Shown here: piece after piece, positions 1 to 64,000 of the stretch
How the letters are laid out: every line of letters starts with the position of its first letter
Position numbering within the stretch: position 1 is the stretch's first letter
DNA from: a virus
IMG/VR virus record: IMGVR_UViG_3300010397_000001
Span: 20,365 to 84,364 of that record
Length of the DNA stretch: 64,000 nt
Strand: one strand, 5' to 3'
Program-made: the position numbers and the translations under genes
The notes under the pieces: model-generated
Database searches by the model: none
Seen by the model: the letters and a program-made list of their open reading frames with translations, nothing else
What the model was told of the DNA's origin: nothing

Positions 1-251
1 TCGAGAAGTACCGTGGCGTCGGTGTCATTCGTGGCGAGATGACCACCATCGACGTGGAGGAGCTGCGCGTTCAGTGCATGGAGCAAGATCCATCGGGTAA
101 CTTGTGGCGTTCGATCACGACGCGCGTCCTTGACAACGGGTTGTTGGAAGCGGCGCTGGAGCAGGGGCGCATTCCACCTGCCCTGGTGCAGGCAGCCACC
201 AAGACGGTCCCCAAGAAGGAGTATCTGGGTCTTCAGTACCTGAAGAAATGA
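1..251 (+). CDS. C-terminal fragment of an unknown protein (5' partial)
   Basis: The reading frame is open from base 3 to the TGA at 249-251. It codes sensibly upstream of the first internal ATG (base 39), so the gene almost certainly starts before the window. The visible 83 residues are mixed charged and hydrophobic, end in a lysine-rich stretch (KTVPKKEY...LKK) and show no motif I recognise. It is followed by a gene-free stretch with two hairpins, so it probably closes a transcription unit. Confidence 0.6.
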   Translation, partial: EKYRGVGVIRGEMTTIDVEELRVQCMEQDPSGNLWRSITTRVLDNGLLEAALEQGRIPPALVQAATKTVPKKEYLGLQYLKK

Positions 252-298
252 CCAGCATCACCAGGTGCCCCACAGGGGCTGTGACGTCCTGGGAAAGG

Positions 299-324
299 CA
301 GGGGGTAGACGTCCCTACCCCCTG
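299..324 (+). terminator. Strong hairpin after the first gene
   Basis: A perfect 10-bp stem (299-308 with 315-324) closes a 6-nt loop, 50 nt after a stop codon. A second, 6-bp hairpin follows at 334-339/351-356. There is no T-run, so this may be a GC-type terminator or an RNA processing/stability element. Confidence 0.5.
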
Positions 325-371
325 TGACTAAAAGCCTGTCAGCGACCCTTACAGGCGCCTTAAAACGGCCA

Positions 372-384
372 TTCATTCACTGAA
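372..384 (+). promoter_or_regulatory. TTCA-N5-TGAA palindrome upstream of the 396 gene
   Basis: Perfect copy of the recurrent 13-bp palindrome, ending 11 nt before the ATG at 396 and after the hairpin terminator. Its position suggests an operator or promoter element. See the finding on the genome-wide motif. Confidence 0.5.
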
Positions 385-395
385 AGTTACGACGC

Positions 396-686
396 ATGAA
401 GAAGATCAAGACTGATCCGCCCATCTATCTGGAGACGATGGCAGCGGTTGCATGGCTGAACCGTAGGCGTCGTGATGTTCCGTCGGGGTATCCGGTTGGC
501 AAGCGGCACCTTGACCCTCGGATGAACCCAACCGGTTGGAAGGCTGGCGGGCGTGACGCTGAGGAGTATCAGTTCAATCCAGAAATGGTCGGTGCGTCAC
601 GTGCTAGCGGTGTTGAGTTCGGGGAGGTGACTTCAGTCAGTGAAAACTGGGATGCGGATGCGACCCAACATTCAGGGGACGAATGA
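396..686 (+). CDS. Hypothetical protein, 96 aa
   Basis: ATG start after a gene-free leader with a palindromic site. The N-terminal half is basic (an NRRRRD run near residue 25) and rich in Pro and Gly; the C-terminal half is acidic. No recognised domain. Its last 47 bases overlap the next gene. The first ATG has only a weak ribosome binding site. Confidence 0.5.
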   Translation: MKKIKTDPPIYLETMAAVAWLNRRRRDVPSGYPVGKRHLDPRMNPTGWKAGGRDAEEYQFNPEMVGASRASGVEFGEVTSVSENWDADATQHSGDE

Positions 687-1014
687 CCCCCAGAACGAGA
701 ACTGCACGCTTGTTCCTGTGACGACAGTGAACCGTCTGCTCCCCAAGCTGTCACCTAACGTGCCGGCGGGGAGCTTCTTCCGCTTCAATGAGGAGACGAA
801 GCTGGTAGAAGCGATCGTCACGCCGGTTGCAGGCTACACAAGCATGGTCCCGATAGCGTGGGATACATGCGCAGACTGCACACGACCCCTCAGGCGCTGT
901 GAGTGCGCCCGTGGTGTATCTGCCAAGTCTTGGATGGTGGAGGCCGCGGAGAAGCGACCTGAGCTGATGCCAGAGGAGGCGCCCAAGAAAAAACTTCGGA
1001 GGATGAAGTTGTGA
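640..1014 (+). CDS. Hypothetical protein with CxxC motifs, 124 aa
   Basis: GTG at 640 follows GGGGAGG at 621-627; ATGs at 652 and 658 are alternatives. The GTG lies inside a TTCA-N5-TGAA palindrome at 632-644. The middle of the protein carries a cysteine pattern CxxC...CxC (CADC, then CEC, around residues 77-88) that could bind a metal. The C-terminus is lysine-rich. The stop overlaps the GTG of the next gene by 4 nt. No family recognised. Confidence 0.6.
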   Translation: MKTGMRMRPNIQGTNDPQNENCTLVPVTTVNRLLPKLSPNVPAGSFFRFNEETKLVEAIVTPVAGYTSMVPIAWDTCADCTRPLRRCECARGVSAKSWMVEAAEKRPELMPEEAPKKKLRRMKL

Positions 1015-1739
1015 CGGAAGACTTTAGCAATATGGCGCGCCGGCTTAGTCGCCTCAACGAGCTTCTGTCCAAGGCCATTCAAGAGGTGGACAAGTACGAA
1101 GAGATTATTGCCGACAACGTCGCTGACTTGCCGGCGTACCTCCACTTCGCGGTGGAGAACATTCTTGGTGTGCTAACCGTCGGCTCTCCGATCAATATGA
1201 AGTACCTGTTGACGGAAGGTCAAGCGATCGAGGTTCACAAGATGTTTGCTCAGATCGACATCCGGTACGCCGGCCAGATGCCGATCACGTGTCAGCTTGG
1301 CATGTGCACTCCTTCCACCGACGCGGCCATGCGCATCCTTACCGCGAGGACGATCGACTGGGACACGTATCAAGAAGAGGCGGCAGTCCTTCTAGAGGGG
1401 CGCAATGCTTTCGGCGCCAGACCGGCACACACGACGTGGCTCATTCACGCCGGCATGTCGACCGCCGTACAGAGCTGCGATATCCCTCATGGCACCATGG
1501 TGGCCTACGCGGCTTCCGCTCGAAACCAGATGGTCAACATCATGGAGATAATCGCGGAACACGAGTGGCCACCTGAATGCACCGAAGTCGTCCTGCGCTT
1601 GATGGGAGCAATGGACGACTCAGCTTTGGGCACCTACAGCAATCCGCTGGACGATCGCATAGAAGGGCAGAAGGATGGAACAGGAGACGGACCAGGCGTC
1701 AGTGCCGACGAACTCGACCGATGGTTCAACCTCGGATGA
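1011..1739 (+). CDS. Hypothetical protein, 242 aa
   Basis: GTG start in a GTGA overlap with the preceding stop. The protein begins with a helical, possibly coiled-coil segment (residues 1-35) and continues as a mixed globular sequence with an acidic, glycine-rich tail. I recognise no family. The 65-nt overlap with the next gene indicates translational coupling. Confidence 0.6.
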   Translation: MTEDFSNMARRLSRLNELLSKAIQEVDKYEEIIADNVADLPAYLHFAVENILGVLTVGSPINMKYLLTEGQAIEVHKMFAQIDIRYAGQMPITCQLGMCTPSTDAAMRILTARTIDWDTYQEEAAVLLEGRNAFGARPAHTTWLIHAGMSTAVQSCDIPHGTMVAYAASARNQMVNIMEIIAEHEWPPECTEVVLRLMGAMDDSALGTYSNPLDDRIEGQKDGTGDGPGVSADELDRWFNLG

Positions 1740-2208
1740 TGAACCGGTGGTGTTGAGCGCACCGGTGTCGGCTCACCTGTTCAGCGAGATGAGGTCGCAT
1801 CTCGTTGTTCAGGTGAAGGATGACGGTACGGGCATCAACCAACTGACGAACGCTCTGGTTGCGCGGTACCAGGCCGCAGTCGCCGAGCTGGGAGAAGCAA
1901 CCGCCGCGATCGTCAAGCACTGTCGGAAGACCGGGCAGACGGTGCCGTTCGACTTCCTCTACCCGTCGGCCCGCACCGTGTCGAAACTTCCGGCGAAGAC
2001 CAAGAAGGGTAAGCCGCTCCCGCCTTGGTTGCTTCCTTCCGACGAGGTGTTCCCCGCTGACTCGGAGGCCGCCAGCTACCACGAGTGCCCGGAGTGTAAG
2101 AAGCAGGTGCAGCACGACACCAGCAATGTCGCTTGTCCGCACTGCCAGGAAGAGCAGCGCAAGAAAGAAGATCCAGCAGCCAAGCCCGGCACGATCTTCG
2201 CAGCGTAG
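1675..2208 (+). CDS. Hypothetical zinc-ribbon protein, 177 aa
   Basis: ATG at 1675, preceded by a purine-rich site (GAAGGGCAGAAGG). An acidic, Ser/Thr-rich N-terminus is followed by a helical middle and a C-terminal zinc ribbon of two CxxC knuckles (CPEC ... CPHC, about 14 residues apart, residues 139-156). A nucleic-acid or protein adaptor role is possible, but nothing shows it. The start overlaps the previous gene by 65 nt. Confidence 0.6.
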   Translation: MEQETDQASVPTNSTDGSTSDDEPVVLSAPVSAHLFSEMRSHLVVQVKDDGTGINQLTNALVARYQAAVAELGEATAAIVKHCRKTGQTVPFDFLYPSARTVSKLPAKTKKGKPLPPWLLPSDEVFPADSEAASYHECPECKKQVQHDTSNVACPHCQEEQRKKEDPAAKPGTIFAA

Positions 2209-2210
2209 AT

Positions 2211-2366
2211 ATGATCGGCCGTCACAGCATTCAGTACGACGAGCGGTGGTTCGTGTGCAAGCGCTGTAAACGGGCCGTTCGTGTCATGCTGGCCAAGCCT
2301 CTGCTCGGCTGGCGGTTCCTACACATCCCACGTCGCTGCCACGACTGTTCAACTAGGAGGCACTAG
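2211..2366 (+). CDS. Zinc-finger microprotein, 51 aa
   Basis: I chose ATG 2211, two bases after the previous stop, over an upstream in-frame start that would lie inside the previous gene. The protein is very basic, with two CxxC pairs (CKRC and CHDC, 27 residues apart), a typical single zinc finger. Function unknown; it is one of many CxxC microproteins in this phage. Confidence 0.6.
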   Translation: MIGRHSIQYDERWFVCKRCKRAVRVMLAKPLLGWRFLHIPRRCHDCSTRRH

Positions 2367-2378
2367 CGACAGACCCTG

Positions 2379-2402
2379 ACTGAATTGGATTCAGTACCTG
2401 AA
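2379..2402 (+). promoter_or_regulatory. Double palindromic site before the HTH gene
   Basis: A perfect inverted repeat, ACTGAAT-TGG-ATTCAGT (2379-2395), overlaps a TTCA-N5-TGAA site (2390-2402), ending 10 nt before the ATG at 2413. The position upstream of a DNA-binding protein gene suggests an operator, possibly autoregulatory. Confidence 0.5.
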
Positions 2403-2412
2403 GGAGAGAAGG

Positions 2413-2682
2413 ATGACGCAGCATAGAGGCGGGGCGCTGTCACGAATTGCCCCGGAAGGTTGCTACACCACGTCTGGTTTTGCCAAGGCGGTCGGTATAT
2501 CTACCGACACGGCCAAGCGTTGGCGCCTGACGGGGACGCTCATTCCATCCGGTGAACCACACGAGAGTGGTGAACTGACGATCTACATCTACACGGAGGA
2601 GGACGTGCAGCTTGGGCGACAGCTTCGTGTCAGCCCGGGTTCGCTCGATCGGCGCCTCAAGCACCTGGAAGTTGCGTCTTGA
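2413..2682 (+). CDS. MerR/excisionase-like HTH DNA-binding protein, 89 aa
   Basis: Good ribosome binding site (GGAGAGAAGG) before ATG. Residues about 17-65 match the winged-helix pattern of MerR or excisionase proteins: a Y-T-T-S-G-F-A-K-A-V-G-I-S helix-turn-helix, then a recognition helix (T-A-K-R-W), then a YIYTEEDV wing and LGRQL helix. It probably binds DNA as a transcription regulator; with no integrase in the window, excisionase is less likely. Palindromic sites flank the gene on both sides, so autoregulation is plausible. Confidence 0.6.
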   Translation: MTQHRGGALSRIAPEGCYTTSGFAKAVGISTDTAKRWRLTGTLIPSGEPHESGELTIYIYTEEDVQLGRQLRVSPGSLDRRLKHLEVAS

Positions 2683-2684
2683 AC

Positions 2685-2743
2685 TTCATGAAGTGAACCG
2701 TACAGGTTGTCTCGTTTGGTAGTGTGATGGCCTGTACGGTTCA
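2685..2743 (+). promoter_or_regulatory. Palindrome plus 13-bp inverted repeat in the leader of the SSB operon
   Basis: TTCA-TGAAG-TGAA (2685-2697) contains the 12-bp perfect palindrome ACTTCATGAAGT (2683-2694). Partly overlapping it, TGAACCGTACAGG (2694-2706) is repeated in inverted orientation at 2731-2743 across a 24-nt spacer. This could be a paired operator or an RNA hairpin. It fills the 115-nt gap before the SSB-like gene. Confidence 0.5.
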
Positions 2744-2797
2744 ACATGTCAATGACGAACGACTCAGCAAATAACGCACGTGGAAGGTAGGTGGCGC

Positions 2798-3541
2798 GTG
2801 CCCATTGGCCAAACAGTCGGCAGTAAGCAGAACATGAAGAGTCTGCTCGCCGGCGGAAACAGCAACGACGAAGTGTGGCGGCTGAAGGACGGCGAGGCGG
2901 CTCACGTCCGCTTTCTGACCGAACCGTCCGGATGGTCGCGGTACTACGAGCACTTCGATTCCAGCCGCGAAGGAAGTCCGTTCATCCCGTGTATCGGGCG
3001 TGACGAGGGCTGCCAGTACTGCGACGACGGTGTCAGGTCTGGAAAGAAGTTCCTCGCGAACATCGTGGACCTTCAGACGGACAAGGCGCGGGTGATCGTG
3101 CTCCCGCAGACGGCGGCCGACTTCCTCTACAAGCGGTGGGCTTCCAAAGACACCATCATGGACCGCCCCTTCACGATCGAGCGCGAGGGGTCCGGCAAGG
3201 ACGACACGACGTACACCGTCGACCACGAGTCTCCGTCCAGGTTCAACACCAAGCGGTTCGAGATCAAGGACCTGGAGGAAGTCCTCCAATCCATGCTCGA
3301 CGGTCCCACGGTCGCGGATGACGATGACGATGAGCCATCGTGGTCGCGCAAGAAAAAGAAGTCGGCGGCGAAGAAGGCTGCTCCAAAGAAAGCTGGTCGT
3401 CGTACGATCGCTGACGAAGACGACGACGAAGACGACGAGGACGAACGTCCGCCGCGCCGGCCGGTCAAGTCGGCCAAGAAGTCCGTACGCAAAGCGCTCC
3501 CTCCCAGCAAGGGCGTCAAGCGCATGCGCAAGATGAACTGA
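2798..3541 (+). CDS. Probable single-stranded DNA-binding protein
   Basis: GTG at 2798 is preferred because GGAAGGTAGG (2782-2791) is an excellent ribosome binding site for it; the upstream in-frame GTG at 2780 has none. The N-terminal ~160 residues resemble phage gp32-like ssDNA-binding proteins: an aromatic-rich core, R-F-L-T-E and a zinc knuckle (C...GCQYC). The C-terminal ~80 residues alternate acidic Asp/Glu runs with lysine-rich H1-like stretches, where gp32 proteins usually have an acidic tail. It likely coats replication intermediates for the DnaE and RecA proteins downstream. Confidence 0.55.
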   Translation: MPIGQTVGSKQNMKSLLAGGNSNDEVWRLKDGEAAHVRFLTEPSGWSRYYEHFDSSREGSPFIPCIGRDEGCQYCDDGVRSGKKFLANIVDLQTDKARVIVLPQTAADFLYKRWASKDTIMDRPFTIEREGSGKDDTTYTVDHESPSRFNTKRFEIKDLEEVLQSMLDGPTVADDDDDEPSWSRKKKKSAAKKAAPKKAGRRTIADEDDDEDDEDERPPRRPVKSAKKSVRKALPPSKGVKRMRKMN

Positions 3542-3590
3542 CCCAGCGAACACCATTCACACCATCAAGCACTGAGAGGGAACAACCAAG

Positions 3591-4439
3591 ATGGCAGTCA
3601 GCAAGAAAGCCGCCGCTCCGGTGAAGTCCGCGAAGTCCAAGGTCGGTCCGGCGAGGATCGCCAAGGCGGAGCCCGCGAAGGTCGCTCCGAAGAAGGCTCC
3701 GGCCAAGGCGGCGCCGAAGCAGGACGTCGAGCAGATGTCCGTTCCGGACTTCCTCAAGTCCCTGCGCGACCAGATCGACGCGTTCCTCGGCTCCGCGCCG
3801 TGGGACGAAGCCGAAGCCTCCGGCACCGACGAGGAGGCGGACGAAGAGACCAGCGCGATCGACGCGCGGCGCGCGGAGCTGGAGGACATGACGCCGGCCG
3901 CCCTGCGCAAGTTGGCGAAGGCCGCGGAGTTCGACCCCAAGGACATCAAGGCCGCGTCGGTCGAACAGCTCGTCGAGAACCTGTTGGAAGCCGAATTCGG
4001 CGACGCCGAGGACGACGAGGACGAAGACGAGGAGGACTCGGAGGAGTCGGAAGACGAGGAGACCGAGGACGACTCCGACGACGAGGACGCCGAGGACGAG
4101 GAGGAAGAGGAGGACGACGGCGAGGACGATTACACCCGCGAAGACCTCCTGGCGATGTCGCTGTCCGACCTGAAGAACCTCGCGGTGCAGCTCGGCAAGG
4201 CCGACAGCAAGGCGGACCTGAAGGGCCAGGACAAGGACACCGTCGCCGATCTGATCCTAGAGGACGACGAGGAGTCGGAAGACGAGGAAGGCGAGGACGA
4301 CTACTACACCCGCGAGGACTACGAGGCGATGAAGATCGACGAGCTGAAGGCCCTCGCCGACCAGTGCGGCATCTCCTACAAGAAGACCGTCAAGGCCGCC
4401 GAGCTGATCGACGCCTTGGAGGCGTACGAGGAGGACTAG
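3591..4439 (+). CDS. Acidic protein with KA-rich head and three SAP/HeH-like repeats
   Basis: ATG start after GAGAGGGAAC. Residues 1-45 are Lys/Ala/Pro-rich like histone H1. Three related helix-extended-loop-helix units follow, near residues 97-135, 180-225 and 238-280; the last two start with YTRED and contain L-[KR]-x-L-A. They are separated by long Asp/Glu runs. Such small modules (SAP, HeH, Rho-N type) often bind nucleic acids. The acidic linkers could mimic DNA or keep the protein soluble. A terminator follows directly. Confidence 0.6.
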   Translation: MAVSKKAAAPVKSAKSKVGPARIAKAEPAKVAPKKAPAKAAPKQDVEQMSVPDFLKSLRDQIDAFLGSAPWDEAEASGTDEEADEETSAIDARRAELEDMTPAALRKLAKAAEFDPKDIKAASVEQLVENLLEAEFGDAEDDEDEDEEDSEESEDEETEDDSDDEDAEDEEEEEDDGEDDYTREDLLAMSLSDLKNLAVQLGKADSKADLKGQDKDTVADLILEDDEESEDEEGEDDYYTREDYEAMKIDELKALADQCGISYKKTVKAAELIDALEAYEED

Positions 4440-4465
4440 CTACATCGTCCATCCGGTGAAGTAAT

Positions 4466-4499
4466 GGGGCACCCCATACCAGGGGTGCCCCTTCTGTTT
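4466..4499 (+). terminator. Intrinsic terminator
   Basis: Perfect 10-bp stem GGGGCACCCC/GGGGTGCCCC (4466-4475 with 4482-4491) with a 6-nt loop, followed by TTCTGTTT. It lies 26 nt after the stop of the acidic repeat gene and ends the SSB transcription unit. Confidence 0.85.
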
Positions 4500-4511
4500 G
4501 TAGGAGATGAA

Positions 4512-4667
4512 GTGAGTAATCGGCGCAAGTACAAGCGCTTGCTCAAGTGGTACCGGCATTACAACCGATGTGCCAAGCTGCATGCGGCGCCCAATCTCTG
4601 CCAGACCTCTTCGGTGTGCGCGTGGTGGGCGTGCTGCGAAGCGGCTCGTTCTAGTGTGTGGAGATAG
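4512..4667 (+). CDS. Small basic Cys/Trp-rich protein, 51 aa
   Basis: GTG at 4512 follows TAGGAG at 4501-4506. The frame is open further upstream, but that start would lie inside the terminator. The protein is strongly basic at its N-terminus and then rich in Cys and Trp (CAWWACC). No family recognised. It is coupled to the next gene. Confidence 0.45.
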   Translation: MSNRRKYKRLLKWYRHYNRCAKLHAAPNLCQTSSVCAWWACCEAARSSVWR

Positions 4668-4669
4668 TC

Positions 4670-4981
4670 ATGCGGGGTAAGCAGGATCACCAGCCGCCTG
4701 CTCGTACACAGCAGGAACCGCTGGACAACACCAGCAACTACATCGCTGAGCAGATCGAGGTATGGCGGAAGACCGGTCAACTGATCCACCCCGAAACCGC
4801 GATGGAGATCGCCGCGTGGTGGCAGATGCCAAGCAACAGCTTCAGCCAGTTTGCCTCTACCGGTCACATCGCAAGTGACCTCATTCAGACCGTGAAGGAT
4901 CAAATGGAGGTGGCTCCAGAAGCGTCGCCCCACACCCAGGAGTTGTCAGCGCTCCTGGCCTATCTGGAAGCGTGTAGCTGA
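4670..4981 (+). CDS. Hypothetical protein, 103 aa
   Basis: ATG 4670 has GGAG at 4660-4663 and is preferred to GTG 4658. The middle (residues 25-70) reads as a helical domain with two tryptophans (AAWW). No recognised family or transmembrane segment. Confidence 0.55.
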   Translation: MRGKQDHQPPARTQQEPLDNTSNYIAEQIEVWRKTGQLIHPETAMEIAAWWQMPSNSFSQFASTGHIASDLIQTVKDQMEVAPEASPHTQELSALLAYLEACS

Positions 4982-5015
4982 TGATGATGTACCACTACAG
5001 AATCGGAGAATGAAC

Positions 5016-5789
5016 GTGGCACGGAAGAACCGGACGGACGCCGTCAAGCGCGCCGCTCAGTATCAGGGTTCGTCGACCGTCGTGCGTGGTGCGAAGCGTG
5101 CACCCCACGAACACACCCTCTCGTTCATCCGGGGCCGGCAGCGGTGCACCACCTGCCCCCACGTCGAGCCGCGTCCGAAGGTGGCGACCAACAACCTGGC
5201 CTTCGGCCAAGCCTTCACCGACGCCTTGGGCGAGTTCGACAAGGCAGCCAAAAGGATCGGCGACGGCTTCAAAGACATCTCTGCGCAGATCCTCAAGAGC
5301 AGCAAGAAGGAAGTCGTCACCATCGACTTCCTCACCATGTCGAAGCGATTCCCGGAAGAAATCTCTATCGGCTTCAACGACTCGTTGCCGCACCGCGAAC
5401 CGACTGACACGCCCGCCCCTACGGCCGACGTCGACCCGGAGACGCTGTACGCCATCGTTGACAAGCTGAAGACCGACGACCAGATCGGTGAGGCGAAGAG
5501 TGAGCCGACGCCGGCCGACATCGAGGCCGCCGTGCCGCTCGTCGCACCGGTGGTCGTTCAGACGTCCTTCCCCACGGAGCAGCAGACCCGCGAGACGATG
5601 ATCCTCCACTTCACTAACCAGCCGGACTCTGCCATGCGTGACGAGTTGGTGCAGACCGTTCAGTGGCTGAACCTGCACGGGTTCAACTTCAAACTGACCT
5701 CGAAGACGAACAAGTCGCAACTGTGGGCGTGGATCCGCGAGGCACGCGCCACGGTGCAGGACACCAACGTTCCGCAGGACGACGCGTGA
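5016..5789 (+). CDS. Hypothetical protein, 257 aa
   Basis: GTG 5016 has GGAG at ideal spacing, whereas ATG 5010 is only one base from it. The basic N-terminus contains one CxxC-type knuckle (RCTTCPH, near residue 45). A helical region, an acidic/proline linker and a C-terminal globular part with Trp-rich helices follow. No family recognised. Its TGA overlaps the next GTG, opening the envelope-related gene set. Confidence 0.6.
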   Translation: MARKNRTDAVKRAAQYQGSSTVVRGAKRAPHEHTLSFIRGRQRCTTCPHVEPRPKVATNNLAFGQAFTDALGEFDKAAKRIGDGFKDISAQILKSSKKEVVTIDFLTMSKRFPEEISIGFNDSLPHREPTDTPAPTADVDPETLYAIVDKLKTDDQIGEAKSEPTPADIEAAVPLVAPVVVQTSFPTEQQTRETMILHFTNQPDSAMRDELVQTVQWLNLHGFNFKLTSKTNKSQLWAWIREARATVQDTNVPQDDA

Positions 5790-6232
5790 ACGAAACTCGC
5801 GCAAAATTCGGTGCCCTGATCCCCTTCGCTATCGTGGTCGTCGCCATCATGGTCGGATGGTGGTTGATTCCGCCGCTGTCTCCGACGCAGGCCGACGTTA
5901 ACATGCCGTTGCACTACCAGGTGTCTTCTGTGCCGTCTACGGCCGGCAGCGACGCTCTGGTGCCGTCTATGCGCCCCACCACTGTGACGGCAGTGATGCC
6001 CAACCTGGTGGGGATGGACGTACCCACCGCGCAGGGGCACATGAAGACCCTCGGCTTCACACGCGTTCTGTTCATGTCGAACGACTCGACTCTCCGATCG
6101 ATCGACACACCGCAGAACTGGATCGTCGACACTCAGCAGTTCACAGCCGGCGAACCCATCTGGGTGGACGAGCTGATTACGATTGAGTGCCGGTGGAAAA
6201 ACTGGGGGCTGGAATCCCCCACCAAGAAGTGA
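5786..6232 (+). CDS. Single-pass membrane protein with PASTA-like domain
   Basis: GTG in a GTGA overlap; the upstream open frame lies inside the previous gene. Residues 8-28 form a transmembrane helix (two Trp near its end), then a Ser/Thr/Pro-rich linker. The C-terminal ~75 residues have the PASTA pattern: V-M-P-N-L-V-G-M, a helix, L-G-F, then a beta-rich end. PASTA domains bind peptidoglycan or muropeptides outside the membrane. The next two genes are also membrane-associated, so a host-envelope role is likely. Confidence 0.6.
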   Translation: MNETRAKFGALIPFAIVVVAIMVGWWLIPPLSPTQADVNMPLHYQVSSVPSTAGSDALVPSMRPTTVTAVMPNLVGMDVPTAQGHMKTLGFTRVLFMSNDSTLRSIDTPQNWIVDTQQFTAGEPIWVDELITIECRWKNWGLESPTKK

Positions 6233-6264
6233 CCGTGGCAAACCAACACAGGAGGACGTAACCA

Positions 6265-6429
6265 GTGAGTGGCGGCAAGTTGCCCGTGACCGGGCTCAGC
6301 ACAATCATGGTCGGTGGTGTCGCGATCAACCAGGTGAACTTGGCTCTGATCGCCGTGGGCATCGTCATCGTCGGAGCGGTACTCTACCGCTTCGGCTGGC
6401 GCCGCCGGAAGCCGATCAGTTCTCGGTGA
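6265..6429 (+). CDS. 54-aa membrane peptide with LPVTG sortase motif
   Basis: GTG at 6265 follows GGAGG (6251-6255). The 54-residue product starts MSGGK, then LPVTG at residues 6-10, then a hydrophobic stretch (residues ~13-42) and a WRRRK tail. That is exactly a cell-wall sorting signal, but with almost nothing in front of it. It may be a free-standing sortase substrate or competitor, or the motif may be coincidental in a small membrane protein. Its TGA overlaps the GTG of the glycosyltransferase by 4 nt. Confidence 0.65.
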   Translation: MSGGKLPVTGLSTIMVGGVAINQVNLALIAVGIVIVGAVLYRFGWRRRKPISSR

Positions 6430-7919
6430 CCTATAGGGCATGGATGGTGCGGCGTCGTGCATTGCTCGGCGCCGCTCTTCTTGTAATGGCAGGTGCTGGT
6501 TGGTCATACCGACACATCCAGTCGACCATTCAAGAGGTAAATGGCAACGGATCACAGTACGGGCTGATCTTCACCTTCGCCTTTGTGATCCTGGTGTGGC
6601 AGACGTTCCTCTGCTATCGCGAAAAGCCGTGGCGGGCGAATGCCGCGCAGCAGCAGATCCTCAACGCCATGCGTATCGGTGTGGTCGTTCCCGTCTACAA
6701 CGAGGACCCCGCAGCGCTGCGACACTGCCTGGCGTCGCTGATCGATCAGAGCCGACCATTCAACATGATCTACGTCGTGGATGACGGCTCGACGAAAGTG
6801 GACTACGCGCAGGAAGGGGTGATCACCTGGTTCAAGCTCGCGTGCAAGCGCGCTGGCATTCCGTGTGCGTGGGCTGTGAAGGGCAATGGCGGAAAGCGGT
6901 CCGCTCAGGGCGTGGCGTTCATGAACGCAGACGTAGACCTGTGGGCGACGTCTGACTCAGACAGCATCTGGGCGCCCAACGCACTTCACGAGTTACAGAT
7001 ACCGTTCCGAGACACACGGGTGTTCAGCGTGGCCGGCATTGTGGTGGCGCTGAACAACACGAAGAACCTACTCGCCCGGGTAACCGATCTGTGGTTCGTT
7101 ACCGGACAGTTGATCGACCGCTCAGCGATGTCAACGATGGGTTCGGTGTTGGTCAACAGCGGACCCATCGCCATGTACCGCTCCGAGGTCATCATGAAGA
7201 ATCTCGACGGCTATCTCAACGAGACGTTCTTCAAGTGGAAGATCGAGATGAGCGATGACTCGCTGCTGACGCTGTACGCGCTTCAGGAAGGGAAGGCTGT
7301 ACAGCAGCCGACAGCGTTCGCGTTCACTCTGATGCCGGAAACTCTGAACCATCACGTACGCCAGTACCTCCGATGGATGCGCGGTGCGTTCATTCGGTCG
7401 GCCTGGCGGTTCAAGTACCTGCCGCTGAAAACCTACGCGTTCTGGGGTCATCTGCTGGGGTGGATCCAGATGCTGATGAGCACCGTCATCTTCGTGACGT
7501 TGTTCTTCGTTCAGCCGGTGAAGTCAGGCCAGTACTTGTCGGCCTGGCCGTACCTGCTCAGCATCCCGATCCTGATCGGCTACGCCCAGTCTCTGAGGTA
7601 CCTGGCTATTCGTCGCAGTGACCAGACGTTGTGGTCACAGTTGTTCACGGTGGCACTGACACCTCTTGCCACGGTGTGGGCTTTCTTCGGACTCAGGATC
7701 ATCCGGTGGTACGCCATGTGCACGCCCACGGTCGGTGGTTGGGGCACTCGGGAGAACATCGAGTTGACCATGGGTGGTGGCGCCGAACCAAGTGCACCGC
7801 AAGTCGAGGTGCGCCGTATCGTTCCGTGGTACGCGGACCCTGATCGAACGGTGGTCCTGGCAGGCAGCCGTGCGGCCGCGCAACCGACCATCTACGGGCG
7901 CCACAGGGCCGCTGAATAG
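6426..7919 (+). CDS. Hyaluronan-synthase-like family 2 glycosyltransferase
   Basis: GTG 6426 is in a GTGA overlap; the longer open frame lies in upstream genes. There are two N-terminal membrane helices (13-28 and 44-63), a cytosolic GT-A domain and four to five C-terminal helices (337-430). Motifs of class I hyaluronan/chitin/cellulose synthases are all present: VVDDGS (DD119-120), DSDS (177-180), SDDSLLT (DD277-278), Q-Y-L-R-W (313-317) and the WGTR motif (439-442). It probably makes and exports a beta-linked polysaccharide from UDP-sugars. About 500 residues is normal for the family. A terminator follows. Confidence 0.85.
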   Translation: MTYRAWMVRRRALLGAALLVMAGAGWSYRHIQSTIQEVNGNGSQYGLIFTFAFVILVWQTFLCYREKPWRANAAQQQILNAMRIGVVVPVYNEDPAALRHCLASLIDQSRPFNMIYVVDDGSTKVDYAQEGVITWFKLACKRAGIPCAWAVKGNGGKRSAQGVAFMNADVDLWATSDSDSIWAPNALHELQIPFRDTRVFSVAGIVVALNNTKNLLARVTDLWFVTGQLIDRSAMSTMGSVLVNSGPIAMYRSEVIMKNLDGYLNETFFKWKIEMSDDSLLTLYALQEGKAVQQPTAFAFTLMPETLNHHVRQYLRWMRGAFIRSAWRFKYLPLKTYAFWGHLLGWIQMLMSTVIFVTLFFVQPVKSGQYLSAWPYLLSIPILIGYAQSLRYLAIRRSDQTLWSQLFTVALTPLATVWAFFGLRIIRWYAMCTPTVGGWGTRENIELTMGGGAEPSAPQVEVRRIVPWYADPDRTVVLAGSRAAAQPTIYGRHRAAE

Positions 7920-7963
7920 CCCAGGGTAGGGGCGAACTACCCAACGTCAAGATGATCTACGCA

Positions 7964-7987
7964 GGGGCCTCTACAGGCCCCTTTCTT
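7964..7987 (+). terminator. Intrinsic terminator after the glycosyltransferase
   Basis: GGGGCCT-CTAC-AGGCCCC hairpin (7964-7970 with 7975-7981) followed by TTTCTT. It separates the envelope module from the lipoprotein unit. Confidence 0.8.
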
Positions 7988-7995
7988 AACGTTCG

Positions 7996-8043
7996 TTCAG
8001 TTCATGAATTGAAGTCGGACAGAAGGGTCATTCAGGACATGAA
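7996..8043 (+). promoter_or_regulatory. Cluster of three TTCA-N5-TGAA sites before the lipoprotein gene
   Basis: Three perfect copies occur in 48 nt: 7996-8008, 8001-8013 (overlapping, together forming a near-perfect 18-bp palindrome) and 8031-8043, the last containing the ATG at 8039. They lie just after a terminator, where a promoter or operator is expected. Confidence 0.6.
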
Positions 8044-8371
8044 CAAAACCAGGTTGACGCTTGCAACGTTGGTGGTCGGTGCCGTGGTTTCTCTCACGGC
8101 TGGCTGCGGCGGTGGGAACGCGACGAGTGCAGATGTGACCGGCGTGACGGCGGTGAAGCCGGATGTGATCGAGGCATACAGCAATATCGACGGCTACCCC
8201 AACATCGTGGTGCTCTGCATCCACAAGGTGGCCTTCGCAACCACGCAGCGAAACGCCGGCCAGAACTTTGTCCGCGTACCGGAGCTGGACGTGACGCTGT
8301 GCCACGGCACACCATCCCCTTACAACCTCAACACGCCGAACGACGGCGCACCGCGACCGGCGTCAAGCTGA
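8039..8371 (+). CDS. Secreted lipoprotein, 110 aa
   Basis: I chose ATG 8039 because it creates a textbook lipoprotein signal: MNKTR, a hydrophobic core, then lipobox L-T-A-G-C with Cys at about residue 24 and a Gly-rich start of the mature part. The mature ~85 residues have two Cys and no known fold. Phage lipoproteins can act in superinfection exclusion at the cell surface. That role is inferred from class, not seen here. Confidence 0.75.
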   Translation: MNKTRLTLATLVVGAVVSLTAGCGGGNATSADVTGVTAVKPDVIEAYSNIDGYPNIVVLCIHKVAFATTQRNAGQNFVRVPELDVTLCHGTPSPYNLNTPNDGAPRPASS

Positions 8372-8529
8372 TGACAGAAGAGGAGTTAGCCAAACGCTTG
8401 AAGGCCGCACAGCCGGACGCACCTCAGCCGAAACAGTCGCGATGCAGCGGCTGCTATGACTCATTCAGTGGGCCGTGGTGTGAGAACTGTGACCAGTGGC
8501 CGTGTGTCTGCACGGACGACGCCAGCTAG
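8371..8529 (+). CDS. Cys-rich zinc microprotein, 52 aa
   Basis: ATG at 8371 shares a base with the previous stop (TGATG). The C-terminal half has six cysteines in the pattern CxxC...CxxC...CxC, typical of a treble-clef or ribbon metal site. The acidic helical N-terminus (EEELAKRL) may be a protein-binding helix. Function unknown. Confidence 0.6.
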   Translation: MTEEELAKRLKAAQPDAPQPKQSRCSGCYDSFSGPWCENCDQWPCVCTDDAS

Positions 8530-8616
8530 CGTCTGCTCGGGGCATCGGCGGGTGTCGGTGCCCCCTGCTGTCGATTAGGTGGTGAGGGCGTCGATCTGTA
8601 CTACATCTATTTCCGT

Positions 8617-8841
8617 GTGGTTGGCGGCTACATTCATGTAGTAAAAGCGCGAACGAGAGATCAAGCGCTTAACATGATTGCGCCAGTAAACGCATCTGGC
8701 GGAGCCAAGTTGTTCTTTGGATTGCCTACCTACCAAGAGGCAATGGCGTACATAGAAAGGCTGTCAGGGGATGAGCAAGTGGTTCACGGTTCACAGCCAC
8801 ACCAAGTTCAGCGTGATCGACGGGATGACCTCCCCACGTGA
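8617..8841 (+). CDS. Hypothetical protein, 74 aa
   Basis: GTG 8617 is the first standard start, but the frame codes sensibly further upstream, and a CTG at 8596 sits 8 nt after GGTGAGG, so the true N-terminus may be longer. The beta-rich N-terminus and helical middle are plausible. The last 71 bases overlap the start of the polymerase gene. No family recognised. Confidence 0.45.
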   Translation: MVGGYIHVVKARTRDQALNMIAPVNASGGAKLFFGLPTYQEAMAYIERLSGDEQVVHGSQPHQVQRDRRDDLPT

Positions 8842-11527
8842 CATGGTGGACAAGGCCGCAGCACTCGGTTACCCGGGGCTCGGCATCATCGATCACGGGA
8901 ACATGGCCGCCACCGTCCAGCTCTACACGCATGCCAAGAAGCGTGGCATCTTGCCTTACCCTGGCTTCGAGGGATACATCGTCGATCCCAACGCTGATGA
9001 TCCGATGGCCGGCACCAACGCCAGGTTCCACATTGGACTGCTCGCACTTGACTTCATCGGGTACAAGGCGCTTGTTCGGTTCAACAGTCTTTCGCATACG
9101 AGGCCGCGGTTCAACAGGTTTCCTCGCTTGACGGTCAACGACCTCGCGCAGCTGGGTGATGAAGCCGGTGAACATGTTGTACTCCTTACCGGCTGTTACT
9201 TCGGCTTGTTGCAGCAACGACTGACCAGCGAGGGGCTGAAGCCGGCACAGCGTGTGCTGAAGTTCTACGCCAAGCACTTCCCACATACCTTCGTGGAGTT
9301 GCAAAACCACGGCATCACGCACAACGACGGCGGGGCGATAGCCGATGACGACGAGATGGTCAGCGAGTTGGTAGCCATGGCGGAGCACGCGGGGCTACCG
9401 ACCATCATCACGTCGGACAGCCACTACACGGACCAGCGCCAGAAAGTCGCTCACGCAATGATGAAGCAGATGGTCTACGGTGGGGCAGAGGACGCCTTCC
9501 CCGGTGACAGCATGCATCTCCCGTCCGCTGACTGGATCCGTGGTTACTTCCCCCGCGATGTGTGGCGTAAGGCGTTGGAGTCCAACAAGTGGCTGATCGA
9601 GAATCACCGCCTGGTCATCCCGCAGCTCGATGCTTACAGGGCTTACCTGCCCAAGGTGACCACCAAGGACCCGAACAGAGTGCTGGCCAAGCTGTGTTAC
9701 GCGGCGCTCGACAAGATGGAGCTGAAGCCGGCACAGTACAAGAAACGTTTTAACGCGCTGAACAATGAGCTGTCCGTTATCAAGGACGTGGGACAGGCCA
9801 ACTACTTCCTCATCGTGCAGAAGATCATTCAGTATTGCAAGGAAAAGGGGATCTGTGTCGAGGCTCGTGGTTCGGCCAACGGGTCGTTCGTGTGCTACCT
9901 GCTCGGCATCATCTCGGTCGACTCGGTGACGTGGGATCTGTGGTTCGAGCGGTTCCTGTCGCGTGACCGCATCAAGCCGCCGGACGTCGACATCGATGTA
10001 GAGGATGAACGACGTGACGAGCTGGTGCGCTGGATCGGTACGCAGTGGCCGACTCTGCGAATCGGGTCGTGGGGCGCGCTTGGTTCATCGGCCGACAACC
10101 CTGAGCGTGGTTCAGTGCTGGTGTCCTACGTGTCGTACCTTCGGCGTCTGTGCGAGGCGAAGGCGCGTGACATCATCACACAGCGCGGGGGTCGGGCATC
10201 CGAGATAGGCCCCTACTCGCACGCCTTGTTCGCTAACAGATATGGCAAGGTCGAGAGCATCGAAGATATCGCGCGGATCAACATTGAGCACTACCAAGCG
10301 ATTCGAGAGCTAGCCGACATGGGCAGCGTCTACAAGTCGTACGGCAAGCACGCTGCCGGCGTACTCCTGGGGACAGACGAGCTACCGATCGCCGATGTCA
10401 TCCCCTCGATGCTGATCGCATCGTCCGATTCACTGGTGACACAGTTCGACATGGACGACGTGGAGCAGTGGGGGCTCCAGAAGCTTGACATCCTGGGCCA
10501 GGCAACGCTGACCGTCATGCGCCGATGCCAGGAGATGATTGGTCGTCCTGACCCCACAGACTTCGAGTGGATCCCCAACGACGACAAGGATGCGTGCCGG
10601 ATCCTGCGCGAAGGCAAGACAGACAACGGCATCTTTCACTTCGAGGGATGGACGAAAGCCAAGGGCGGGCAGGAACTGGGCATCAAGTCCACAAAGGACG
10701 CCATCGTTGCTGGTGCCTTGTACATGCCTGGAGTAGATGAAGTCAGCAAGTCGCAGTACCTCCGCTCTCGCAAAGATCCGGCCTACAAGCAGAAGCTCAT
10801 GCAGAGGGCCAGAAACACCCACCAGATCGTCGCTGACGTGTTGGCGGAAACGAATGGTGTCATGGTGTACCAGGAGCACCCGCTAGTGATCCTGCGACGC
10901 CTGGGGATGTCGATTGAGTCCATCAACACGCTTTACAAGATCTTGAAGGACAGCGGTAGTGGTGCCATCGAGCGCAACAAGGACCGGCTGACGTCGATCC
11001 GCGCTGAGTACGACAAGGTGTGCCTGGCCGAAGGAGTAAACGACCACGATGGATTGTGGCACGCCATCATCGGGTTCCAGTCTTATGGCTTCAACAAGTC
11101 TCACGCTACTGGCTACGGCATCCGGTCCTACCGGTGCGCGTACCTAAAGGCGCACTACACGCTGGAGTTCATGACGGCACTGTTGTCCGTGTGGGCCGGC
11201 AGGGACAAAGAGGTGCTGTACGCCAGGGAAGCCCGGAGGGTCGGTCTGCGGCTGCTACCTCCGCATGTCAACATCAGCGGAGCATCGTGGACCATCGACC
11301 GCAAGTACAAGGCGATCAGGAAGGGTCTCGTGTCCATCAAGGGCATCGGTGACACTTCGGCTGCTGAGATAGCGGCCAACGCGCCATACACCTCGATCAC
11401 TGATCTGGTGACCAGATGCAGCGGTCGGGCGGTGTCCGGCGGCAACGAGTACATCAAGACCGGGAACATCAGTGGCAAGCTGTTCACACTCCTAGAAGCA
11501 GGAGCGCTTGACGGCTTGCCCAAGTAG
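8771..11527 (+). CDS. dnaE: DNA polymerase III alpha subunit (replicative, DnaE-type)
   Basis: ATG after CAGGGG. The N-terminal PHP domain keeps its metal residues (HSHT at 8-11, DH at 41-42, DSHY near 216), so it may proofread. The C-family palm has P-D-V-D-I-D (D405, D407) and the third aspartate in Q-K-L-D-I-L-G (D573). RGSANGS and FNKSHATGYG are the usual nucleotide and thumb motifs. At 918 residues it is shorter than bacterial DnaE (about 1160) and appears to lack the C-terminal OB and tau-binding regions, as in other phage alpha subunits. It is the main replicase. A terminator follows. Confidence 0.93.
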   Translation: MSKWFTVHSHTKFSVIDGMTSPRDMVDKAAALGYPGLGIIDHGNMAATVQLYTHAKKRGILPYPGFEGYIVDPNADDPMAGTNARFHIGLLALDFIGYKALVRFNSLSHTRPRFNRFPRLTVNDLAQLGDEAGEHVVLLTGCYFGLLQQRLTSEGLKPAQRVLKFYAKHFPHTFVELQNHGITHNDGGAIADDDEMVSELVAMAEHAGLPTIITSDSHYTDQRQKVAHAMMKQMVYGGAEDAFPGDSMHLPSADWIRGYFPRDVWRKALESNKWLIENHRLVIPQLDAYRAYLPKVTTKDPNRVLAKLCYAALDKMELKPAQYKKRFNALNNELSVIKDVGQANYFLIVQKIIQYCKEKGICVEARGSANGSFVCYLLGIISVDSVTWDLWFERFLSRDRIKPPDVDIDVEDERRDELVRWIGTQWPTLRIGSWGALGSSADNPERGSVLVSYVSYLRRLCEAKARDIITQRGGRASEIGPYSHALFANRYGKVESIEDIARINIEHYQAIRELADMGSVYKSYGKHAAGVLLGTDELPIADVIPSMLIASSDSLVTQFDMDDVEQWGLQKLDILGQATLTVMRRCQEMIGRPDPTDFEWIPNDDKDACRILREGKTDNGIFHFEGWTKAKGGQELGIKSTKDAIVAGALYMPGVDEVSKSQYLRSRKDPAYKQKLMQRARNTHQIVADVLAETNGVMVYQEHPLVILRRLGMSIESINTLYKILKDSGSGAIERNKDRLTSIRAEYDKVCLAEGVNDHDGLWHAIIGFQSYGFNKSHATGYGIRSYRCAYLKAHYTLEFMTALLSVWAGRDKEVLYAREARRVGLRLLPPHVNISGASWTIDRKYKAIRKGLVSIKGIGDTSAAEIAANAPYTSITDLVTRCSGRAVSGGNEYIKTGNISGKLFTLLEAGALDGLPK

Positions 11528-11561
11528 ATGTTCAATACGTAAACGAAGGTGACGAGAGCAG

Positions 11562-11597
11562 GGCCGCCCATCTCCGGTGGGCGGCCTTCGTTGTTTT
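11562..11597 (+). terminator. Intrinsic terminator after the polymerase
   Basis: Perfect 9-bp stem GGCCGCCCA/TGGGCGGCC (11562-11570 with 11578-11586), 7-nt loop, then TTCGTTGTTTT. It closes the polymerase unit. Confidence 0.85.
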
Positions 11598-11610
11598 AGG
11601 AGGGAGCTAC

Positions 11611-11964
11611 ATGCCAGTCAGGCGGCCAGACCCATACCCGAAGTCCTACGTCTCTACCTACTGCTGGAACATGTGGCTCCGCTGTACCCGTCGATCCCCC
11701 ATAGCCAGCTTCAAGGGCAACTGTGTGCGTTGTCGTCGAGAAGGGATTCTCGGCTATGACCTACTGCATGCGGGTGACCTACGCCCCACCAACATCTTTT
11801 GCTTCAGAGCTGGCTGCTACAAGGGTGGTGCATATGAAGATAAAGAAATATCCCCCACCAGAAAGAGGATGGCACCGAAGGGCGGCGTGCCGCGACTTCG
11901 ATCCGGCGATGTGGGATCTGGACGGCGAAAAGGTCGACCACCCCATCGCTCAAGAGATATGTAA
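11611..11964 (+). CDS. Basic Cys-containing protein, 117 aa, overlapping whiB
   Basis: A strong ribosome binding site (AGGAGGGAG) precedes ATG 11611. Residues 1-75 look real, with a zinc-type pattern CVRC ... CFRAGC. The last ~43 residues, which overlap the WhiB gene by 131 nt in another frame, are a low-complexity basic run, as expected of a shadow frame. Either this is a real long overlap or an undetected frameshift extended the frame. No family recognised. Confidence 0.45.
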   Translation: MPVRRPDPYPKSYVSTYCWNMWLRCTRRSPIASFKGNCVRCRREGILGYDLLHAGDLRPTNIFCFRAGCYKGGAYEDKEISPTRKRMAPKGGVPRLRSGDVGSGRRKGRPPHRSRDM

Positions 11965-12280
11965 CTCCGCCTGCCCTGTCCGTAGGGACTGTTTGCTCGA
12001 CGCGTTGACCACATTGCATCAAACCGACCTTGGCCCCCGCTCCGATGTCGGTGTGATACGCGGTGGCATCAGGATGCGAGAAGGATGGAAGAGCCGTTCC
12101 ATCTGTCTAATGTGCACACTGTATGTCTGCAACAGTGACACCCCCTCGATCTGTTATAGCTGTAGGAAGTACCGGCCGTGTGGAGGTGGCTGCGGTAGAG
12201 GTGTGTGGCGCCGAAGCTCAGCCAAGTACTGCGAGACGTGTGAAAAAGAGATGGCCGAACGAGGAGAGCTTGCGGCATGA
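11834..12280 (+). CDS. whiB: WhiB-family iron-sulfur regulator with Cys-rich extension
   Basis: I chose ATG 11834, after AGGGTGG; the longer frame upstream is poor. The four cluster ligands fit the family spacing: C19, then C43-x3-C47-x5-C53. The downstream turn is G-V-I-R-G-G (73-78) rather than the usual GVWGG. After this 80-residue WhiB core come nine extra cysteines (91-136) in CxxC pairs, probably one or two zinc sites. WhiB proteins bind the sigma factor of actinobacterial RNA polymerase, so this likely redirects host transcription. The TGA overlaps the recA-like ATG. Confidence 0.85.
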   Translation: MKIKKYPPPERGWHRRAACRDFDPAMWDLDGEKVDHPIAQEICNSACPVRRDCLLDALTTLHQTDLGPRSDVGVIRGGIRMREGWKSRSICLMCTLYVCNSDTPSICYSCRKYRPCGGGCGRGVWRRSSAKYCETCEKEMAERGELAA

Positions 12281-13431
12281 GCAAGGCGCAGGAACTGGCC
12301 AAGATGATCAATAAGGAGTTCGGCACCAACACGGTCAGGATGGGCAGTGATTCAACTCTTGAAGTGAAGTATGTATCAACAGGGTTGACACCGTTCGACG
12401 TCTGGCTCGGTGGTGGCTGGGCTCGTGGGCGTTTCATCCAGATCACCGGGAACTACAGCACTCTGAAGTCATACATCGCGCTACACGCCATCGCCGAGGT
12501 GCAGCGGCAGAACGGTGTCGCCGCACTGATAGACACGGAGCACGCCTTCGACCCTGACTGGGCAACGGTCATCGGCGTGGACGTGGACAAGCTGATACTT
12601 CAGCAGCCGGCAACAGGTGAAGAGGCCATAGACATCGCTCAGGTGTTGGTGGCAAACGAGATCGACCTCATCGTGTTCGACTCTATCGCTGCGACGCTTC
12701 CCCAGCAGGAAGCCAATAAGCGTCTGTCCAAGGAGAACATCCAGCCAGCGCGGCTGGCCGCTCTGATGTCTGCCGCCTGTCGTCGTTTGACCGCCGCAAA
12801 CCGTCGTACAGCCATCATCTGGGTAAACCAGCTACGCGAACAGGTGGGAGTGACGTTCGGCCCCACAGAGAAGGCCACAGGGGGACGCGCGATGGGGTAC
12901 TACGCGAGCACCATCGTGAACATCCGAAAGGTCGGTAGCGAATTCGAGACCGTCACGACGGACGACGGCAACAAGACAGTGAAGAGCAAGCGCCTTCTCT
13001 TCCAGAGCTTCAAGGCCACCTTGGAAAAGTCGAAGCTTTCCGCTCCGTGGACAGAGTTGTTCTTCGACTTCAACCTAGTCATGGGTGGTGAGATTGATGT
13101 CGTGAAGTATGTCTTCGCGCAGTGCGTGGACCTGAGCATCATCAAGCAGGAAGGCCGGTCATGGGTGTACGAAAAGGTCCGCGCCGTGGGAAGGGAAGCG
13201 TTCCTGCGGAGGATGACCGAGGACACCCAGCTTCTGATGACGCTGGAGAACCTGGTACGGGAAGCCAACTCCCTGCCTCCCTCCAGCTCCCCGCATGGAA
13301 AGTCAACACACCGCAGCAGGAAGGTCGCCGCGTCGAGCGGCTCATCGCGAAAGAAAGGGGCGCGAGGCTCCACCCGAACAGCGGTGCAGGCCGCATCAAA
13401 CGGGACGCGTCGAATGAAGAAGACCTCTTAG
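12277..13431 (+). CDS. RecA/UvsX-like recombinase with altered Walker A
   Basis: ATG in an ATGA overlap. The core matches RecA: ALIDTEHAFDP, QPATGEEA, DLIVFDSIAA (Walker B), NQLREQVGVTFGP and GGRAMGYYAS. In the P-loop, G58-N-Y-S-T-L-K-S65 has leucine where GxxxxGKS/T has its second glycine. RecA proteins use this loop to bind ATP, so hydrolysis may be changed. The C-terminal ~70 residues are basic and Ser-rich, unlike the acidic tail of bacterial RecA. It is expected to act in recombination-dependent replication with the SSB and nucleases here. Confidence 0.85.
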   Translation: MSKAQELAKMINKEFGTNTVRMGSDSTLEVKYVSTGLTPFDVWLGGGWARGRFIQITGNYSTLKSYIALHAIAEVQRQNGVAALIDTEHAFDPDWATVIGVDVDKLILQQPATGEEAIDIAQVLVANEIDLIVFDSIAATLPQQEANKRLSKENIQPARLAALMSAACRRLTAANRRTAIIWVNQLREQVGVTFGPTEKATGGRAMGYYASTIVNIRKVGSEFETVTTDDGNKTVKSKRLLFQSFKATLEKSKLSAPWTELFFDFNLVMGGEIDVVKYVFAQCVDLSIIKQEGRSWVYEKVRAVGREAFLRRMTEDTQLLMTLENLVREANSLPPSSSPHGKSTHRSRKVAASSGSSRKKGARGSTRTAVQAASNGTRRMKKTS

Positions 13432-13452
13432 AGATCAAAAACGCACGACGTG

Positions 13453-13465
13453 TTCACACCATGAA
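13453..13465 (+). promoter_or_regulatory. TTCA-N5-TGAA site at a start codon
   Basis: Perfect copy with the ATG at 13461 inside it, the same geometry as at the lipoprotein gene (8031-8043). It lies in the short gap after the recombinase gene. Confidence 0.35.
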
Positions 13466-13583
13466 AGGAGCAGACCTTAGCGACCTGTACACCCAAGCGT
13501 TGAACCTGGGCAGGGATCCGTTGTACGTCATCAGGTTCGAGGAAGCCGGCATCGAGGTCGAATGCCGAATCAGGAGGTTGTGA
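13461..13583 (+). CDS. Small hypothetical protein, 40 aa
   Basis: ATG 13461 (GTG 13449 is possible). The short product ends with a pattern (D-P-L-Y-V-I-R-F-E-E-A-G-I-E-V-E) typical of a small beta-hairpin domain, but I cannot name the family. It is coupled to the next gene by TGATG. The same frame is open far upstream inside the recombinase gene, which I treat as a shadow. Confidence 0.45.
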   Translation: MKGADLSDLYTQALNLGRDPLYVIRFEEAGIEVECRIRRL

Positions 13584-13858
13584 TGGAAGAACAGGAACGG
13601 CAGCGCGAGGAAGTGTTTGCTGCACTGGAAGCGAAAACCGCCTACGAATGGGATGAGGACCCGCGCAACGGCCTTCGTATCGTGAGTTGGTCCGACTATG
13701 GATGGGCGGCCAACAAGGGCGGCCACGGAACACGCGAATCACGTGTCACGTGGAAACAGTTCGAGAGATACCGGGCCGGTGCGACGGTTCAGCTCAAGCC
13801 AGGGTTCACGTGGGACACGGCCGACGGCATCACGCCGAAGGTGGTCGCCGATGAGTGA
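13583..13858 (+). CDS. Hypothetical protein, 91 aa
   Basis: ATG 13583 shares a base with the previous stop and has GGAGG (13572-13576) upstream. The product has a helical acidic N-terminus and a Trp/Gly-rich middle. No domain recognised. Its end overlaps the next start (13851). Confidence 0.55.
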   Translation: MEEQERQREEVFAALEAKTAYEWDEDPRNGLRIVSWSDYGWAANKGGHGTRESRVTWKQFERYRAGATVQLKPGFTWDTADGITPKVVADE

Positions 13859-14246
13859 TTACGACGTCGGTGATATTGAGTTGATGAAGTCAAGAGTCAA
13901 CTCGCGCATGTGCGACACGTGTGCCTTCCGCAAGGGGGTGATGTCGCCTGACTCTCTACGCGAGATCATCGGGTTCAGGCTGCGGAAGGGCACGTTCCTA
14001 CCGTGCCACAGCACACATCCTCCGCTTGCTCCGCAGGGCTGGACCAAAGCGGCCATCTGCCGAGGGTTCTTCAACGGACACCATAATGTAGGGGTGTTGA
14101 AGGTCATGAAGCAACTCTGGGGCTTCGTGTTCGTAGACCCTCCGAAGGAGCATGATGTCGCTGAAGAGGACTCTGGATCGGCTGATGGATTCAGGGAAGA
14201 TAGTCACACCGAGGTATCTGAAGTTCCTCGCAGAGCACGGAGATGA
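13851..14246 (+). CDS. Cys/His metal-binding phage protein, 131 aa
   Basis: ATG 13851, overlapping the preceding gene by 8 nt. Residues ~23-80 show the arrangement CDTCAFR ... FLPCH ... ICRGFFN, a CxxC-x-FR / CH / C-x-GF signature I recall from many small phage proteins of unknown function. It probably binds zinc or an iron-sulfur cluster. The acidic C-terminus overlaps the nuclease gene. Confidence 0.6.
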   Translation: MSDYDVGDIELMKSRVNSRMCDTCAFRKGVMSPDSLREIIGFRLRKGTFLPCHSTHPPLAPQGWTKAAICRGFFNGHHNVGVLKVMKQLWGFVFVDPPKEHDVAEEDSGSADGFREDSHTEVSEVPRRARR

Positions 14247-14961
14247 CCCATATCCGCCGTGGGTCGTCGACGTCATCGCTGAGCAACTGAAGAAGACTCC
14301 GCGTGACAGGTCTGGGACGTTCAGCGCTGCATCGGCAGGTGCATGTCTTCGCGCCCAAGAGCTGGAATACCTGGGCGCCGGCCCTACCGACCTGACCGGA
14401 GAGGTGTCGCCTGGTCTGATGGCCATCTTCAAGGATGGCAAGTGGCGGCACCTCAAGTGGCAGGCCGACCTGTTAGCCGCCGGCATCATCGAAGAGATTG
14501 AGTACTCGGCGCCGTGGCGGTCCAAGAGGGCTGTAGGGACGCTGGACGGCCTGGGGGTAGTGCCGGATACCCACGGCGTTGGTTCGTGGCGTGGTGAACT
14601 CTTCGGGGCGGAACTAAAGGGGGTCAACGCGTGGCAGTACCCCAAGCTAGTGTCTGCTCCATACCCCAAAGAAGACCACATGCGCCAGGTGCACCGGTAC
14701 TTCGTACTGACGGGTGTTCGGCTCTTCAGCGTCATCTACGAAAACAAGTCCACACAGGACTTCCACGAGTGGGTGGTGCGTCCCATCCCGCGCTTGTTGG
14801 ATGAAAGCCGTCAGGAACTTGAGGAGTTGAATCGTGCAGTCGAGCGGAAAGAACTTCACCGGATACTCGCACCCTGCCGGCACCGGTCTGGAAAGCAGTG
14901 GGAGGGATGCAAATTCTCAGGAGAGGACGGTCCCTGCGAATCAGCCGGTACTTGGCTATGA
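14152..14961 (+). CDS. Cas4/RecB-like PD-(D/E)XK nuclease with Fe-S cysteines
   Basis: ATG with GAAGGAG upstream. The catalytic core reads G-T-L-D-G (D132), then A-E-L-K-G (E154, K156), preceded by a candidate RecB-type His (H100) and followed by the helix H-x-x-Q-x-H-R-Y. One cysteine at 65 and three near the end (C242, C253, C262) match the 1+3 arrangement of Cas4/AddB iron-sulfur nucleases. It is likely a 5'-3' exonuclease processing ends for the recombinase encoded just upstream. Confidence 0.75.
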   Translation: MMSLKRTLDRLMDSGKIVTPRYLKFLAEHGDDPYPPWVVDVIAEQLKKTPRDRSGTFSAASAGACLRAQELEYLGAGPTDLTGEVSPGLMAIFKDGKWRHLKWQADLLAAGIIEEIEYSAPWRSKRAVGTLDGLGVVPDTHGVGSWRGELFGAELKGVNAWQYPKLVSAPYPKEDHMRQVHRYFVLTGVRLFSVIYENKSTQDFHEWVVRPIPRLLDESRQELEELNRAVERKELHRILAPCRHRSGKQWEGCKFSGEDGPCESAGTWL

Positions 14962-15199
14962 CTACTGGCGCCTGCTCGGTAGGCCGAACGCGGTAGGCGT
15001 CATGTGCGAACAGGACCAGTCGCACTACGAGGAGTTGCTGCGTCACGCCGACAACTGTCCCATGCTTTCGGCTGGGCCGTACGGAGGTAGGAAGTATCGC
15101 TCGCCGAGCCGTGGTGTGTACCTCAGCGAAGCGTCCTACATCAGGTGGAAGTGCATGAAGGGCAATCACATCCGACCTCGTTCCATGTCGAGCTACTGA
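14834..15199 (+). CDS. Hypothetical protein, 121 aa
   Basis: GTG 14834 has a very good ribosome binding site (GAGGAG) but lies 128 nt inside the nuclease gene. ATG 15001 is the conservative alternative and would give 65 residues. The second half (C...C, Y/R-rich) looks coding. No family recognised. TGATG links it to the next gene. Confidence 0.45.
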   Translation: MQSSGKNFTGYSHPAGTGLESSGRDANSQERTVPANQPVLGYDYWRLLGRPNAVGVMCEQDQSHYEELLRHADNCPMLSAGPYGGRKYRSPSRGVYLSEASYIRWKCMKGNHIRPRSMSSY

Positions 15200-15591
15200 T
15201 GCTGATCAAGAAGCGGCCGACCGCACCTCGCCATTCACTGCGTAAATTCACGTTGGGGACAGGGCTGCCTAGCCTCATGCTCTTGGAAGCCGAAGTGCAG
15301 GATATGTGGGACGTCTTGTTGGGGCGCAAGGAACCTCCGTACTGGAACGGCACCAGCACCCTGATGGAAGTGGCCGACGCATTTTTCGCTCGGGCCAGCG
15401 AGATCACCGCGCTGATTCAGGAAGCGGAGCGTAAGGGAGTCGGCATCTCCCCGTCCTACAAGCGGTTCAGGACAGGCGCTCTTCGAACCTTCATGGAAGC
15501 GGCCAAGCGGTCCGCAGATCTTGGCAGCCGTCGCATCACCGTGGACCAACTGGAGTTCGAGCAAGCAAGGCTAGGAAGGGAATCAGCATGA
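15199..15591 (+). CDS. Hypothetical helical protein, 130 aa
   Basis: ATG in a TGATG overlap. The basic N-terminus is followed by mostly helical sequence, with conserved-looking W-D-V-L-L-G and E-A-A-K-R-S segments. No recognised domain. The ATGA at its end couples it to the next gene, all within the nuclease/resolvase operon. Confidence 0.55.
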   Translation: MLIKKRPTAPRHSLRKFTLGTGLPSLMLLEAEVQDMWDVLLGRKEPPYWNGTSTLMEVADAFFARASEITALIQEAERKGVGISPSYKRFRTGALRTFMEAAKRSADLGSRRITVDQLEFEQARLGRESA

Positions 15592-15863
15592 TTACTGAGA
15601 TGTGCTGGGATCCGGACAACCCACTTGAGGCAGTGGAGTTCCTAGGCCAGGGCAGGTGGTTCTTCTGGCGCGAAGGTGATTCCCTGATCATCTCGGCGCT
15701 CGACTTCATGCCAGCAACAGTGAAGACGATGGGCCGCATTTTCGCACAGAACAGCTTGAACGAAGTGGACCCACACAGCCAGCGAACGATGATCGTCACT
15801 CCTGGACAGTGGATCGAGTTCGACGGGGCAACGTTCGGATATGGGAGGAGAGACAAGGGGTGA
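15588..15863 (+). CDS. Hypothetical protein, 91 aa
   Basis: ATG in an ATGA overlap, preceded by AGGAAGGGA. Beta-rich with several Trp and Phe residues (RWFFW) and a W-I-E-F-D-G-A-T-F-G strand pair near the end. It may be a small beta-barrel. Function unknown. Confidence 0.6.
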   Translation: MITEMCWDPDNPLEAVEFLGQGRWFFWREGDSLIISALDFMPATVKTMGRIFAQNSLNEVDPHSQRTMIVTPGQWIEFDGATFGYGRRDKG

Positions 15864-16315
15864 AGAAGCCCAAGCCCAAAGTAGACAGTGGAGTGCACGG
15901 TGCGCCGGCACACGTCATCGCGGACAAGAAGCTCTACTACTGCGACAAGCATCCAGGGTCTGCACCAATGACGTACGACCCATCAGAAGACGCACTCGTC
16001 TGTCAGGTTGATGGCTGTACGTACATACGACGTCGCAGACTCTCATTCAGCACCATGTTCGCGCCTGGTGAAGCACGGCCAGCCGCTTACCGTGGCGCGT
16101 TGGAAGTGCGGATCGACGACGAGGGAAAACCATGGCTGTACCTCGTTGACGTGAACGGTATGGTTGACTTGAGCAGGTTAATCGACGAACCGACTACGGT
16201 CGTGGGCAGCAAAGAGGGCATGCCGCCTGACGTAATTGCGGCTTTCCTTGGCGAACCAGACGCGGTAGAGGTCAAGATCGGTTCGACCACCTACAAGAGG
16301 CCAGCCAACATTTAG
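15860..16315 (+). CDS. Hypothetical zinc-binding protein, 151 aa
   Basis: GTG in a GTGA overlap. The lysine-rich N-terminus is followed by CDKH ... CxxxxC, a probable zinc site (residues ~29-55). The rest is a beta/alpha domain ending T-T-Y-K-R-P. No family recognised. Confidence 0.55.
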   Translation: MKKPKPKVDSGVHGAPAHVIADKKLYYCDKHPGSAPMTYDPSEDALVCQVDGCTYIRRRRLSFSTMFAPGEARPAAYRGALEVRIDDEGKPWLYLVDVNGMVDLSRLIDEPTTVVGSKEGMPPDVIAAFLGEPDAVEVKIGSTTYKRPANI

Positions 16316-16325
16316 GGCGTGAAGA

Positions 16326-16853
16326 ATGCACGACGTGATATTCGGAGTGGACCCAAAGAAGACGGCGTTGGCGGGTGTAGTCATCCGCGAGGACGGCTTC
16401 AGGGTCTACACGCGCACCATGCCTGACGATCTCACGTTGTGCTGCCACAAGGCGTTCCTATGGATGCGGCGTGTGGTGCTGGAAGAGATGAAGCTCAACC
16501 CGCTTGCCACCGTTCATGTCTACCTTGAAAAGGCGTTGGTAGGTCCAGGCAGAAATGCCACCATCGTGCAGGCATATGTCCAAGGTGGACTGATTGCCGG
16601 AGCGGTGGACGCGGGAGCCATAGTTCATCAGGTGAATCAGGCTCGTTGGAAGTCCCAGATCGTGGGGGTGGGCAACGCCACCAAGTCACTAGTCGCTCGT
16701 CACGTGAAGCTTCAGTGGCCGGAACTCTTCGCTCAGGTTCAAGCGCTACCCAAACTGCACGCACAAGACGTACTCGATGCCGGCTGCATAGCCTGGTACG
16801 GAGATAACGAACAGAAGACCCTGAGCAAGAGGAGAGGCCGTGGCCGGCGTTAG
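16326..16853 (+). CDS. RuvC-like Holliday junction resolvase/nuclease
   Basis: ATG start 10 nt after the previous stop. The RNase H-like fold of RuvC is indicated by I-F-G-V-D-P (D9), Y-L-E-K (E68) and the C-terminal helix H-A-Q-D-V-L-D-A (D148, D151), the expected four-acid active site. The length of 175 residues equals bacterial RuvC. It probably resolves branched DNA from recombination or before packaging. It lies next to the Cas4-like nuclease and overlaps the ParB fusion gene. Confidence 0.75.
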   Translation: MHDVIFGVDPKKTALAGVVIREDGFRVYTRTMPDDLTLCCHKAFLWMRRVVLEEMKLNPLATVHVYLEKALVGPGRNATIVQAYVQGGLIAGAVDAGAIVHQVNQARWKSQIVGVGNATKSLVARHVKLQWPELFAQVQALPKLHAQDVLDAGCIAWYGDNEQKTLSKRRGRGRR

Positions 16854-18294
16854 GAAGATGAAGCGTAAGAAGCTTGACGAGATAAAGGCTAAGAACATCG
16901 TTCTGTTCCAGCAAGTTACCAACGTTCCGATCGATTCGTTGAAGCCTCACCCACAGAACGCCAACGAGGGTGACATCGACATGATCGCTGAGTCGATCCT
17001 GGAAAACGGGGTCTACCGGCCGATCGTCATCAACACTCGGAACGGCTTCATCGCGGCCGGTCACCACCAGTGGTTGGCGATGAGGAAGCTTGGCTGGGAT
17101 CAGGTGCCAGTCATCACCATCGACGTTGACGAGCGCCGGCACAAGAAAATCATGCTGGCCGACAACGCTACGGCAGACCGCCGCACCTACAACGAGCGGT
17201 TGTTGGATGAGCTTCTTCAAAGTGTCGGTGACGTCACGGGTACTGGTTACACGGAGCTGGAGGTGGAAGACATCCACACCAGGGCCACTGAAGCGGCACG
17301 TGAAGCCCTGAAGAACATCGAGTCGGGTCCAGGTGCCGCCGACATGGCCGCGGAAGCTCTACGGCGTGCCAGGGGCGGCCAAACGCTGGACAATGACGAT
17401 GAGTACGACGAAGGTGTCGATGAAGGCGCCGGCGGCAGTGACGATTCAGAGTTTGAAGACCTCGGCGGAAAGAAGGACAAGGGTATCGAGGGTGCCGGTG
17501 ATGAGCTGGCTGGCGCATTCCAGTTGAAGGAGGATATGGCCTTCGACGGAGTGGGCGTGTGGGGTATCCCTCGTATCCGTACCGACGCCGGCACGCTGGC
17601 CACATGGGACGACCTGCCAGAAAACCTCTTGGCGTGGGCCGGAAGCGCAACGAAGGACTGGCCTGACCCCACCACTCACTGGCTGTACAACGTGGGGATC
17701 GACAGCGTGTCAGGGATGCCGCGCGACAAGAACGGTCTCTTCAGCCACGTCATCGCCGCGTTCTACTGCCACGACGAGTACTTCGACCCGTACTGGTGGA
17801 ATCCGTCCAAGCACACCACTCGGCTTCTCAACTCAGGTATCAGCACCATCGTGATGCCTGACTTCAGCATGCACACGCCCGGAGAGGAATCACGAGTACT
17901 CAGCTTGTGGTCCTTGTACCGCAGCAGGTGGCTCGGTAGATACTTCCAGGAAGCTGGTATGAAGCTGATTCCTGAGGTGACGTGGGCTACTGCAGACGAA
18001 GGGTTTCTCACCGACTACGTTCTCCCCACGCTCCCGAAGAAGCTTCCGTTGCTGTCGATCCAGGTGCAGACGATCGATCCGGACTCGCCGCTGAACGCTG
18101 CCTATGTCAAGCAGCTACGCCTCATCCTTGACACGGTTAAGCCAAAGGACCTGTTGATTTATCACGGTAAGCAGGGTCGGAGGCTCTTCGACGATGGCTT
18201 GGTTCCGTTCAAGGGGCGAATCAAGTTCGTCGCATCTCGCCTGTACGCTCTTGGTGAGTCAGCCAAAAAGAGAGAGAAGAAGACAACTTTGTAG
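16840..18294 (+). CDS. ParB-domain protein fused to a DUF4417-like domain
   Basis: GTG after GAGGAGAGG. Residues ~28-115 are a ParB/sulfiredoxin-type domain (L-K-P-H-P-x-N, G-V-Y-R-P-I-V-I, A-A-G-H-H-x-W, D-N-A-T-A-D-R). An acidic linker (190-230) leads to a C-terminal ~220-residue domain with PDFS, WSLYRSRW and IPEVTW, which I recall as DUF4417. Such phage fusions lack the classical ParB HTH, so they more likely act as nucleases or CTP-binding switches than in partition. Confidence 0.65.
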   Translation: MAGVRKMKRKKLDEIKAKNIVLFQQVTNVPIDSLKPHPQNANEGDIDMIAESILENGVYRPIVINTRNGFIAAGHHQWLAMRKLGWDQVPVITIDVDERRHKKIMLADNATADRRTYNERLLDELLQSVGDVTGTGYTELEVEDIHTRATEAAREALKNIESGPGAADMAAEALRRARGGQTLDNDDEYDEGVDEGAGGSDDSEFEDLGGKKDKGIEGAGDELAGAFQLKEDMAFDGVGVWGIPRIRTDAGTLATWDDLPENLLAWAGSATKDWPDPTTHWLYNVGIDSVSGMPRDKNGLFSHVIAAFYCHDEYFDPYWWNPSKHTTRLLNSGISTIVMPDFSMHTPGEESRVLSLWSLYRSRWLGRYFQEAGMKLIPEVTWATADEGFLTDYVLPTLPKKLPLLSIQVQTIDPDSPLNAAYVKQLRLILDTVKPKDLLIYHGKQGRRLFDDGLVPFKGRIKFVASRLYALGESAKKREKKTTL

Positions 18295-18497
18295 TGAATG
18301 AATCTATCGAAGCCGTGGTCGGTGACTATCCACTGTGTACCTACATGTGGTCGAGTACAACCATGGAAAAATTTGAATCAGATACTGTCTTCGGCGTAGT
18401 GAACGTTGAAAGAGTCAAGCACCATTACTGTGGCGCTCTTAAAGGTCATGAAGACAATCACTTCTGCCGTGGCTGTGGCGAGGAGACACCTCTATGA
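18294..18497 (+). CDS. Small Cys-rich protein, 67 aa
   Basis: GTG sharing a base with the previous TAG. The C-terminal part has His/Cys residues (HHYC ... HFCRGCGEE) that resemble a rubredoxin- or ribbon-like zinc knuckle. It overlaps the ureohydrolase start by 4 nt. Function unknown. Confidence 0.55.
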   Translation: MNESIEAVVGDYPLCTYMWSSTTMEKFESDTVFGVVNVERVKHHYCGALKGHEDNHFCRGCGEETPL

Positions 18498-19876
18498 CGT
18501 ATAACGACTATCCCGAGTCAACAGACGGATACGAGTACGACGAAGCCGGACGGTCTACAGCCATCCGGCCCTCTCACATTGCCATTCTGGGCGTTCCGTT
18601 CGATGGTGGCACTCTAGGCGAGAAGGTCGGTCAGCGACTGGCTCCACTGGCTATCCGCAACCTCGAAGCGCTCAGCACGATGCTCAGCGCTTACAACGAT
18701 GACGTAGATGGTGAGCAAGTGAGTGTCGTCGACTGTGGCGATGTTCAGCTCGACAGGGCGTCTTCGGCAGGTGCTGCTCACGATCTCATCGAAGAGCGAG
18801 CTAGGGCCATCAAGCCGAACACGAGCATGCTGCTTGCCGTCGGAGGTGACCACAGCATTACCCCCTGGCTGATGAAGGGCGCGCTACTTGAACAGCTATA
18901 CCTCGACGACACGCTGAAGCCGGTCGTTATCCACCTCGACGCGCACACGGACACCTGGGCGCACGAGGAATACGAGGAATACGGTACGGCTAACCACGCG
19001 TCGTGGGTGCGGTGGGTGCTGGAGAACAACTGGGCTCACGAGGTTCACCAGTTCGGTGTGCGTGGTTTCGCGCCGGACGAGAAGGATCTCTACGGTAAGC
19101 CGCTGTTCCGTCACCAGTTGCCGCCGGAAGAGTCGTTCACCAGGGCCATGCAGGTGATCAGCACTGCCGGCCGACCGGTGTACCTCACTGTTGATCTGGA
19201 TGTCTGCGACCCATCCTTCGCTCCAGGTGTGGTAGCCCCTGAGCCAGGGGGATGGACGTCACTTCAACTCATGAATTTCATCACGTCCATCGTGTCATCC
19301 GGTGCTGTTAAAGGGATGGACATCGTGGAGTGTTGTCCGCCTCAGGATTACGCCGACCTTACGGTACGCTTGGCGCATCGGTGTATTGCGGCTTCCATCA
19401 TCGGATTCTCTTGGTACCTGAAGGGGGTTCGGGACGTAGCCGCACTACGACAAATCAGGATGTCGGGAGAGGATGAGCCGGCATCCAGTCTGGAAGGAGA
19501 AGCTGTGCTCGACGCGAACACGAACGTCACTCTCCCGACCGAGGGTGACGAGATCGAAGAGCTGGACATGGACACCGACGACATCATCGAGGGTGGCATG
19601 GCCACCCGCAGCACCAAGGCCGTGAAGAAGGCCGGCCGAGGTGCCAAGAAGGTCGGCCGTGGCACCAAGAAGGCCGCGAAGGGAGCCAAGAAGGCGACCA
19701 AGACGGCGAAGAAGGCCACCAAGGGAGCAAAGAAGGCGACCAAGGCCGCGAAGAAGACGGTCAAGAAGGCCACCAAGACGGCAGCCAAGACCACTCGGGC
19801 CGCGACCAAGCCGGCGGCGAAGACGGCGAAGAAGGCCGCGACCAAGGCCGTGAAGAAGGTCGGCAAGCGAGGCTGA
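18494..19876 (+). CDS. Arginase/agmatinase-family ureohydrolase with histone H1-like tail
   Basis: ATG start in an ATGA overlap. Residues ~25-320 are a complete ureohydrolase with all six metal ligands: GGDHS (H120), LDAHTD (D149, H151, D153) and D-L-D-V-C-D-P (D234, D236). The family releases urea from arginine, agmatine or similar guanidino compounds using two Mn ions. After an acidic linker comes a ~90-residue Lys/Ala repeat tail (371-460) like histone H1 or actinobacterial HU tails. It may make a polyamine such as putrescine near the DNA while the tail binds DNA; the substrate is unproven. Confidence 0.85.
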   Translation: MTYNDYPESTDGYEYDEAGRSTAIRPSHIAILGVPFDGGTLGEKVGQRLAPLAIRNLEALSTMLSAYNDDVDGEQVSVVDCGDVQLDRASSAGAAHDLIEERARAIKPNTSMLLAVGGDHSITPWLMKGALLEQLYLDDTLKPVVIHLDAHTDTWAHEEYEEYGTANHASWVRWVLENNWAHEVHQFGVRGFAPDEKDLYGKPLFRHQLPPEESFTRAMQVISTAGRPVYLTVDLDVCDPSFAPGVVAPEPGGWTSLQLMNFITSIVSSGAVKGMDIVECCPPQDYADLTVRLAHRCIAASIIGFSWYLKGVRDVAALRQIRMSGEDEPASSLEGEAVLDANTNVTLPTEGDEIEELDMDTDDIIEGGMATRSTKAVKKAGRGAKKVGRGTKKAAKGAKKATKTAKKATKGAKKATKAAKKTVKKATKTAAKTTRAATKPAAKTAKKAATKAVKKVGKRG

Positions 19877-19899
19877 TCGTCGGTCGACGTAAGATCGGA

Positions 19900-19972
19900 G
19901 CCGTGGTACGCCACGGCCACAGCAGTACAAGAAGGCGCTCCGGGGTTGCGACCCTCCCTGGGGCGCCTTTTT
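19900..19972 (+). terminator. Tandem hairpins, the second an intrinsic terminator
   Basis: First hairpin: GCCGTGG-TACG-CCACGGC (19900-19917). Second: AAGGCGCTCC (19932-19941) paired with GGGGCGCCTT (19960-19969), one G-T pair, followed by TTT. Together they end the replication/repair block. Confidence 0.8.
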
Positions 19973-19995
19973 GCTGCCCTTAAACAGGTGGAGCG

Positions 19996-20400
19996 ATGGA
20001 TCACTTCAAATACTTACGCCAGCGGTTGAGCACCATCAAGCAGGATCCGGACGATCGTGAGCTGGTCTTCTTCATCATGCGGGACCGGGTCGGCTACTAC
20101 TGGCTCATTCAGCAAGTGAACGAGTCTGAACGACCGGACAGATTCAAGGTCACTCACCATAGGTACCGCGCGTGGCAGACGTCGGAACGACATGACATGC
20201 AGTACATGGGGGTCTTGCACACTCATCCGGATCCTGAACGGCCCAACCCTTCTCCGGATGATTACTGCTTGGCCAGCAAAAGCCGGATCCTTCTTTACGC
20301 GGTCTACTGTCCTACGCTGCGCCGGCTCACTTGGCACAACAACGAAAATGAACTGTGGCGCGTGACGATTCCTATGAAAACCAGAGCGAGGCACAAATGA
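19996..20400 (+). CDS. JAMM/MPN-family metalloprotease, 134 aa
   Basis: ATG after GGTGG. H75-T-H77-P followed by S86-P-D-D89 is the zinc-binding HxH...SxxD signature of JAB1/MPN+ isopeptidases; an upstream acidic residue would complete the site. The short length fits prokaryotic JAMM proteins, which cleave ubiquitin-like tags or release C-terminal peptides. In phages the domain usually sits in tail proteins (lambda K-like); here it stands alone with non-structural genes. ATGA overlap with the next gene. Confidence 0.7.
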   Translation: MDHFKYLRQRLSTIKQDPDDRELVFFIMRDRVGYYWLIQQVNESERPDRFKVTHHRYRAWQTSERHDMQYMGVLHTHPDPERPNPSPDDYCLASKSRILLYAVYCPTLRRLTWHNNENELWRVTIPMKTRARHK

Positions 20401-21335
20401 CTGACCTGGACATGTGGGCGAGCAATCAGGCCGACGCACGGACGGAGTGGATCGAGTTCGTCATGGGTCCTTTCCCTGATCGCATGGACGAGATGCCGCG
20501 TCGGTACAGAATCAACGTCTCGTTCATGCTGTCCAACTGGAAGTGCATCTTCGGTGAAGGGTGTCCGGGCGTCCTGGTCAGCGGCGCGATGACGGATCGA
20601 GGGTGCTGCCAGATCGGCGTGCACATCGAGCGTGACGAGCTGGCCAGGGTGAACAAGTACGTCAAGATGCTGACGCCGGCCGACCTCGATTCCGAACTAC
20701 TTAAGGACGTGAAGCAGAACGGTTGGAAGTACAACGAAACCGACGAGGAGCACCGTAGTGACGGTTACACCAAGCACACGCGAGTTGTTGACGGCGCTTG
20801 TGTGCTGGCAAATCGCGCTGGTGGGTCAAGCGGTCAGATCGGCTGCTCGCTTCACGTTCTCGCGAAGCGGATCGGGATCAGCCCCACGGAGACCAAGCCC
20901 AACATCTGCTGGCAGCTCCCAGTCGTCGCACAGGAAGAGTACGACGAGGACCGCGACGAATACGTCATCACCGTCACCAACACCCCCGGCGAACAGTGGG
21001 GGAGCAGGTACACCACCGAGGTAACACACCCCGGTTGGTTCTGCACCGAGACTCCGGACGCCTACCGGGGTGACGACACGGTGTACGTGACCAACGAGGA
21101 CAGCCTTCGCAAGCAGATGGGAGATGACGCCTACGACAAGATGTCCGCGGAACTCGATCAGCTCGCCAGGCGGTTCAGGATGCCCGGCGAGAAAATCCAC
21201 AATGGACAGCCACTGATCCCACTCATGGTGGCGAAGCGGATGGGCGAATGGAAGATCGACGCCGCCGATCCGGACAGCGAGACGACCGACGAGAGCAAGG
21301 AAGCGCTCAAGCGGAGCGCGAACTACTCAGCCTAG
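20397..21335 (+). CDS. Cys-rich conserved-looking protein, 312 aa
   Basis: ATG in an ATGA overlap. Cysteines cluster at C50, C56, C70 and C71 and again near residues 133-172 (DGACVL, IGCSLH, NICWQL), resembling YkgJ/DUF3109-type metal- or Fe-S-binding proteins; I rate that link as weak. The C-terminal third is acidic and helical. Enzyme activity unknown. Confidence 0.6.
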   Translation: MTDLDMWASNQADARTEWIEFVMGPFPDRMDEMPRRYRINVSFMLSNWKCIFGEGCPGVLVSGAMTDRGCCQIGVHIERDELARVNKYVKMLTPADLDSELLKDVKQNGWKYNETDEEHRSDGYTKHTRVVDGACVLANRAGGSSGQIGCSLHVLAKRIGISPTETKPNICWQLPVVAQEEYDEDRDEYVITVTNTPGEQWGSRYTTEVTHPGWFCTETPDAYRGDDTVYVTNEDSLRKQMGDDAYDKMSAELDQLARRFRMPGEKIHNGQPLIPLMVAKRMGEWKIDAADPDSETTDESKEALKRSANYSA

Positions 21336-21348
21336 GGAAGGCCGTGGC

Positions 21349-21597
21349 GTGCTAAGACCCAAGGGTTACGAGAACAAGGCTCTGACCGGCGACGAAGACA
21401 AGGTAGTGGGCGTCGAAGGTATGGATGGCGCATTGCGCTATCTGGCTCACTGCCTCAACGAACATCCGGAACTGCTCAAGGAAGAAGACGAAGAAGCTTC
21501 CGATGCCGACTGGCGAGATACGCAGCGGTTGCTATATCAAGATTCACTAGACGATGACGAGCGTTCCGGGCTCAACGAAGACATCGACCCTCTGTAG
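21349..21597 (+). CDS. Acidic hypothetical protein, 82 aa
   Basis: GTG after GGGAAGG. Strongly acidic, mostly helical, with no recognised domain. It is followed by an exceptionally long perfect hairpin. Confidence 0.55.
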   Translation: MLRPKGYENKALTGDEDKVVGVEGMDGALRYLAHCLNEHPELLKEEDEEASDADWRDTQRLLYQDSLDDDERSGLNEDIDPL

Positions 21598-21606
21598 AGC
21601 ACACAA

Positions 21607-21654
21607 GGAACGGCACCGGTCGGGGACAGTGGCGAACCCAACCGGTGCCGTTCC
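21607..21654 (+). terminator. Perfect 14-bp hairpin
   Basis: GGAACGGCACCGGT (21607-21620) and its exact inverse (21641-21654) enclose a 20-nt loop, 9 nt after a stop codon. No T-run follows, so a terminator is likely but not certain. The next ~150 nt hold a GTG-started frame I do not trust and a 7-bp inverted repeat (GTGAGCG/CGCTCAC). Confidence 0.55.
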
Positions 21655-21804
21655 GCATGGGAGGGAACACCGCACGCAAGGGTGAGCGTAGCCGTGGCGG
21701 AGCGCTCACACAATAGTCAGGGTGCAGTGATGTACCCCTGGTGCTTGAAAACCCGCCAGCGTGCAGCTCAGCGGGCTACAGATACCATCACGAAGGGTCG
21801 AGTT

Positions 21805-22047
21805 ATGAGGGCAAGGTTGAGGCTCAAGTGGCGTGCGCGGTGGCACCGGGGTAGTGCACTCATCTACCTGCGCAACGGAACGGTCATCAGGGTGAAGCGC
21901 GACCCCAAGGTACCGCCGGCCAAATACATGGAGACCTACAGCAACTCGCTGAAGACCAGCAGTGAGCCGGTATGGGTCTTCTCCTGGAACGGCACGGCCG
22001 CTGTCACCGTCATGAAGAGCGAAGTGGTGGCGATAGAGGCTTTCTGA
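21805..22047 (+). CDS. Small basic protein, 80 aa
   Basis: ATG 21805 has GAAGGG 8 nt upstream. Upstream in-frame starts (21730, 21682) have weaker sites, so the N-terminus is uncertain. The basic N-terminus (about ten Arg/Lys in the first 35 residues) is followed by a beta-rich core. Unknown function. TGATG couples it to the next gene. Confidence 0.5.
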   Translation: MRARLRLKWRARWHRGSALIYLRNGTVIRVKRDPKVPPAKYMETYSNSLKTSSEPVWVFSWNGTAAVTVMKSEVVAIEAF

Positions 22048-22202
22048 TGGCACGAGGACCGATAGACCCCAACACCAGACGGATCAATGAACACAAGGAA
22101 CGAAGAGATGACAGACGACGACGCGTTCGCTGTTGCACCCACGGCGAGTACTGCATCTGCGAACCAGGGTGCGACTGTGAATGTTTTTCTTGCGAGTGTT
22201 AA
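22047..22202 (+). CDS. Metallothionein-like Cys-rich microprotein, 51 aa
   Basis: ATG in TGATG. The basic half (many Arg) is followed by a C-terminal run with nine cysteines in ~23 residues (CC, CxC, CxCxC, CxxCxC). It may bind metals. More than half the gene overlaps the membrane protein gene in another frame, so one of the two starts could be wrong. Confidence 0.45.
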   Translation: MARGPIDPNTRRINEHKERRDDRRRRVRCCTHGEYCICEPGCDCECFSCEC

Positions 22203-22818
22203 AGCCATGGTCAGTTGGATGGTCGGCGCTCTGTTCGGTGTGTGCCTGACCCTGCTCTGGCCGCACACCGTTCTGGTGGTCGTATTCATCGGCCTGGTGT
22301 TCGTGGCCACACTGATTTGGTTCCTGCTCAGCCATCGACTTGATGTGTTGAATCGACGATGGCACATCGAGCAGAACATGCTCCTACTTAACAAGTTGAA
22401 GGGAGCGAAGCTAAACCCTGAAGAGACGGTGGTACTCGCCGATAACCCCCACATCCAGCCTAATACCGGTGAGCAGCGTGGTAGCGAAATCCATGCCGGC
22501 CGCTTTGGCAGTGACACGTTCGATTTCTCTGGACTGACCAAGGGGTATGTATGCACACCGAAGTGGTACGAAACCTCACTGGAACACTGTGGTGACTTCA
22601 AGCGGGACGGCAGGACCGTCTACGTCGTCATGCACAACCTCATGGAACCTCGGCCCAATGTGCGGTTGCACTACGAAGGCGCGGGAGAAGCAAGCGTGCC
22701 GGCGGAAAAACACTACCTCGATCCACGCACAGTCGAGGTGTCGCCGGGCTACTACTCCCGGAACAACAAGTGGATTGACTACCCCGCCACCAACCTGAAG
22801 GTGCAGGTTTGGGTCTGA
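22108..22818 (+). CDS. Two-pass membrane protein, 236 aa
   Basis: ATG 22108 is preferred (AAGGAACGAAGAG upstream); ATG 22087 is in frame. Two adjacent transmembrane helices (about residues 31-50 and 54-74) form a hairpin, followed by a ~160-residue soluble domain with H/Y-rich beta segments. The fold is unknown. TGATG leads into the kinase gene. Confidence 0.6.
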   Translation: MTDDDAFAVAPTASTASANQGATVNVFLASVKAMVSWMVGALFGVCLTLLWPHTVLVVVFIGLVFVATLIWFLLSHRLDVLNRRWHIEQNMLLLNKLKGAKLNPEETVVLADNPHIQPNTGEQRGSEIHAGRFGSDTFDFSGLTKGYVCTPKWYETSLEHCGDFKRDGRTVYVVMHNLMEPRPNVRLHYEGAGEASVPAEKHYLDPRTVEVSPGYYSRNNKWIDYPATNLKVQVWV

Positions 22819-23309
22819 TGCTCTACCTCGTGTATACAGTCGGCCTCCCAGGATCCGGCAAGACAACCTGGGCCATGAAGTTCATTGAAGGAAGAGAGGG
22901 TGCCTGGTCGCGGGTGAACCGTGATCTCATTCGCGCCATGTTGCACAACAGCGTGTACAAAGAGGCACTGACCGAGAACCTGGTTTATGAAGGTCAGGAG
23001 GCTCTGATCCTCTCCTTGCTGCGCAACGGTTCATCGGTGGTGTGTGACGACACTAATCTCAGTCCGTCATCACTCCAGCGCTTCGCACGCTTGATAAGCG
23101 ATCTGAAACCACAGATCGTCGGCCTGCGGATGAAGTCCTTCCTCGACGTGCCGCTGGAAACCTGTCTGGAACGAAACCGTCTGCGCGACGGCGTACAGAG
23201 GGTGTCGGAATCAGTGATCCGCGACATGTTTGAGGGGGTGAAGAAGAACGTCCTCGAACTGGCGAAGAACAACAGGATGATCGGCATGGACGGAGAGGAA
23301 TACTTCTGA
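22818..23309 (+). CDS. Polynucleotide kinase-like P-loop kinase
   Basis: ATG in TGATG. Walker A is G-L-P-G-S-G-K-T-T (residues ~9-17). V-N-R-D-L-I-R and V-C-D-D-T-N-L match T4 polynucleotide 5'-kinase (substrate and lid regions R-N-R-L-R). The 163-residue length means kinase only, without the T4 3'-phosphatase. T4 Pnk works with RNA ligase to repair nuclease-cut tRNA; no ligase is seen here, though tRNA-like RNAs lie 8 kb away. Confidence 0.8.
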   Translation: MLYLVYTVGLPGSGKTTWAMKFIEGREGAWSRVNRDLIRAMLHNSVYKEALTENLVYEGQEALILSLLRNGSSVVCDDTNLSPSSLQRFARLISDLKPQIVGLRMKSFLDVPLETCLERNRLRDGVQRVSESVIRDMFEGVKKNVLELAKNNRMIGMDGEEYF

Positions 23310-23310
23310 A

Positions 23311-23691
23311 ATGAGTCCGTTTCTGAGAATGCCGATGGGTCTGGCAATGCGCATCGCTGAACGTATGTCCGAGCAGTGGAATTACAACCCTGACGACTAC
23401 ACCGAAGGTCAGAAGGGAGCGGATAACCACAGGCGCTACGACATTCGTTCAACTGCTGAACAGTTGGCCGCCGAAGAGCCGTACAACTTCGGATATGGCG
23501 ACCACATCATGGTGATGCGGGAGACAGTGAAGTTCTTCTGTTCACACCCTGAATCACTCATCGGATTCCAGCGCTTGTTCGAACAGCTCGACGCAGATCA
23601 GGACGATTACCCTGACTGGCAACGCCTCAAAGACATCAAGCCGATGATCGAACGAGCGTTTGAGGAGGCGAAGCGTGACTTCACCAAGTAG
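23311..23691 (+). CDS. Hypothetical protein, 126 aa
   Basis: ATG one base after the kinase stop. Helical, with a Met/Arg-rich start and charged C-terminus; no recognised motif. It contains two TTCA-N5-TGAA motif copies (23448, 23541). Its end overlaps the next gene. Confidence 0.55.
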   Translation: MSPFLRMPMGLAMRIAERMSEQWNYNPDDYTEGQKGADNHRRYDIRSTAEQLAAEEPYNFGYGDHIMVMRETVKFFCSHPESLIGFQRLFEQLDADQDDYPDWQRLKDIKPMIERAFEEAKRDFTK

Positions 23692-23992
23692 CGCTACCAT
23701 CGCGCATCTTGAGTTCCTTAAGTTTCTCGCCAGGCATCGTGACTTCCATGACATGTACCTGACGGACAGCACGCCGCGTGCGTTCATCAACAACATCAGA
23801 GACACCATGCGCGCCGTGGAGCTGGCTACCTATGACGGACTAAGGATCCTGAACGATGAACTCGTCACGGTGCTCTGTAGGGCCGTCTACGAAGGCATCT
23901 ACAACGAGTGGGTGGACGCCGAACGCCGGATGAAAATAATCTCGGAGAATGTACGTGTCAAAAAGTACGGCCAACACGAAGGTGAGATGTAG
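23675..23992 (+). CDS. Hypothetical helical protein, 105 aa
   Basis: GTG 23675 with GAGGAGG upstream; it overlaps the preceding gene by 17 nt. All-helical with amphipathic segments; no known family. Confidence 0.55.
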   Translation: MTSPSSATIAHLEFLKFLARHRDFHDMYLTDSTPRAFINNIRDTMRAVELATYDGLRILNDELVTVLCRAVYEGIYNEWVDAERRMKIISENVRVKKYGQHEGEM

Positions 23993-23995
23993 TAC

Positions 23996-24481
23996 ATGAA
24001 GTACGTAATTCAGATAGAAAACGCGCGCACCGAGGTGATGGCCGCACTCGCTGGTCTGGGGTATGTCCAGCGCACCTACCTCAACGTGACCAGCGGGATG
24101 TACGACGTCACCTCCGTCCCGCTCTACGCCGGCCCAGCACAGCACTTCGTCAACATCGTGGAGCAGATCCAAAAGGAAGCTGGCGAGAAGGCCAAGGAAG
24201 AAGGGAGGACGGTCAAGAAGAAACCGATGATTGACCTCTTCGAGCTGGCGAAGTCAAGCCCTGCCTTCAAGGTGCCGGTAGAGGTAAACGGACATCTGTA
24301 CTGTCCCTACCACGCCGACATCTCGTTGGAATGGGCGGGGTCTGAAAACTCATACTGGTGTCCTGCGATCACTACGAGCGGCTACGACGAATACCCCTGT
24401 AAATATCGGTGCCCGGGGCCGTTGCACATCAACGACGAAGGTGTGCTCGCCTACGGCACTAGGGGCGGCTTCACGCCGTGA
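23996..24481 (+). CDS. Hypothetical Cys-containing protein, 161 aa
   Basis: ATG 3 nt after the previous stop. A helical lysine-rich middle is followed by a C-terminal region with Cys/His pairs (YCPYHAD, YWCPA, CKYRCPG), probably a zinc-stabilised domain. Overlaps the GNAT gene by 4 nt. Confidence 0.6.
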   Translation: MKYVIQIENARTEVMAALAGLGYVQRTYLNVTSGMYDVTSVPLYAGPAQHFVNIVEQIQKEAGEKAKEEGRTVKKKPMIDLFELAKSSPAFKVPVEVNGHLYCPYHADISLEWAGSENSYWCPAITTSGYDEYPCKYRCPGPLHINDEGVLAYGTRGGFTP

Positions 24482-24837
24482 AAGACAGCTACTACATCAC
24501 AGACGGCAAAGGCCAGATCGTGTGTACGGCGTGGCTCACGCCTGACGTGACCGATTGGCCGCCACCAACGTTCCTGCTCAACCGGATACAGGTTACGCGG
24601 CATCAAGGCCGCAAGGGCTATGGAAGCAAGCTCTTGCAGATCGTCTGCGAATTGGCGGACGAGGAAGGGGTGGTACTGATCCTCGGAGTGTCGCCGGACG
24701 ACAGTGACGACTTCGATTGGTTGGTGAAGTGGTACGAGAAGTTCGGCTTCACCGCCAAGCACAAGGACAGAGAACTCAACCTCTGGTTCAACCTCATGGA
24801 ACGTCTACCGATTCAAGGAGTGAAAGACAGTGGCTGA
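24478..24837 (+). CDS. GNAT-family N-acetyltransferase, 119 aa
   Basis: GTG in a GTGA overlap. Core motif A: R-I-Q-V-T-R-H-Q-G-R-K-G-Y-G-S-K-L-L (R/Q-G-x-G/A acetyl-CoA loop at ~42-52), then I-L-G-V-S and a C-terminal W-Y-E-K-F-G-F, as in single-domain GNATs. The substrate is unknown; phage GNATs can modify host proteins or DNA bases. Confidence 0.75.
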   Translation: MKDSYYITDGKGQIVCTAWLTPDVTDWPPPTFLLNRIQVTRHQGRKGYGSKLLQIVCELADEEGVVLILGVSPDDSDDFDWLVKWYEKFGFTAKHKDRELNLWFNLMERLPIQGVKDSG

Positions 24838-25732
24838 AGAAAACGAAGAAAAGCTCGGCCTGCCGGTAGCAGAGCTGCGCTTCATCCTGAAAAGCAAGTG
24901 TGGGCTGGACGAGGAGATGGCCAAGTTCGTCGCCGAAAGGCTGATCTCCAACGGAGTGCATGTACCCGCGTCCATCACGCCGGAGATGTTCCTGGTGCAG
25001 TCGACGGACCGTTTCCTCAACCATGACGCGCGTCGACTGCTGCTTGACCAGATGAACGCAGCAATCTTGCTGCAAGAGCACCGCGCCACAATGAGCTTGG
25101 CCGAACAAACGCGCGACGGCCACGAGAACCTGGCGCGTTCGATCGCCGAAGCATTCCAGCACTCGCACCAGGTGAAGAAAGACCTGCTGAAGGTGTCCTA
25201 CGGCGCGAAGAAGGACATCGAAGAGCTGAACGCTCGGGTGACCGAGGTCGCCGATACTCTTACCGACCTGCTGAACAAAGCCAAGACGCGAGGGATGATC
25301 TTCGACGGCAAGAACTGGGTGCCGAACTTCACCTTCACTGGTGATGTTCCGAAGTTCAGTCTCCGCACGGCAGTGCCGGCGTTCAGTGCGGACTTCGCTA
25401 CCGGGGAGGTAACTCACTTCAACCTGCCGAAGCAGCATGAAGACGCCGAAGATCAGGTCAGCGTCTACGAGGAGGGTGTCAAGCAGCATTCAGTCGATGA
25501 AACAGATCTCGGCACTGGCGTAATCCTGAAGGCGGATCAACTTCCGATGGAGGTGGTGATTGAGGCGATGAAGACCGGGCGCATCAAGAGCTGCGTCCGT
25601 GACATGGACACCAACCTGTGGGAGATCGAGACCGTACCGATGCTGCCGGCGGAAACCGAAAAGTTCGCACAGTGGGCGGGGAAGAAAGAAGAAGAGCTGC
25701 ACGCCCAGCAGCACGAAACGGAACAAGGCTGA
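24830..25732 (+). CDS. Hypothetical coiled-coil protein, 300 aa
   Basis: GTG 24830 has an AAGGAG site inside the end of the GNAT gene. Residues ~85-155 are predicted coiled coil (heptads, A-R-V-T-E-V-A-D-T-L). A beta-rich middle and acidic C-terminus follow. No family recognised. Confidence 0.6.
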   Translation: MAEENEEKLGLPVAELRFILKSKCGLDEEMAKFVAERLISNGVHVPASITPEMFLVQSTDRFLNHDARRLLLDQMNAAILLQEHRATMSLAEQTRDGHENLARSIAEAFQHSHQVKKDLLKVSYGAKKDIEELNARVTEVADTLTDLLNKAKTRGMIFDGKNWVPNFTFTGDVPKFSLRTAVPAFSADFATGEVTHFNLPKQHEDAEDQVSVYEEGVKQHSVDETDLGTGVILKADQLPMEVVIEAMKTGRIKSCVRDMDTNLWEIETVPMLPAETEKFAQWAGKKEEELHAQQHETEQG

Positions 25733-25738
25733 GAAGTA

Positions 25739-25767
25739 GGGCGGGCAACAAACAAACACACCCGCCC
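25739..25767 (+). terminator. Possible terminator hairpin
   Basis: GGGCGGG (25739-25745) pairs with CCCGCCC (25761-25767) around an A-rich 15-nt loop, just after a stop codon. No T-run. Confidence 0.4.
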
Positions 25768-25816
25768 CAGGGATGAAGACAGAAGAAGGCAGAAGAAAGA
25801 GAGCACACAACACACG

Positions 25817-25945
25817 ATGGCTACCAAGTGTGGACCGTGCAACGGACAAGGCGGTAAGTGGGAAGGGTACACAGACGAGAGGACAGGAATGTACAAGCTT
25901 CGTTGGAAGCTGTGTACGTCATGTGCCGGTAATGGTGAGCGGTAG
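25817..25945 (+). CDS. DnaJ-type zinc microprotein, 42 aa
   Basis: ATG 25817 opens a 42-codon frame carrying CGPCNGQG and CTSCAGNG, two CxxCxGxG repeats as in the DnaJ zinc domain, plus a linking basic strand. Two such repeats can form one zinc site. The ribosome binding site is weak (AGAAAG). Longer overlapping frames here lack any motif. After it, bases 25946-26086 hold nothing I recognise except a 13-codon frame at 26004. Confidence 0.5.
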   Translation: MATKCGPCNGQGGKWEGYTDERTGMYKLRWKLCTSCAGNGER

Positions 25946-26086
25946 GTATCAAGCGATGCCGTCTTTTGCTTCAGGTCATACACTTAGTACTGCTCTGTAG
26001 GTTATGAAGATGGCAAACCCAGCAGAAAGCCTGTTGAGCAGCTAAGATTCATCAGAGCAATCGTCCGAGAATAGACCAGATGAACG

Positions 26087-27013
26087 ATGGCCGCCCTCTC
26101 ATCCAGGCGCGGGAAGGGGCTAGAAGTGCCTGTGCGTAAGGGAACCAAGCTCCCACCAGTGCTGAAGAAGCAGCCACCAAAGAAGAGTGACGCACGTGTG
26201 GTCACGCCTCCCAGTGGTGGCAAAAGAAAGATGAAGGCGCTAGGTGCTCGCAAGGGTGCGGGGGCGGTCGTCGATCGGGTGGCGTTGGACAAGTACGACA
26301 GCCGGAGAAAGTACGACTGGGACGCCATCCGCCAGTGGTATATCGAGTTCCCAGGTACGAAAGTTACACACGCCATGGTGTCGCGTGAGTTCGGTCCACA
26401 CGTGCAGCAGGTGTCCACGCACGCCAACAAGGAGCGGTGGGCATACCTTCGTTCAGCGCATCAAGCGGAAAAGATGAAGGAGCGGATGCGTGACCGCACA
26501 CAGTGGACCGTGGACGAAGGGGAGAAGTTCGACAAGTCTTCCTTGGACACCGCGCGCCTAGGAATGTCACTTGTCACCTCCCGCCTCATTGAGCTGAACG
26601 AAGTGTTCGCCGCAGCCCGTGGGAAGCACGCAGAGCTTGTCAGGAAGGTAAACAGTGGTCTGCCCCTGGACAAGGGCGAACGGTACAGCCTGATGGACTA
26701 CAGGGAGCTTGAAAGCCTTGCTCGCGCGGCGCTGACGTTCCAGGAAGTAGGGCGTAAGGCTCTTGGTACCGATGTGATGGACCTGTCCGTCACGTTGAAC
26801 GGTGAGGTGTCCGTCGAAGAGGTCGTGCACATCGGTGAAACACTCACACGTGATGACCCTGACCGCCTGGCGAAGATCCTCGACGTGATGGAACGCGCCG
26901 GCCTGATGAAGGCCATGTTGGGCGAGCACACCGTCATCGACATGTTGCCCAAGGGCGAAGAGATCCTGGAAGGTTCATTCACTGAAGAACCAGACGTTCC
27001 AGAGGACGTCTAA
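26087..27013 (+). CDS. HTH protein, candidate terminase small subunit
   Basis: ATG start; the N-terminal ~60 residues are basic and Pro-rich. Residues ~70-125 fit the HTH of phage small terminases: Y-D-W-D-A-I-R-x-W-Y, V-S-R-E-F-G-P-H-V, H-A-N-K-E-R-W-A-Y-L-R. A helical region then ends in an acidic tail. Small terminases bind DNA and deliver it to the large subunit, here 11.6 kb downstream. Another transcription-related HTH role cannot be excluded. Confidence 0.5.
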   Translation: MAALSSRRGKGLEVPVRKGTKLPPVLKKQPPKKSDARVVTPPSGGKRKMKALGARKGAGAVVDRVALDKYDSRRKYDWDAIRQWYIEFPGTKVTHAMVSREFGPHVQQVSTHANKERWAYLRSAHQAEKMKERMRDRTQWTVDEGEKFDKSSLDTARLGMSLVTSRLIELNEVFAAARGKHAELVRKVNSGLPLDKGERYSLMDYRELESLARAALTFQEVGRKALGTDVMDLSVTLNGEVSVEEVVHIGETLTRDDPDRLAKILDVMERAGLMKAMLGEHTVIDMLPKGEEILEGSFTEEPDVPEDV

Positions 27014-27052
27014 ACACCTATCGCGCAAGTATGATTCCATTTGCACTCTGAC

Positions 27053-27073
27053 CAGGCAAAACTATATTGCCTG
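27053..27073 (+). other. Hairpin in the 27014-27100 gap
   Basis: CAGGCAA-AACTATA-TTGCCTG (7-bp stem, 7-nt loop) precedes the small gene at 27101. A TATGAT box at 27030-27035 could be a -10 element, but I see no matching -35. Function unclear. Confidence 0.3.
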
Positions 27074-27100
27074 TCGCCCTACGGCTTAACGAGGTTTTTG

Positions 27101-27259
27101 GTGTTTTCCAGGTACGAAATCGTGCGCACAATCTCTGGCATCGACTTCACCTTGGGTGCCTACCCATTCAAGTGGATGGCGGAGATGCGCTGTAGGTCGA
27201 TAAATCAGTACCGGTACGGCCTTAAGTACAAGGTGCGCAAGATTGAGAAGGTGAAGTAA
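27101..27259 (+). CDS. Small basic protein, 52 aa
   Basis: GTG 27101 with GAGG at good spacing. The sequence pattern (R-Y-E-I-V-R ... W-M-A-E-M-R-C-R ... Y-K-V-R-K-I) looks like a small beta-alpha-beta phage protein family of unknown role. TAATG couples it to the next gene. Confidence 0.55.
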   Translation: MFSRYEIVRTISGIDFTLGAYPFKWMAEMRCRSINQYRYGLKYKVRKIEKVK

Positions 27260-27720
27260 TGGACCTGTTCGATTACCGGTTCTTTATCAGTGAAGATCTG
27301 CTCGAAAACACAGCCGTGTTGTCCATGTTGACCACGGAGTGGCGTTCAGAAGCTGAAGATCGACATCTGCTCGTACAAGGGCCGGCGGAGATGAAGGTCT
27401 TCACGAACAACGACCTACTCCCGCACAACGGCTTCGTGCGGCTGCCACCAAAGATGGTGCTGGTGCGTATCTCCGGTCCGATCATCGACGACTACCTGAA
27501 CCCTCACGCCAACTGCCCTGACTGGGCCTACCTTCATGTCACGTGTCAGAGGTGTAGGCGCAAGTATCAGTGCAACCCTTTCGACGACTACTACTGCACT
27601 CCTGAAGGCGACCATGCGTGCGGTCCGTGTCTGTTCAAGGGAAAGAAGGTCGCGCACATCGACCTGGAAGCACCGCTAGAGAAACCCATCTTCGTGCAGT
27701 ACCCGCCTTCACCGAGTTAG
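27259..27720 (+). CDS. Hypothetical zinc-ribbon protein, 153 aa
   Basis: ATG sharing a base with the previous stop. Beta-rich N-terminus; residues ~94-125 carry CQRC ... CNP ... YCT ... CGPC, a four-Cys zinc ribbon. No recognised enzyme motif. Confidence 0.6.
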   Translation: MDLFDYRFFISEDLLENTAVLSMLTTEWRSEAEDRHLLVQGPAEMKVFTNNDLLPHNGFVRLPPKMVLVRISGPIIDDYLNPHANCPDWAYLHVTCQRCRRKYQCNPFDDYYCTPEGDHACGPCLFKGKKVAHIDLEAPLEKPIFVQYPPSPS

Positions 27721-27756
27721 TAGACTGTTCAATACATTAACTGAATGGAGCTGACA

Positions 27757-27957
27757 GTGGCGCGTGTGTAGATCATCATCACAGCCGACGATGGAAGGAC
27801 TGAAAGCTTCGAGTTGTCGGCACGCGAAGACTTGCTGTCCATGAAAAACATCAACGAGTCGAGCCAGGAAGCTGGCAAGTTCTTTCAATCCCTGTACACG
27901 AGGTTCACCTTGAAGTACTTCAAGCTCTTCGACACCAAGGGCGGAATGAAGGAGTAG
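27757..27957 (+). pseudogene. Duplicate of the 27961 gene interrupted by an early stop
   Basis: GTG 27757 begins M-A-R-V, then TAG at codon 5 (27769-27771), then 61 codons closely related to the next gene (I-I-I-T-A-D-D-G-R versus M-V-I-T-A-D-N-G-R; A-R-E-D-L-L versus V-R-E-D-L-L), ending at a proper TAG. The intact copy has CGG where this one has TAG. The reading frame after the stop is well kept, so the nonsense change is recent, or a downstream start is used, or it is a sequencing error. Confidence 0.6.
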
Positions 27958-27960
27958 ACG

Positions 27961-28143
27961 GTGGCGCTTGTACGGATGGTCATCACAGCGGACAACGGTA
28001 GGAAGGCGGTCGCGCTCTTTCAGGTGCGGGAAGACCTGCTCACCACTGCTTCAGACGCTGTACAGGATGCGGAACTGAGTAGGGTCAGTCGCCAGTTCAC
28101 AGACGCATACGCACAGCTCTTCAAACAAAAGGATCAGACGTGA
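27961..28143 (+). CDS. Small hypothetical protein, 60 aa (intact copy)
   Basis: GTG 3 nt after the interrupted paralogue. A beta-hairpin start (V-R-M-V-I-T-A-D-N-G) is followed by an acidic helical tail with Y-A-Q-L-F-K. Function unknown; tandem duplication suggests dosage or diversification. Confidence 0.6.
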   Translation: MALVRMVITADNGRKAVALFQVREDLLTTASDAVQDAELSRVSRQFTDAYAQLFKQKDQT

Positions 28144-28394
28144 CGAACACACCGGCTACCGTCATCCACCTGTCGGCTCATGATCCCAAACGCATGATCG
28201 TGGTGAAGCCGGCCAGGGAGGTGCACTGGTGGAAGCGGTGGCAGGCGGAACGCGAGTGCAGCAAGATGTGGGGCCACTGCTACCACCCTGAGGGAATGGT
28301 CGACTGGTTCTGCTGCATGTGCGGTCACGAAGAAGACGGCATGCCAGAAGACGAGTGCAAGATCTGCCGAATGACTACAAAGGATGAATCATGA
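28140..28394 (+). CDS. Zinc-binding protein, 84 aa
   Basis: GTG in a GTGA overlap. The C-terminal half has CCMCGHEEDG ... CKIC, a likely zinc knuckle, preceded by Trp-rich basic helices (WWKRW). Unknown function. Confidence 0.55.
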   Translation: MTNTPATVIHLSAHDPKRMIVVKPAREVHWWKRWQAERECSKMWGHCYHPEGMVDWFCCMCGHEEDGMPEDECKICRMTTKDES

Positions 28395-28786
28395 GCATTG
28401 AGTTCAAGCTCGACAACTTCCACGTCGTGGGCTACGTCTGCGGTGTGTGTGGCAACAAGCTCTTCTTCGACATGTCCGTGCGTCCGGAACACAACGGCCG
28501 GATCGACTCGGTGCGCGCCGACGTGTTGCGCCATCTCATGGTGGACCACAAGCGCCGGCAGGTCGACATGTTCAGCGTGCTCTCGCCGATCAACGCCGGC
28601 CACGAACTTGTTGTCGCCGAGGACGGTGGTGCGCTACCGGGCTACTTCCACGAGGCGTGCGAACAGCCGGTCGACACGTTGCTTCAGGTACTGGAGCACG
28701 AATGCCGGCAGCGGCCCAACTGCTCGGACCTGACACTAGTCCTGCTGAAGGAAACGCGTACTCGCCTTGGTGGTGTGACGGCGTGA
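28391..28786 (+). CDS. Hypothetical protein with CxxC, 131 aa
   Basis: ATG in an ATGA overlap. C-G-V-C-G near residue 17 and a conserved-looking H-L-M-V-D-H suggest a metal-binding N-terminal domain. The rest is helical. No family recognised. Confidence 0.55.
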   Translation: MSIEFKLDNFHVVGYVCGVCGNKLFFDMSVRPEHNGRIDSVRADVLRHLMVDHKRRQVDMFSVLSPINAGHELVVAEDGGALPGYFHEACEQPVDTLLQVLEHECRQRPNCSDLTLVLLKETRTRLGGVTA

Positions 28787-28971
28787 AGGTGATCGTCCGC
28801 TACATCGACGGCACGGAGGAGAACTTCGAAGACGTATACAAGACTTCTATCCAGAATGGTGTGTACTACCTCTGGGCCAAGAGGTATGTCAGCCTGCCGC
28901 ACGACGACAGCCGTATCCACATCGCGTGCATCCCCTTGACTGCGATGCTCAAGTGGAAGGAAGTAGATTGA
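28783..28971 (+). CDS. Small beta-rich protein, 62 aa
   Basis: GTG in a GTGA overlap; the longer upstream frame is a shadow of the previous gene. The compact alternating sequence (V-I-V-R-Y-I-D-G-T) suggests a small beta-barrel. Unknown. Confidence 0.55.
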   Translation: MKVIVRYIDGTEENFEDVYKTSIQNGVYYLWAKRYVSLPHDDSRIHIACIPLTAMLKWKEVD

Positions 28972-29477
28972 TCGACTACACCGAGCCGCGCAACTACGAC
29001 GAGTGGGTGGCTGCACAGTCAAAGCACATCCAGCTCATTGGAACTGGGGCGGAGACAGCGACCATCTTCTGTTGCCCCTTCTGCACCTACCCGAACTTCT
29101 CCAGGGTGCGCATCACCCACACCAACGAAGACATGTCCAGGCCGCGTACATGCCAGCATTGCGGACGCGTCTCGTGCTTCCTGGTCGGCCTGACAGAACA
29201 AGGCGGCGTCGCTGTGGAGGTCGTACAGTTCGCTGGTGCCGAACCCCAGGACTTCATACGTGATTCTCCTTCTGGGGCGCCACGGTGGTTCCTGGGCTGC
29301 CCTGTGTGGCGCGTGGAAGACAAGGTGACGCGACAGGAAGTGAGCTACCTGACCGCGCCCAGGGGTTCATACGATCAAGTTGTGTGTACCTGGGAGTTCA
29401 ACCACACTAGTCCGCACTCCTTCGTGCCAATCAGTTCTGCCGAAGGTTACATTGCGAGGAACAACTTCAGGGAGTGA
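28968..29477 (+). CDS. Zinc-ribbon protein, 169 aa
   Basis: TTG start overlapping the previous TGA; no better start exists. CCPFC and CQHCGRVSC around residues 35-70 form a zinc ribbon, followed by beta-rich sequence. Function unknown. Confidence 0.5.
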   Translation: MIDYTEPRNYDEWVAAQSKHIQLIGTGAETATIFCCPFCTYPNFSRVRITHTNEDMSRPRTCQHCGRVSCFLVGLTEQGGVAVEVVQFAGAEPQDFIRDSPSGAPRWFLGCPVWRVEDKVTRQEVSYLTAPRGSYDQVVCTWEFNHTSPHSFVPISSAEGYIARNNFRE

Positions 29478-29480
29478 AGC

Positions 29481-29660
29481 GTGGCTGATTCAATGCGCGA
29501 AAAGAGCGCTGAATGCTTGTGTCGTTGGGGGCCAGTCACTCGCAGGCATGGGCAGTATGTTGATGCAGGAGACGAACTGCTCGAACTTCATCCAAACTGT
29601 CCTGATCACGGACACCAGATGGGCGAAGAACTTCGAGAACTGAGGAAAGGGGACCGTTAG
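29481..29660 (+). CDS. Microprotein, 59 aa
   Basis: GTG 29481 follows GGGAG (29470-29474), which sits inside a TTCA-N5-TGAA element. Contains C-L-C and N-C-P-D-H, a possible zinc site, with an acidic helical C-terminus. Its TAG shares a base with the GTG of the protease gene. Confidence 0.55.
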   Translation: MADSMREKSAECLCRWGPVTRRHGQYVDAGDELLELHPNCPDHGHQMGEELRELRKGDR

Positions 29661-30526
29661 TGGCAACAACACTCCGCACCGATGGGTCACGATTGGCAGA
29701 CCCGCGTCTCGGCCGTATCCCGAAGTTCGACCCGCGTTCGCTGAACTACAACATCCGCGGTCTCGTGCAGGAAGTCCCGCAGGAAGTCCAGCCGCAGCAC
29801 CTCCGGTCGTACACGTGGGGCGACAGTGACCACCTCGACCAGGGTCAGTGCAGCGGTTGTGTCGGCTTCGGCATCAGCGGCGACCTCGCGGCCAACCCGG
29901 TTCCGGTGCACGGTATCGACAACAAGTACGCGGAAGAGGGGGTGTACTGGAACATCCAGCGCGCCGACGACTACCCCGGTGGCGAGTACCCCGGTGCGTC
30001 CCCGCAGTCCGGCGGCACCTCGGTCACGGACGGCATGCGGTGGGCCAAGTCGCAGGGCTGGTACCTCGAATACCGATGGGCCACCAACGAGCTGGATCTC
30101 GCCTACGCGGTCGGCCACATCGGGCCGGCGATCATCGGAGTCAACTGGTACGAGTCCATGATGGACACCGACAAGGACGGCAACCTCGAAATCAGTGGTT
30201 CCGTCATCGGTGGTCACTGCGTGCTCGTGCGCGGCATCCACGTCATGTCCGGTGGCAAGCGCCGCTACCGCATCCGCAACTCGTGGTCGGCACAGTGGGG
30301 CATGGACGGTGACGCGTGGATCACCTCCGAGGACATGGACCGCCTGATGCACGAAGACGGCGAGTTCGCCATCCCCACGCGTCGCAACCCGGCCAAGCTG
30401 ACGGTCGTCTCGGACAGCGCCATGTTCGTGCAGGGTTCCACGGAAAACACGGTGGAGTACAAGCCGTTGTGGAAGCAGCAGTACGAAGCGGAGCAGACGA
30501 GCGTTACCGGTACGCCGGCACTCTAA
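29660..30526 (+). CDS. Papain-like (C1-type) cysteine protease
   Basis: GTG in TAGTG. The papain active site is complete: oxyanion Gln61 and catalytic Cys67 in D-Q-G-x-C-S-G-C-V-G-F, His186 in G-G-H-C-V-L-V, and Asn207 in I-R-N-S-W-S-A-Q-W-G. There is no signal peptide and only a short pro-region, unlike secreted cathepsins. It may process phage proteins or cleave host targets. Its GC-rich codon use is more like the virion genes than its neighbours. Confidence 0.85.
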   Translation: MATTLRTDGSRLADPRLGRIPKFDPRSLNYNIRGLVQEVPQEVQPQHLRSYTWGDSDHLDQGQCSGCVGFGISGDLAANPVPVHGIDNKYAEEGVYWNIQRADDYPGGEYPGASPQSGGTSVTDGMRWAKSQGWYLEYRWATNELDLAYAVGHIGPAIIGVNWYESMMDTDKDGNLEISGSVIGGHCVLVRGIHVMSGGKRRYRIRNSWSAQWGMDGDAWITSEDMDRLMHEDGEFAIPTRRNPAKLTVVSDSAMFVQGSTENTVEYKPLWKQQYEAEQTSVTGTPAL

Positions 30527-30530
30527 CCGC

Positions 30531-30656
30531 ATGAAGCCTGTGGACTGGGTGGCGTACGAGCGTTGTCCAGTCTGCTTCAGGGCGTGGAGCTGCGTGGCGA
30601 AGACGCCCAAGTTCGTGGAACTCAAGAAACCGCACAAGGGACGGAAGTTGAAGTGA
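30531..30656 (+). CDS. Zinc-finger microprotein, 41 aa
   Basis: ATG 30531, 4 nt after the protease stop. CPVC plus a further Cys (R-C-P-V-C-F-R-A-W-S-C) and a basic C-terminus (KPHKGRKLK). A GTGA overlap couples it to the next gene, supporting its reality. Confidence 0.55.
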   Translation: MKPVDWVAYERCPVCFRAWSCVAKTPKFVELKKPHKGRKLK

Positions 30657-30934
30657 GCATGTTGACGTTCAACATCAAGGGCCACGTGTTCGAGTGGAAC
30701 GGCACGAAGGACCGCGACGCACTGCAACAGTTCCTCGATCAGTACGCGCTGGTGCCATGCACCATCGACTCCATCGGTGAATCGGCCGGTATCAGGGGTG
30801 GAGACCTCGGGAGTTTGGCGAGCGGCTTCAGCGTTTCCTCCAGCCAGATCAACCCCGGCGCGTACGTTGCCATCATCGGTCCGTCGGTGGTAGTGCTCAG
30901 CAAGCAGCAGGTTAGCTCGCTGATGGCGCCGTAG
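30653..30934 (+). CDS. Hypothetical protein, 93 aa
   Basis: GTG in a GTGA overlap. Alpha/beta start (T-F-N-I-K-G-H-V-F-E-W), Ser/Gly-rich middle, hydrophobic beta end. No recognised motif. Confidence 0.55.
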   Translation: MSMLTFNIKGHVFEWNGTKDRDALQQFLDQYALVPCTIDSIGESAGIRGGDLGSLASGFSVSSSQINPGAYVAIIGPSVVVLSKQQVSSLMAP

Positions 30935-31128
30935 TGGGGCGTCACAGCGCGGAAGAATACGATTCAAAAGATGAAGTGACAGTGGTGCTGAGCCATCGGC
31001 GGTCGTCTGACGACGGCTGGTACATCGTGGCTCTGCTGGCGGTCATCTTCTTCGCTGGATCTGTGATGCTGGTGTGGGATCCACTCGGTTTGACAAGGTT
31101 GGTAGTGTCGTTGCTGTCAAGGGTCTAG
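30934..31128 (+). CDS. Single-pass membrane protein, 64 aa
   Basis: GTG in TAGTG. Charged N-terminal 30 residues, then one transmembrane helix (W-Y-I-V-A-L-L-A-V-I-F-F-A) and a short hydrophobic tail. A small phage inner-membrane protein of unknown role. It is the last gene before the RNA interval. Confidence 0.6.
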   Translation: MGRHSAEEYDSKDEVTVVLSHRRSSDDGWYIVALLAVIFFAGSVMLVWDPLGLTRLVVSLLSRV

Positions 31129-31149
31129 CGAACTTGGCAAGGTTGTGAT

Positions 31150-31178
31150 CGGCCCTCACGTCGCAGGGGTGGGGGCCG
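31150..31178 (+). terminator. Hairpin closing the protease operon
   Basis: 10-bp stem with one G-T pair (31150-31159 with 31169-31178), 9-nt loop, 21 nt after the last stop. No T-run. It separates the protein genes from the RNA interval. Confidence 0.5.
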
Positions 31179-31229
31179 CTTACTTCTCAACGTGAAGCTT
31201 GCTAAGTCCATAGTGGATATTCAGCTCTT

Positions 31230-31382
31230 GGAAGGCGCGCGGTGCCTGTTTTAGCCGCCGTCGTACACACGTGGGTCTCCAGGCGGTGGTTACAACTCTC
31301 GTCGTGGTCAGTTCTTCCATCACAAACACGTGCGCGCGACGGGTCCACGGCGAACAGTGGGGTTCGACTCCTCGGCCTTCTA
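31230..31382 (+). ncRNA. tRNA-like RNA A, 153 nt
   Basis: Acceptor-like stem 31230-31236/31375-31381 (one G-T pair). D-like stem GCGG/CCGC (31239-31242, 31255-31258). T-arm 31358-31374 with loop TTCGACT and a stem containing two G-T pairs. Between the D and T arms lie ~100 nt folding into a rod (CGTCG/CGACG, CACGTG/CACGTG) instead of a 17-nt anticodon arm. No anticodon can be read. The pairing is weaker than in elements B and C. No CCA is encoded. Confidence 0.35.
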
Positions 31383-31630
31383 CTAGGGGTGGTACAACTA
31401 TGCTCCTTCAAGATTCGCGGTTGGTATCGGCATGCGCAGGCTCTCTTGGTCGGGAACTTCTGTGAAGTCAAACGCCTGTAATCCGGATGCCTCCTGTTCT
31501 GCAAGTTCAGGCTGTAAAGGCACCGGTACGCGATAGACGTGGTGACCCGTCTAATGAAGCTCATGGTCATCGCCGGCGGCTGAAACTGTCCGGCATGTCG
31601 CAGGAAGCGGCGCCTCTGGGGGATAGGGGC

Positions 31631-31670
31631 GGCTTGTGGGTAGGGTCATGGGTGTTCCTACCCACAAGCC
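31631..31670 (+). other. Perfect 14-bp hairpin just before tRNA-like RNA B
   Basis: GGCTTGTGGGTAGG (31631-31644) and its exact inverse (31657-31670) around a 12-nt loop, ending 4 nt before the acceptor stem of element B. It may be a terminator, a processing site or a precursor structure. The rest of 31383-31630 shows short hairpins only and no coding frame I accept. Confidence 0.5.
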
Positions 31671-31674
31671 ACTA

Positions 31675-31813
31675 GGGGAGTTAGCTGAAGCGGCCTACAG
31701 CTGATAGCACTAGATGTAAAGGTGGAATGTGCTTAGTCGTCCTACTGGCGACATTCCGAGTGTGTTTTGCTCGGACCACCTGGCCACCGTGGGTTCGAAT
31801 CCCACACTCCCCA
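31675..31813 (+). ncRNA. tRNA-like RNA B, 139 nt, with a three-way junction insert
   Basis: Perfect acceptor stem GGGGAGT/ACTCCCC (31675-31681, 31806-31812), TA, D-arm GCTG/CAGC (31684-31701) and canonical T-arm GTGGG-TTCGAAT-CCCAC (31789-31805), with discriminator A. The region between the D and T arms is 87 nt and folds as a tight three-way junction: GGTGG/CCACC, AATGT/ACATT, CCGAG/CTCGG. A normal 7-nt anticodon loop is absent. It could be a tRNA with an insertion or a tRNA mimic. Confidence 0.55.
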
Positions 31814-31957
31814 CTCGCTGCGCACCGTCGCAGAGACAACAAATAACGGTAGCTACGGAGTGATCAACCGTGGCGGCTAGGTGATACGGGGCCTAGAGCC
31901 GGCGGTCGGGGAACCGGGCCACCTCCCTACTTAACCCCAATGACGCGCCGGCAACCC

Positions 31958-32074
31958 GGGGATGTAGCTCAATGACAGAGCGGAAAAGCCATCACTAGGA
32001 ACCACCGTGAGAACAGGTTGCGGCATGGACCGTGCGTGATGGATTCGATTCAGGTTCAAGTCCTGACATCCCCT
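31958..32074 (+). ncRNA. tRNA-like RNA C, 117 nt
   Basis: Perfect acceptor stem GGGGATG/CATCCCC (31958-31964, 32067-32073), TA, D-arm GCTC-AATGACA-GAGC, and T-arm TCAGG-TTCAAGT-CCTGA. In place of an anticodon arm there is a 7-bp stem CCATCAC/GTGATGG (31989-31995, 32036-32042) enclosing 40 nt with AACC/GGTT and a second small hairpin. Same architecture as element B. Bases 31814-31957 between them contain hairpins (CTAGG/CCTAG; GCCGGCG/CGCCGGC) but no gene I can name. Confidence 0.55.
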
Positions 32075-32172
32075 CTGCGTTGACCAGGTGAATCACGACT
32101 GCACACAATGCGGCTCGACGTTCATCAGCAACCTGGCCGGCGTAGTCCTGTAGTCGACGAAAGGGATGGTTC

Positions 32173-32337
32173 GTGCTTCAGCTCACGGAACGACCGACGC
32201 GTCAGAAGGCCAAGAAGTTCAGGCGCGCAGGCAGTACCGAGAAGGGAAGCGAGGCGGCCGATCTCGGCTACGTCTACTTCTCCCCAGAGGAGTGGGCGGC
32301 AATCGAAGCGGCCGCGCAGAACAGGTCCGCGGAGTAG
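32173..32337 (+). CDS. Small DNA-binding-like protein, 54 aa
   Basis: GTG 32173 with AAAGGGATGG upstream. The basic N-terminal half (R-Q-K-A-K-K-F-R-R) is followed by Y-V-Y-F-S-P-E-E-W-A-A-I-E-A-A-A, like the helix of small ribbon-helix-helix or antitoxin-type proteins. It overlaps longer Arg-rich frames that I reject. A terminator follows. Confidence 0.55.
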   Translation: MLQLTERPTRQKAKKFRRAGSTEKGSEAADLGYVYFSPEEWAAIEAAAQNRSAE

Positions 32338-32353
32338 TTGTACTACGAGAGAC

Positions 32354-32404
32354 GAACGGCGTGTTGGTGGCTTACCCCCGTGGGCCATCGGCACGCCGTT
32401 CTTT
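32354..32404 (+). terminator. Intrinsic terminator
   Basis: GAACGGCGTG (32354-32363) pairs exactly with CACGCCGTTC (32392-32401), followed by TTT. It closes the RNA/small-protein unit. Confidence 0.7.
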
Positions 32405-32425
32405 CATGTCCGGAGTTTGTGACAC

Positions 32426-32438
32426 TTCATAGGATGAA
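32426..32438 (+). promoter_or_regulatory. TTCA-N5-TGAA site before the Acb2-like gene
   Basis: Perfect copy (TTCAT-AGG-ATGAA) between a terminator and the ATG at 32442, placed as an operator or promoter element; it replaces any obvious ribosome binding site. Confidence 0.5.
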
Positions 32439-32441
32439 TCC

Positions 32442-33098
32442 ATGACTTCTATTCCAGATGACTACCCGCTGCGCCCTCGTGGCCCGCTGAAGGGTGCGAT
32501 CCCAGGACATCCCGAGTACGACAATCTGCGGTGGTGGAGCAGCGCGGTTAAAGCCCACCCTCAGATTGGCGATGTGCTCAAGGATGACACCGGCCGCGAT
32601 CTATTTAGGTTCGTTGGTCCCACTGACGACCCTGAAGACGGCACAGACTATGAGTGGCGCCCCATCCCTGCTGTGCCGGCAGAACCAAAGCCTGAGCACG
32701 CACCTGGATGCCATGCTGTGCACTACCCAGGCACTCCGTGCTTCGACACCCCTGTTCGCACGGCATTCGTGCATCAACCTGGCTGCAACACCGACCACAC
32801 GCCGGAGCAGCGCTGTATCAAGGTGAACAAGTTCTTCGGCCGCGATGGCATCGAAGATCTCGGTATGGCAGTGGACCGCGAAGCACAGATCCGCAACAAC
32901 CACGCCTACCACGCTCCGAATGACGCCAACACGATTCACGCGCATCAGATCGTGCGTGCTCAAACCACAGACCTCGCCATCTTCTTCGAACGCCTGCTCC
33001 CGGAAAGCCACGAGAAGGAATACGCCCTGAAGGCCATCCGCGAGGCGATGATGTGGGGCAACGCCGCCATCGCCATTCATGGGGTGAAGCAGTCATGA
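32442..33098 (+). CDS. Protein with C-terminal Acb2/Tad1-like hairpin (candidate anti-CBASS sponge)
   Basis: ATG 3 nt after the palindrome. Residues 1-150 contain Cys/His pairs (C90, C100, C115, C125) and no known fold. Residues ~153-213 match the helical hairpin of Acb2/Tad1 proteins: H-A-Y-H-A-P, a helix with I-V-R (R172), L-L-P-E-S-H-E-K-E-Y-A-L, then E-A-M-M-W-G-N-A-A-I-A. In the family this motif binds cyclic oligonucleotide signals and blocks CBASS or Thoeris. Acb2 alone is ~95 residues, so this is a longer fusion. Ligand unproven. Confidence 0.7.
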   Translation: MTSIPDDYPLRPRGPLKGAIPGHPEYDNLRWWSSAVKAHPQIGDVLKDDTGRDLFRFVGPTDDPEDGTDYEWRPIPAVPAEPKPEHAPGCHAVHYPGTPCFDTPVRTAFVHQPGCNTDHTPEQRCIKVNKFFGRDGIEDLGMAVDREAQIRNNHAYHAPNDANTIHAHQIVRAQTTDLAIFFERLLPESHEKEYALKAIREAMMWGNAAIAIHGVKQS

Positions 33099-33433
33099 CG
33101 CTCAACATGAAGGCCAACCCTTCTGACGCCGACTGGTACTGGTCCGCCATCATCGTTGACAGCTTCGGTGAGACGGACAACTACGACGGCTACGCGGTTG
33201 GTGACAGGCCCACTCAGTCAAACTTCCAGGAATGGCACGGACAGGGTTCGTTGGGCCACAACCACTCATGGGTGGCCGGCATGATGCACGTGCACGACGA
33301 AGACCTCGAAACCGTATCCAAGATGCGACCGGTCACGTGCGAGGTGTGCGATCTGGTCTACGGCAGCAAGCCGAAGAAGATCAAGGTGCTCGACTGGGAA
33401 GTCACGGCCATCCCCAAGAAGTCGCGCATGTGA
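33095..33433 (+). CDS. Hypothetical protein, 112 aa
   Basis: ATG in an ATGA overlap with the Acb2-like gene. Trp/Asp/His-rich, with one CxxC (T-C-E-V-C) near residue 83 and a basic C-terminus. It may be functionally linked to its upstream partner through coupling. No family recognised. Confidence 0.55.
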   Translation: MTLNMKANPSDADWYWSAIIVDSFGETDNYDGYAVGDRPTQSNFQEWHGQGSLGHNHSWVAGMMHVHDEDLETVSKMRPVTCEVCDLVYGSKPKKIKVLDWEVTAIPKKSRM

Positions 33434-33597
33434 AGAAGCTCAACACCGAATCAAACGGTAGCGGCGAAAGGTACATCGACGGCGTCAAGCACGTATGGAG
33501 CATCTTCGACAACGCGTGGGTGACGCTGGACTACTGGAGGTGGGTCAATGGGAAAGGCGAAAAAGCCGTGGAAGCCGAGACCACAGCCGCCGATTGA
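33430..33597 (+). CDS. Small hypothetical protein, 55 aa
   Basis: GTG in a GTGA overlap; Trp/Tyr-rich beta segment (H-V-W-S-I-F-D-N-A-W-V-T-L-D-Y-W), possibly one small beta-hairpin domain. Unknown. Confidence 0.5.
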   Translation: MKKLNTESNGSGERYIDGVKHVWSIFDNAWVTLDYWRWVNGKGEKAVEAETTAAD

Positions 33598-33709
33598 TGT
33601 CCTGGTGCACTGTGACAGGGCCGTGGAACGCCTTCAGGAGGTCGTGGGGCGCATAAACAGCCTTCTGGCACCCCCAACCAAGGACAAGGCCACCTGGCGG
33701 CTCTGGTGA
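33548..33709 (+). CDS. Small basic protein, 53 aa
   Basis: ATG 33548 has GGAGGTGG upstream, a strong site inside the previous gene (50-nt overlap). Pro/Lys-rich start, then an amphipathic helix (A-V-E-R-L-Q-E-V-V-G-R-I). A GTGA overlap with the next gene supports it. Confidence 0.5.
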   Translation: MGKAKKPWKPRPQPPIDVLVHCDRAVERLQEVVGRINSLLAPPTKDKATWRLW

Positions 33710-34299
33710 GCCTCCTGGAATGGCTGTACGCGGACGATCCTGGCTGGTTCAGGTTCTTCACCACAGACGAGTGGGAAGCGATGGTCAACGCCGACCTGTA
33801 CCTCTCGTACGTTCGCACGCTTGACGACATAGTTGACGTCCCCTGGAGACACGGGGGCTTCGATCTGACTGAAAGACCACCTGTTTTGCCCTCGTTGATA
33901 GGGTTCGTTCAGCCAGTGAATCAACAGCCACAACCAAGGAGCGAAGTGAACGCCACCAAGAACGATCCCTATGCCGTCAGGAACGACCCCTACGCGACAC
34001 CGCAACACGTGCACGTCGAAGCCGGAGTGGAACACGGCGCGATGGTCGCCAAGCCGGACATCCTGAAGGAGGAGGTGGCCGACGCGAAGAAGGTCGAGGG
34101 GTACTTCAGATTCTTCAGTGGCTCCAAGATGGTCGTGATCGACACCGTGGCGAACACGTACGGAGCCAACCCGACCGATCTGCACGAATCCACGTACGGA
34201 CTCTTCTTCACCGACGACTCCGGCGGCAAGAACTTCGTGCCGTGGAGTTCGATCGAGAGCATCCAGGAAGACGAGGACGCTCAGGACGACAGCGAGTGA
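33706..34299 (+). CDS. Hypothetical protein, 197 aa
   Basis: GTG in a GTGA overlap. An acidic aromatic N-terminus is followed by a Gln/Pro linker containing N-D-P-Y-A twice (tandem repeat near residues 86-97), then an alpha/beta C-terminal domain ending in an acidic tail. No recognised family. Confidence 0.55.
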   Translation: MSLLEWLYADDPGWFRFFTTDEWEAMVNADLYLSYVRTLDDIVDVPWRHGGFDLTERPPVLPSLIGFVQPVNQQPQPRSEVNATKNDPYAVRNDPYATPQHVHVEAGVEHGAMVAKPDILKEEVADAKKVEGYFRFFSGSKMVVIDTVANTYGANPTDLHESTYGLFFTDDSGGKNFVPWSSIESIQEDEDAQDDSE

Positions 34300-34305
34300 T
34301 CTACA

Positions 34306-34321
34306 GCCCCCGCAAGGGGGC
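34306..34321 (+). terminator. GCAA-loop hairpin
   Basis: GCCCCC-GCAA-GGGGGC, 6 nt after a stop codon and 4 nt before a tRNA-like element. Likely terminator or processing signal. Confidence 0.5.
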
Positions 34322-34325
34322 ACCT

Positions 34326-34394
34326 GGCGTGCATCGGTTGCACTGTGTATCCGGAGACGGGAAAACACAGCGGGTTCGATTCCCGCTCACGCCA
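34326..34394 (+). ncRNA. Short tRNA-like RNA D, 69 nt
   Basis: Acceptor-like GGCGTG/CACGCC, canonical T-arm GCGGG-TTCGATT-CCCGC, discriminator A. The middle is CTGTGT/ACACAG with a 16-nt internal part (TCC-GGAGACG-GGA) in place of a normal anticodon arm, and the D-arm is reduced to TGCA/TGCA. It may be a degenerate tRNA or a tRNA mimic related to elements B and C. Confidence 0.45.
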
Positions 34395-34399
34395 CGACA

Positions 34400-34412
34400 T
34401 TCATCCGCTGAA
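34400..34412 (+). promoter_or_regulatory. TTCA-N5-TGAA site
   Basis: Perfect copy between the tRNA-like element and the ATG at 34427, overlapping an AAGGGAAG ribosome binding site. Confidence 0.45.
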
Positions 34413-34426
34413 GGGAAGCAGTAGAG

Positions 34427-34957
34427 ATGAACTGGGAACAAGAAGGATCAGCCAACTGGGAACCGAGTAACCGTGAACGTACGCCGTTAGGGCCACGACT
34501 ACGTGAAGGCTGGCAAGACCTGACGGACACAGGCACCAACGTCATCAAGTGGCCTTGGCGTCTCCGCGCGGCCATGAAGTATCAGGCACGTAGGCAGGCC
34601 AAGAAGAACAGCCCTCAGGTGTGGTGGGGGCGACAGTTCATCAGGATCGCCAAGTTCCTCACGGCCTGCTGGCTACTGATCGCTACCGCTGACGTGATCT
34701 GGTCCAGCACTCGGAGGCAGCACGACTGGAACATCGAGAAGTTCATGTTGTCAATGAGTGTGTACCTCATCGCCGGCATCGTCTGCTGGGCGGACCGCGC
34801 TCTGCGGGAGATGGGATTCCGCATGATTGCTGTCGGTACCGCCCCGTCCTACTCGCTGACAATGGGCCGGCATGTTGCGCAGGATCCGACCAACCTCGTT
34901 ATCCGTACCTTCGATCACAGTGGACGTCAATTTGCTTTCGTCGTCAAGGAGGACTGA
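34427..34957 (+). CDS. Two-pass membrane protein, 176 aa
   Basis: ATG with AAGGGAAG upstream. Basic, Trp-rich N-terminal ~70 residues, then two transmembrane helices (~75-93 and ~104-123) and a ~50-residue soluble tail. Coupled by TGATG to another membrane protein. Unknown function. Confidence 0.6.
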   Translation: MNWEQEGSANWEPSNRERTPLGPRLREGWQDLTDTGTNVIKWPWRLRAAMKYQARRQAKKNSPQVWWGRQFIRIAKFLTACWLLIATADVIWSSTRRQHDWNIEKFMLSMSVYLIAGIVCWADRALREMGFRMIAVGTAPSYSLTMGRHVAQDPTNLVIRTFDHSGRQFAFVVKED

Positions 34958-35196
34958 TGCGTGTTCTTGCTGTTACAGGAGCAGTACTGTTGCTGTCTTC
35001 GCTTGTGTGCATCATTTTCAACCTCATCAAGATTCGCGACTATCTAGAAAACATCAATGACGAGCTGAGGCCGTTGGAACGTATCCCACTGAACCCGTTC
35101 GCTGTGATCGACAAGCTGAGCGAGATTAACAAGGAGCTTCAGCGCCTGAATTTTCAGCAGAACAAACCACCCATGGGAGGTAGCCGCGATGTCTGA
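34957..35196 (+). CDS. Membrane-anchored coiled-coil protein, 79 aa
   Basis: ATG in TGATG. N-terminal transmembrane helix (residues 4-25) followed by heptad-like helices (Y-L-E-N-I-N-D-E-L, I-N-K-E-L-Q-R-L). It probably partners the preceding membrane protein. Confidence 0.6.
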   Translation: MRVLAVTGAVLLLSSLVCIIFNLIKIRDYLENINDELRPLERIPLNPFAVIDKLSEINKELQRLNFQQNKPPMGGSRDV

Positions 35197-35542
35197 ACGT
35201 GATGAACGCATCGCCATGGTGGTTGAAGAGGTCATGAAGGTACTGGACACGCATGAACTCGACTACGAAGACATCCTCCTCGCGCTTACGGCATCACAAC
35301 AGAAGGTGATGCGGGAGTATCTGGGCACCAGGGAGCAGATTCAAAGCATGAAGAAGGTTCTCATGCTGGCTGATCTGGACTTGGTCAGATCTACAGAAGG
35401 AGCAGACCCACTGGTCTACGTGGTCGAGATCGACCAGATCCTCAGGTTCGACTACGACAGCGGACAGTGGGTTCGATTAAGGTCATGGAGCGAAGTGACG
35501 CTGCATGATGTCGGAATACCGCGAAGTGAGGAGAAGGACTAG
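35189..35542 (+). CDS. Hypothetical protein, 117 aa
   Basis: ATG overlapping the previous gene by 8 nt, with GGGAGG upstream. Helical N-terminal half, beta-rich second half. No motif recognised. Confidence 0.55.
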   Translation: MSERDERIAMVVEEVMKVLDTHELDYEDILLALTASQQKVMREYLGTREQIQSMKKVLMLADLDLVRSTEGADPLVYVVEIDQILRFDYDSGQWVRLRSWSEVTLHDVGIPRSEEKD

Positions 35543-35772
35543 TGCCCAAGGATGAGTTGTCAGCGCGACGTGACAAGAAGGTTGAACCGCCGGTGATGGG
35601 TGTCGTCTCGGCGGCTGACCATCTGAAGAACAAGCGTGTGTGTCTGGACGTCGCCGGCCGCGTGCTCAATTACAACGTCGCCAGCAACGAATCGGTCAGC
35701 AACGACGCGCTCGATGAGCTGGCCGAACGCGTCGCGTACCTCGCTGACCAGTTGATGGAGTACTTCGCATGA
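35542..35772 (+). CDS. Hypothetical protein, 76 aa
   Basis: GTG in TAGTG. Basic start, small beta segment, then an acidic C-terminal helix. Unknown. Confidence 0.55.
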   Translation: MPKDELSARRDKKVEPPVMGVVSAADHLKNKRVCLDVAGRVLNYNVASNESVSNDALDELAERVAYLADQLMEYFA

Positions 35773-36020
35773 TGTGCCCAACGTGCAAGCATCTGGGCAC
35801 CATCAACGTAGAGCTGGCGGCTGCTGGAAAGCCGTTGGTACCCCACACAGCAGAAGACTGTGAATGGCCGGCAGGCGACTCTACAACGGGTCAGTTGGCG
35901 TCGTGCTTCTGCCAACACAAGGGAGTTGTTCGGGAAATTAAGGAGATCAAGCTGGACAGCTACGGCCCTGACGTCGGGGGCTTCGGAAAGATTGTGTCCG
36001 TCACTGAAGTTGAGGGGTAG
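35769..36020 (+). CDS. Cys-rich hypothetical protein, 83 aa
   Basis: ATG in an ATGA overlap. C-P-T-C-K at the start, then H-T-A-E-D-C and C-F-C-Q-H-K: a probable zinc site spanning residues 3-50. The C-terminal part is beta-rich. Confidence 0.55.
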   Translation: MMCPTCKHLGTINVELAAAGKPLVPHTAEDCEWPAGDSTTGQLASCFCQHKGVVREIKEIKLDSYGPDVGGFGKIVSVTEVEG

Positions 36021-36025
36021 TCCCT

Positions 36026-36301
36026 ATGGATGTTGAGTTCGGCAAGGAAGAAGCAGACCACGTCACCAACCACATCGCCATGCTCCGCACCGATCTGGCG
36101 AACCAGCTAGCGGTAATTCGGACAGCCATGCAACCTCCTTCTGACGGCGACTACCTCTACGGAACGTTCAGAAACTACGCGGAAGCCATCACCTCTTTTG
36201 CCGGCTGTCTGTTGGACATCGCGGAGTTCCTGGACAAGTTCATGCAGGGGATCGACATCACTGCGAGGGCACTGTCCAACACCCCTACGCAAGACAGTTA
36301 G
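36026..36301 (+). CDS. Hypothetical helical protein, 91 aa
   Basis: ATG 5 nt after the previous stop. All-helical, amphipathic, acidic; no family recognised. Confidence 0.55.
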   Translation: MDVEFGKEEADHVTNHIAMLRTDLANQLAVIRTAMQPPSDGDYLYGTFRNYAEAITSFAGCLLDIAEFLDKFMQGIDITARALSNTPTQDS

Positions 36302-36311
36302 AGTTGATCGC

Positions 36312-36602
36312 ATGACAGACGCCATCACCGTGCCGATCACGGCGATTATGGTGCTTGACGCTCGGTATCGCTGGTGGTGGCGTCGTGCGGTCAAGCCTGG
36401 CAAGCATCTCCCGTCGGCAGGAATGCTTGATTCAACTGATGAAGACGGAACCAAGCACGTACTCGTACCTGTTTCATGTACCAGGTTCGGACGTCTGATG
36501 CGTAGCGAGGGGTTGACCGGTGACTGTCGGCCTGGGCGCTACCTCCTAGTGATAGCTGAAGGGGTGCCACCGCGTCTTGAGAACATACTGGAAACAATTT
36601 AA
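36312..36602 (+). CDS. Hypothetical protein, 96 aa
   Basis: ATG 36312 is the first good start after the previous stop. Beta-rich with a Trp/Arg cluster (Y-R-W-W-W-R-R); no recognised domain. Confidence 0.5.
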   Translation: MTDAITVPITAIMVLDARYRWWWRRAVKPGKHLPSAGMLDSTDEDGTKHVLVPVSCTRFGRLMRSEGLTGDCRPGRYLLVIAEGVPPRLENILETI

Positions 36603-36816
36603 GGACAGTCCGCCACTGTTACAGTGCGCAGTCCTGGTAGAGGGAGGAGCTTGGTTCTTCTCTGTCAAATTCATTGACAACATTGCTCAATGGAACGAAT
36701 CAGCTGTGAGGTTCTTCTTCTCAGCGGCGCTAATAACGTGGTTCCTGGCGGATCTGTTGCGTTGGAACGTAGAATACGATTCATGCAATCAATCAGAATC
36801 TCACGACAAACTCTGA
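36577..36816 (+). CDS. Possible two-pass membrane protein, 79 aa
   Basis: TTG start overlapping the previous gene by 26 nt; no strong ribosome binding site. Two hydrophobic segments (~14-31 and ~45-60) suggest a membrane hairpin. It overlaps the glycosylase start by 34 nt. Reality uncertain. Confidence 0.4.
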   Translation: MRTYWKQFKDSPPLLQCAVLVEGGAWFFSVKFIDNIAQWNESAVRFFFSAALITWFLADLLRWNVEYDSCNQSESHDKL

Positions 36817-37409
36817 ACGCCGCGCGCCTGGCTAGCCATTATGACAACTACCGCACCGCGTTCAACAAGCCGCCTTACAAGCCAGAGGGAACCAATTTCG
36901 TGCCAGGGGTGGGCAACACCACCCCTCGGATCGTCTTCGTCGGTGAAGCGCCCGGCGAGAACGAGGATAGGTTGCGTGTCCCCTTCTGTGGCAAGGCTGG
37001 CAGGCTACTTGCTCAAGCTATGGCCGATTCAGGACTGAACCGTGCGAGGATTCCTTGGTACATAACGAATCTCGTGAAGTACCGGCCACCAGGAAATAAG
37101 CTGTCGCACGAGGTTGCCACGCCGGCATATCCTATGTTGCGTACAGAAATTCAGATCCTGAATCCAAGGATCGTCGTCCCACTAGGACAGTGGAGTACAG
37201 CGGCATGGTTCCAGAACTTCAGCATCACTCAGGTGGCGGGGAACATCTACAGCAAGCGGCACGGCGACCACATGATCGAGGTGATGCCGATGCTGCATCC
37301 CTCGTACCTCCTGAGGAAGAACGACCCGAAGTTGTTTCAGGACTACGTCACCCTCTTCCGGGAGCTGACGACCTACGTGCGTTCGTCGAAGCAGCAGGCC
37401 ACACGCTAA
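36783..37409 (+). CDS. Family-4-like uracil-DNA glycosylase
   Basis: ATG 36783. Motif 1 G-E-A-P-G-E-N-E-D, then P-F-C-G-K-A-G-R-L-L, Y-I-T-N-L-V-K-Y-R-P-P and motif 2 H-P-S-Y-L-L-R all match family 4 uracil-DNA glycosylases and the SPO1-type phage versions. The four cysteines that hold the 4Fe-4S cluster in family 4 are not present (only one Cys in the core). It likely removes uracil from DNA, or has lost or changed that activity. Confidence 0.75.
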   Translation: MQSIRISRQTLNAARLASHYDNYRTAFNKPPYKPEGTNFVPGVGNTTPRIVFVGEAPGENEDRLRVPFCGKAGRLLAQAMADSGLNRARIPWYITNLVKYRPPGNKLSHEVATPAYPMLRTEIQILNPRIVVPLGQWSTAAWFQNFSITQVAGNIYSKRHGDHMIEVMPMLHPSYLLRKNDPKLFQDYVTLFRELTTYVRSSKQQATR

Positions 37410-37414
37410 TCGAG

Positions 37415-37720
37415 GTGTACGGCGGCTACAGAATCAAGACCACTCAGTGGTGCCATGTGGAGTTGCACCTCCAGATATTCAACTGGCGCCTAGTAGCCGT
37501 GGAGCTGGGTGATCATCGTTACCCCGCCAACCTCCGTGGCTGGTGCTACCCGCACAATCAGTTCCTCATCGCTGTCATTCAGGCGTGCAACTGGGACGGC
37601 AGGCCAGACACCGAACCGAGTGGATGGGTCCGTGCCATCGACACCATGGCAGTCAGAAGCCGTCCGGACTATGTGGAACGTCATAACGGCGAGCCACTGG
37701 CCGGCGTAACACAGATGTAG
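37415..37720 (+). CDS. Hypothetical protein, 101 aa
   Basis: GTG 37415, 6 nt after the glycosylase stop; the longer frame is a shadow. Beta-rich with several Trp/Cys residues; no family recognised. Confidence 0.5.
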   Translation: MYGGYRIKTTQWCHVELHLQIFNWRLVAVELGDHRYPANLRGWCYPHNQFLIAVIQACNWDGRPDTEPSGWVRAIDTMAVRSRPDYVERHNGEPLAGVTQM

Positions 37721-37729
37721 GAGAAGACA

Positions 37730-38350
37730 GTGGACATCCCTATCCTCGGACAAGACAACAAGACCACAAAGGACGGTGAGGCGAAGGTAGCCATCCGGCA
37801 GGTGTTCGCCGTCATCTGTTCGGAACACGGCATCCTGGCCTACGATGCATCCAGAACACCGCTTCAGGAGAGCGGTATTGTGGCGGCGCACATCAAGATG
37901 CACGAAGAGTTCAACAAGCGCGCGGAAGACACGCTGTCGCGGATCAGGGCCAACACCAACGCTCGTGACAAGATGCAGTCGACATCGCTGTGTCAGTGCC
38001 CGTGCAGAGACCACACCGGTTGCATCCCGGAAGACCGCGAACACGTCGTCAAGGTGCCCGAAGGAGCCGATGGGTTCCCGTTCCCATCGATGATCTGTTG
38101 TGGGCCGTGCCGCGACTACTGGGCCTGGCGTGAAGAGGAGATGGCCAAGCAGCGCGCCGAGTGGGCCAAGCAGGACGAGGAGGCCGGCGAACCACTCCAC
38201 ACGGCGATGGAATGGTCCAAGATGGACAAGCTGTGGGAGATAAGCGACTGGGAAGGGTTCCGCGGCGTGCCGGCCAACGAGCGGATGACCAAGGACACCT
38301 ACGAGAAGCGCAAGGCACTGTGCGTCGTCGCGCCCAGGGTGCAGCCGTGA
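37730..38350 (+). CDS. Cys-rich hypothetical protein, 206 aa
   Basis: GTG after GGAGAAG. Helical N-terminus, then C-Q-C-P-C-R-D-H-T-G-C and C-C-G-P-C-R-D-Y (residues ~87-130), a multi-Cys metal site, then charged helices. Coupled to the next gene by GTGA. Confidence 0.55.
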   Translation: MDIPILGQDNKTTKDGEAKVAIRQVFAVICSEHGILAYDASRTPLQESGIVAAHIKMHEEFNKRAEDTLSRIRANTNARDKMQSTSLCQCPCRDHTGCIPEDREHVVKVPEGADGFPFPSMICCGPCRDYWAWREEEMAKQRAEWAKQDEEAGEPLHTAMEWSKMDKLWEISDWEGFRGVPANERMTKDTYEKRKALCVVAPRVQP

Positions 38351-38571
38351 CCGACCTTGGTGAGATGTTCAAGAAGATCACAGAGTCGGTCGTTTTCACG
38401 CAACCGGCATCGCTGGCCTACCAGGGCAAGCGTGGAGCTACAGCCGACGAGTTCGAGAAGATGACCGACGAGCAGCTCGCCAAGTCCGTCACGGCTATCA
38501 ACCTTCTTCGTGATGCCTGTGACGCCGAGTTCAGACGTCGTCGAGGCAATGGCGGCAAGGTCGAGGACTAA
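38347..38571 (+). CDS. Hypothetical protein, 74 aa
   Basis: GTG in a GTGA overlap. Helical; ends with a basic R-R-R-R stretch. Last gene before a strong terminator that precedes the virion module. Confidence 0.55.
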   Translation: MTDLGEMFKKITESVVFTQPASLAYQGKRGATADEFEKMTDEQLAKSVTAINLLRDACDAEFRRRRGNGGKVED

Positions 38572-38580
38572 ACCGGACTC

Positions 38581-38619
38581 AAAGTAGCCAGCCCTTCGTG
38601 AACAGGGGCTGGCTACTTT
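38581..38619 (+). terminator. Strong, possibly bidirectional terminator before the virion genes
   Basis: Perfect 14-bp stem AAAGTAGCCAGCCC/GGGCTGGCTACTTT (38581-38594 with 38606-38619), 11-nt loop. The A/T-rich ends make it usable on both strands. Confidence 0.85.
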
Positions 38620-38663
38620 GTCATTCACCCCTAGAATGACGGAGACACGATCAGGGGGTGGAC

Positions 38664-40196
38664 ATGACCGCAGCGGTTGCCGAAAAGCCGAAGCAGAAGC
38701 TCACGAAGGCACAGAAGTCCTTCATCATCCGACAAGCCGTTGAGAAGATGAAGGCTGAGCAGCGGCGCAATCTGCTGATGATGGCCATGCCTCGCCTGGT
38801 GATGCCGTACATCCCACATGTGCCGCATCCCACTCAGCAGGTATTCCTTTCACTGGGTAGATACCGCGAGGTGATGTTCGGTGGTGCTGCCGGCGGTGGC
38901 AAGTCGGACGCGTTGCTCATGGCGGCGCTTCAGTATGTAGACGTTCCGGGATACGCAGCCTTGTTGCTCCGCCGGTCTTGGCCGGACCTGGTGCTTCCAG
39001 GCGCCATCATGGACCGAGCTGGTCAGTGGTTGGCAGACACTCCAGCACGTAAGCGTGATGGTGGCCGCTTGTGGGAGTTTCCATCGGGAGCGCGCTTACA
39101 GTTCGGTTACCTGTCCACGGACAGCGACAAGTACCGCTACGCCAGTGCGGAGTTCCAGTTCATCGGCTTCGACGAGCTGACGCAGTTCCCTGAAGAAGAC
39201 ACCTATACGTTCCTATTCAGCCGTAACCGTCGTCCCAAGCTTGCTTGCCTGAATTGCCAAGAGCCGTTGGCGCGGTACGTCAATCGCAGTCGCGGCGAGA
39301 CAAACCTCTATAAGCACAACACCACCAAGGGGCAGCTTGGCTGTCGGAAGGTCTACCCCGACCCCGCCACACTCCAGCAGTACAAACCAGCCAGTGACGG
39401 CACAACCCTGTTTGACGTACCCCTGCGAGTCCGTAGCGCGTCTAACCCGGGCGGCAGGGGTATGGAATGGGTCAAGCGTCGTTTGGTCGATTCTGGGACT
39501 CGTAGGGCCGGCACAGTGTTCGTGCCTTCGTACCTCACCGATAACCCGTCGCTCGACCAGGATTCATATCGTGAATCACTGTCCTACCTGAACGCGGTGG
39601 AGCAGGCGCGACTTGAAGACGGCGACTGGGAGATGTCGGAGCCAGGCGACATGTTCGACCGCGCCGACTTCCTGTACGTGGAGCAGATGCCGGCCAACGT
39701 CGTAGCGCGCGTTCGGTTCTGGGATCTAGCTGCTACCGAGAACCAGTCATCAGACTGGACTGTCGGCGTGCTGATGGCGTTGCTGGACAACGGTTACGTG
39801 GTGGTGGAGGACGTGGTTCGCTTGCGTGGCAAGCCGGACACCGTCGAAAAGACCATTCTCGCAACGGCGAAGATCGACGGCGTCAACGTGTCGATCCGGT
39901 ACGAAGAGGAAGGTGGATCGTCCGGGCTGATCGTCACGGACACCTATCGCAAGCTGCTCATCGGTTTCGACTTCGACGGCTTGCGACCTACTGGAACCAA
40001 GGCCGCACGAGCCAAGGGCTTCTCGTCCTATGTGGCATCCAAGAAAGTGCTCTGCCTGCTACGCCCATGGGTGGGCGACTACATGCGCGAACTTGAGGCG
40101 TTCCCCAACAAGGGTGTGCACGATGACCAGGTGGACGCCAGCTCTGGCGCGTTCAATGAGTTGGTCATGGGCACCCGCGTTCGATTGCTTGCCTGA
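38664..40196 (+). CDS. terL: Terminase large subunit
   Basis: ATG 38664 with AGGGGG at good spacing (GTG 38658 is in frame). Walker A-like F-G-G-A-A-G-G-G-K-S, Walker B F-I-G-F-D-E-L, and the RNase H-like nuclease acids in F-W-D-L-A-A-T and H-D-D-Q-V-D-A. About 510 residues is typical. It is the ATP-driven packaging motor and nuclease that cuts concatemers. It opens the structural operon. Confidence 0.92.
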   Translation: MTAAVAEKPKQKLTKAQKSFIIRQAVEKMKAEQRRNLLMMAMPRLVMPYIPHVPHPTQQVFLSLGRYREVMFGGAAGGGKSDALLMAALQYVDVPGYAALLLRRSWPDLVLPGAIMDRAGQWLADTPARKRDGGRLWEFPSGARLQFGYLSTDSDKYRYASAEFQFIGFDELTQFPEEDTYTFLFSRNRRPKLACLNCQEPLARYVNRSRGETNLYKHNTTKGQLGCRKVYPDPATLQQYKPASDGTTLFDVPLRVRSASNPGGRGMEWVKRRLVDSGTRRAGTVFVPSYLTDNPSLDQDSYRESLSYLNAVEQARLEDGDWEMSEPGDMFDRADFLYVEQMPANVVARVRFWDLAATENQSSDWTVGVLMALLDNGYVVVEDVVRLRGKPDTVEKTILATAKIDGVNVSIRYEEEGGSSGLIVTDTYRKLLIGFDFDGLRPTGTKAARAKGFSSYVASKKVLCLLRPWVGDYMRELEAFPNKGVHDDQVDASSGAFNELVMGTRVRLLA

Positions 40197-40210
40197 ATCA
40201 AGGAGAAGAC

Positions 40211-40570
40211 ATGCCTGATCCATACCGCGTCCACCAAGACGCGCTTCAAGACCTCAAGAATATCGGCAAAGGTGGACACGGTTGGGTCATCCCTAACGGC
40301 ACGGAGCCGGCTAAGTGCGGCGGTCCCAGGTACTGCCGTGAGTGTTCGTTGGAGCTGGCGCTGACCAAGTCACGTGACCGCGTCGTCATCACAGAGGGGT
40401 TGAAGATCGAAGCAGGCGACCGTTTGTTGCTGATCGCCCCTCCGACAGCAACGCAAGCTGACTTCGCCGAAATGGTGGAGAAGATGCGCGCCAAGTTCCC
40501 TGACGTTGACATCACGGTTGTGGCCGGCTTCACCGGAGTACAGGTTCATCGCCAGGAACCAGAGTTCTGA
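40211..40570 (+). CDS. Hypothetical protein, 119 aa
   Basis: ATG with AAGGAG upstream. C-G-G-P-R-Y-C-R-E-C near residue 36 suggests a zinc knuckle; the C-terminal half is an alpha/beta fold. Unknown role between terminase and portal. Confidence 0.6.
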   Translation: MPDPYRVHQDALQDLKNIGKGGHGWVIPNGTEPAKCGGPRYCRECSLELALTKSRDRVVITEGLKIEAGDRLLLIAPPTATQADFAEMVEKMRAKFPDVDITVVAGFTGVQVHRQEPEF

Positions 40571-40593
40571 CAGCTACGATTTAGGGAAACTGA

Positions 40594-40770
40594 ATGGAAG
40601 ACGAAAACAACGAGGGGAACTTGGCAGGTCCAGAGATTGCGCAGATTATCTGCGCTCTCGCCGGTATTGCCTGCGGTGTGACTGGCACTCTGCTGGTGGG
40701 TGGTGTCGGCTGGATGCTGATATTCCTCTGCTTTGTCCTTTTCCTGACCGTGTACATCCTGGGTAAGTGA
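40594..40770 (+). CDS. Small membrane protein, 58 aa
   Basis: ATG 40594. After a short acidic start, nearly the whole protein is hydrophobic (two likely helices, Gly-rich), ending K. It could be a holin-like or other small membrane protein; position between terminase and portal gives no firm clue. Confidence 0.55.
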   Translation: MEDENNEGNLAGPEIAQIICALAGIACGVTGTLLVGGVGWMLIFLCFVLFLTVYILGK

Positions 40771-40784
40771 CGTAAGGAGATCCG

Positions 40785-43223
40785 GTGCCGGAGTTCAAGT
40801 TCGCACCTTCGATTGTCAAGAGGGCCATCGGTGGTCGTGTGAACACCGGTGCCGGCAGTCCGACCTCTCACGCCATTGCAGGCTCGACTGCTGCCTTGGT
40901 TGGTCCATACGGCTCTGTGTTTGACCCTGCCCGCAACGGCTGGGATGTTGACGAGGTCATGCGCCGCGGTCTCGAACGCGTGATCTGGGTATTCCGGTGT
41001 GTTGACGCCATCGCGAGCAATCAGTCGAAGCTTCACATGGTTGTGCGGCAAGGCGATCCGCTCGAAGGGCCGATCGTCAAGGACGTCAACCTGTTCAACC
41101 TGCTGAACATGCGAACCAACGACTACGAGACGTCAATGCAGTGGCGGTACCGGCTTTCCGGTCAGCTACTGCTGTCGAAGCGCGGTGCTTTCATCGAAGT
41201 AGAGCGAGACGCATTCGGCATCCCGGTTGCGCTGCACCTGTTGCCACCGTCCCATGTGGAGCCAATTCCGCACAAGGACAAGTTCGTCGATGGGTACCGG
41301 CTCACGATGGGCGATGGAAGTTACCGCGATCTGCCCAATGAGAAGGTGATCTGGCTTCGTTTGAAGCCACACCCCATCGACCCCTATGCGCAGTTGACGC
41401 CGATGACGGCTGCCGGTCTCGCGATGGAGACAGACTGGCTGGCACGGCTGTTCAACGCCAACTTCCTCCGCAACGATGGTCGGCCTGGCCTGGTGATCGG
41501 CATCAAGGGCAAGACGAATCCTCAGGATGCGAAAGAGATCAGGGACCGCTTCGGCAGCGGCGGTCCATCTCGCGCCGGCCGTGTTTCAGTCATTGAAGCT
41601 GACGACATCGTTGTGCAAGACCTCGGCGCTAATCCGCACGATCTTCAGTACCTACAGACAATCGCAGGCAGCAAAGAAGACATCCTGCTTGCCTTCGGTG
41701 TGTCGGAGTCAGTGCTTGGTAACGCCAGTGGCCGAACGTTCGACAACGCCGACGCGGAGCTTGAAGGCTTCTGGTCCGAGACCATGACGTCGCACTGTGA
41801 CCCGATGGCTCGTGGTCTCGACGACTTGACCGGTAGCACGACGGACAACAAGTTCGTCAGCTTCGACTACAACCGAGTCGCTGTACTTCAGCGGCACAAG
41901 CAAGCCAAGCTGGACAAGGCTCTGGCTAACTTCCAGGCCGGCACGATGACGCTTGACGAGTACTTCATCGAAATCGGCAAGGAACCGTGGGATGTGCCGG
42001 CGTCACGGGTGATCTACCTGTCCAATGGCGTGGTGGTGGCGCGTGACCAAGAGGACCAGGACGCCGTTGACAAGCTGCTGCCTCAGCCGATCATTCCGGC
42101 CATCATGGCTGGTGCGTTGGCTCAAGGAGGACAGCCGCCGGTTGGTGGCGCACCTGGACAACCACAGTTGCCTGGTGCTCAGCCGCCTGTGGGACAGGGA
42201 CAGCCAGCCATCTCGCAGAACCCTCAGCAGGTCCCTGCCGGCTTCCAGGACATGATTGCCAACCGTGCTCGGCAGTTGGCGTTGACCGCACGTGCTAGCA
42301 AGGGTTACACCCCTGTGCGCCCACGTGTCCAGGTCATCGAACGCAAGGAAGGTCATCCCTACGAGACAATCCGTGAACGGTATGAAGGGATGTTCAACGG
42401 CGCTATCGAGGTGTGGTCGGTTCAGCAGGCCGACTTCTTCACTGATCGCCTGGACACAACCAGCGTGCGGCGAAACACTCGTCACTGGTCAGTTGACGAC
42501 AGTACGGAAATCGTCGGCGTCAAGGCACTCGACCCGTCGAAGGTGGTGGACGACAAACGGTGGACCGGTGATCTCGTTCGCGGAATGTCTTCCATGATGT
42601 CCAAAGTGGTTTTCCGTGCCATCAAGGACAGCGCAACTCAGATGGACAACATGGGCGTTCTTCGTGTCATGAACGCGAACGGCCTGGGGAGCACGCAGGG
42701 GCGTACGAAGGCTGCCAGGGTATACGGGACTACCGAAGCCATGGAAACGGCCGTCACAGACCTCCTGACACCCCTAAACTGGGTCGTCGAACAGGCCGCT
42801 ACGGCGCAGTTGGCCAGGATCAAGGAGAAAATCGCCACGCTGGACGCTGACGGAAAATCGATGGCGTTCATCAAACGTGAGGTGGCCAGCGCCGCTGGAC
42901 GAAATTCCGACTGGCGATCCAACCTGGCTCGGTTCCTGACTACTTCACTGGTTGAAGGCGCCCAGTACAAGACGTGGAGTCAGGCTGGCGATCTGGTAGA
43001 TCACACGTGGAACACCGTCGAAGACGAGAAGGTGCGCCACACCCACCGGGAGATCGACGGAACCACGATCCCCATCGGCGTTGACTTCAAGGTGGGTGGT
43101 GAGCATGCACCGTACCCGGCTTACCACGGGCTATCGATGAAGGAAAAGGCCGGCTGCCGCTGCTGGACCGGCTATGCCATCTCGGACAAGGGGGCTGGCG
43201 CGTATGACCGGTTGGCAAGCTGA
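40785..43223 (+). CDS. Portal protein fused to MuF-like minor head domain
   Basis: GTG after AAGGAG. Residues ~50-430 are an HK97-type portal (W-V-F-R-C-V-D-A-I-A-S-N; N-L-L-N; L-L-P-P; F-G-V-S-E-S). A Pro/Gln-rich linker (445-490) leads to a C-terminal Mu F-like domain ending with H-T-H-R-E-I-D-G, P-A-Y-H-G and K-A-G-C-R-C-W. In most phages portal and MuF are separate genes. The portal forms the DNA entry ring; MuF proteins are minor head or injected proteins. Confidence 0.88.
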   Translation: MPEFKFAPSIVKRAIGGRVNTGAGSPTSHAIAGSTAALVGPYGSVFDPARNGWDVDEVMRRGLERVIWVFRCVDAIASNQSKLHMVVRQGDPLEGPIVKDVNLFNLLNMRTNDYETSMQWRYRLSGQLLLSKRGAFIEVERDAFGIPVALHLLPPSHVEPIPHKDKFVDGYRLTMGDGSYRDLPNEKVIWLRLKPHPIDPYAQLTPMTAAGLAMETDWLARLFNANFLRNDGRPGLVIGIKGKTNPQDAKEIRDRFGSGGPSRAGRVSVIEADDIVVQDLGANPHDLQYLQTIAGSKEDILLAFGVSESVLGNASGRTFDNADAELEGFWSETMTSHCDPMARGLDDLTGSTTDNKFVSFDYNRVAVLQRHKQAKLDKALANFQAGTMTLDEYFIEIGKEPWDVPASRVIYLSNGVVVARDQEDQDAVDKLLPQPIIPAIMAGALAQGGQPPVGGAPGQPQLPGAQPPVGQGQPAISQNPQQVPAGFQDMIANRARQLALTARASKGYTPVRPRVQVIERKEGHPYETIRERYEGMFNGAIEVWSVQQADFFTDRLDTTSVRRNTRHWSVDDSTEIVGVKALDPSKVVDDKRWTGDLVRGMSSMMSKVVFRAIKDSATQMDNMGVLRVMNANGLGSTQGRTKAARVYGTTEAMETAVTDLLTPLNWVVEQAATAQLARIKEKIATLDADGKSMAFIKREVASAAGRNSDWRSNLARFLTTSLVEGAQYKTWSQAGDLVDHTWNTVEDEKVRHTHREIDGTTIPIGVDFKVGGEHAPYPAYHGLSMKEKAGCRCWTGYAISDKGAGAYDRLAS

Positions 43224-43530
43224 CATCGAGCGACTTCACAACCTTCGCGAACAGATGCTGTCAGAACTCACGCGCTATCAGTCCAATTTCAATGTGCCGG
43301 TCTACAACTTCGACGGCACGAGGATTAAAAGTGCTGAAGAGCTGGCGGCCGCAACAGGGATGCCCTTATCAGAGGCTGTCGAGCGTATGAGCCGTTACCC
43401 TTATGAAAGAGAGGTAAAGGACGTCCATAGCGCCTCTGCTGAAGAAGCGCTATCCGTGGGTGTCGGCACAGTTGTTGAACGAGCGGCGAAGTTGGTTCGC
43501 CGCAAGAAGCGAAAGACGAGGACGACATGA
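43204..43530 (+). CDS. Hypothetical helical protein, 108 aa
   Basis: ATG 43204, overlapping the portal gene end by 20 nt. N-terminal coiled coil (residues 5-25), acidic middle, basic R-R-K-K-R-K C-terminus. Probably a head-related accessory. ATGA joins it to the next gene. Confidence 0.55.
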   Translation: MTGWQADIERLHNLREQMLSELTRYQSNFNVPVYNFDGTRIKSAEELAAATGMPLSEAVERMSRYPYEREVKDVHSASAEEALSVGVGTVVERAAKLVRRKKRKTRTT

Positions 43531-44012
43531 GGGTTGTTACCAAGTCGGCTCCCACCGTCACGGTGACCAAGAGCACGATCACCGGTCTGATGACGGACAT
43601 CACGCCGACGCAGAACAAGCAGTTCCGCTTCGACGGCACTCAGGCGTACTGGAAGCTGGTCACCAACCAGGGCAGCAAGACCTTCGAGGGCGGCAAGCGC
43701 CAGCTCTTCATGCCGGGTCAGACCTACACGCAGGCCGAGATCGACGCCGCGTTCCCGGCAGCCACGCTGACCTCCATCACGCCGGCTACCGGCCTGGCCG
43801 CCGGTGGCCAGGCCGTCACCATCAAGGGCACCAACCTCGGCGGTGTCACGGCGCTGACGATGGGTGGCACCACGTTCACCTCCATCGTCATCGTGGACGA
43901 CAACACCATCACGGCAGTCACTCCGGCGAAGACGGCCGGCGCGTACAACGTGGTGGCCACCGACGACTCCGGCGCGACGCCTACGCTGACCAACGGGTTC
44001 ACCTACTCCTGA
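43527..44012 (+). CDS. Ig-like (IPT/TIG) domain protein, capsid decoration candidate
   Basis: ATG in an ATGA overlap. Residues ~80-160 are an IPT/TIG Ig-like fold: S-I-T-P-A-T-G, G-G-x-x-V-T-I-K-G-T-N-L, then V-D-D-N-T-I-T-A-V-T-P and N-G-F-T-Y-S. Such domains decorate phage heads and tails and may bind host-surface sugars. The N-terminal ~75 residues probably anchor it. GC-rich codon use suits a highly expressed virion protein. Confidence 0.7.
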   Translation: MRVVTKSAPTVTVTKSTITGLMTDITPTQNKQFRFDGTQAYWKLVTNQGSKTFEGGKRQLFMPGQTYTQAEIDAAFPAATLTSITPATGLAAGGQAVTIKGTNLGGVTALTMGGTTFTSIVIVDDNTITAVTPAKTAGAYNVVATDDSGATPTLTNGFTYS

Positions 44013-44023
44013 TCCTTCTCCAC

Positions 44024-44036
44024 TTCAACAACTGAA
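44024..44036 (+). promoter_or_regulatory. TTCA-N5-TGAA site in the gap before the giant head gene
   Basis: Perfect copy (CTTCA-ACAAC-TGAAG). The gap 44013-44119 also holds a GTCCG/CGGAC hairpin (44057-44071) and a TATAGGAG ribosome binding site. Confidence 0.45.
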
Positions 44037-44119
44037 GCAACAATCCACGGGACCGGTCCGGGGAGCGGACGACTTGCGGCGTCCCTTCCTCGGACCTTCC
44101 GCATATAGGAGCTGAATCA

Positions 44120-47100
44120 GTGGGTACTGAGCACACCGGCGCCATGGTCGCACTGGTGCCTTCCAAGCGCCACATCAACCGTCTGGCTGCCGATGGAGGC
44201 GAAGACCCCAACGAGCTGCACATGACGCTTAAGTACCTCGGCAAGGCAGCCGACTACAGCCCTGGCGACCGGCGTGACGTCATCGACTCCGTGAAGCGTG
44301 CCATCAAGGGTATGGGGCCGGTAAAGGCTCTTGGCTTCGCAGTCAGCATGTTCAATCCCAAGGCTGAAGAAGCCTGCATCGTGCTCGGCTGTGGCGGCGC
44401 CGAGCTGCACGGTGTGCACGAAGCCATCAGTTCCGAAGTGGACGGTGGGCCGGAAGAGCACAAACCCTGGATCCCCCACGTCACGCTGAAGTACACCGGC
44501 AATCCTGACGAGGTGGGCGATCACGTCGGCAAAACCGGTCCGATCACCTTCGACAAGGTACGAGTGGCGTTCGGTGGCAAGAACACCGATATCCCCCTCG
44601 ATGGTGATGCTTCATGGTCTGAAGACGACGAAGAGGGGCTGAAGGAAGACTTCAACGCCTTCATTGAGTACAAAGACACTCTGACCGACCTGGAGGAAAA
44701 GAAGCTTCGCCATGTGCGCACTGAAGCAGGCGTACATCGGTTCCACGCTCCCATCGGTAGCCCCATTGTTGGCCATGGTGGGTCTGACCACGCCCTGACG
44801 TCGTTCAAGGTGATCGAGTCCGACTATCACGGCTTCGACAAGGTGGAGGACCACCACGGCGGTCAGTACTACGTGGGTAAGTGGCCGGGTGAGAGGGGTG
44901 TCTGGGTAACTGATGCCAAGGACGACAACAACGTCATCGCTCACGCTGCTGATGAAGCCGGCGCGCTGACGGCGTTGGATGCCGCCATCAAGAAAGGCGG
45001 AGGCACAGCGCTTCACCACGTGAAGCCGAAGCCTGCTGGCCCTTCAGCGCGTGAAAAATTGCGCAATGCAGAGGTGATGCACGGTAGCGACCGCAGCAAG
45101 TGGACACCCAAGCAGCGCGCCGATGCAGCCAAGTTGGAAGCCCAGGCGGCTACAGAACACGGCGGAGAGTCTCCCAAGGAAGAGTACGACCGGCTGACTG
45201 CACTCCCGCTCTCTCAGCAGACACGAGCCATTCAGGCCCGTATCAGGACACTAGGCAATCTACGCGAGAACACCGGCGTAGGACGCGACGAACAAGCAAA
45301 GTACCCGCATATCAAGCCAGTTGCTTCAGAGTACGACGACTATGAGAAGTTCAAGGGGGCTGACGGTAAGGACTACTACCTCCACAAGACCGGACGTAAG
45401 TGGGAAGCCGTTGACGCCAACGATCACTCCATCATGTCCGGCAGTCGTGACGATGTTCTTAGCTCTCTGAACTACTACGCCAGCAAGAATGCGAGCGCAA
45501 CTTCTGCTCGCGGTAGTGCTTCATCGAATACAGGTGATGGTCTCGACAAGATGACTCTCGCACAGTTGCGTGAAGTAGCGCGTCAGGAGCTGTCCACTGG
45601 TACGAAGATCGGTACTCGTGCCGGCCTGATCAGCGTTATCCGTAAGCAGCGTGAAAACAGGGCCAAAGCACCTACCGCAGCATCGTCAGAGCCGAAGGAT
45701 ACTGTTCGACTGAAGCCACACCAGCTCCGTCCTGGTATGCGCGTTCAGGTGCGCAAGTACAAAGACGGCCAGGATATGGGTGTCGAGTGGGACCGCATCG
45801 GCATGTTGTCTAACCAGCGTGCGCAACACAGGGTGGGAATGGCCCATTTCTCTGCTGGCATGTACACGGTCTACAACTCACGTGGCGAGCACATCACTTC
45901 GCTGTCGCCGAACAGCAGTATGGTCGCAGACGCTTCATCTGGTGAAATACCCTCGGCACGCCCACGTCTGATGAGCTTGGGCGCGTTTGGTTCTGAGCGT
46001 GTTCTGGTTCCGTCTACGCACGCAATCGAAGAGTACGGCTTGCCTGAACCGCAGGTACTCGAACACGCCGGCAACTCCATCGACCCAAACGATCCAAACT
46101 ACGGCCGTCCGGCTATCGCTCGGGAGATTCAGGCCCGTCTCGACAGGGAGACCAGGCCTGGTGTAAGAGACCAGCTTCAGAAAGAGCTTGACAACTATAA
46201 CCGAATGAGTGCTGTTCCTTCAGCTAGCGTTCCTAAGACAGAGCGAGAACACCAGGCGGCATTCGAAGCTACTAGTCGACCGCTTGGTGTCAGTCGTGCT
46301 CAAGCCGCTAGTAGTGGTCTTGAACACGGTGTTTCGAAGGAACGTGTAGATGAAGGTGAGCAAGAAGTTCTTGACGCTGTAAAGAGGCTCGTTGGGAACG
46401 ACCCCAGTAGTGAGTACGCTTCCATCGCTGATGTCCGCGATGAACTTGCCATAAGAGGGTTCACTACTGAGGAGCAGGACGCCGTCTTTGAACGCATGGC
46501 GTTGGCCAGTTACAAGAAAGCATCGCTTATCCCTCAAGCGAACACCAAGGCGGTTAGCGCCAGGGATCGACAGAACGCCTTCGTCTTTCGCAAAGTCCGT
46601 GAGTCTGTTGCGGCTGGTAACAAGGAGCCGTATGACGAGATCACGGCAATCAAGCTGCGTGGTGCGGATGAAAACAAGCCTTTGGAACCAGTTGAATCGC
46701 CCGAGGATGTAGCTTCACGTCTGATCAATTCTGAGTATCACAACATCATCCGTAACAATGAAGGACCCAACGACACCAGCGATGCGCTCCGTGCTATCAG
46801 CTCTGAGGTCGGGGCACGCGTCATCTCGCACGACGAAGCAGTTCAGCGGTTGAACAATCTCCGCAGCTCCACGACGGACAAATACGAGAAACAGTCCATC
46901 GGTGCGCTGATAAATGTGGTTCGAAAGACGAAGCCTCAAGAGCCTTCTGTACATCAGTCTCAAGTCAATAAGATTGACGCGCGCGTGCACAGTGACGTGC
47001 TCAAGCCTGTGTCTTCGAAGTTCCCTGGCTGGGATCGGTTCCGTGGCAGCGACAACAAGTATTACGACCTCGGCAAGGCCGATGACGATGGTCGTTGGTA

Positions 47101-48385
47101 TGCCACTGGTCGTGGAGGCTGGGACGAGATCGTAGCTTCTGGCGATTCACGAGATGAAGCTCTGGCAGCCCTAAACGCACATCTGATGGGGAAGGGTGAT
47201 TCGAGCATCGCCAGGGGAGATGGGCCGGATGTGACGACGGCGGCCAGGAATCTCCAGGCGAAGATCAAGAAATCACAATCTCGGAAGCCTACTGTTCTAC
47301 CGTCTGTACCGCCTGTGTCAGATGCCTTGCGCGCTCGTGCTGCGCAGTCACCGACCATGCGGTCGATGTTGAACCGACCGGCGTCGAGTGAGATTAGATG
47401 GGTAGACAGGGCAGGTCGTCCTGTCCCTAACCCGTCACAAGTAGATATCGTTCGAGGGAATGTTCGTCAGGCAAAGACGGTCGAGCACGCTCTTCAGATC
47501 GCCTACAAAGTGTCTGGTGCTTCAGCCGCTGGAGAAGCAGGTGGCTCGGCACTGTCCAGCACATTCAACAGCGCACATCCGCGTGGAGGCAAGGGATCTG
47601 CTGCCGGCGGCAAGTTCGTGAAGAAAGGCAGCGGATCTCCGAAGAAGGCCGTCAAGTCAACAGGCAAGAACAACAGCAGCATCAAGAGTGGGCTGAAGAG
47701 AGGTGCCAACGGACCTGATGTGAAGAACCTTCAGCACGCCTTGAACGCTGCACTAGGAGCAAACCTCGCCGAGGACAGCAGTTTCGGACCCTTGACGGAG
47801 GCCGCGGTTCGTGGAGCACAGAAGGGTCTCGGACTTCCGGTCACCGGTGTGGCTGATCAGCGTCTACTTGACGCACTGAACGGAAAGGTCGCTTCCAAGC
47901 CGGCGGTGAAGGCAGCGAAGAAGGCAGTCAAGCGGAGCGCGAAGAAGGCGACCAAGAAGTCCACTAGCCGGCGCCGTACCGCAAGCACACAGACAACATC
48001 TCAAACTTCCACAGTTGGCGGTCGTGAGGTCGAATCGCAAGGTCAGGCGACCAAGCACAAGTCCATCGTGGACAGAGCGTTCTTCATCTGCAACAAGGCT
48101 GCCGTCATAACACCTGGCGGCAGAGTCGGTGACGACTCATCACACAACTTCTCTCCTCGGCAGAACTGGGTAGATAAGGTCGGCGGTCTTCCTAAGTACA
48201 TCCGCGAGATTCGAAACGCCCTGGTGCGCAGCGGCCACAGCGAGTCGGAGGCGACGTCGCTGGCCATTGGTGCTGTCAAACGATGGGCACGCGGTGGAGG
48301 CAACGTGAGCGCCAAGGTTCGTGCTGCTGCCGCCGCTGCTGTAGCAGAGTGGGGAGCAAAGCGGGCATCAGCCCACGCGCATTAG
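44120..48385 (+). CDS. Giant head-associated protein: 2H phosphoesterase, Rho-N-like and peptidoglycan-binding domains
   Basis: GTG after TAGGAGC. 1421 residues. Residues 1-160: 2H phosphoesterase/2'-5' ligase-like fold with H34-x-T and H120-x-T. Around 470-510: Rho-N/SAP-like helix pair (M-T-L-A-Q-L-R-E-V-A). Around 1190-1260: peptidoglycan-binding repeat (G-A-N-G-P-D-V-K-N-L-Q, F-G-P-L-T-E-A-A-V), then a Lys/Ala-rich H1-like stretch. The last ~100 residues (N-W-V-D-K-V-G-G-L-P-K-Y-I) resemble a C-terminus I recall from phage head-maturation proteins. It is probably a virion protein injected or used at entry. Confidence 0.75.
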   Translation: MGTEHTGAMVALVPSKRHINRLAADGGEDPNELHMTLKYLGKAADYSPGDRRDVIDSVKRAIKGMGPVKALGFAVSMFNPKAEEACIVLGCGGAELHGVHEAISSEVDGGPEEHKPWIPHVTLKYTGNPDEVGDHVGKTGPITFDKVRVAFGGKNTDIPLDGDASWSEDDEEGLKEDFNAFIEYKDTLTDLEEKKLRHVRTEAGVHRFHAPIGSPIVGHGGSDHALTSFKVIESDYHGFDKVEDHHGGQYYVGKWPGERGVWVTDAKDDNNVIAHAADEAGALTALDAAIKKGGGTALHHVKPKPAGPSAREKLRNAEVMHGSDRSKWTPKQRADAAKLEAQAATEHGGESPKEEYDRLTALPLSQQTRAIQARIRTLGNLRENTGVGRDEQAKYPHIKPVASEYDDYEKFKGADGKDYYLHKTGRKWEAVDANDHSIMSGSRDDVLSSLNYYASKNASATSARGSASSNTGDGLDKMTLAQLREVARQELSTGTKIGTRAGLISVIRKQRENRAKAPTAASSEPKDTVRLKPHQLRPGMRVQVRKYKDGQDMGVEWDRIGMLSNQRAQHRVGMAHFSAGMYTVYNSRGEHITSLSPNSSMVADASSGEIPSARPRLMSLGAFGSERVLVPSTHAIEEYGLPEPQVLEHAGNSIDPNDPNYGRPAIAREIQARLDRETRPGVRDQLQKELDNYNRMSAVPSASVPKTEREHQAAFEATSRPLGVSRAQAASSGLEHGVSKERVDEGEQEVLDAVKRLVGNDPSSEYASIADVRDELAIRGFTTEEQDAVFERMALASYKKASLIPQANTKAVSARDRQNAFVFRKVRESVAAGNKEPYDEITAIKLRGADENKPLEPVESPEDVASRLINSEYHNIIRNNEGPNDTSDALRAISSEVGARVISHDEAVQRLNNLRSSTTDKYEKQSIGALINVVRKTKPQEPSVHQSQVNKIDARVHSDVLKPVSSKFPGWDRFRGSDNKYYDLGKADDDGRWYATGRGGWDEIVASGDSRDEALAALNAHLMGKGDSSIARGDGPDVTTAARNLQAKIKKSQSRKPTVLPSVPPVSDALRARAAQSPTMRSMLNRPASSEIRWVDRAGRPVPNPSQVDIVRGNVRQAKTVEHALQIAYKVSGASAAGEAGGSALSSTFNSAHPRGGKGSAAGGKFVKKGSGSPKKAVKSTGKNNSSIKSGLKRGANGPDVKNLQHALNAALGANLAEDSSFGPLTEAAVRGAQKGLGLPVTGVADQRLLDALNGKVASKPAVKAAKKAVKRSAKKATKKSTSRRRTASTQTTSQTSTVGGREVESQGQATKHKSIVDRAFFICNKAAVITPGGRVGDDSSHNFSPRQNWVDKVGGLPKYIREIRNALVRSGHSESEATSLAIGAVKRWARGGGNVSAKVRAAAAAAVAEWGAKRASAHAH

Positions 48386-48436
48386 GTCTTTCAAGTCGAG
48401 TACGATGCATTCAGTTGACAAACACCGGGAGTAGTC

Positions 48437-50239
48437 GTGGGACTCGAATACAAAAGCGTCACTGTCGGTGGCGTCACGCAGGTAGAAAACAAGGGCAAGG
48501 GCCATGTTCGGGCCTTCGTCTCTGTCACGGGTATCGCGGACAACGTCAAGGACGTGATTCTCCCGGGCGCGTACACCAAGACGCTGAAGCAGCGCACTCC
48601 CAAGGGTGCGTGGGGCCACGACTGGAAGACGCCGACCGCCAGAACCGAGGAAGCTGTCGAGCTGCCCCCAGGTCACCACTGGCTGCCGAAGCAGCTCAGC
48701 AACGGTCAGCCGTGGCCTGAAGAGGCCGGCGCGCTCATGGTGGACATGAAGTTCAACCTCGACACTCAGCGAGGGCGAGAAGCCTACAGCGACGTGCTGT
48801 TCTTCGGCCCTCAGCAGGAGTGGTCGATCGGTTACCAGGTACCTGAAGGCAAGGCATACAAGAAAGACGGCAAGCGGTACATCAAGGAAGTCGACCTCTA
48901 CGAGTACTCGCCCGTCCTGTTCGGCGCGATGAACCACGCCCGTACCGCAAACGAGCCCAAGTCCGTGCAGGATGCTCAGCTCGCGTTCAAGGTGCTCGGC
49001 GGTGCGGACATCGCAGAGATGCAAGACCTCATCATCCAGATCAAGGAGTTCCGCGACTCAATCGGCGACCTCAGCAACGAAGCAAGCGACGGCGAGGCTG
49101 ACGTTGAGTGGGACGGCGACGAAGAGGCCGCGGAAGACGACGAGTTGGACGACGAGTTCGAGGACGAAGACGAGGAGAAGGCTGACATCGTCGATCTGCT
49201 CCGGAAGAACCTGATCCAGACCGAACGGCTGTTGAGCGCGTTGGAGGAGAAGGAAGACACCGGCAGCAACACCGACGAAGGATTCAGTGCGTACATCGAG
49301 GCAAAAGCGACGATGTACGACAACGTCACCGAAGCAGCGTCAGAGGCCGAAGAAGACCTCGACGAGGACGACGTTATGGCCCTTCAGGAGGCCGCAGAGG
49401 AGTTCGACGACGCTGTTGATGGTGGGGACACCGAATCGGCCGAAGAAGCCGGCAGCAAGCTTCTCGGGGTTGTGGAAGAACTGTTGGACAACGACGGTGA
49501 CAGCAGCTTGAGTGAAAAGCTCGCGGTGCTGGCACAGGTCATCGTCGACCGGCGGTCCTTCATGGACGCTGAAATCAAGCGGCAGCACGGTTTTCCGCTG
49601 TCCTTCAAGACCGGAGCACCGATCACCGGCGAAGTTGGCGTGTCGTCGTTCGTGGGCAACCTCGAAGACGATGCCTTGATGGCGTTGGGCCAGTACGCCA
49701 GTGAGAAGGACGACTACGTGTCGAGTTGCGTCGTTCGAGAGATGAAGGCGCGTGGGATGTCCTACGGCGCGAAGCCCAAGAAGAGGACTGGCATCACGCC
49801 TGGTGCCAGTTACGACGGCAACGACAACGAGATGGATTCCGACGCCGACGAAATGAAGCCGAAGAAGCGGCGTAGTGGTGCTCCTATGGCACGAACTGGA
49901 ACCAAGGAGGAAGGCGCCGGCCTGTCCACCAAGAAGAAGTTCAGCCAGAGGACTCGTGACAACTACGCGGCATCAGGCGACGCCATGCCGGACGGTAAGT
50001 ACCCGATCAAGACTCAGAAGGACTTGGACAACGCGGTCAACGACTACAACCGCACCGGTCAGCCTGCTGACGTCAAAGCTCACATCCTGAAGCAGGCCAA
50101 GAAGTACAAGCTTTCACTCCCATCCACCTGGCAGGACGAGAAGTCGGCGGACTACGTCAAGCTCGACAACACAGACCTCGTGGAATTCAAGTCTCTCCTC
50201 GCCGGCTTGGAAGAGGTGGCGCTTGACTACGAAGATTGA
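48437..50239 (+). CDS. HK97-type prohead protease fused to a scaffold-like region
   Basis: GTG 48437. Residues 1-175 are a prohead serine protease (catalytic H61 in W-G-H-D and S130 in E-W-S-I-G-Y, with D-V-I-L-P-G-A). It continues with ~250 residues of acidic coiled coil, like a scaffolding delta domain, and a C-terminal ~100-residue module (Y-P-I-K-T-Q-K-D-L-D-N-A-V) I recall as a common phage domain of unknown role. The protease trims capsid and scaffold during head maturation. Usual protease length is ~200 residues. Confidence 0.85.
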   Translation: MGLEYKSVTVGGVTQVENKGKGHVRAFVSVTGIADNVKDVILPGAYTKTLKQRTPKGAWGHDWKTPTARTEEAVELPPGHHWLPKQLSNGQPWPEEAGALMVDMKFNLDTQRGREAYSDVLFFGPQQEWSIGYQVPEGKAYKKDGKRYIKEVDLYEYSPVLFGAMNHARTANEPKSVQDAQLAFKVLGGADIAEMQDLIIQIKEFRDSIGDLSNEASDGEADVEWDGDEEAAEDDELDDEFEDEDEEKADIVDLLRKNLIQTERLLSALEEKEDTGSNTDEGFSAYIEAKATMYDNVTEAASEAEEDLDEDDVMALQEAAEEFDDAVDGGDTESAEEAGSKLLGVVEELLDNDGDSSLSEKLAVLAQVIVDRRSFMDAEIKRQHGFPLSFKTGAPITGEVGVSSFVGNLEDDALMALGQYASEKDDYVSSCVVREMKARGMSYGAKPKKRTGITPGASYDGNDNEMDSDADEMKPKKRRSGAPMARTGTKEEGAGLSTKKKFSQRTRDNYAASGDAMPDGKYPIKTQKDLDNAVNDYNRTGQPADVKAHILKQAKKYKLSLPSTWQDEKSADYVKLDNTDLVEFKSLLAGLEEVALDYED

Positions 50240-50378
50240 TAGGGATGCTGAGTTGGTTCTGGTAGCTCACCAGCGCCATACGAAGGGCCACTGCCTGTGC
50301 GGATATTTCGAGCTGGGCAGGTCCTTCGCAGCACACCAGGTAGCCAAGCTCCGCGAAGCAGGGTTGCTTAAGGACTGA
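50223..50378 (+). CDS. Small zinc-knuckle protein, 51 aa
   Basis: TTG 50223 has GGAAGAGGTGG upstream and overlaps the protease stop. The product has H-C-L-C-G-Y-F near the middle and a C-terminal helix with H-Q-V-A-K-L-R-E-A-G-L-L, an HTH-like end. Located between protease and capsid. Confidence 0.5.
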   Translation: MTTKIDRDAELVLVAHQRHTKGHCLCGYFELGRSFAAHQVAKLREAGLLKD

Positions 50379-50460
50379 CAACACGTGTTCGTGTTTTAAT
50401 GGACTCAAAGGTTCCGCAGGCGGTGTCGACCGGCCACGGCGTTACCTACACACCAGATAC

Positions 50461-50473
50461 TTCAAGAGATGAA
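50461..50473 (+). promoter_or_regulatory. TTCA-N5-TGAA site before the major capsid gene
   Basis: Perfect copy (TTCA-AGAGA-TGAA) ending 12 nt before the capsid ATG and abutting its AAAGGTG ribosome binding site. Strong candidate regulatory site for late expression. Confidence 0.5.
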
Positions 50474-50485
50474 AGGTGCAAACAG

Positions 50486-51778
50486 ATGTCGCCGGTGGCC
50501 GAACTGAAGACCATCCTCCGCGAGAAGAACTCGCAGATCCAAGCGTTCTTGGACAACGGAATCAAGATCGACGGCAACAACGTCGAGGTCAAGTCCGAGG
50601 ACAAGGCCAAGATTCAGACCATCCTCGCCGAGGCGCGCGAGATCAAGTCCCTGCTGGACATGCACAAGTTCGGCGTCGACACCGGGCGTCTCCTGGACTT
50701 CAAGGACAGCGACGGCAGCAAGGCCGTCGAGGCGATGGCCGGCGGCTACATCCGCAACATGGGCACCAAGAGCCTCGGGCTCCAGTTCGTGGAGTCGAAG
50801 GAATTCCAGGAGGCCAAGGAGAACAGCGACGGCATCATGCGGTCACCGTTCTCCATCGAAGCGCACGACATCACCGGCGGTCGGCTCCAGCGCAAGGACA
50901 TCTACGGCGACCTGTCGTCGCACGCCATCGACCTCGGCGTCGGCACGGTGGTCCAGTTCGACCCCATGGTGCCGCGTCAGCAGCGAGCGACCCGTGTCCG
51001 CGACCTGTTCCCGGTGGCGACCACCAGTGCCAACCTGATCGACTACTTCCGAGTGACCGGCTTCGTCGAGCAGCAGGGCAAGGGCAACGCGCAGACGGTT
51101 CCCGAGCGCTCCGGCGGCACCTTCGGCCTGAAGCCGCAGTCGAACCTCGTCTTCGAGTCGGACGGCGCCCCGGTGCGCACGATCGCCCACTGGGAGGCGA
51201 TCCACCGCAACGTGGTCCAGGACGTCCCGCAGCTCATGGCGACCGTCAACAACGAGCTGCTGTACGGTCTGGCGCTGGTGGAGGACGACCAGATCCTGAA
51301 CGGTGACGGCAGCGGCAACAACCTGCGCGGCCTGATGAACACCAACGGCGTGCAGCTCTACCCGGCGGCCACCAACGAACTGCGGTCGGACTCCCTCCGC
51401 AAGGCGACCACGCTGGCCGTGCTGGCGAACTACGCTCCGACCGGATACGTGCTGCACCCCAACGACTGGGAAACCCTGGAACTCCAGAAGGGTTCCGGCG
51501 ACGGGCAGTACATGCTCGTGACGAACATCGCGATCGGCGTCAACGCGCAGGTGTGGCGTCAGCCGGTCGTCGAGACACCGGCCATGACCGAAGGTCAGTT
51601 CATCAACGGTGCCTGGGGCATCGGCGCGCAGCTCTACGACCGTCAGCAGGCCAACGTCCGCATCGCCGAGCAGCACGCGGACTTCTTCCTGCGCAACGCC
51701 GTCGTGATCCTGTGTGAGGAACGGCTGGCGCTGACCGTCAAGCGCCCGGAGTCGTTCGTCATCGGCACGTTCGGCTAA
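50486..51778 (+). CDS. Major capsid protein, HK97 fold
   Basis: ATG 50486 (AAAGGTG upstream) is preferred to GTG/ATG starts further up. Residues ~1-110 are a helical delta-like region that the prohead protease is expected to remove. The HK97 core follows with V-P-R-Q-Q, a G-x-G-N-N-L-R-G-L-M loop and the C-terminal P-E-S-F-V-I-G-T-F. It is extremely GC-rich with preferred codons, typical of the most abundant phage protein. Confidence 0.92.
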   Translation: MSPVAELKTILREKNSQIQAFLDNGIKIDGNNVEVKSEDKAKIQTILAEAREIKSLLDMHKFGVDTGRLLDFKDSDGSKAVEAMAGGYIRNMGTKSLGLQFVESKEFQEAKENSDGIMRSPFSIEAHDITGGRLQRKDIYGDLSSHAIDLGVGTVVQFDPMVPRQQRATRVRDLFPVATTSANLIDYFRVTGFVEQQGKGNAQTVPERSGGTFGLKPQSNLVFESDGAPVRTIAHWEAIHRNVVQDVPQLMATVNNELLYGLALVEDDQILNGDGSGNNLRGLMNTNGVQLYPAATNELRSDSLRKATTLAVLANYAPTGYVLHPNDWETLELQKGSGDGQYMLVTNIAIGVNAQVWRQPVVETPAMTEGQFINGAWGIGAQLYDRQQANVRIAEQHADFFLRNAVVILCEERLALTVKRPESFVIGTFG

Positions 51779-51793
51779 ATCATCCAGCAAGGC

Positions 51794-51807
51794 GTACCTT
51801 CGGGTAC
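51794..51807 (+). terminator. UUCG-tetraloop hairpin after the capsid gene
   Basis: GTACC-TTCG-GGTAC, a very stable tetraloop hairpin 15 nt after the capsid stop. It may stabilise the capsid mRNA 3' end. It abuts ATG 51808, which makes that start less likely. Confidence 0.45.
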
Positions 51808-51918
51808 ATGCTCATCATCATCAACGGTGGCCCCCACGAGATCAGCGAACTGAAGACCGCGTTGGGCCTCACCGCAATCGAAGCAGAACTTCAGTCCCTC
51901 AATCGGAAGGTGCACAAG

Positions 51919-52236
51919 ATGGACAGTGAAATCCAGCAGCTCGATTCCGTCGTCGAAGGTCTCGGTACAGCGATTCAGGAACTCAACGACGCCGTGACGA
52001 CCGTCATCCAGAAGCTCGACGACCTGACCACCAACGGCAACCTCAACGCGGAAGACCGCGCCGGCATCGACCAGGCCCTCGGCACGCTCAACGCCGCGCA
52101 GAACCAGGTGTCGCAGACGCTGGCCGCCGCACAGGCCGCCGGCTCCATCACGCCGCCGGCCGCCGAGCCCAGCGCCGAAAGCGGCGGTGGTGAGGCGCCT
52201 CCGGAGGGAACCCGCAAGGGTGTGAAGAAGCACTGA
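51919..52236 (+). CDS. Coiled-coil head protein, 105 aa
   Basis: ATG 51919 has GGAAGGTG at 7-nt spacing; the frame is open back to ATG 51808, which has no site. A heptad-rich helix (I-Q-Q-L-D-S-V-V-E-G-L, A-V-T-T-V-I-Q-K-L) leads to an Ala/Pro/Gly tail. It follows the capsid gene and may be a head fibre or decoration protein. Confidence 0.6.
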   Translation: MDSEIQQLDSVVEGLGTAIQELNDAVTTVIQKLDDLTTNGNLNAEDRAGIDQALGTLNAAQNQVSQTLAAAQAAGSITPPAAEPSAESGGGEAPPEGTRKGVKKH

Positions 52237-52258
52237 ATATTTCGGCAACGGCCGGCGA

Positions 52259-52298
52259 GAAGAAGCGGCTATCGGTTTCGGCCGGTGGCCGCTTCTTC
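52259..52298 (+). terminator. 11-bp hairpin
   Basis: GAAGAAGCGGC (52259-52269) pairs exactly with GCCGCTTCTTC (52288-52298), 18-nt loop. A TAGACT box at 52301-52306 follows, 6 nt before ATG 52312; it could be a -10 for a leaderless transcript, but no -35 is obvious. Confidence 0.6.
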
Positions 52299-52311
52299 GT
52301 AGACTGAGTAC

Positions 52312-52584
52312 ATGCCAGACGAACCGCAAGACATGACGCTATCTCCCAGTGGAGGGAGACCAGCCATCCTGTTCAGCGAATGGGCTGGCCGCGTTCCACA
52401 ATCAGGAAGCTTGTTCGACGAGATGCCGCAAGATTGCATTCTTGATGGACATGCCTATAACGCTTGCAGGAGAGGACACCTCAGTGGCGGTGCAGAAGAA
52501 GACCAGGCGGCCGGTGGTTACCTCCACTCGGCCCCAGACATCGACCTTCCCAAGTGGGAGGGAGAGTACCGAGGACGTCGATGA
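52312..52584 (+). CDS. Doubtful small protein, 90 aa
   Basis: ATG right after a possible -10 box and no ribosome binding site. The first ~57 residues are plausible; the last third overlaps the next gene in another frame. It may be spurious, with the stretch instead being a leader. Confidence 0.3.
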   Translation: MPDEPQDMTLSPSGGRPAILFSEWAGRVPQSGSLFDEMPQDCILDGHAYNACRRGHLSGGAEEDQAAGGYLHSAPDIDLPKWEGEYRGRR

Positions 52585-53014
52585 GGTAACCCCTGACTCC
52601 GAGGAGACGGAAGAGGAGTTGGAGACCGAAGAGCTGGAGGATTCAGCGGATGAAGCCATGGCCGAGGAAGTTGATATCCCTCGTCCTTGGCTGGACGACC
52701 CGAGGTGTCCGCACGACGCTATCGTGGTTGGGCCTGGCGAACCCATCCGAGTGACCGGCGTCATCACCGGCCAGATGGTCCGTGTGGACAAGCAGGTCGT
52801 GCGAGCGTTCCAGCGTCCGCGTACCAGCGGTTGGTACTTCACGCTCATCTACTCGCGAGGGACGCAGGTCCCCTTCACCAGGGTTCAGTCTGTGAACGGT
52901 AATGAGGTGCTGCACGTGCCAGCACGCGTGCCAGTGCACCGGATCGACAACATCAGCTACCCGGCTGCGACGACATCGGACGGCTTCTCACTGCCGTCTT
53001 CGTTGATCGCCTGA
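52484..53014 (+). CDS. Head protein with acidic N-terminus, 176 aa
   Basis: GTG 52484 has AGGAGAGG upstream; the longer frame lacks a site. A basic then strongly acidic N-terminal half is followed by a beta-barrel-like C-terminus (I-R-V-T-G-V-I-T-G, S-G-W-Y-F-T-L-I-Y). Position between capsid and connector genes suggests a head-completion role; the family is not recognised. Confidence 0.55.
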   Translation: MAVQKKTRRPVVTSTRPQTSTFPSGRESTEDVDEVTPDSEETEEELETEELEDSADEAMAEEVDIPRPWLDDPRCPHDAIVVGPGEPIRVTGVITGQMVRVDKQVVRAFQRPRTSGWYFTLIYSRGTQVPFTRVQSVNGNEVLHVPARVPVHRIDNISYPAATTSDGFSLPSSLIA

Positions 53015-53031
53015 ATGGGAAGGGGAGGATG

Positions 53032-53664
53032 ATGGCACTGATCAACTTGCAGGATCTGCTGAACCGCATGGACAACCCTGCAATCACTGATTCGGAAGAG
53101 AGCTACATAGAAACCGTCATCCTCCCTGGTGTTCAAGAAGAGTTGGAGTCCTACTGCGGTAGGCCGCTAGAGCGGAAGCAGGTGCGCGAACGGCTGAACC
53201 CAGATTGCGAAGGCTACGTGTGGTTCAGCATGACTCCGGTGTGGCAGATCATCAGTGTCGTGCACGCCGATGGAACGCCGGCTTCCTACGCCCCTCCTGC
53301 TGTCCCCGCCTACGTTCCCTCCACGGATCCGAACATCGCTGACATCGACCTGGTTGGTAGCGCTTGGTCGGAGTTCACCTACAAGGCTTACATTCAGCCG
53401 CTGAATCCATACGGCATCTACTTCAACGCCGCTCCGTTCTACTACGTGACGTACATCGCCGGCTTGGACATCAGTAACGATGCGTCGGCCAAGAGCGAGA
53501 TGTATGAAGTAGCCAAGCGTCAGGTCAACGAAATGTTCGTGAAGGACATGGGCATACGCCACGGCTCCGTCGAGCAAGCGAACAACGCCGACACTCGCCC
53601 TCCAATGTGGACACCTGACGAACTGGTGAAGTTCGACCGATACCGGAGGCGGATAGCGGTATGA
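53032..53664 (+). CDS. Head-tail connector (adaptor) protein
   Basis: ATG 53032 lies 4 nt after AAGGGGAGG (ATG 53029 is too close). The helical start with E-S-Y-I-E-T-V-I-L-P-G-V-Q-E-E-L-E-S-Y-C-G-R-P-L is typical of gp6/gp15-like connector proteins that stack under the portal. Beta-rich middle, C-terminal helices. Its place in gene order supports the call. Confidence 0.65.
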   Translation: MALINLQDLLNRMDNPAITDSEESYIETVILPGVQEELESYCGRPLERKQVRERLNPDCEGYVWFSMTPVWQIISVVHADGTPASYAPPAVPAYVPSTDPNIADIDLVGSAWSEFTYKAYIQPLNPYGIYFNAAPFYYVTYIAGLDISNDASAKSEMYEVAKRQVNEMFVKDMGIRHGSVEQANNADTRPPMWTPDELVKFDRYRRRIAV

Positions 53665-54116
53665 CCGCGCTGGAAGGTCTGGCCAACACCATTAGGGGCA
53701 TGGACGAACGAGTCCGCAACCCGATGGGTGTATGGCCGCGTGTAGGCAACGTGGTGGCGAGAATGAACGCTAAGGCATTCGCTACCAAGGGTGCGTCTAC
53801 CGGGAAGCCCTGGGCGCCTCTGGCGGCGTCTACAGTGGCCGAGAAGATGAAGCATGGCTGGCCGTCTTCTCCGTTGGTGCGTACCGGCAAGATGAAGGCG
53901 TCCTTCACTGGCAGGCCGATGGGTATCGAGCGGTACTACGGCAAACAAGCCGTCTACGGAGCTGATGGTCAGATCCCTATCTGGCAACAGAAGGGGACTC
54001 GCCGCCACGGTCGGCGCCATATCCCTCCACGCTTGATCCAGAAGTTGGATCCTCAAGCCAGAGCGGAGATCAAGAAGATCATCGTCGGCTGGGTAGTCAA
54101 GGGAGTTGCGTCGTGA
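53661..54116 (+). CDS. Tail completion/morphogenesis protein (Mu gpG-like)
   Basis: ATG in an ATGA overlap. Contains G-K-P-W-A-P-L-A-A-S-T, P-L-V-R-T-G-K-M-K-A-S-F and Q-Q-K-G-T-R-x-x-x-R-x-I-P-P-R, the signature of phage virion morphogenesis (gpG/HK97 gp10-like) proteins. It acts in neck or tail completion. Confidence 0.75.
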   Translation: MTALEGLANTIRGMDERVRNPMGVWPRVGNVVARMNAKAFATKGASTGKPWAPLAASTVAEKMKHGWPSSPLVRTGKMKASFTGRPMGIERYYGKQAVYGADGQIPIWQQKGTRRHGRRHIPPRLIQKLDPQARAEIKKIIVGWVVKGVAS

Positions 54117-54730
54117 CCGGGCTGTCCAGTGTCACCGGTGGCGCCGAAGAGCTGAGGCAGAAGTTCGCCAGATTCTTCGAGGCTGTCACACCTCCGGTGA
54201 TCGAAGCGGCTTGGGAAGAGTACGACATCGATCCTTGGCTGCTCCCCAAGTTCGCGGTCTATGACGGTGTTGACCCCATGAAGGTCACCAGTTTTCCAGC
54301 TCTCTGTTCTGGCGCTTCGACCGACACCAACCACACAGTGACCGATATCAACGCGGACGGCTCCATCGAGACATGGCCTGTGTATTCGTGGTACGTCGCA
54401 GTGGTCGCTATGACGCCGTACAACCGTGAGACGAACAAGTGGGCAGATCCGGATTACGACAACTGCATTCGCTTGATGAATCGCCTCACAGCGATCGTGC
54501 AGAACGTCCTCATCAACAGCCCTGGTCTTCTCGATCCCGATACCGTATCCCTGGATAGATCGAGCATCAATACCACATACCACGATGTGCTTCCTGCAAG
54601 TGGTGCACCGCGGAAGTGGGTTTCCTCGTCAATCATGACGATGACGGTCAAGCAAAGAGCAGTGACGTGGCAACCGAAGATAGGCACCGTGAATCAAACC
54701 ATGGTCTTGCCCGGAATACTCACAACGTAG
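54113..54730 (+). CDS. Neck/tail terminator-like protein, 205 aa
   Basis: GTG in a GTGA overlap. Alpha/beta protein with a helix-strand layout and Y-N-R-E-T-N-K-W-x-D-P-D-Y-D-N near residues 102-117; the position just before the sheath is that of the tail terminator. No strong motif. Confidence 0.5.
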   Translation: MTGLSSVTGGAEELRQKFARFFEAVTPPVIEAAWEEYDIDPWLLPKFAVYDGVDPMKVTSFPALCSGASTDTNHTVTDINADGSIETWPVYSWYVAVVAMTPYNRETNKWADPDYDNCIRLMNRLTAIVQNVLINSPGLLDPDTVSLDRSSINTTYHDVLPASGAPRKWVSSSIMTMTVKQRAVTWQPKIGTVNQTMVLPGILTT

Positions 54731-54742
54731 GGGGATTCACCC

Positions 54743-55045
54743 ATGTGGAAAGTGGTCTTTAACCCCAGCGAGGGGCAAGACATCGTCGTGGACAAGGACG
54801 GGCACTACTGCTCCCCACAGTCCTGGGCTGCCGGCTTTTCCAGCGTGGTAGACCCTCTGGTCGGCGCAGGGAAGCTCATCAACATCGACGTCTCGCATCT
54901 GGATCGGGACCACGCCAATCCCGACGTTATAGTTGTGGCAGACAGAGTTGACGAGTTGAACGCGCAGCGTCAAGCAACGCAAGCGGTTCAGCAGCAGGAC
55001 GAGGAAAACACAACGGGCAGCACGGATAAGAAGAAGAGGAAGTGA
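54743..55045 (+). CDS. Hypothetical tail-region protein, 100 aa
   Basis: ATG with GGGGG upstream. Beta-rich N-terminal 60 residues, then a charged Gln/Lys-rich tail (K-K-K-R-K). A small protein immediately before the sheath gene; role unknown. Confidence 0.6.
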   Translation: MWKVVFNPSEGQDIVVDKDGHYCSPQSWAAGFSSVVDPLVGAGKLINIDVSHLDRDHANPDVIVVADRVDELNAQRQATQAVQQQDEENTTGSTDKKKRK

Positions 55046-55046
55046 T

Positions 55047-56495
55047 ATGCCAGGCGTAATCGTTCAAACTCAAACGCTGTCCGGCCCATCGACACCGCTG
55101 CGTGCACCGGACGGACAGTTCTTCGTGGTCGGGCTCGCCGAACGCGGACCCACAAACGCGGTGTTCCCACTCCGGGGTATGCCGGACTACACGCGGTACT
55201 ACGGCGACCGTGTGTCCTACGGCGCGCTCTACGACCAGTTGCTGACCTACTTCAACGAAGGCGGACAGCAGGCGTACGTCGCTCGTGTTGTCGGTCCGGC
55301 AGCAACCGTGGGGTCGTTGACACTGCTCGACCAGGCTGGGTCTCCGCTGAACACCATCCGAGTCGACGCGGCCAACGCCGGCTCCTGGTCGACACAGCTT
55401 TCTGTCGAGATCCAGGCCGGTTCGTTGACGAACACGTTCCGGATGATCGTCACGCTCAACGGCGTTCAGGTGCACAACGTCAACAACATCTCGTCACCCT
55501 CGGACGCTGTCAACCAGTTCGCAACGTCGCCGTACATCAAGGTGACCAACCTCGGTTCCGCGACAGCAGCACCGGCGAACAACCCGGACGTCGTTGCAGC
55601 AACAGCACTGAGCGCCGGTGCTGACGACCGGACCAGCGCGACGGACACCACGTTCGTGAACGCACTCGCGCTGTTCAACTACGAGCTGGGAGACGGTTCG
55701 GTCGCCATTCCTGGCAAGGCTGCTACAGCCATCTGGACGGGCATCAACGCTCACTGCGTTGCCAACAACCGTATCGGGCTGTTGGCCGCCGTCCAGTCGG
55801 AGACGAAGTCGAACCTGCTGAACCGTGTGGCCGAAGTGGACAGTGAGTACTGCGGTCTCTTCGCACCATGGATCCGGATCAGCGACGGTGCCGGCTCCTA
55901 CCGCACCATCAGTCCGGAAGGCTACGTAGCGGCCTGTCGCGCCAAGGCCCACGATCAGACCGGACCGTGGAGGGTGCCGGCAGGATCGCTCTCATCGGCG
56001 AACACTCTGGTCGGCCTGGACGTCATCTACACCCGACAGGACAGCCAGGATCTCGACGATGGCCGGGTAAACGTCATCAAGACGGTGGCCAACACGATCC
56101 GGCTGTATGGCTGGCGCTCGTTGTCTTCATCCGATGAATACAAGCTTCTGCACAACAGGGATCTCCTGAACTACCTCGTCGTGCAGGCGCAGGCCAAGCT
56201 TGAGGACTCGCTCTTCAAGCCGATCGACGGCAAGGGCCAGCTCCTGAACGCGGTCAACGCATCGATCGTCGGCCTGGTCGACCCCATCGCACGTGCCGGT
56301 GGTCTGTACGCACTCCTGGATCCGACTGGTAAGCAGGTCGACCCTGGATACAAGGTCGTCACGGACAACTCGGTGAACACGCCGGCACTCCTGGCGCTCA
56401 ACCAGATCGCTGCTCGCCTGCTGGTGCGCATCTCGCCGGTCGGCGCTCTCATCACGTTGACCATCGTCAAGGTCAACAACCAGGCCGGATTCTGA
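55047..56495 (+). CDS. Tail sheath protein
   Basis: ATG one base after the previous stop, with AAGAGGAAG upstream. N-terminal P-G-V-x-V-Q-T, then F-V-V-G-L-A-E-R-G-P, a variable outer domain, and the C-terminal core with V-N-V-I-K-T-V-A-N-T-I-R-L-Y-G-W-R and G-K-G-Q-L-L-N-A-V, as in contractile sheaths. 482 residues is normal. It makes this phage a myovirus. Confidence 0.9.
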   Translation: MPGVIVQTQTLSGPSTPLRAPDGQFFVVGLAERGPTNAVFPLRGMPDYTRYYGDRVSYGALYDQLLTYFNEGGQQAYVARVVGPAATVGSLTLLDQAGSPLNTIRVDAANAGSWSTQLSVEIQAGSLTNTFRMIVTLNGVQVHNVNNISSPSDAVNQFATSPYIKVTNLGSATAAPANNPDVVAATALSAGADDRTSATDTTFVNALALFNYELGDGSVAIPGKAATAIWTGINAHCVANNRIGLLAAVQSETKSNLLNRVAEVDSEYCGLFAPWIRISDGAGSYRTISPEGYVAACRAKAHDQTGPWRVPAGSLSSANTLVGLDVIYTRQDSQDLDDGRVNVIKTVANTIRLYGWRSLSSSDEYKLLHNRDLLNYLVVQAQAKLEDSLFKPIDGKGQLLNAVNASIVGLVDPIARAGGLYALLDPTGKQVDPGYKVVTDNSVNTPALLALNQIAARLLVRISPVGALITLTIVKVNNQAGF

Positions 56496-56505
56496 GGGGC
56501 ACAAC

Positions 56506-56907
56506 ATGGATTCAGTCAATCAATTCCTGGTAACCGTCGAGGGCATCGACGGGTACTTCATGACGTTCGAGGGCGGCAACATCACGTCGCAAACGAACAA
56601 GATGTACGACGGCGGAGCGACTATTCCGTCCGTAGTAGCCAACCGGCCGTTGGTGGACGATGTCACGGTGACGCGCGGATACGAACCGCTCCGCGACGAA
56701 GACATCATGACCGAGATGCGTCAGCTCGTCGGGGTGTTCACCACCACGCTCAGCAAGACGCCAACCGACCGCAACCTCGTGGTGACCGGTCGGCCCATCG
56801 TCTACCCCAATGCTTTGCTGAGTGGCTTCCAGGAGATCAACGCGGACGCCAACGGCACCGACGCCGGTATCTGGGGACTCGTGTTCACGGTGCCCAGCGT
56901 CCGGTAA
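56506..56907 (+). CDS. Tail tube protein
   Basis: ATG after GAGGGG. 133 residues, beta-rich, with G-Y-F-M-T-F-E-G-G, V-T-V-T-R-G-Y-E-P-L-R-D and G-R-P-I-V-Y-P; a conserved place directly after the sheath. Fits the T4 gp19-like tube family in contractile phages. Confidence 0.8.
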   Translation: MDSVNQFLVTVEGIDGYFMTFEGGNITSQTNKMYDGGATIPSVVANRPLVDDVTVTRGYEPLRDEDIMTEMRQLVGVFTTTLSKTPTDRNLVVTGRPIVYPNALLSGFQEINADANGTDAGIWGLVFTVPSVR

Positions 56908-56952
56908 TACCGCACCACTGTTTCAGGGAACCATCGGTAAGCCACCTGTAGA

Positions 56953-57028
56953 GGCCGTAGGCGGCAGCGAACCACCAGACCCATAGTCGTACGTGGGCGC
57001 GGAGGTTCTAAGCCGCCTACGGCCTTTT
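56953..57028 (+). terminator. Long-loop hairpin terminator between tube and chaperone genes
   Basis: A 13-bp perfect repeat (56953-56965 with 57012-57024) encloses 46 nt that contain another small hairpin, followed by TTTT. Probably attenuates transcription between the abundant tail proteins and the chaperone genes. Confidence 0.6.
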
Positions 57029-57038
57029 ACAGGGCCAA

Positions 57039-57051
57039 TTCAACGAGTGAA
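57039..57051 (+). promoter_or_regulatory. TTCA-N5-TGAA site before the tail chaperone
   Basis: Perfect copy (TTCA-ACGAG-TGAA) ending 12 nt before GTG 57064, just after the hairpin. Confidence 0.5.
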
Positions 57052-57063
57052 AGGCAAAAGGTC

Positions 57064-57645
57064 GTGGCGACCAACACAGGCAAGGTCAAGACGGTGGGGC
57101 GAGCAGGCACACCACCGAAGCAGGACGAGGCGTTCGAAAACCTCGAACTGACAGACGGAGAGATGGACTTGGGAACCGTCTTCGACGACTTCATTCAGGA
57201 GATCAACCGTACTGTCACCAAGAAGCCGAAGAAGTACAAGGTGCCGGCGCGGCCCAACGTCGTGCTGGAGTTCGACGTCAACGTCGACTACCCGGTGTAC
57301 CAAGCGTGGATCAAGAAGTGCACCAAGGGCAAGGGTGACAAGGCGGAACTGGACTACAAGGCTTTCGCCGCCATCGTCCTGAGCCAGAAGAACATCGGCA
57401 TCTGGTTCGGCGACGTGAAGATCACCGATGTCAAGGGTGACGGCCACGATCTCATCCTGGCCGACAAGGTGTTCCACAACATGATCGGTGTGATGGTCGG
57501 AGGTACCAACGCGGCCATCAAGAAGTTGTTCGGAGCGGACAGCGACGTCGTGAACCTGGTCGTCAAGTTGGTCGACGACTTCGGCTACACACTCGGAGCC
57601 GATGGCGCTGAGGAAGGCGACGAAGATTCCCCTTTGGACGACTAG
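57064..57645 (+). CDS. Tail assembly chaperone (short form)
   Basis: GTG with a weak site. 193 residues, located between the tube and tape measure genes, as for lambda G-like chaperones. It has an acidic C-terminal tail and ends just after a slippery heptamer, so most ribosomes stop here and a fraction shift to make the longer form. It binds the tape measure during tail assembly. Confidence 0.75.
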   Translation: MATNTGKVKTVGRAGTPPKQDEAFENLELTDGEMDLGTVFDDFIQEINRTVTKKPKKYKVPARPNVVLEFDVNVDYPVYQAWIKKCTKGKGDKAELDYKAFAAIVLSQKNIGIWFGDVKITDVKGDGHDLILADKVFHNMIGVMVGGTNAAIKKLFGADSDVVNLVVKLVDDFGYTLGADGAEEGDEDSPLDD

Positions 57646-57848
57646 CCGCCGCGTACAAGGCTAGTTCGTACCTGAGGCTGGCCGCGCGGGTTGGCAAGTA
57701 CTTCCACATCGATCCGCTGATGGTGTTGAAGAGCAGCTATACGGACTTCCTGGTTCGGTTGGCGGCCTACAACTACATGCAGGACGTTGAAGAGGCTGAA
57801 GAAGCCAAACGTCGTGAAGCGGCTGAAAAGGCCACTAGAAAACGATGA
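57064..57848 (+). CDS. Tail assembly chaperone, -1 frameshift form
   Basis: C-CCT-TTG at 57630-57636 is a perfect X-XXY-YYZ slippery site in the zero frame, 7 nt before the TAG. After a -1 shift the frame runs 70 more codons to the TGA at 57846-57848, giving a helical, basic extension (Y-K-A-S-S-Y-L-R-L-A, then E-A-E-E-A-K-R-R-E-A-A-E-K). The extension has no start or ribosome binding site of its own, which supports the fusion. This is the G-T arrangement of tailed phages. Confidence 0.75.
57630..57636 (+). promoter_or_regulatory. Programmed -1 frameshift site CCCTTTG
   Basis: Read as C CCT TTG in frame 0 and CCC TTT G after the slip. It fuses the chaperone to its downstream extension. Confidence 0.7.
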
Positions 57849-57864
57849 GTGAGGGCAGGGACCG

Positions 57865-60573
57865 ATGACAGCGCCAGGTGGCGATGAAGAAGATGTCACA
57901 GTCAGGCTCAAGGACGAGTTCTCGGTCCCTGCCCGCACTACCCGCGAAGAGGCGGAGCTACTAGATAAAGCGATTAAGAGGCTGAATCGCACTCTGCTTG
58001 CCTACAACAAGCGGGTCACCGAATCCACAGCAAAGACTCTGGAGTTCGCGGCTGCTCTGAAGACAGCGTCCGCAGCAGCCGACCCTCTTGGCGAAAAGCT
58101 GAAGCACAACAACGAGACGATCAAGGACTACAACCAGACCATCAAGAAGTCGAAGGATGAGACAGAGAAAGCTGCCAAGGCTACGGAGAAGCACGCTGAC
58201 GCAGCGAAGAAGGACGAGAAGGAACAGGGCAAGCTGCTTAAGGTCTTGAAGGGCATCCCTGGTGTGCTCGGCAAGATATGGGGGCCGCTGTTCATGGTGG
58301 GCAAGGGTTTCGCCTTGCTCGGAGCAGCCGGCGGCATCCTGTTGGCTGTCAAGGGAGCCGTCGCATTCATCTCTGCGGCAAGCAACCTGCTAGCCATAGC
58401 TGGATTGCTACCTGTGGCGTTGTTCAGTCTCGTGGCGGCCTTCATGACTTTAAAGGTAGCCACTGGTGGTGTTGGCGACGCTATAAAGGCGCTCGCCAGT
58501 GGTGATGCCGCTGGGCTAGAAGCAGCACTTAAGAAGCTGTCCCCAGCCGCTCAGCAGTTCGTTAAGTCGATCAAGCCATTCCTGCCGCAGTTCAAGGCCA
58601 TCAAGCAGGCTGCTCAGCAGAATCTCTTTGCTCCGCTGAACCAAGGCTTCACTGATGTACTCACGAACCTGCTTCCGATATTCAAGACCGGCATGTCAGG
58701 CATCGCCAACGTGTTCGGCAGTATCGGACTTCGCATAGAGAAGTTCCTTGCCAGCATCAAGGGCAAGAGACTCTTCTCTGACATCTTCGACTCAGGCCGC
58801 ATCTCGGCAGCTAACTTCGGCGCTGCTGCTGTTCCGATCCTGACCGGTCTGAGCGATGTCGTTCATGCGATGAAGGACAACTGGACCAACCTGACTGCTG
58901 AGATCGGACGTGGCGGGGTCAAGTTCGGTGAATGGCTGTCGAAGATATCTACCGATGGCTCGCTTGAGGCAATGTTCAAGCGAGCAGTCGATTTTGCCAA
59001 GCAGCTCTGGAGTACAGGCAAGGACATCTGGAGTATCTTCCACGGGCTGGGCAACATCCTGAAGGCCGGTTTCGACTCAACTGGCTTGACAACCTTCATC
59101 AAGTTGGCCGCGGAGTTCGTCAACAGCGCTCAGGGCTTCCAAGACATATCGCAGATCTTCGACACTCTCGCGCAGCTTGGTTCGGCTGTGGCGCCGCTGT
59201 TCAACCAGTTGGCCGATGTCCTCCTGCAATCCGTCATCCCGGCCATCGCGCCCATCGTCAACGGCTTGGCTCCCGGTCTGGTCGCGCTAGTCACTGCCAT
59301 CGGGCAAGGCTTGCAGATGCTAACGCCGCTCTGGGGTCCATTGGCTGAGGCGATCACTGCTGTCCTGACGGCACTGACGCCGATCCTGCCGGTACTGGGG
59401 CAGTTCTTGAGTCTGGTGGGGAAGGAACTTACGCTGATCCTCCAGTACCTTGCTGCGATCCTGCCGCCGGTAGTTGAAGTGTTGAGCACGCTCTTCGGAA
59501 CCTGGCTCGGTCTCGTCAACCAGCTTGCTTCGGCGTTGCTTCCGCTGTTGATCCCTCTGATTCAGCAGATGGCAGATTCGTTCACGCAGTTTGCTCCGGT
59601 ACTCGCACAGATAGCGCAGGTATTCCAAGACCAGTTCGCAGCGGTGCTGCCTGAGTTGGCTCAGAACTTCGTCGCCTTGATTCCACCGTTGCTACAGGTT
59701 GGCCAGCAGTTGCTTCCAGCTCTACTCCAGGTCATCCTTGCCATCCTGCCTGAGCTTCCGGACCTGATCGGTTCCGCTCTGTCGTTGGTGGTTGCCTTCA
59801 GTAAGCTCCTGCCGGCGATCGTTCCACTAATTCCTGTCTTCATTCAACTCATACAGAACATGTTGGTGTTCACTCCAGTTGTTGTCGGAGTCATCTGGAT
59901 TCTGGCGAAGATGGCAACCGCGTTCTTCGCCACTCTGGGTGTCGTCATCAACTTCGTGGTTTCGATCATTGCTTGGTTCGCCAAGATTCCTGGAGAGATC
60001 ATCAGCGCGTTGGCAGGCGTGGTTTCAGCCATCACCTCGCCATTCCGGAATGCCAAGGACAACGTGATCGGCATCATCAACGACATCAGGGGTGCGATCA
60101 GTGACTTGATGAGGTCGATTGGTGGCGTCGGTGGTGCTCTTAGCAAGTTGAATCCCTTCAAGGCGTTCGGTGGCCCAGTTGTCGCCGGTCAGCCGTACAC
60201 GGTTGGCGAGATAGGCAAGGAGATGTTCGTTCCCAACATCGGCACGCCGTACATGATCGGTCAACACGGTATGGAGACAAGAACCTTCGGCAGCGCAGGC
60301 ACCGTCATCCCGTCCTTCATGTTGGAGTCGATGGACAGGATGGCTAAGTCTGCTGAGAGGCACGCTGCCCAGTCGGAGGCCGCCGCTGCACAACAGGGTG
60401 ACCGAATCGCTGCGATGTCCGGTGCACGTCGCTCTGAGGGCGCCGGGGACACCCACTACACAACGAACCAGTTCAGCTTCGATGGAGCAGTGTTCAAGGA
60501 CGAAATCGACGTAGAGAAGGCAGTACTTAAGGCGCTGAAGAAGGCTGAGCGCGATAAGAAGGAGCGCCGTTAA
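57865..60573 (+). CDS. Tail tape measure protein
   Basis: ATG 57865. 902 residues: an N-terminal coiled coil (~30-135), a hydrophobic segment (~138-205), a long helical and hydrophobic-repeat middle, a second membrane-like block (~630-720) and a polar Gly/Ser-rich C-terminus. Sets tail length; at about 0.15 nm per residue it predicts a tail near 135 nm (inference). No lytic or peptidase motif seen. TAATG couples it to the next gene. Confidence 0.88.
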   Translation: MTAPGGDEEDVTVRLKDEFSVPARTTREEAELLDKAIKRLNRTLLAYNKRVTESTAKTLEFAAALKTASAAADPLGEKLKHNNETIKDYNQTIKKSKDETEKAAKATEKHADAAKKDEKEQGKLLKVLKGIPGVLGKIWGPLFMVGKGFALLGAAGGILLAVKGAVAFISAASNLLAIAGLLPVALFSLVAAFMTLKVATGGVGDAIKALASGDAAGLEAALKKLSPAAQQFVKSIKPFLPQFKAIKQAAQQNLFAPLNQGFTDVLTNLLPIFKTGMSGIANVFGSIGLRIEKFLASIKGKRLFSDIFDSGRISAANFGAAAVPILTGLSDVVHAMKDNWTNLTAEIGRGGVKFGEWLSKISTDGSLEAMFKRAVDFAKQLWSTGKDIWSIFHGLGNILKAGFDSTGLTTFIKLAAEFVNSAQGFQDISQIFDTLAQLGSAVAPLFNQLADVLLQSVIPAIAPIVNGLAPGLVALVTAIGQGLQMLTPLWGPLAEAITAVLTALTPILPVLGQFLSLVGKELTLILQYLAAILPPVVEVLSTLFGTWLGLVNQLASALLPLLIPLIQQMADSFTQFAPVLAQIAQVFQDQFAAVLPELAQNFVALIPPLLQVGQQLLPALLQVILAILPELPDLIGSALSLVVAFSKLLPAIVPLIPVFIQLIQNMLVFTPVVVGVIWILAKMATAFFATLGVVINFVVSIIAWFAKIPGEIISALAGVVSAITSPFRNAKDNVIGIINDIRGAISDLMRSIGGVGGALSKLNPFKAFGGPVVAGQPYTVGEIGKEMFVPNIGTPYMIGQHGMETRTFGSAGTVIPSFMLESMDRMAKSAERHAAQSEAAAAQQGDRIAAMSGARRSEGAGDTHYTTNQFSFDGAVFKDEIDVEKAVLKALKKAERDKKERR

Positions 60574-61304
60574 TGTCGTTCACGAGAACTCAGCTTGTAG
60601 CGGTGCGACGCATCGTGCAGGCTGGAGCGGTTTTCCAGGAAAATATTTCGCGTATGACCATCGCGCCGGACAACAACTCTGGTGTGACCATCAGAGTTCC
60701 CTTCGCGCCGAACGAAGTGCAGCATGAGGAGAGAGGTAGCGAGTGGGCAGTTCTGACGCGTCCACTGCTTACCCCAATCCTTGTTCGTGCCAGGGCACGG
60801 CTACCTCAGATGTCTTTCGATCTGACCATCGTGGACAAACAGGTATTCGTCAGCCAGGGCAGCTCATTCTGGCTGGACGCCGAGACAACTATCACGCAGC
60901 TTGACTCGTACGCCACATCAGGGACGCGCTTGCGCGTTTCATACGGTCAATACGAGTCTGGCCTGTGGTACATCACGTCGTTCTCATTCAAGACTGAAAG
61001 GTATGGCCCCAGCAACGAAGTCGTTCAGGCCATGGCAAGCCTTGTGCTGCGCCGGGCTGGAGATGCCATCGACGCAGTTGGTCCACTGACTGGAGGAGTA
61101 AAACCGAGCCAGCCATCGCCAGCGCCGGCACCACCTCCACAGCAGACGGGGTCGAGAACATATGCCGTCAAGGCCGGTGACACGCTATGGGCGATCAGCA
61201 TCAAGTTCTATGGCACGGGCACCAAGTGGACTCAGATCGCTAATGCAAACGGCGTCAAGGACCCTAGGCGGCTTCAGATTGGCAAAGTACTGAGGATCCC
61301 CTAA
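60573..61304 (+). CDS. LysM-containing baseplate/tail protein
   Basis: ATG in TAATG. Residues 1-165 are beta-rich; a Pro-rich linker leads to a C-terminal LysM (Y-A-V-K-A-G-D-T-L-W-A-I-S-I-K-F-Y-G-T-G ... I-A-N-A-N-G-V-K-D-P). This is the usual peptidoglycan-binding or hub-connecting protein after the tape measure in myoviruses. Confidence 0.8.
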   Translation: MSFTRTQLVAVRRIVQAGAVFQENISRMTIAPDNNSGVTIRVPFAPNEVQHEERGSEWAVLTRPLLTPILVRARARLPQMSFDLTIVDKQVFVSQGSSFWLDAETTITQLDSYATSGTRLRVSYGQYESGLWYITSFSFKTERYGPSNEVVQAMASLVLRRAGDAIDAVGPLTGGVKPSQPSPAPAPPPQQTGSRTYAVKAGDTLWAISIKFYGTGTKWTQIANANGVKDPRRLQIGKVLRIP

Positions 61305-62167
61305 TGGCACTCACAGACAGCATGACGCTAAACGGCGCGCCGATCTACAACACGATCGTGCGCAACAACATGGTCGAGGCTTCCTTGTCCATGACGACAA
61401 CTCAAGTGTCACAGTTGACCATCACCTGGACTGACCCAGGTTGGAGTATGTTGGAGTCTGGGCAATTCAACTTGGGAAAGAACGTCGACCTACCTGGCTT
61501 TGCGCTGGAGATCGCCGCGGTTTCGTCTGTTGACGTCGATGGGACTGCCGGCTTCAGCGTCGACTGCCGGCCGAGGTCAGTTCGCGCGCTGAAGAACAGG
61601 CAAGGCGCACGGGTCATGACGAACGTATCTGCGAGTGAGTTCGTTCAGTCAGAATGTGCCGCTGTCGGAGTTGCGAGCTTCGTGCAGTCAAGTGCAAGGC
61701 GTAGGCAAGTAGCACGTGACATGCCTACGCCAGGGCAGCAGGAAAAAACGAACCCACCGTCGAGCTGGACTACGTTTAGCCGGTTGGCGAACGAAGAGGG
61801 GTTCATAGTCTTTGAGGCTGCTGGGACTGTCTACTTCGGACGTCCGTCGTGGCTGCTGTCCAGAACAGTTACCAACGCATTCCTCACCTATGGTGCGTCG
61901 AGCAGTGACCCGTGGAAGGCGATGGCCCTGCCTGAGTGCCACATCACAGAGGACGACGTGGCTAAGACGGTGTCTGGCGAGCTGTCCGGAGAGCGAGGTC
62001 CGTACGTACGGTGCCCCTTCGGTTTAGTAGTGAGCGGCATGTCGTCTCGCTTCAACGGCGGGTACATGCTGACGTCTGTCACCATTGATGCTATGAACGA
62101 CAGCTCCAACGTCCAGATCCAAGGGGGTACCCCTGTGGACCCGATCCCTCAACCACCGGCGGCGTAG
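61304..62167 (+). CDS. Baseplate hub protein (gpD/gp27-like)
   Basis: ATG in TAATG. Contains S-W-T-T-F-S-R-L-A-N-E-E-G-F-I-V-F-E and a preceding beta-barrel domain, the layout of late-control D/gp27 hub proteins, which form the cylinder joining tube and spike. No lysozyme domain. Confidence 0.65.
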   Translation: MALTDSMTLNGAPIYNTIVRNNMVEASLSMTTTQVSQLTITWTDPGWSMLESGQFNLGKNVDLPGFALEIAAVSSVDVDGTAGFSVDCRPRSVRALKNRQGARVMTNVSASEFVQSECAAVGVASFVQSSARRRQVARDMPTPGQQEKTNPPSSWTTFSRLANEEGFIVFEAAGTVYFGRPSWLLSRTVTNAFLTYGASSSDPWKAMALPECHITEDDVAKTVSGELSGERGPYVRCPFGLVVSGMSSRFNGGYMLTSVTIDAMNDSSNVQIQGGTPVDPIPQPPAA

Positions 62168-63424
62168 ATGGCTGTGCTGCATGTCGGAGACGTCGTGTCC
62201 ATCCGGGGCACTGGCGCGATGGTGCACGTTCCCTTTGTGGCACCAGGTTTTGTGTTCGGTCCGCTGGAGATGTTGTATTCGGCGCGAGCCGGAGACAGAG
62301 TCATCGTGGGTCAGTTGGAAGGTGCTCCAGAAGACCTTGTTGTTATGGGTAAGGTCGACGCCTTCGTCAGCCCATACACCTACATCTACTTTTTCGAGAC
62401 AGCTACTGAACGAGATGCTGTTTTCGATGGCACGCCGATGGACATGTCTTCTCCCACCTTCGCATGGGTGGATGACGACCTGAAGCTGTACGTGTGGACT
62501 GATGAGACAAACGCATGGCGTCAAGTTTCATGGGATGAAGCGCGTATAGCTGCGATTGAGGCAGTGAACGCGTCGCAGAGTAGTTCGATCGCCACCAACG
62601 CGTCTGACATCTCCGCCCTAGCTACCAGAACTACCAACCTAGAAGGTCTGGCGGTGTCGGACACCTCGACCATCGACCTGACGCTATCAGGTAGTTCGTG
62701 GCCCAAGACGCTGAGTGCATCCTTCATCCTGAACAGCATCACACTGGACAACTTGTCCGGCGTAGTTGTCTCAGGATCTACTGCTGGTCAAATGCTCCGG
62801 CACAACGGAAGTAACTACGTCAACACTTTCGTAAACCTGGATGACCTGGCTGACGTCGATGCTACGAGCCCAAGCGGCAAACCTGTGCTGCGTTGGAATC
62901 CGAGCACTAGTAAGTGGGAGGCGTACGACCAGATATCGCGAGGGCCTGCCGGTGGTTCGTACTACACAGGTGGTCTGACGATGGGCAGCACAGGTACAGA
63001 GGTGGCGTTGGCTGCATGGACAGACTCTGACGCGACTGTGTTCGAAAACAACAGGATCTACGAAGCAACGGTTGTGTGCGGCGTCGCAGAGACTTCACTG
63101 GGGACATTCCACCTGGGAACTGTTCGGGTACGGAAGACGGTCAACAGCACAACATCTCAGTTGTTGATGACGTTCCGAGCTGACTTGCCTGCTAACAACG
63201 GCGCCTTCGTACTCCAAAGAACGGCAGTCGGATACGTGAAGAACGTCTCTGGGGCGGACATCACGGCTACGCCAGGGATCACCAACCAGCGAGTAGTCGG
63301 ATCGGGAACGTTCGACTTGTTCGGCGACGCGACACTTCCGATGACGTTGTACTTCAAGGATCTCGGGAGCGTTTCGGATCCTAACCTGAACAGCTACGTT
63401 GCTATAGCAACCAGCATCACCTAG
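62168..63424 (+). CDS. Baseplate spike/fibre-like protein
   Basis: ATG one base after the hub stop. The N-terminal ~75 residues resemble a gpV-like OB fold (V-G-D-V-V-S-I-R-G-T-G, A-G-D-R-V-I-V-G-Q-L-E-G). The rest is a repetitive Ser/Thr/Asn/Ala-rich beta region like a trimeric fibre, ending in a variable beta C-terminus. Possibly the central spike or a short fibre touching the host. Confidence 0.6.
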   Translation: MAVLHVGDVVSIRGTGAMVHVPFVAPGFVFGPLEMLYSARAGDRVIVGQLEGAPEDLVVMGKVDAFVSPYTYIYFFETATERDAVFDGTPMDMSSPTFAWVDDDLKLYVWTDETNAWRQVSWDEARIAAIEAVNASQSSSIATNASDISALATRTTNLEGLAVSDTSTIDLTLSGSSWPKTLSASFILNSITLDNLSGVVVSGSTAGQMLRHNGSNYVNTFVNLDDLADVDATSPSGKPVLRWNPSTSKWEAYDQISRGPAGGSYYTGGLTMGSTGTEVALAAWTDSDATVFENNRIYEATVVCGVAETSLGTFHLGTVRVRKTVNSTTSQLLMTFRADLPANNGAFVLQRTAVGYVKNVSGADITATPGITNQRVVGSGTFDLFGDATLPMTLYFKDLGSVSDPNLNSYVAIATSIT

Positions 63425-63435
63425 GAGGAACCAGG

Positions 63436-63741
63436 ATGACCAGCCTCATATCCCACCCGTTCCGTCTGGGGCCAACAGGTTCCGTCGTGGTGCATGAGCA
63501 GGACAGTGACGACTGCTACGCCGAACTTCTGGCTGTGATGATCGGTACCCGCCCGGGGGAACGAGACCAGGTGCCGCAGTTCGGCATCAACGACCCGACG
63601 TTTTCCACCATCGACCCTCACGAGCTGACGTCCAAGCTCGCCATCTTCGGCCCTCCGTTGCAGATCCAGGGCATCACCGTTCAGCCGATATCCGATACTG
63701 AACAAGACATCATCGTCGAGTTCACCGTCCAGCAGAGGTAA
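63436..63741 (+). CDS. Baseplate wedge protein gp25/gpW-like
   Basis: ATG after TAGGAGGAACCAGG. The core E-Q-D-S-D-D-C-Y-A-E-L-L-A-V-M-I-G-T-R-P-G-E-R and P-x-F-G-I-N-D-P-T-F matches gp25-like proteins, which start sheath polymerisation. Confidence 0.8.
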   Translation: MTSLISHPFRLGPTGSVVVHEQDSDDCYAELLAVMIGTRPGERDQVPQFGINDPTFSTIDPHELTSKLAIFGPPLQIQGITVQPISDTEQDIIVEFTVQQR

Positions 63742-63744
63742 GCG

Positions 63745-64000
63745 ATGCCATCTCCAGACATCAGGGCGTACGTCGACCTCACCGTGGACGACAGGACACC
63801 TCAAGACGTTTTTGCCGATGCACTGGCTACGTTGCAGACGAACCTGCCCGCGTGGGTTCCTCGTGAAGGTGCAACGCAAGTTCTGCTGCTCGAAGCTCTC
63901 GGCATGGAAGTGGCTGAAGCCGTTGTAGCCATCAACCGCGTGCCGGGCGCTGTCAACGAGACGCTGCTGAAGCTGTTCGGCATTACGCGCAACTCCGGTA
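63745..64000 (+). CDS. Baseplate J-like protein (3' truncated by window)
   Basis: ATG 3 nt after the gp25-like stop; the frame is open to the window end (85 codons). L-P-A-W-V-P-R-E-G-A-T-Q-V-L-L-L-E-A-L and A-I-N-R-V-P-G-A-V-N-E are typical of the N-terminus of gpJ/gp6-like baseplate wedge proteins. Confidence 0.8.
   Translation, partial: MPSPDIRAYVDLTVDDRTPQDVFADALATLQTNLPAWVPREGATQVLLLEALGMEVAEAVVAINRVPGAVNETLLKLFGITRNSG

What the first reader, a model, noticed from the sequence alone, without database searches (positions are those of the whole stretch)
372..58874. A 13-bp palindrome TTCA-N5-TGAA repeats about 49 times across the window
Reading every TTCA by eye, I find about 49 perfect TTCA-N5-TGAA sites. 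Leader/junction copies: 372, 632, 2390, 2685, 7996, 8001, 8031, 13453, 24470, 24812, 29466, 32426, 34400, 44024, 50461, 57039. Copies inside genes include 4884, 5659, 7510, 12351, 16624, 17445, 19263, 20108, 23448, 23541, 25489, 26974, 27345, 33076, 33908, 35138, 35340, 36431, 37150, 39563, 41585, 42944, 44611, 45012, 45043, 45934, 46842, 47146, 52642, 52884, 53393, 56126, 58862. Independent base composition gives well under one; allowing for how common TTCA and TGAA are gives one or two. I noticed only two N4 copies (37027, 60983). The centre has no consensus. A few copies at gene junctions partly reflect stop/RBS sequence. Spacing is roughly even. It suggests a dimeric DNA-binding protein with many sites, comparable to the stoperators of L5-like phages, or a nucleoid or segregation signal.
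Basis: seen in the sequence. Interest (0 to 1): 0.87.

Follow-up and report, generated by a model that had tools for sequence, protein, structure and literature searches.

The report
Genome-wide 13-bp palindromes in an actinophage
This phage genome is sprinkled, mostly inside its genes, with well over a hundred copies of a short mirror-image DNA word, and its relatives carry different words of the same layout, so these phages probably make a protein that recognises and coats or marks their own DNA.

Summary
TTCA-N5-TGAA occurs 52 times in the window and 65 times in the 84.4-kb phage genome, against about 2.7 expected and 0-10 at other spacings. Synonymous-codon shuffles give 3.5 in-gene copies (max 10 of 200); 43 are observed. 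Allowing any base at half-site position 3 gives 135 sites at N5 and about 9 at other spacings. One-sided TTGA variants break base pairing, so it is a double-stranded DNA site, not an RNA hairpin.

Related phages have the same 4-N5-4 layout with other half-sites: IMG/VR contig G001 has 74 TGTC-N5-GACA (207 relaxed), Gordonia phage DalanDe 23 TTGC-N5-GCAA. ScarletRaider, Chidiebere and GMA6 share TTTG-N9-CAAA. About 200 more distant phage loci show nothing comparable.

The best candidate binder lies outside the window: a small Lys-rich winged-helix protein beside dnaB. Its upstream region has the most cognate sites of 106 genes. The MerR-like HTH at 2413 is the main rival. No integrase or tested DNA methylase was found, so an immunity/stoperator role is less likely than genome marking or compaction. 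The binder and its function are inferred.

The parts
372..384 (.). site TTCATTCACTGAA
632..644 (.). site TTCAGTCAGTGAA
2390..2402 (.). site TTCAGTACCTGAA, overlaps the RBS of the HTH gene at 2413
2413..2682 (+). MerR-like helix-turn-helix protein, 89 aa (rival candidate for the site-binding protein; conserved in relatives)
2685..2697 (.). site TTCATGAAGTGAA
4884..4896 (.). site TTCAGACCGTGAA
5659..5671 (.). site TTCAGTGGCTGAA
7510..7522 (.). site TTCAGCCGGTGAA
7996..8008 (.). site TTCAGTTCATGAA, overlaps next site
8001..8013 (.). site TTCATGAATTGAA
8031..8043 (.). site TTCAGGACATGAA
12351..12363 (.). site TTCAACTCTTGAA
13453..13465 (.). site TTCACACCATGAA
16624..16636 (.). site TTCATCAGGTGAA
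17445..17457 (.). site TTCAGAGTTTGAA
19263..19275 (.). site TTCAACTCATGAA
20108..20120 (.). site TTCAGCAAGTGAA
23448..23460 (.). site TTCAACTGCTGAA
23541..23553 (.). site TTCACACCCTGAA
24470..24482 (.). site TTCACGCCGTGAA
24812..24824 (.). site TTCAAGGAGTGAA
25489..25501 (.). site TTCAGTCGATGAA
26974..26986 (.). site TTCATTCACTGAA
27345..27357 (.). site TTCAGAAGCTGAA
29466..29478 (.). site TTCAGGGAGTGAA
32426..32438 (.). site TTCATAGGATGAA
33076..33088 (.). site TTCATGGGGTGAA
33908..33920 (.). site TTCAGCCAGTGAA
34400..34412 (.). site TTCATCCGCTGAA
35138..35150 (.). site TTCAGCGCCTGAA
35340..35352 (.). site TTCAAAGCATGAA
36431..36443 (.). site TTCAACTGATGAA
37150..37162 (.). site TTCAGATCCTGAA
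39563..39575 (.). site TTCATATCGTGAA (in terminase large subunit gene)
41585..41597 (.). site TTCAGTCATTGAA (in portal gene)
42944..42956 (.). site TTCACTGGTTGAA (in portal gene)
44024..44036 (.). site TTCAACAACTGAA
44611..44623 (.). site TTCATGGTCTGAA
45012..45024 (.). site TTCACCACGTGAA
45043..45055 (.). site TTCAGCGCGTGAA
45934..45946 (.). site TTCATCTGGTGAA
46842..46854 (.). site TTCAGCGGTTGAA
47146..47158 (.). site TTCACGAGATGAA
50461..50473 (.). site TTCAAGAGATGAA (start region of the major capsid protein gene)
52642..52654 (.). site TTCAGCGGATGAA
52884..52896 (.). site TTCAGTCTGTGAA
53393..53405 (.). site TTCAGCCGCTGAA
56126..56138 (.). site TTCATCCGATGAA (in tail sheath gene)
57039..57051 (.). 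site TTCAACGAGTGAA
58862..58874 (.). site TTCATGCGATGAA (in tape measure gene)

Best explanation
The palindromes are double-stranded DNA binding sites (TTNA-N5-TNAA, C preferred at N) of a homodimeric, phage-encoded DNA-binding protein that acts on the whole phage genome. There are 65 perfect and roughly 135-200 total sites, about one per 400-600 bp. Most likely the binder is the small winged-helix protein with Lys/Ala-rich tails encoded beside dnaB (genome 11968-12474 minus, window -8396 to -7890). It would bind its own phage's genome as a sequence-addressed nucleoid or marking protein and regulate its own promoter. Shown: enrichment, symmetry, fixed gap, selection at DNA level, lineage-specific half-sites in relatives, site cluster upstream of the winged-helix gene. 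Inferred: identity of the binder, dimerisation, and the function (compaction, marking or protection of phage DNA, or global transcription damping).
For: Sites. Degeneracy at half-site position 3 with mismatched halves (TTGA 39 against 3.6, TTAA 11 against 0.6) argues against an RNA hairpin or a strict enzyme site; a palindromic motif model finds about 200 sites. Relatives keep the layout with other half-sites, each confirmed against synonymous shuffles: G001 TGTC-N5-GACA 62 in-gene against 3.1, DalanDe TTGC-N5-GCAA 21 against 3.0, ScarletRaider TTTG-N9-CAAA 12 against 0.5, Chidiebere 7 against 0.4. In the related pair Chidiebere/ScarletRaider, sites are conserved more than matched controls (7/11 against 8/35, P=0.018; 8/11 against 12/42, P=0.010). 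Winged-helix gene: present in every genome with a clear motif, not found in Cantare. It ranks first of 106 genes for upstream cognate sites over own, G001 and DalanDe (5+3+2 against 2.1 expected, P=7e-5). In the window phage, 5 sites with at most 1 mismatch lie at gap 5, against 0.4 at other gaps in the same 400 bp. ScarletRaider and Chidiebere have 3 N9-type sites each just upstream of it. AlphaFold gives a winged-helix topology, pLDDT 88.
Against: No binding data. The winged-helix gene and the MerR-like HTH occur in the same 14 phage records, so presence cannot separate them. G009 carries both and shows no convincing motif; G003 has the winged-helix gene with only a weak TTCG-N9 signal. The upstream cluster lies in the divergent control region and could mark an origin or belong to another regulator; most of those sites are imperfect, and the excess is weaker under gap control in G001 and DalanDe. 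The same protein family would have to use both N5 and N9 spacings. No significant structural match.
Confidence: 0.45

Rival explanations
1. The binder is the 89-aa MerR-like helix-turn-helix protein at window 2413-2682, acting as a global phage regulator.
For: Occurs in all isolates with a motif and was not found in Cantare. A perfect site overlaps its RBS (2390) and another follows its stop (2685). Recognition-helix residues differ between phages with different motifs.
Against: Upstream sites over three genomes are at chance (1+1+0 against 2.1). Relatives of this HTH are found in phages without a detected motif (L205, L232 and others, G007). MerR-type operators usually have wider dyads (general knowledge).
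Confidence: 0.2
2. Stoperator-like silencing: the sites bind an immunity repressor that blocks transcription elongation in a prophage or in a superinfecting phage.
For: Cluster A stoperators are also genome-wide, 13 bp, and diverge with their repressor between relatives (PMC6550527). Dispersed sites in genes could act as roadblocks.
Against: No tyrosine or serine integrase in this phage or six relatives; GMA6 was reported to lack temperate features (PMC5559632). Stoperators are asymmetric, oriented with transcription, mainly intergenic and 20-30 per genome; here sites are symmetric, mostly intragenic, 65-207.
Confidence: 0.13
3. The sites bind a host-encoded factor (decoy, or hijacking of a host nucleoid or regulatory protein).
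For: A host factor would explain why no obvious phage repressor is annotated; host-regulator (CtrA) sites in phage genomes are reported (PMC9437464; seen only in the listing).
Against: Gordonia phages DalanDe and Chidiebere/ScarletRaider use unrelated motifs although they share the host genus; the motif follows phage lineage.
Confidence: 0.08
4. The sites are targets of restriction, modification or another sequence-specific enzyme.
For: A split palindrome resembles some enzyme recognition sites.
Against: Restriction targets tend to be depleted in phages, not enriched (general knowledge); one-sided mismatched variants are strongly enriched, which a strict enzyme would not read; no N6/N4 DNA methylase of the two families tested.
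Confidence: 0.03
5. Coding or composition artefact (frequent codon pairs, RBS and stop overlaps).
For: A few copies overlap RBS or stop regions.
Confidence: 0.01

Closest known systems
Stoperators/operators of L5-like (Cluster A) mycobacteriophages and Gordonia Subcluster A15 phages
   Same: 13-bp sites over the whole genome of an actinophage; consensus differs between related phages and tracks the binding protein (PMC6550527, PMC5559632).
   Different: Those are asymmetric, oriented, about 21-30 per genome, mainly intergenic, in temperate phages. Here symmetric 4-N5-4, 65-207 per genome, mostly within genes, no integrase found.
phiC31 conserved inverted repeats (CIRs) bound by the c repressor (general knowledge; not retrieved here)
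   Same: Inverted-repeat sites dispersed over an actinophage genome.
   Different: About 18 longer, mainly intergenic sites in a temperate phage; here many more, shorter and intragenic.
Dispersed palindromes of chromosome or plasmid organisers (MatP/matS, Noc, SlmA, KorB; general knowledge)
   Same: Short palindromes at many dispersed places, including within genes, read by a dimer that acts on whole-molecule organisation.
   Different: No homologue of those proteins was identified here, and their motifs are conserved across relatives, whereas here the half-site differs from phage to phage.
Linker-histone-like or HupB-like proteins with Lys/Ala-rich tails (general knowledge)
   Same: Candidate binder has a compact winged helix plus Lys/Ala-rich tails.
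   Different: Linker histones and HU bind largely without sequence; the sites here are sequence-specific. No significant Pfam, PHROG or PDB match.

Membership tests
Cluster A stoperator system | Multiple sites over the genome with a lineage-specific consensus | tested here: met
Cluster A stoperator system | Asymmetric 13-bp site oriented with transcription | tested here: not met
   Two-fold symmetric, so no orientation
Cluster A stoperator system | Sites mainly intergenic | tested here: not met
   44 of 65 fully within predicted genes, 19 fully outside
Cluster A stoperator system | Temperate phage (integrase or parABS) with homologous repressor | tested here: not met
   No PF00589 or PF00239 match in own or relatives; parABS not fully excluded (a ParB_N+DUF4417 protein exists)
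Cluster A stoperator system | Bound repressor blocks transcription elongation | not testable with these tools
   needs an experiment
Restriction-modification target | Cognate methylase or nuclease encoded; strict recognition | tested here: not met
   No PF01555 or PF02384; degenerate half-sites. Other methylase families not tested
RNA hairpin element | Base pairing between the halves maintained | tested here: not met
   One-sided change TTGA 39 against 3.6; paired change TTGA/TCAA only 4 against 1.7
Phage nucleoid/genome-marking protein system | Many sites over the whole molecule, in and outside genes | tested here: met
Phage nucleoid/genome-marking protein system | Basic DNA-binding protein present where the motif is and absent where it is not | tested here: inconclusive
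   Winged-helix protein tracks the motif, but so does the HTH, and G009 has both without a clear motif
Phage nucleoid/genome-marking protein system | Protein occupies the sites and compacts or marks DNA | not testable with these tools
   needs an experiment

The most novel reading that the evidence does not exclude
A clade of apparently lytic actinophages builds a sequence-addressed phage chromatin: a fast-evolving winged-helix protein with Lys-rich tails, of no known family, binds 100-200 palindromes spread through coding DNA, and each phage lineage re-writes its whole genome to a new half-site when the protein changes specificity, giving a self/non-self address for phage DNA.
Probability: 0.3. 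Interest if true: 0.9.

Novelty: new variant of a known kind. Interest (0 to 1): 0.76.

Why it matters
Keeping over a hundred protein-binding sites inside coding sequence costs a phage codon freedom across its genome, so the function must be important. The same layout with wholly different half-sites in relatives implies that the protein and hundreds of sites changed together repeatedly, a rare, testable case of genome-wide co-evolution of a binding protein with its sites. If the binder is the winged-helix protein, it would be a new family of phage nucleoid or genome-marking protein. Gordonia phages DalanDe, ScarletRaider and Chidiebere are isolated phages, so the idea can be tested at the bench now.

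Tried and rejected
RNA hairpin: rejected because one-sided variants are common and compensated ones are not. Coding artefact: rejected by synonymous shuffles. Restriction or methylation: unlikely. Strong regular spacing: not supported (CV within the random range). Presence/absence to separate the two candidate binders: failed, since they co-occur in the same 14 phage records. General phylogeny tracks motif similarity, so recognition-helix similarity is not independent evidence. G009, G007, G002, G005, G012: no convincing motif; CCCGGG in G009 looked enriched but matches the count expected from its composition. EM on the weaker genomes drifted to codon periodicity and was discarded. L017, with the closest capsid protein (68%), is only 7 kb and has no TTCA-N5-TGAA. 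Genome-contig scan for terminase relatives gave only distant fragments. The winged-helix alignment could not seed a collection scan. Cantare GTGA-N5-TCAC (12 against 1.6) and GTCC-N5-GGAC exceed their synonymous shuffles only modestly and are not counted as established. No relative close enough to the window phage was found to measure turnover of its own TTCA sites.
Full report
WHAT WAS CHECKED. The window is bases 20365-84364 of an 84,364-bp IMG/VR virus record. The record has a 123-bp terminal direct repeat, and the baseplate-J reading frame runs across the join, so the genome looks complete. It is a contractile-tailed phage (sheath and baseplate-J homologues) related to Gordonia phages GMA6, DalanDe, ScarletRaider and Chidiebere and to Brevibacterium phage Cantare: terminase about 50%, capsid about 55%, DnaE about 50% identity. 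Its host is therefore probably an actinobacterium (inference).

THE OBSERVATION. TTCA-N5-TGAA occurs 52 times in the window and 65 times in the genome; other gaps give 0-10 up to gap 59. From the counts of TTCA and TGAA, 2.7 are expected. In an unbiased scan of all 256 half-sites and 31 gaps it is the top dyad of the genome by about 50 orders of magnitude. In predicted genes 43 are counted against a mean of 3.5 (max 10 of 200) in shuffles that keep every protein and its codon usage; in non-coding DNA 19 against 0-2 at other gaps. The two frames that do not create an in-frame stop are used equally. The selection is therefore on the DNA.

THE SITE. The centre and flanks have no consensus. One-sided variants are enriched when the other half is perfect: TTGA 39 against 3.6, TTAA 11 against 0.6, TTTA 7 against 0.6, TCCA 11 against 3.5, TACA 8 against 2.7, TTCG 12 against 4.9; changes of the first T are not. 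This is the profile of a protein dimer reading T-T-(C>G>A>T)-A on each side. It is not an RNA stem, because the common variants break pairing. Counting TTNA-N5-TNAA gives 135 sites at gap 5 and 3-17 at other gaps; a palindromic motif model gives about 200. Sites lie in and outside genes, near randomly spaced.

RELATIVES. The same question was put to relatives. An 89-kb IMG/VR contig (G001; terminase 54%) has 74 TGTC-N5-GACA, and 207 with T[AGT]TC against about 11 at other gaps. DalanDe has 23 TTGC-N5-GCAA, and 51 with TTG[CT] against about 6. ScarletRaider, Chidiebere and GMA6 share TTTG-N9-CAAA (14, 9 and 6 against 0.4-0.6). Synonymous shuffles confirm G001 (62 against 3.1), DalanDe (21 against 3.0), ScarletRaider (12 against 0.5) and Chidiebere (7 against 0.4). 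Each of the three N5 words is at background (0-4 copies) in the other genomes. About 200 more distant phage loci gave no dyad of comparable strength in the same scans; the best were around 1e-9, in short or low-complexity loci. Between Chidiebere and ScarletRaider, sites are conserved more often than the same letters at other gaps. Cantare, G002 and G009 have no convincing motif; G003 has only a weak one.

WHICH PROTEIN. Two small DNA-binding candidates occur in the same isolates: the MerR-like HTH at window 2413-2682, and a protein of about 155-225 aa with Lys/Ala-rich tails around a compact core, encoded just upstream of dnaB (own genome 11968-12474 minus, outside the window). The core, modelled from the G001 homologue, is predicted with good confidence as a winged helix (pLDDT 88). 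It has no Pfam or PHROG family and no significant PDB match. A regulator or nucleoid protein often controls its own gene, so sites upstream of every gene were counted in three genomes with three different words. The winged-helix gene ranked first of 106 (5+3+2 against 2.1, P=7e-5 before and about 0.007 after correction for 106 genes); the HTH gene was at chance. In the window phage the cluster is gap-specific (5 sites with at most 1 mismatch against 0.4 at other gaps), and the stretch is the densest in the genome. ScarletRaider and Chidiebere each have three N9-type sites in the same place. In G001 and DalanDe the cluster is weaker when controlled by gap. This favours the winged-helix protein but does not prove it.

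FUNCTION. No integrase, and no DNA methylase of the two families tested, was found in this phage or in six relatives; GMA6 was described as lacking temperate features (PMC5559632). Repressor-operator immunity and restriction-modification are therefore unlikely. A density of one site per 400-600 bp, in and outside genes, with a basic-tailed candidate binder, fits a protein that coats, loops, marks or protects the phage genome, or damps its transcription globally. These alternatives cannot be separated by sequence.

COMPARISON. The nearest known system is the stoperators of Cluster A phages (PMC6550527; Gordonia A15 phages have 21-22 sites of the asymmetric 13-mer GGGGATTGTCAAG, and the sites are described as intergenic, PMC5559632). 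Shared: genome-wide sites whose word changes between related phages. Not shared: symmetry, number, intragenic position, temperate lifestyle. It works partly like them but fails their defining tests. Literature searches found no report of such palindromes in these phages; the GMA6 genome paper counts palindromes of 14 bp and more and repeats, without this motif in its main text (PMC4524720). Searches were limited to the held open-access library.

LIMITS. No binding or infection data; gene calls are by a simple codon-usage method; several relatives are fragments; the candidate binder is supported by location and co-occurrence only.

Noticed in passing
own genome 12587-12645 (window about -7777 to -7719; L001): Perfect 18-bp inverted repeat (23-nt loop) in the divergent control region upstream of the winged-helix gene, among the site cluster; a second 29-nt imperfect pair at 13142/13403. 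Possible origin or control element.
   Followed up: no
record ends (L001 start, window end): 123-bp terminal direct repeat; the baseplate-J frame reads across the join, so the genome is circularly assembled and near complete.
   Followed up: yes
window 3190, 3737, 10687, 14748 and others; also G002: A second N5 dyad, GTCC-N5-GGAC, 15 times in the genome (13 in G002). In-gene copies exceed synonymous shuffles modestly (13 against 3.7, max 10) and are mostly in one frame; could be a codon effect.
   Followed up: partly
window 32442-33098: Protein with a C-terminal Acb2/Tad1 hairpin domain (PF24729, E=3e-11), the domain of phage sponges that bind immune cyclic nucleotides: a likely anti-defence gene.
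   Followed up: no
window 18494-19876: Arginase-family protein (PF00491, E=7e-53) shared with G001 (31%) but not with the Gordonia phages; unusual phage cargo.
   Followed up: no
window 6183-7919: Family 2 glycosyltransferase shared only with G001 (39%) among the relatives compared; target unknown.
   Followed up: no
L094 10350-10440 (G001): Three 39-bp-spaced copies of TGTCAAGAAGACA inside the Lys-rich repeat of the winged-helix gene itself.
   Followed up: no
window 29660-30526: Protein with weak similarity to papain-like cysteine proteases (PF00112, E=1e-4), shared with G003.
   Followed up: no
   Followed up: partly

What the first reader, a model, noticed from the sequence alone, without database searches (positions are those of the whole stretch)
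18494..19876. Complete arginase/agmatinase fused to a histone H1-like tail
All six Mn ligands are present (H120, D149, H151, D153, D234, D236), and the protein continues through an acidic linker into ~90 residues of Lys/Ala repeats. A phage enzyme that could release urea and a polyamine, attached to a DNA-binding tail, suggests local polyamine production for DNA charge neutralisation, or a nucleoid-bound enzyme that disturbs host arginine/guanidine metabolism.
Basis: partly seen in the sequence, partly recalled or inferred. Interest (0 to 1): 0.72.

Follow-up and report, generated by a model that had tools for sequence, protein, structure and literature searches.

The report
Phage agmatinase-like gene joined to histone-like gene
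In this uncultured phage of an actinobacterium an agmatinase-like enzyme gene runs without a stop into a neighbouring gene for a small, lysine-rich, histone-like protein that related phages keep separate, so the 'tail' is most likely a second gene with its own start rather than a purpose-built DNA anchor on the enzyme.

Summary
The ORF (18494-19876, 460 aa) is real. It holds a ureohydrolase domain (Pfam Arginase, E 7.5e-53) with all six Mn ligands plus the catalytic His168 and Glu279, followed by a 92-residue Lys/Ala tail. The arginine-recognition Asn is missing; sequence and predicted fold are agmatinase/proclavaminate-amidinohydrolase-like, so 'arginase' is the wrong name.

The main correction: the tail is a separate gene in relatives. 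In the nearest relative (L011, 91.8-kb viral contig) the order is ParB/DUF4417, ureohydrolase with its own stop, separate acidic-then-K/A gene (AAAGGAG, GTG), terminator, JAB. Gordonia phages, Brevibacterium phage Cantare and L056 have a small basic gene in the same slot and no ureohydrolase was found in them. In the window AAGGAG plus GTG at 19505 sits inside the ureohydrolase ORF, where the histone-like gene should start. Codon signal dips in the 81 nt before it and is strong after it.

Best reading: two adjacent genes that lost the stop between them. Expected products are a free 123-aa histone-like protein and a 460-aa read-through fusion; neither is shown, and whether the fusion matters is open. 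No polyamine-pathway partner was found in the phage. New variant of a known kind; modest interest.

The parts
18494..19423 (+). Agmatinase-like ureohydrolase domain (residues 1-310; the model continues the last helix to about residue 323, 19462)
   Evidence: Pfam Arginase 28-300, E 7.5e-53; model and PDB matches to proclavaminate amidinohydrolase and agmatinases; 39% identity to the L011 ureohydrolase, which ends at this point
19424..19504 (+). Joining segment without a stop (residues 311-337); probably the former gap and leader between two genes
   Evidence: L011 has a stop codon after the aligned Lys; in-frame codon score -0.018, below the 5th percentile of coding stretches; a stop-free run of this length arises by chance in 31-41% of cases
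19494..19499 (+). Internal Shine-Dalgarno site AAGGAG, 5 nt before GTG 19505
   Evidence: One of 2 such sites before 935 internal in-frame start codons; parallels AAAGGAG before the L011 gene and AAGGA(G) before the Gordonia phage genes
19505..19876 (+). Nested histone H1-like gene, GTG start, 123 aa: acidic leader then K/A-rich tail
   Evidence: Homologue of L011 7018-7353 (acidic leader match reached by 1 of 2000 shuffles); same slot as Chidiebere gp117, UBSmoodge gp119, GMA6 gp99 and Cantare gp78; codon score 0.654 just after GTG
19598..19873 (+). Lys/Ala-rich tail (residues 369-460); ATG 19598 is a weaker alternative start (GAGG)
   Evidence: Composition; weak site; predicted long helix after a disordered linker
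19925..19977 (+). Terminator-like hairpin with T run closing the unit
   Evidence: -35.2 kcal/mol, z -4.24; equivalent hairpin after the L011 histone-like gene, z -4.85
16840..18294 (+). ParB_N + DUF4417 protein, conserved upstream neighbour
   Evidence: Pfam; 39% to L011; Gordonia phages and Cantare
19996..20400 (+). JAB-domain protein, conserved neighbour
   Evidence: Pfam Prok-JAB E 3.8e-6; L011 homologue
20355..21335 (+). Cys-rich protein of about 300 aa, conserved neighbour
   Evidence: 37% to L011; 38-39% to Gordonia phages; L056

Best explanation
Two adjacent phage genes share one reading frame because the stop codon between them is missing. The first encodes an agmatinase-type, binuclear-manganese ureohydrolase that hydrolyses a guanidino compound (agmatine or a similar small molecule rather than arginine), releasing urea and an amine. 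The second encodes a small nucleoid-type protein with an acidic leader and a Lys/Ala helix that binds DNA by charge; it belongs to the phage's conserved DNA-metabolism block and starts at its own GTG (19505). Ribosomes starting at 18494 would also make the 460-aa fusion, so a long and a short product share the C-terminus. Shown by sequence: the family, the active-site residues, the separate homologous gene in L011, the shared slot in other relatives, and the internal start signal. Inferred: activity, substrate, DNA binding and both translation products. The fusion itself is probably tolerated rather than the point of the gene.
For: L011 has the same gene order with a stop after the ureohydrolase and a separate basic gene behind AAAGGAG...GTG. 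A small basic gene lies in the same slot in Gordonia phages Chidiebere, UBSmoodge and GMA6, in Cantare and in L056; no ureohydrolase was found in Chidiebere, UBSmoodge, GMA6, DalanDe, Cantare or the L056 contig. AAGGAG-5nt-GTG at 19505 is one of 2 such sites among 935 internal starts. Codon signal is poor in 19424-19504 and strong from 19505. The acidic leader matches L011's (1 of 2000 shuffles as good). Active-site residues and fold are agmatinase-like. None of the other viral ureohydrolase ORFs read out has a K/A tail. Both units end in a strong terminator-like hairpin.
Against: No expression data. The ORF is open, so a fusion should be made. The model continues the enzyme's last helix through residues 311-323 with fair confidence, so part of the joining segment may belong to the enzyme. 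Homology of the basic gene to the Gordonia, Cantare and L056 genes rests on position and layout; the Gordonia leaders do not beat shuffles. Only one genome shows the joined form, so an assembly or sequencing error at the junction cannot be excluded.
Confidence: 0.68

Rival explanations
1. Functional fusion: the 460-aa protein is the selected product, a hexameric ureohydrolase whose K/A tails hold it on DNA, possibly mixed with free tails made from the internal start.
For: Continuous ORF without a stop; last helix predicted to run into the joining segment; phage endolysins are known to make full-length and C-terminal products from one gene that assemble together (PMC9430671, PMC7098653).
Against: The separate arrangement in L011 suggests that the two units work unjoined; the joining segment codes poorly and an open run of that length is unremarkable, 31-41% by chance; the joined form is seen in one genome only; no partner polyamine genes.
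Confidence: 0.2
2. Sequencing or assembly error: a single-base slip near 19390-19410 hides the true end of the ureohydrolase gene (the +1 frame has TGA at the position matching the L011 end), and the two genes are separate in the real genome.
For: In the +1 frame a TGA falls at about residue 309, where the L011 enzyme ends; single metagenomic record.
Against: Frame 0 keeps a hydrophobic helix like L011's up to about residue 308, so the slip would have to fall within a few bases.
Confidence: 0.08
3. The ureohydrolase acts on arginine side chains of the neighbouring basic protein (a protein-level arginine-to-ornithine change), which would explain the linkage.
For: Linkage in both genomes that carry this enzyme; the window tail has 5 Arg against 12-14 in the K/R-rich relatives (22 in Cantare); the free-arginine recognition Asn is absent.
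Against: Known peptide arginases belong to another family (pfam12640) with different motifs (EEH(N/H)EAF, LDIDLDYFSC; PMC10028609), whereas this one has GGDHS and TVDLDVCDP; neighbours in phages are often unrelated in function.
Confidence: 0.04

Closest known systems
Agmatinase SpeB / proclavaminate amidinohydrolase (ureohydrolase superfamily, PF00491)
   Same: Predicted fold, six Mn ligands, catalytic His (Ec His163, here H168) and Glu (Ec Glu274, here E279), aromatic residue at the Ec Tyr155 position (W155), prolines of the oligomer motif DX2DX3PX4P
   Different: 25-27% identity; scores below every NCBIfam equivalog cut-off; GTGTP loop reads GVVAP; Ec Trp68 and loop B TEFD not kept; K/A extension
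L011 ureohydrolase and adjacent basic gene (IMG/VR 3300028792_000003)
   Same: 39% identity, same modified GV..EPGGW loop, same neighbours, same acidic DTDD..ATR leader
   Different: Separate genes: a stop codon, then AAAGGAG/GTG
Gordonia phage GMA6 gp99 / Chidiebere gp117 / UBSmoodge gp119 small basic proteins
   Same: Same slot, acidic leader then K/A/R-rich tail, AAGGA(G) before the start
   Different: No ureohydrolase gene in those phages; weak leader sequence similarity; annotated as hypothetical
Endolysin genes with in-frame internal starts (LysIME-EF1, LysP7951)
   Same: One ORF, two products sharing a C-terminus, internal ribosome-binding site
   Different: Unrelated proteins; here the short product is a whole gene in relatives
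Microcystis phage MaAM05 speH-speE-speB cluster
   Same: Phage-borne agmatinase
   Different: Part of an apparent polyamine cluster; no tail; 26% identity

Membership tests
Ureohydrolase (arginase/agmatinase) superfamily, PF00491 | Family profile above the curated cut-off | tested here: met
   180.2 bits against cut-off 22
Ureohydrolase (arginase/agmatinase) superfamily, PF00491 | Six Mn ligands in GGDHS, DAHxD, DxDxxDP | tested here: met
Ureohydrolase (arginase/agmatinase) superfamily, PF00491 | Alpha/beta/alpha sandwich fold | tested here: met
   Predicted model matches 1gq6, 7lba and 4dz4 at E about 1e-19
Arginase (L-arginine specific) | Asn130-type loop A residue that is key for arginine specificity | tested here: not met
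   Equivalent of Ec Tyr155 / human Asn130 is W155; rocF_arginase 54 bits against cut-off 227.6
Agmatinase (TIGR01230 equivalog) | Score above the equivalog cut-off | tested here: not met
   141.1 bits against 174.3; L011 168.5
Agmatinase (TIGR01230 equivalog) | Hydrolyses agmatine to putrescine and urea | not testable with these tools
   Needs an assay
[quoted passage not shown]
   The sequence has GGDHS and TVDLDVCDP; motifs from PMC10028609
Histone H1-like bacterial proteins | Profile match above the curated cut-off | tested here: not met
   No H1 model hit for the window tail; 24.8 bits against 80 for UBSmoodge gp119
Histone H1-like bacterial proteins | Lys/Ala-rich low-complexity basic domain | tested here: met
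   31 K and 25 A of 92, pI 12
Histone H1-like bacterial proteins | Binds DNA | not testable with these tools
   Needs a gel shift
In-frame nested gene with internal start | Internal ribosome-binding site and start codon giving a C-terminal product | tested here: inconclusive
   Signal present and rare; product not shown

The most novel reading that the evidence does not exclude
The joined form is functional: a hexameric phage ureohydrolase carrying up to six K/A arms, mixed with free histone-like protein made from the internal start, sits on phage DNA and hydrolyses a guanidino substrate there, so that one locus makes both the DNA-compacting protein and an enzyme held in the nucleoid.
Probability: 0.18. 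Interest if true: 0.65.

Novelty: new variant of a known kind. Interest (0 to 1): 0.4.

Why it matters
Agmatinase homologues were reported as almost absent from phages (one case in a 2023 survey, PMC9992855). Here two related viruses of an actinophage lineage carry a divergent one at the same place, next to a histone-like gene that the lineage keeps next to its ParB/DUF4417 gene. The finding corrects a tempting 'enzyme with DNA-binding tail' reading, points to a small nucleoid-type protein in Gordonia phages that is annotated only as hypothetical, and gives a simple test of whether in-frame gene joining makes mixed long and short products outside endolysins.

Tried and rejected
Arginase proper: rejected on loop A and model scores. 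Peptide arginase: motifs differ. Phage polyamine pathway: searches for PF02784, PF01564, PF02675, PF01862 and PF01276 were empty in the phage and in L011; agmatine deiminase and DNA-hypermodification genes were not searched for. Single-protein and two-row-alignment scans of viral contigs and one genome-contig scan gave only L011 or distant homologues; a DNA pattern for VDLDVCDP gave one unrelated contig. The consensus terminator scan missed the hairpin because of its loop limit; folding found it. The tree unites window and L011 (99/94) but branches are long and it does not assign a substrate. ATG 19598 as the tail's start was weighed and judged weaker than GTG 19505 (GAGG only, and it would cut off the conserved acidic leader). 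Two family searches failed on wrong coordinates and were repeated.

Full report
What was checked. The ORF 18494-19876 on the + strand is 460 aa from ATG. Residues 28-300 match Pfam Arginase at E 7.5e-53, 180 bits against a cut-off of 22. The catalytic His and Glu (E. coli agmatinase His163 and Glu274, roles in PMC8125230) correspond to H168 and E279, both conserved. The part after residue 310 is an acidic linker (pI 4.05) and a 92-residue Lys/Ala segment (pI 12).

Where it lies. The window is bases 20365-84364 of an 84,364-base IMG/VR virus record. Its terminase is about 50% identical to those of Gordonia phages and Brevibacterium phage Cantare; there are Baseplate_J, DnaB, primase, DnaE and RecA genes. 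It is therefore probably a contractile-tailed actinophage related to Gordonia phages such as GMA6 and to Cantare; the host itself is unknown.

What the enzyme is. The best solved relatives are agmatinases and proclavaminate amidinohydrolase, by sequence and by predicted fold. It scores 141 bits against the agmatinase equivalog cut-off of 174, and only 54 bits for arginase. Loop A, where human arginase has Asn130 and E. coli agmatinase has Tyr155 (PMC8125230), has W155. The alignment to E. coli agmatinase also shows that Trp68 of the agmatine pocket is not kept and that GTGTP is GVVAP. L011 has GVAYQ there, so the two phage enzymes share a changed loop. The enzyme is agmatinase-type, substrate unassigned.

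What the tail is. The nearest relative of the enzyme among IMG/VR contigs is L011 (37-39% identity), and the two form a supported pair in a tree (99/94). L011 keeps the order ParB/DUF4417, ureohydrolase, basic gene, JAB, Cys-rich protein, but its ureohydrolase ends at 6885 with a stop, and the basic gene starts at GTG 7018 behind AAAGGAG. The acidic leaders align (IEELDMDTDD..IIEGGMATR with IEDFMLDTDDDALVVSGAATR; 1 of 2000 shuffles as good). In Gordonia phages Chidiebere, UBSmoodge and GMA6, in Cantare and in L056 a small basic protein fills the same slot, and no ureohydrolase lies there. No ureohydrolase was found anywhere in the records of Chidiebere, UBSmoodge, GMA6, DalanDe and Cantare, nor in the L056 contig. 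For these the case rests on position and layout; the Gordonia leaders do not beat shuffles. In DalanDe four reverse-strand genes separate ParB from the next basic gene.

The internal start. In the window AAGGAG lies 5 nt before GTG 19505, where the histone-like gene would begin. Only 2 of 935 internal in-frame start codons in the window have an AAGGAG at such a distance. Codon scores fall from 0.185 in the enzyme to -0.018 in 19424-19504, below the 5th percentile for coding stretches of that length, and rise to 0.654 after GTG 19505. An open run of 27 codons occurs by chance in 31-41% of cases, so the missing stop needs no selection to explain it. A hairpin followed by T-rich sequence closes the unit in both genomes (z -4.2 and -4.9).

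How it most likely works. Two genes: a small-molecule ureohydrolase, and a charge-based DNA-binding protein of the phage's DNA-metabolism block. The missing stop should make a 460-aa fusion in addition to the free 123-aa protein. The same arrangement, full-length plus C-terminal product from one ORF, is documented for endolysins (PMC9430671, PMC7098653). Neither product is shown here. The linker is predicted disordered and the tail as a long helix, so a fusion would be structurally possible. Polyamine supply to the virion is not supported by partner genes, although host agmatine could serve.

Known context. A survey of viral polyamine genes found no phage arginase and one phage agmatinase homologue (PMC9992855). 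One scan here returned 42 contigs with a relative of the enzyme, L011 among them; one group of 20 forms its own clade. Microcystis phage MaAM05 carries a speH-speE-speB cluster. No tail like this one was seen on the other viral ureohydrolases.

Limits. One genome has the joined form and no reads were available. Substrate, activity, DNA binding and the two products are inferences.

Noticed in passing
window 16326-21335; L011; L056; Chidiebere gp115-119; GMA6 gp97-101; Cantare gp75-79: A conserved block in these actinophages: RuvC-like resolvase, ParB_N+DUF4417 protein, small acidic-then-basic protein, JAB-domain protein and, except in Cantare, where none was found, a Cys-rich protein of about 300 aa; the last two lie in variable order.
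   Followed up: partly
L006 6017-8795 (Microcystis phage MaAM05): Phage cluster speH-speH-speE-speB, an apparent polyamine pathway.
   Followed up: no
L012-L052: IMG/VR contigs with agmatinase-like genes; a clade of 20 with MMLTDG and GTGTPE motifs, far more than the single phage case reported in 2023. Some of these contigs may carry host DNA.
   Followed up: partly
window 3591-4439: ORF with a Lys/Ala/Pro-rich N-terminus and a weak Rho_N/DUF7440 C-terminal match.
   Followed up: no
window 29660-30526: ORF with a weak papain-family (Peptidase_C1) match.
   Followed up: no
phage record OR851657.1 (1557 bp): A 'Salmonella phage' record that holds little but an agmatinase gene and looks like host DNA.
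   Followed up: no
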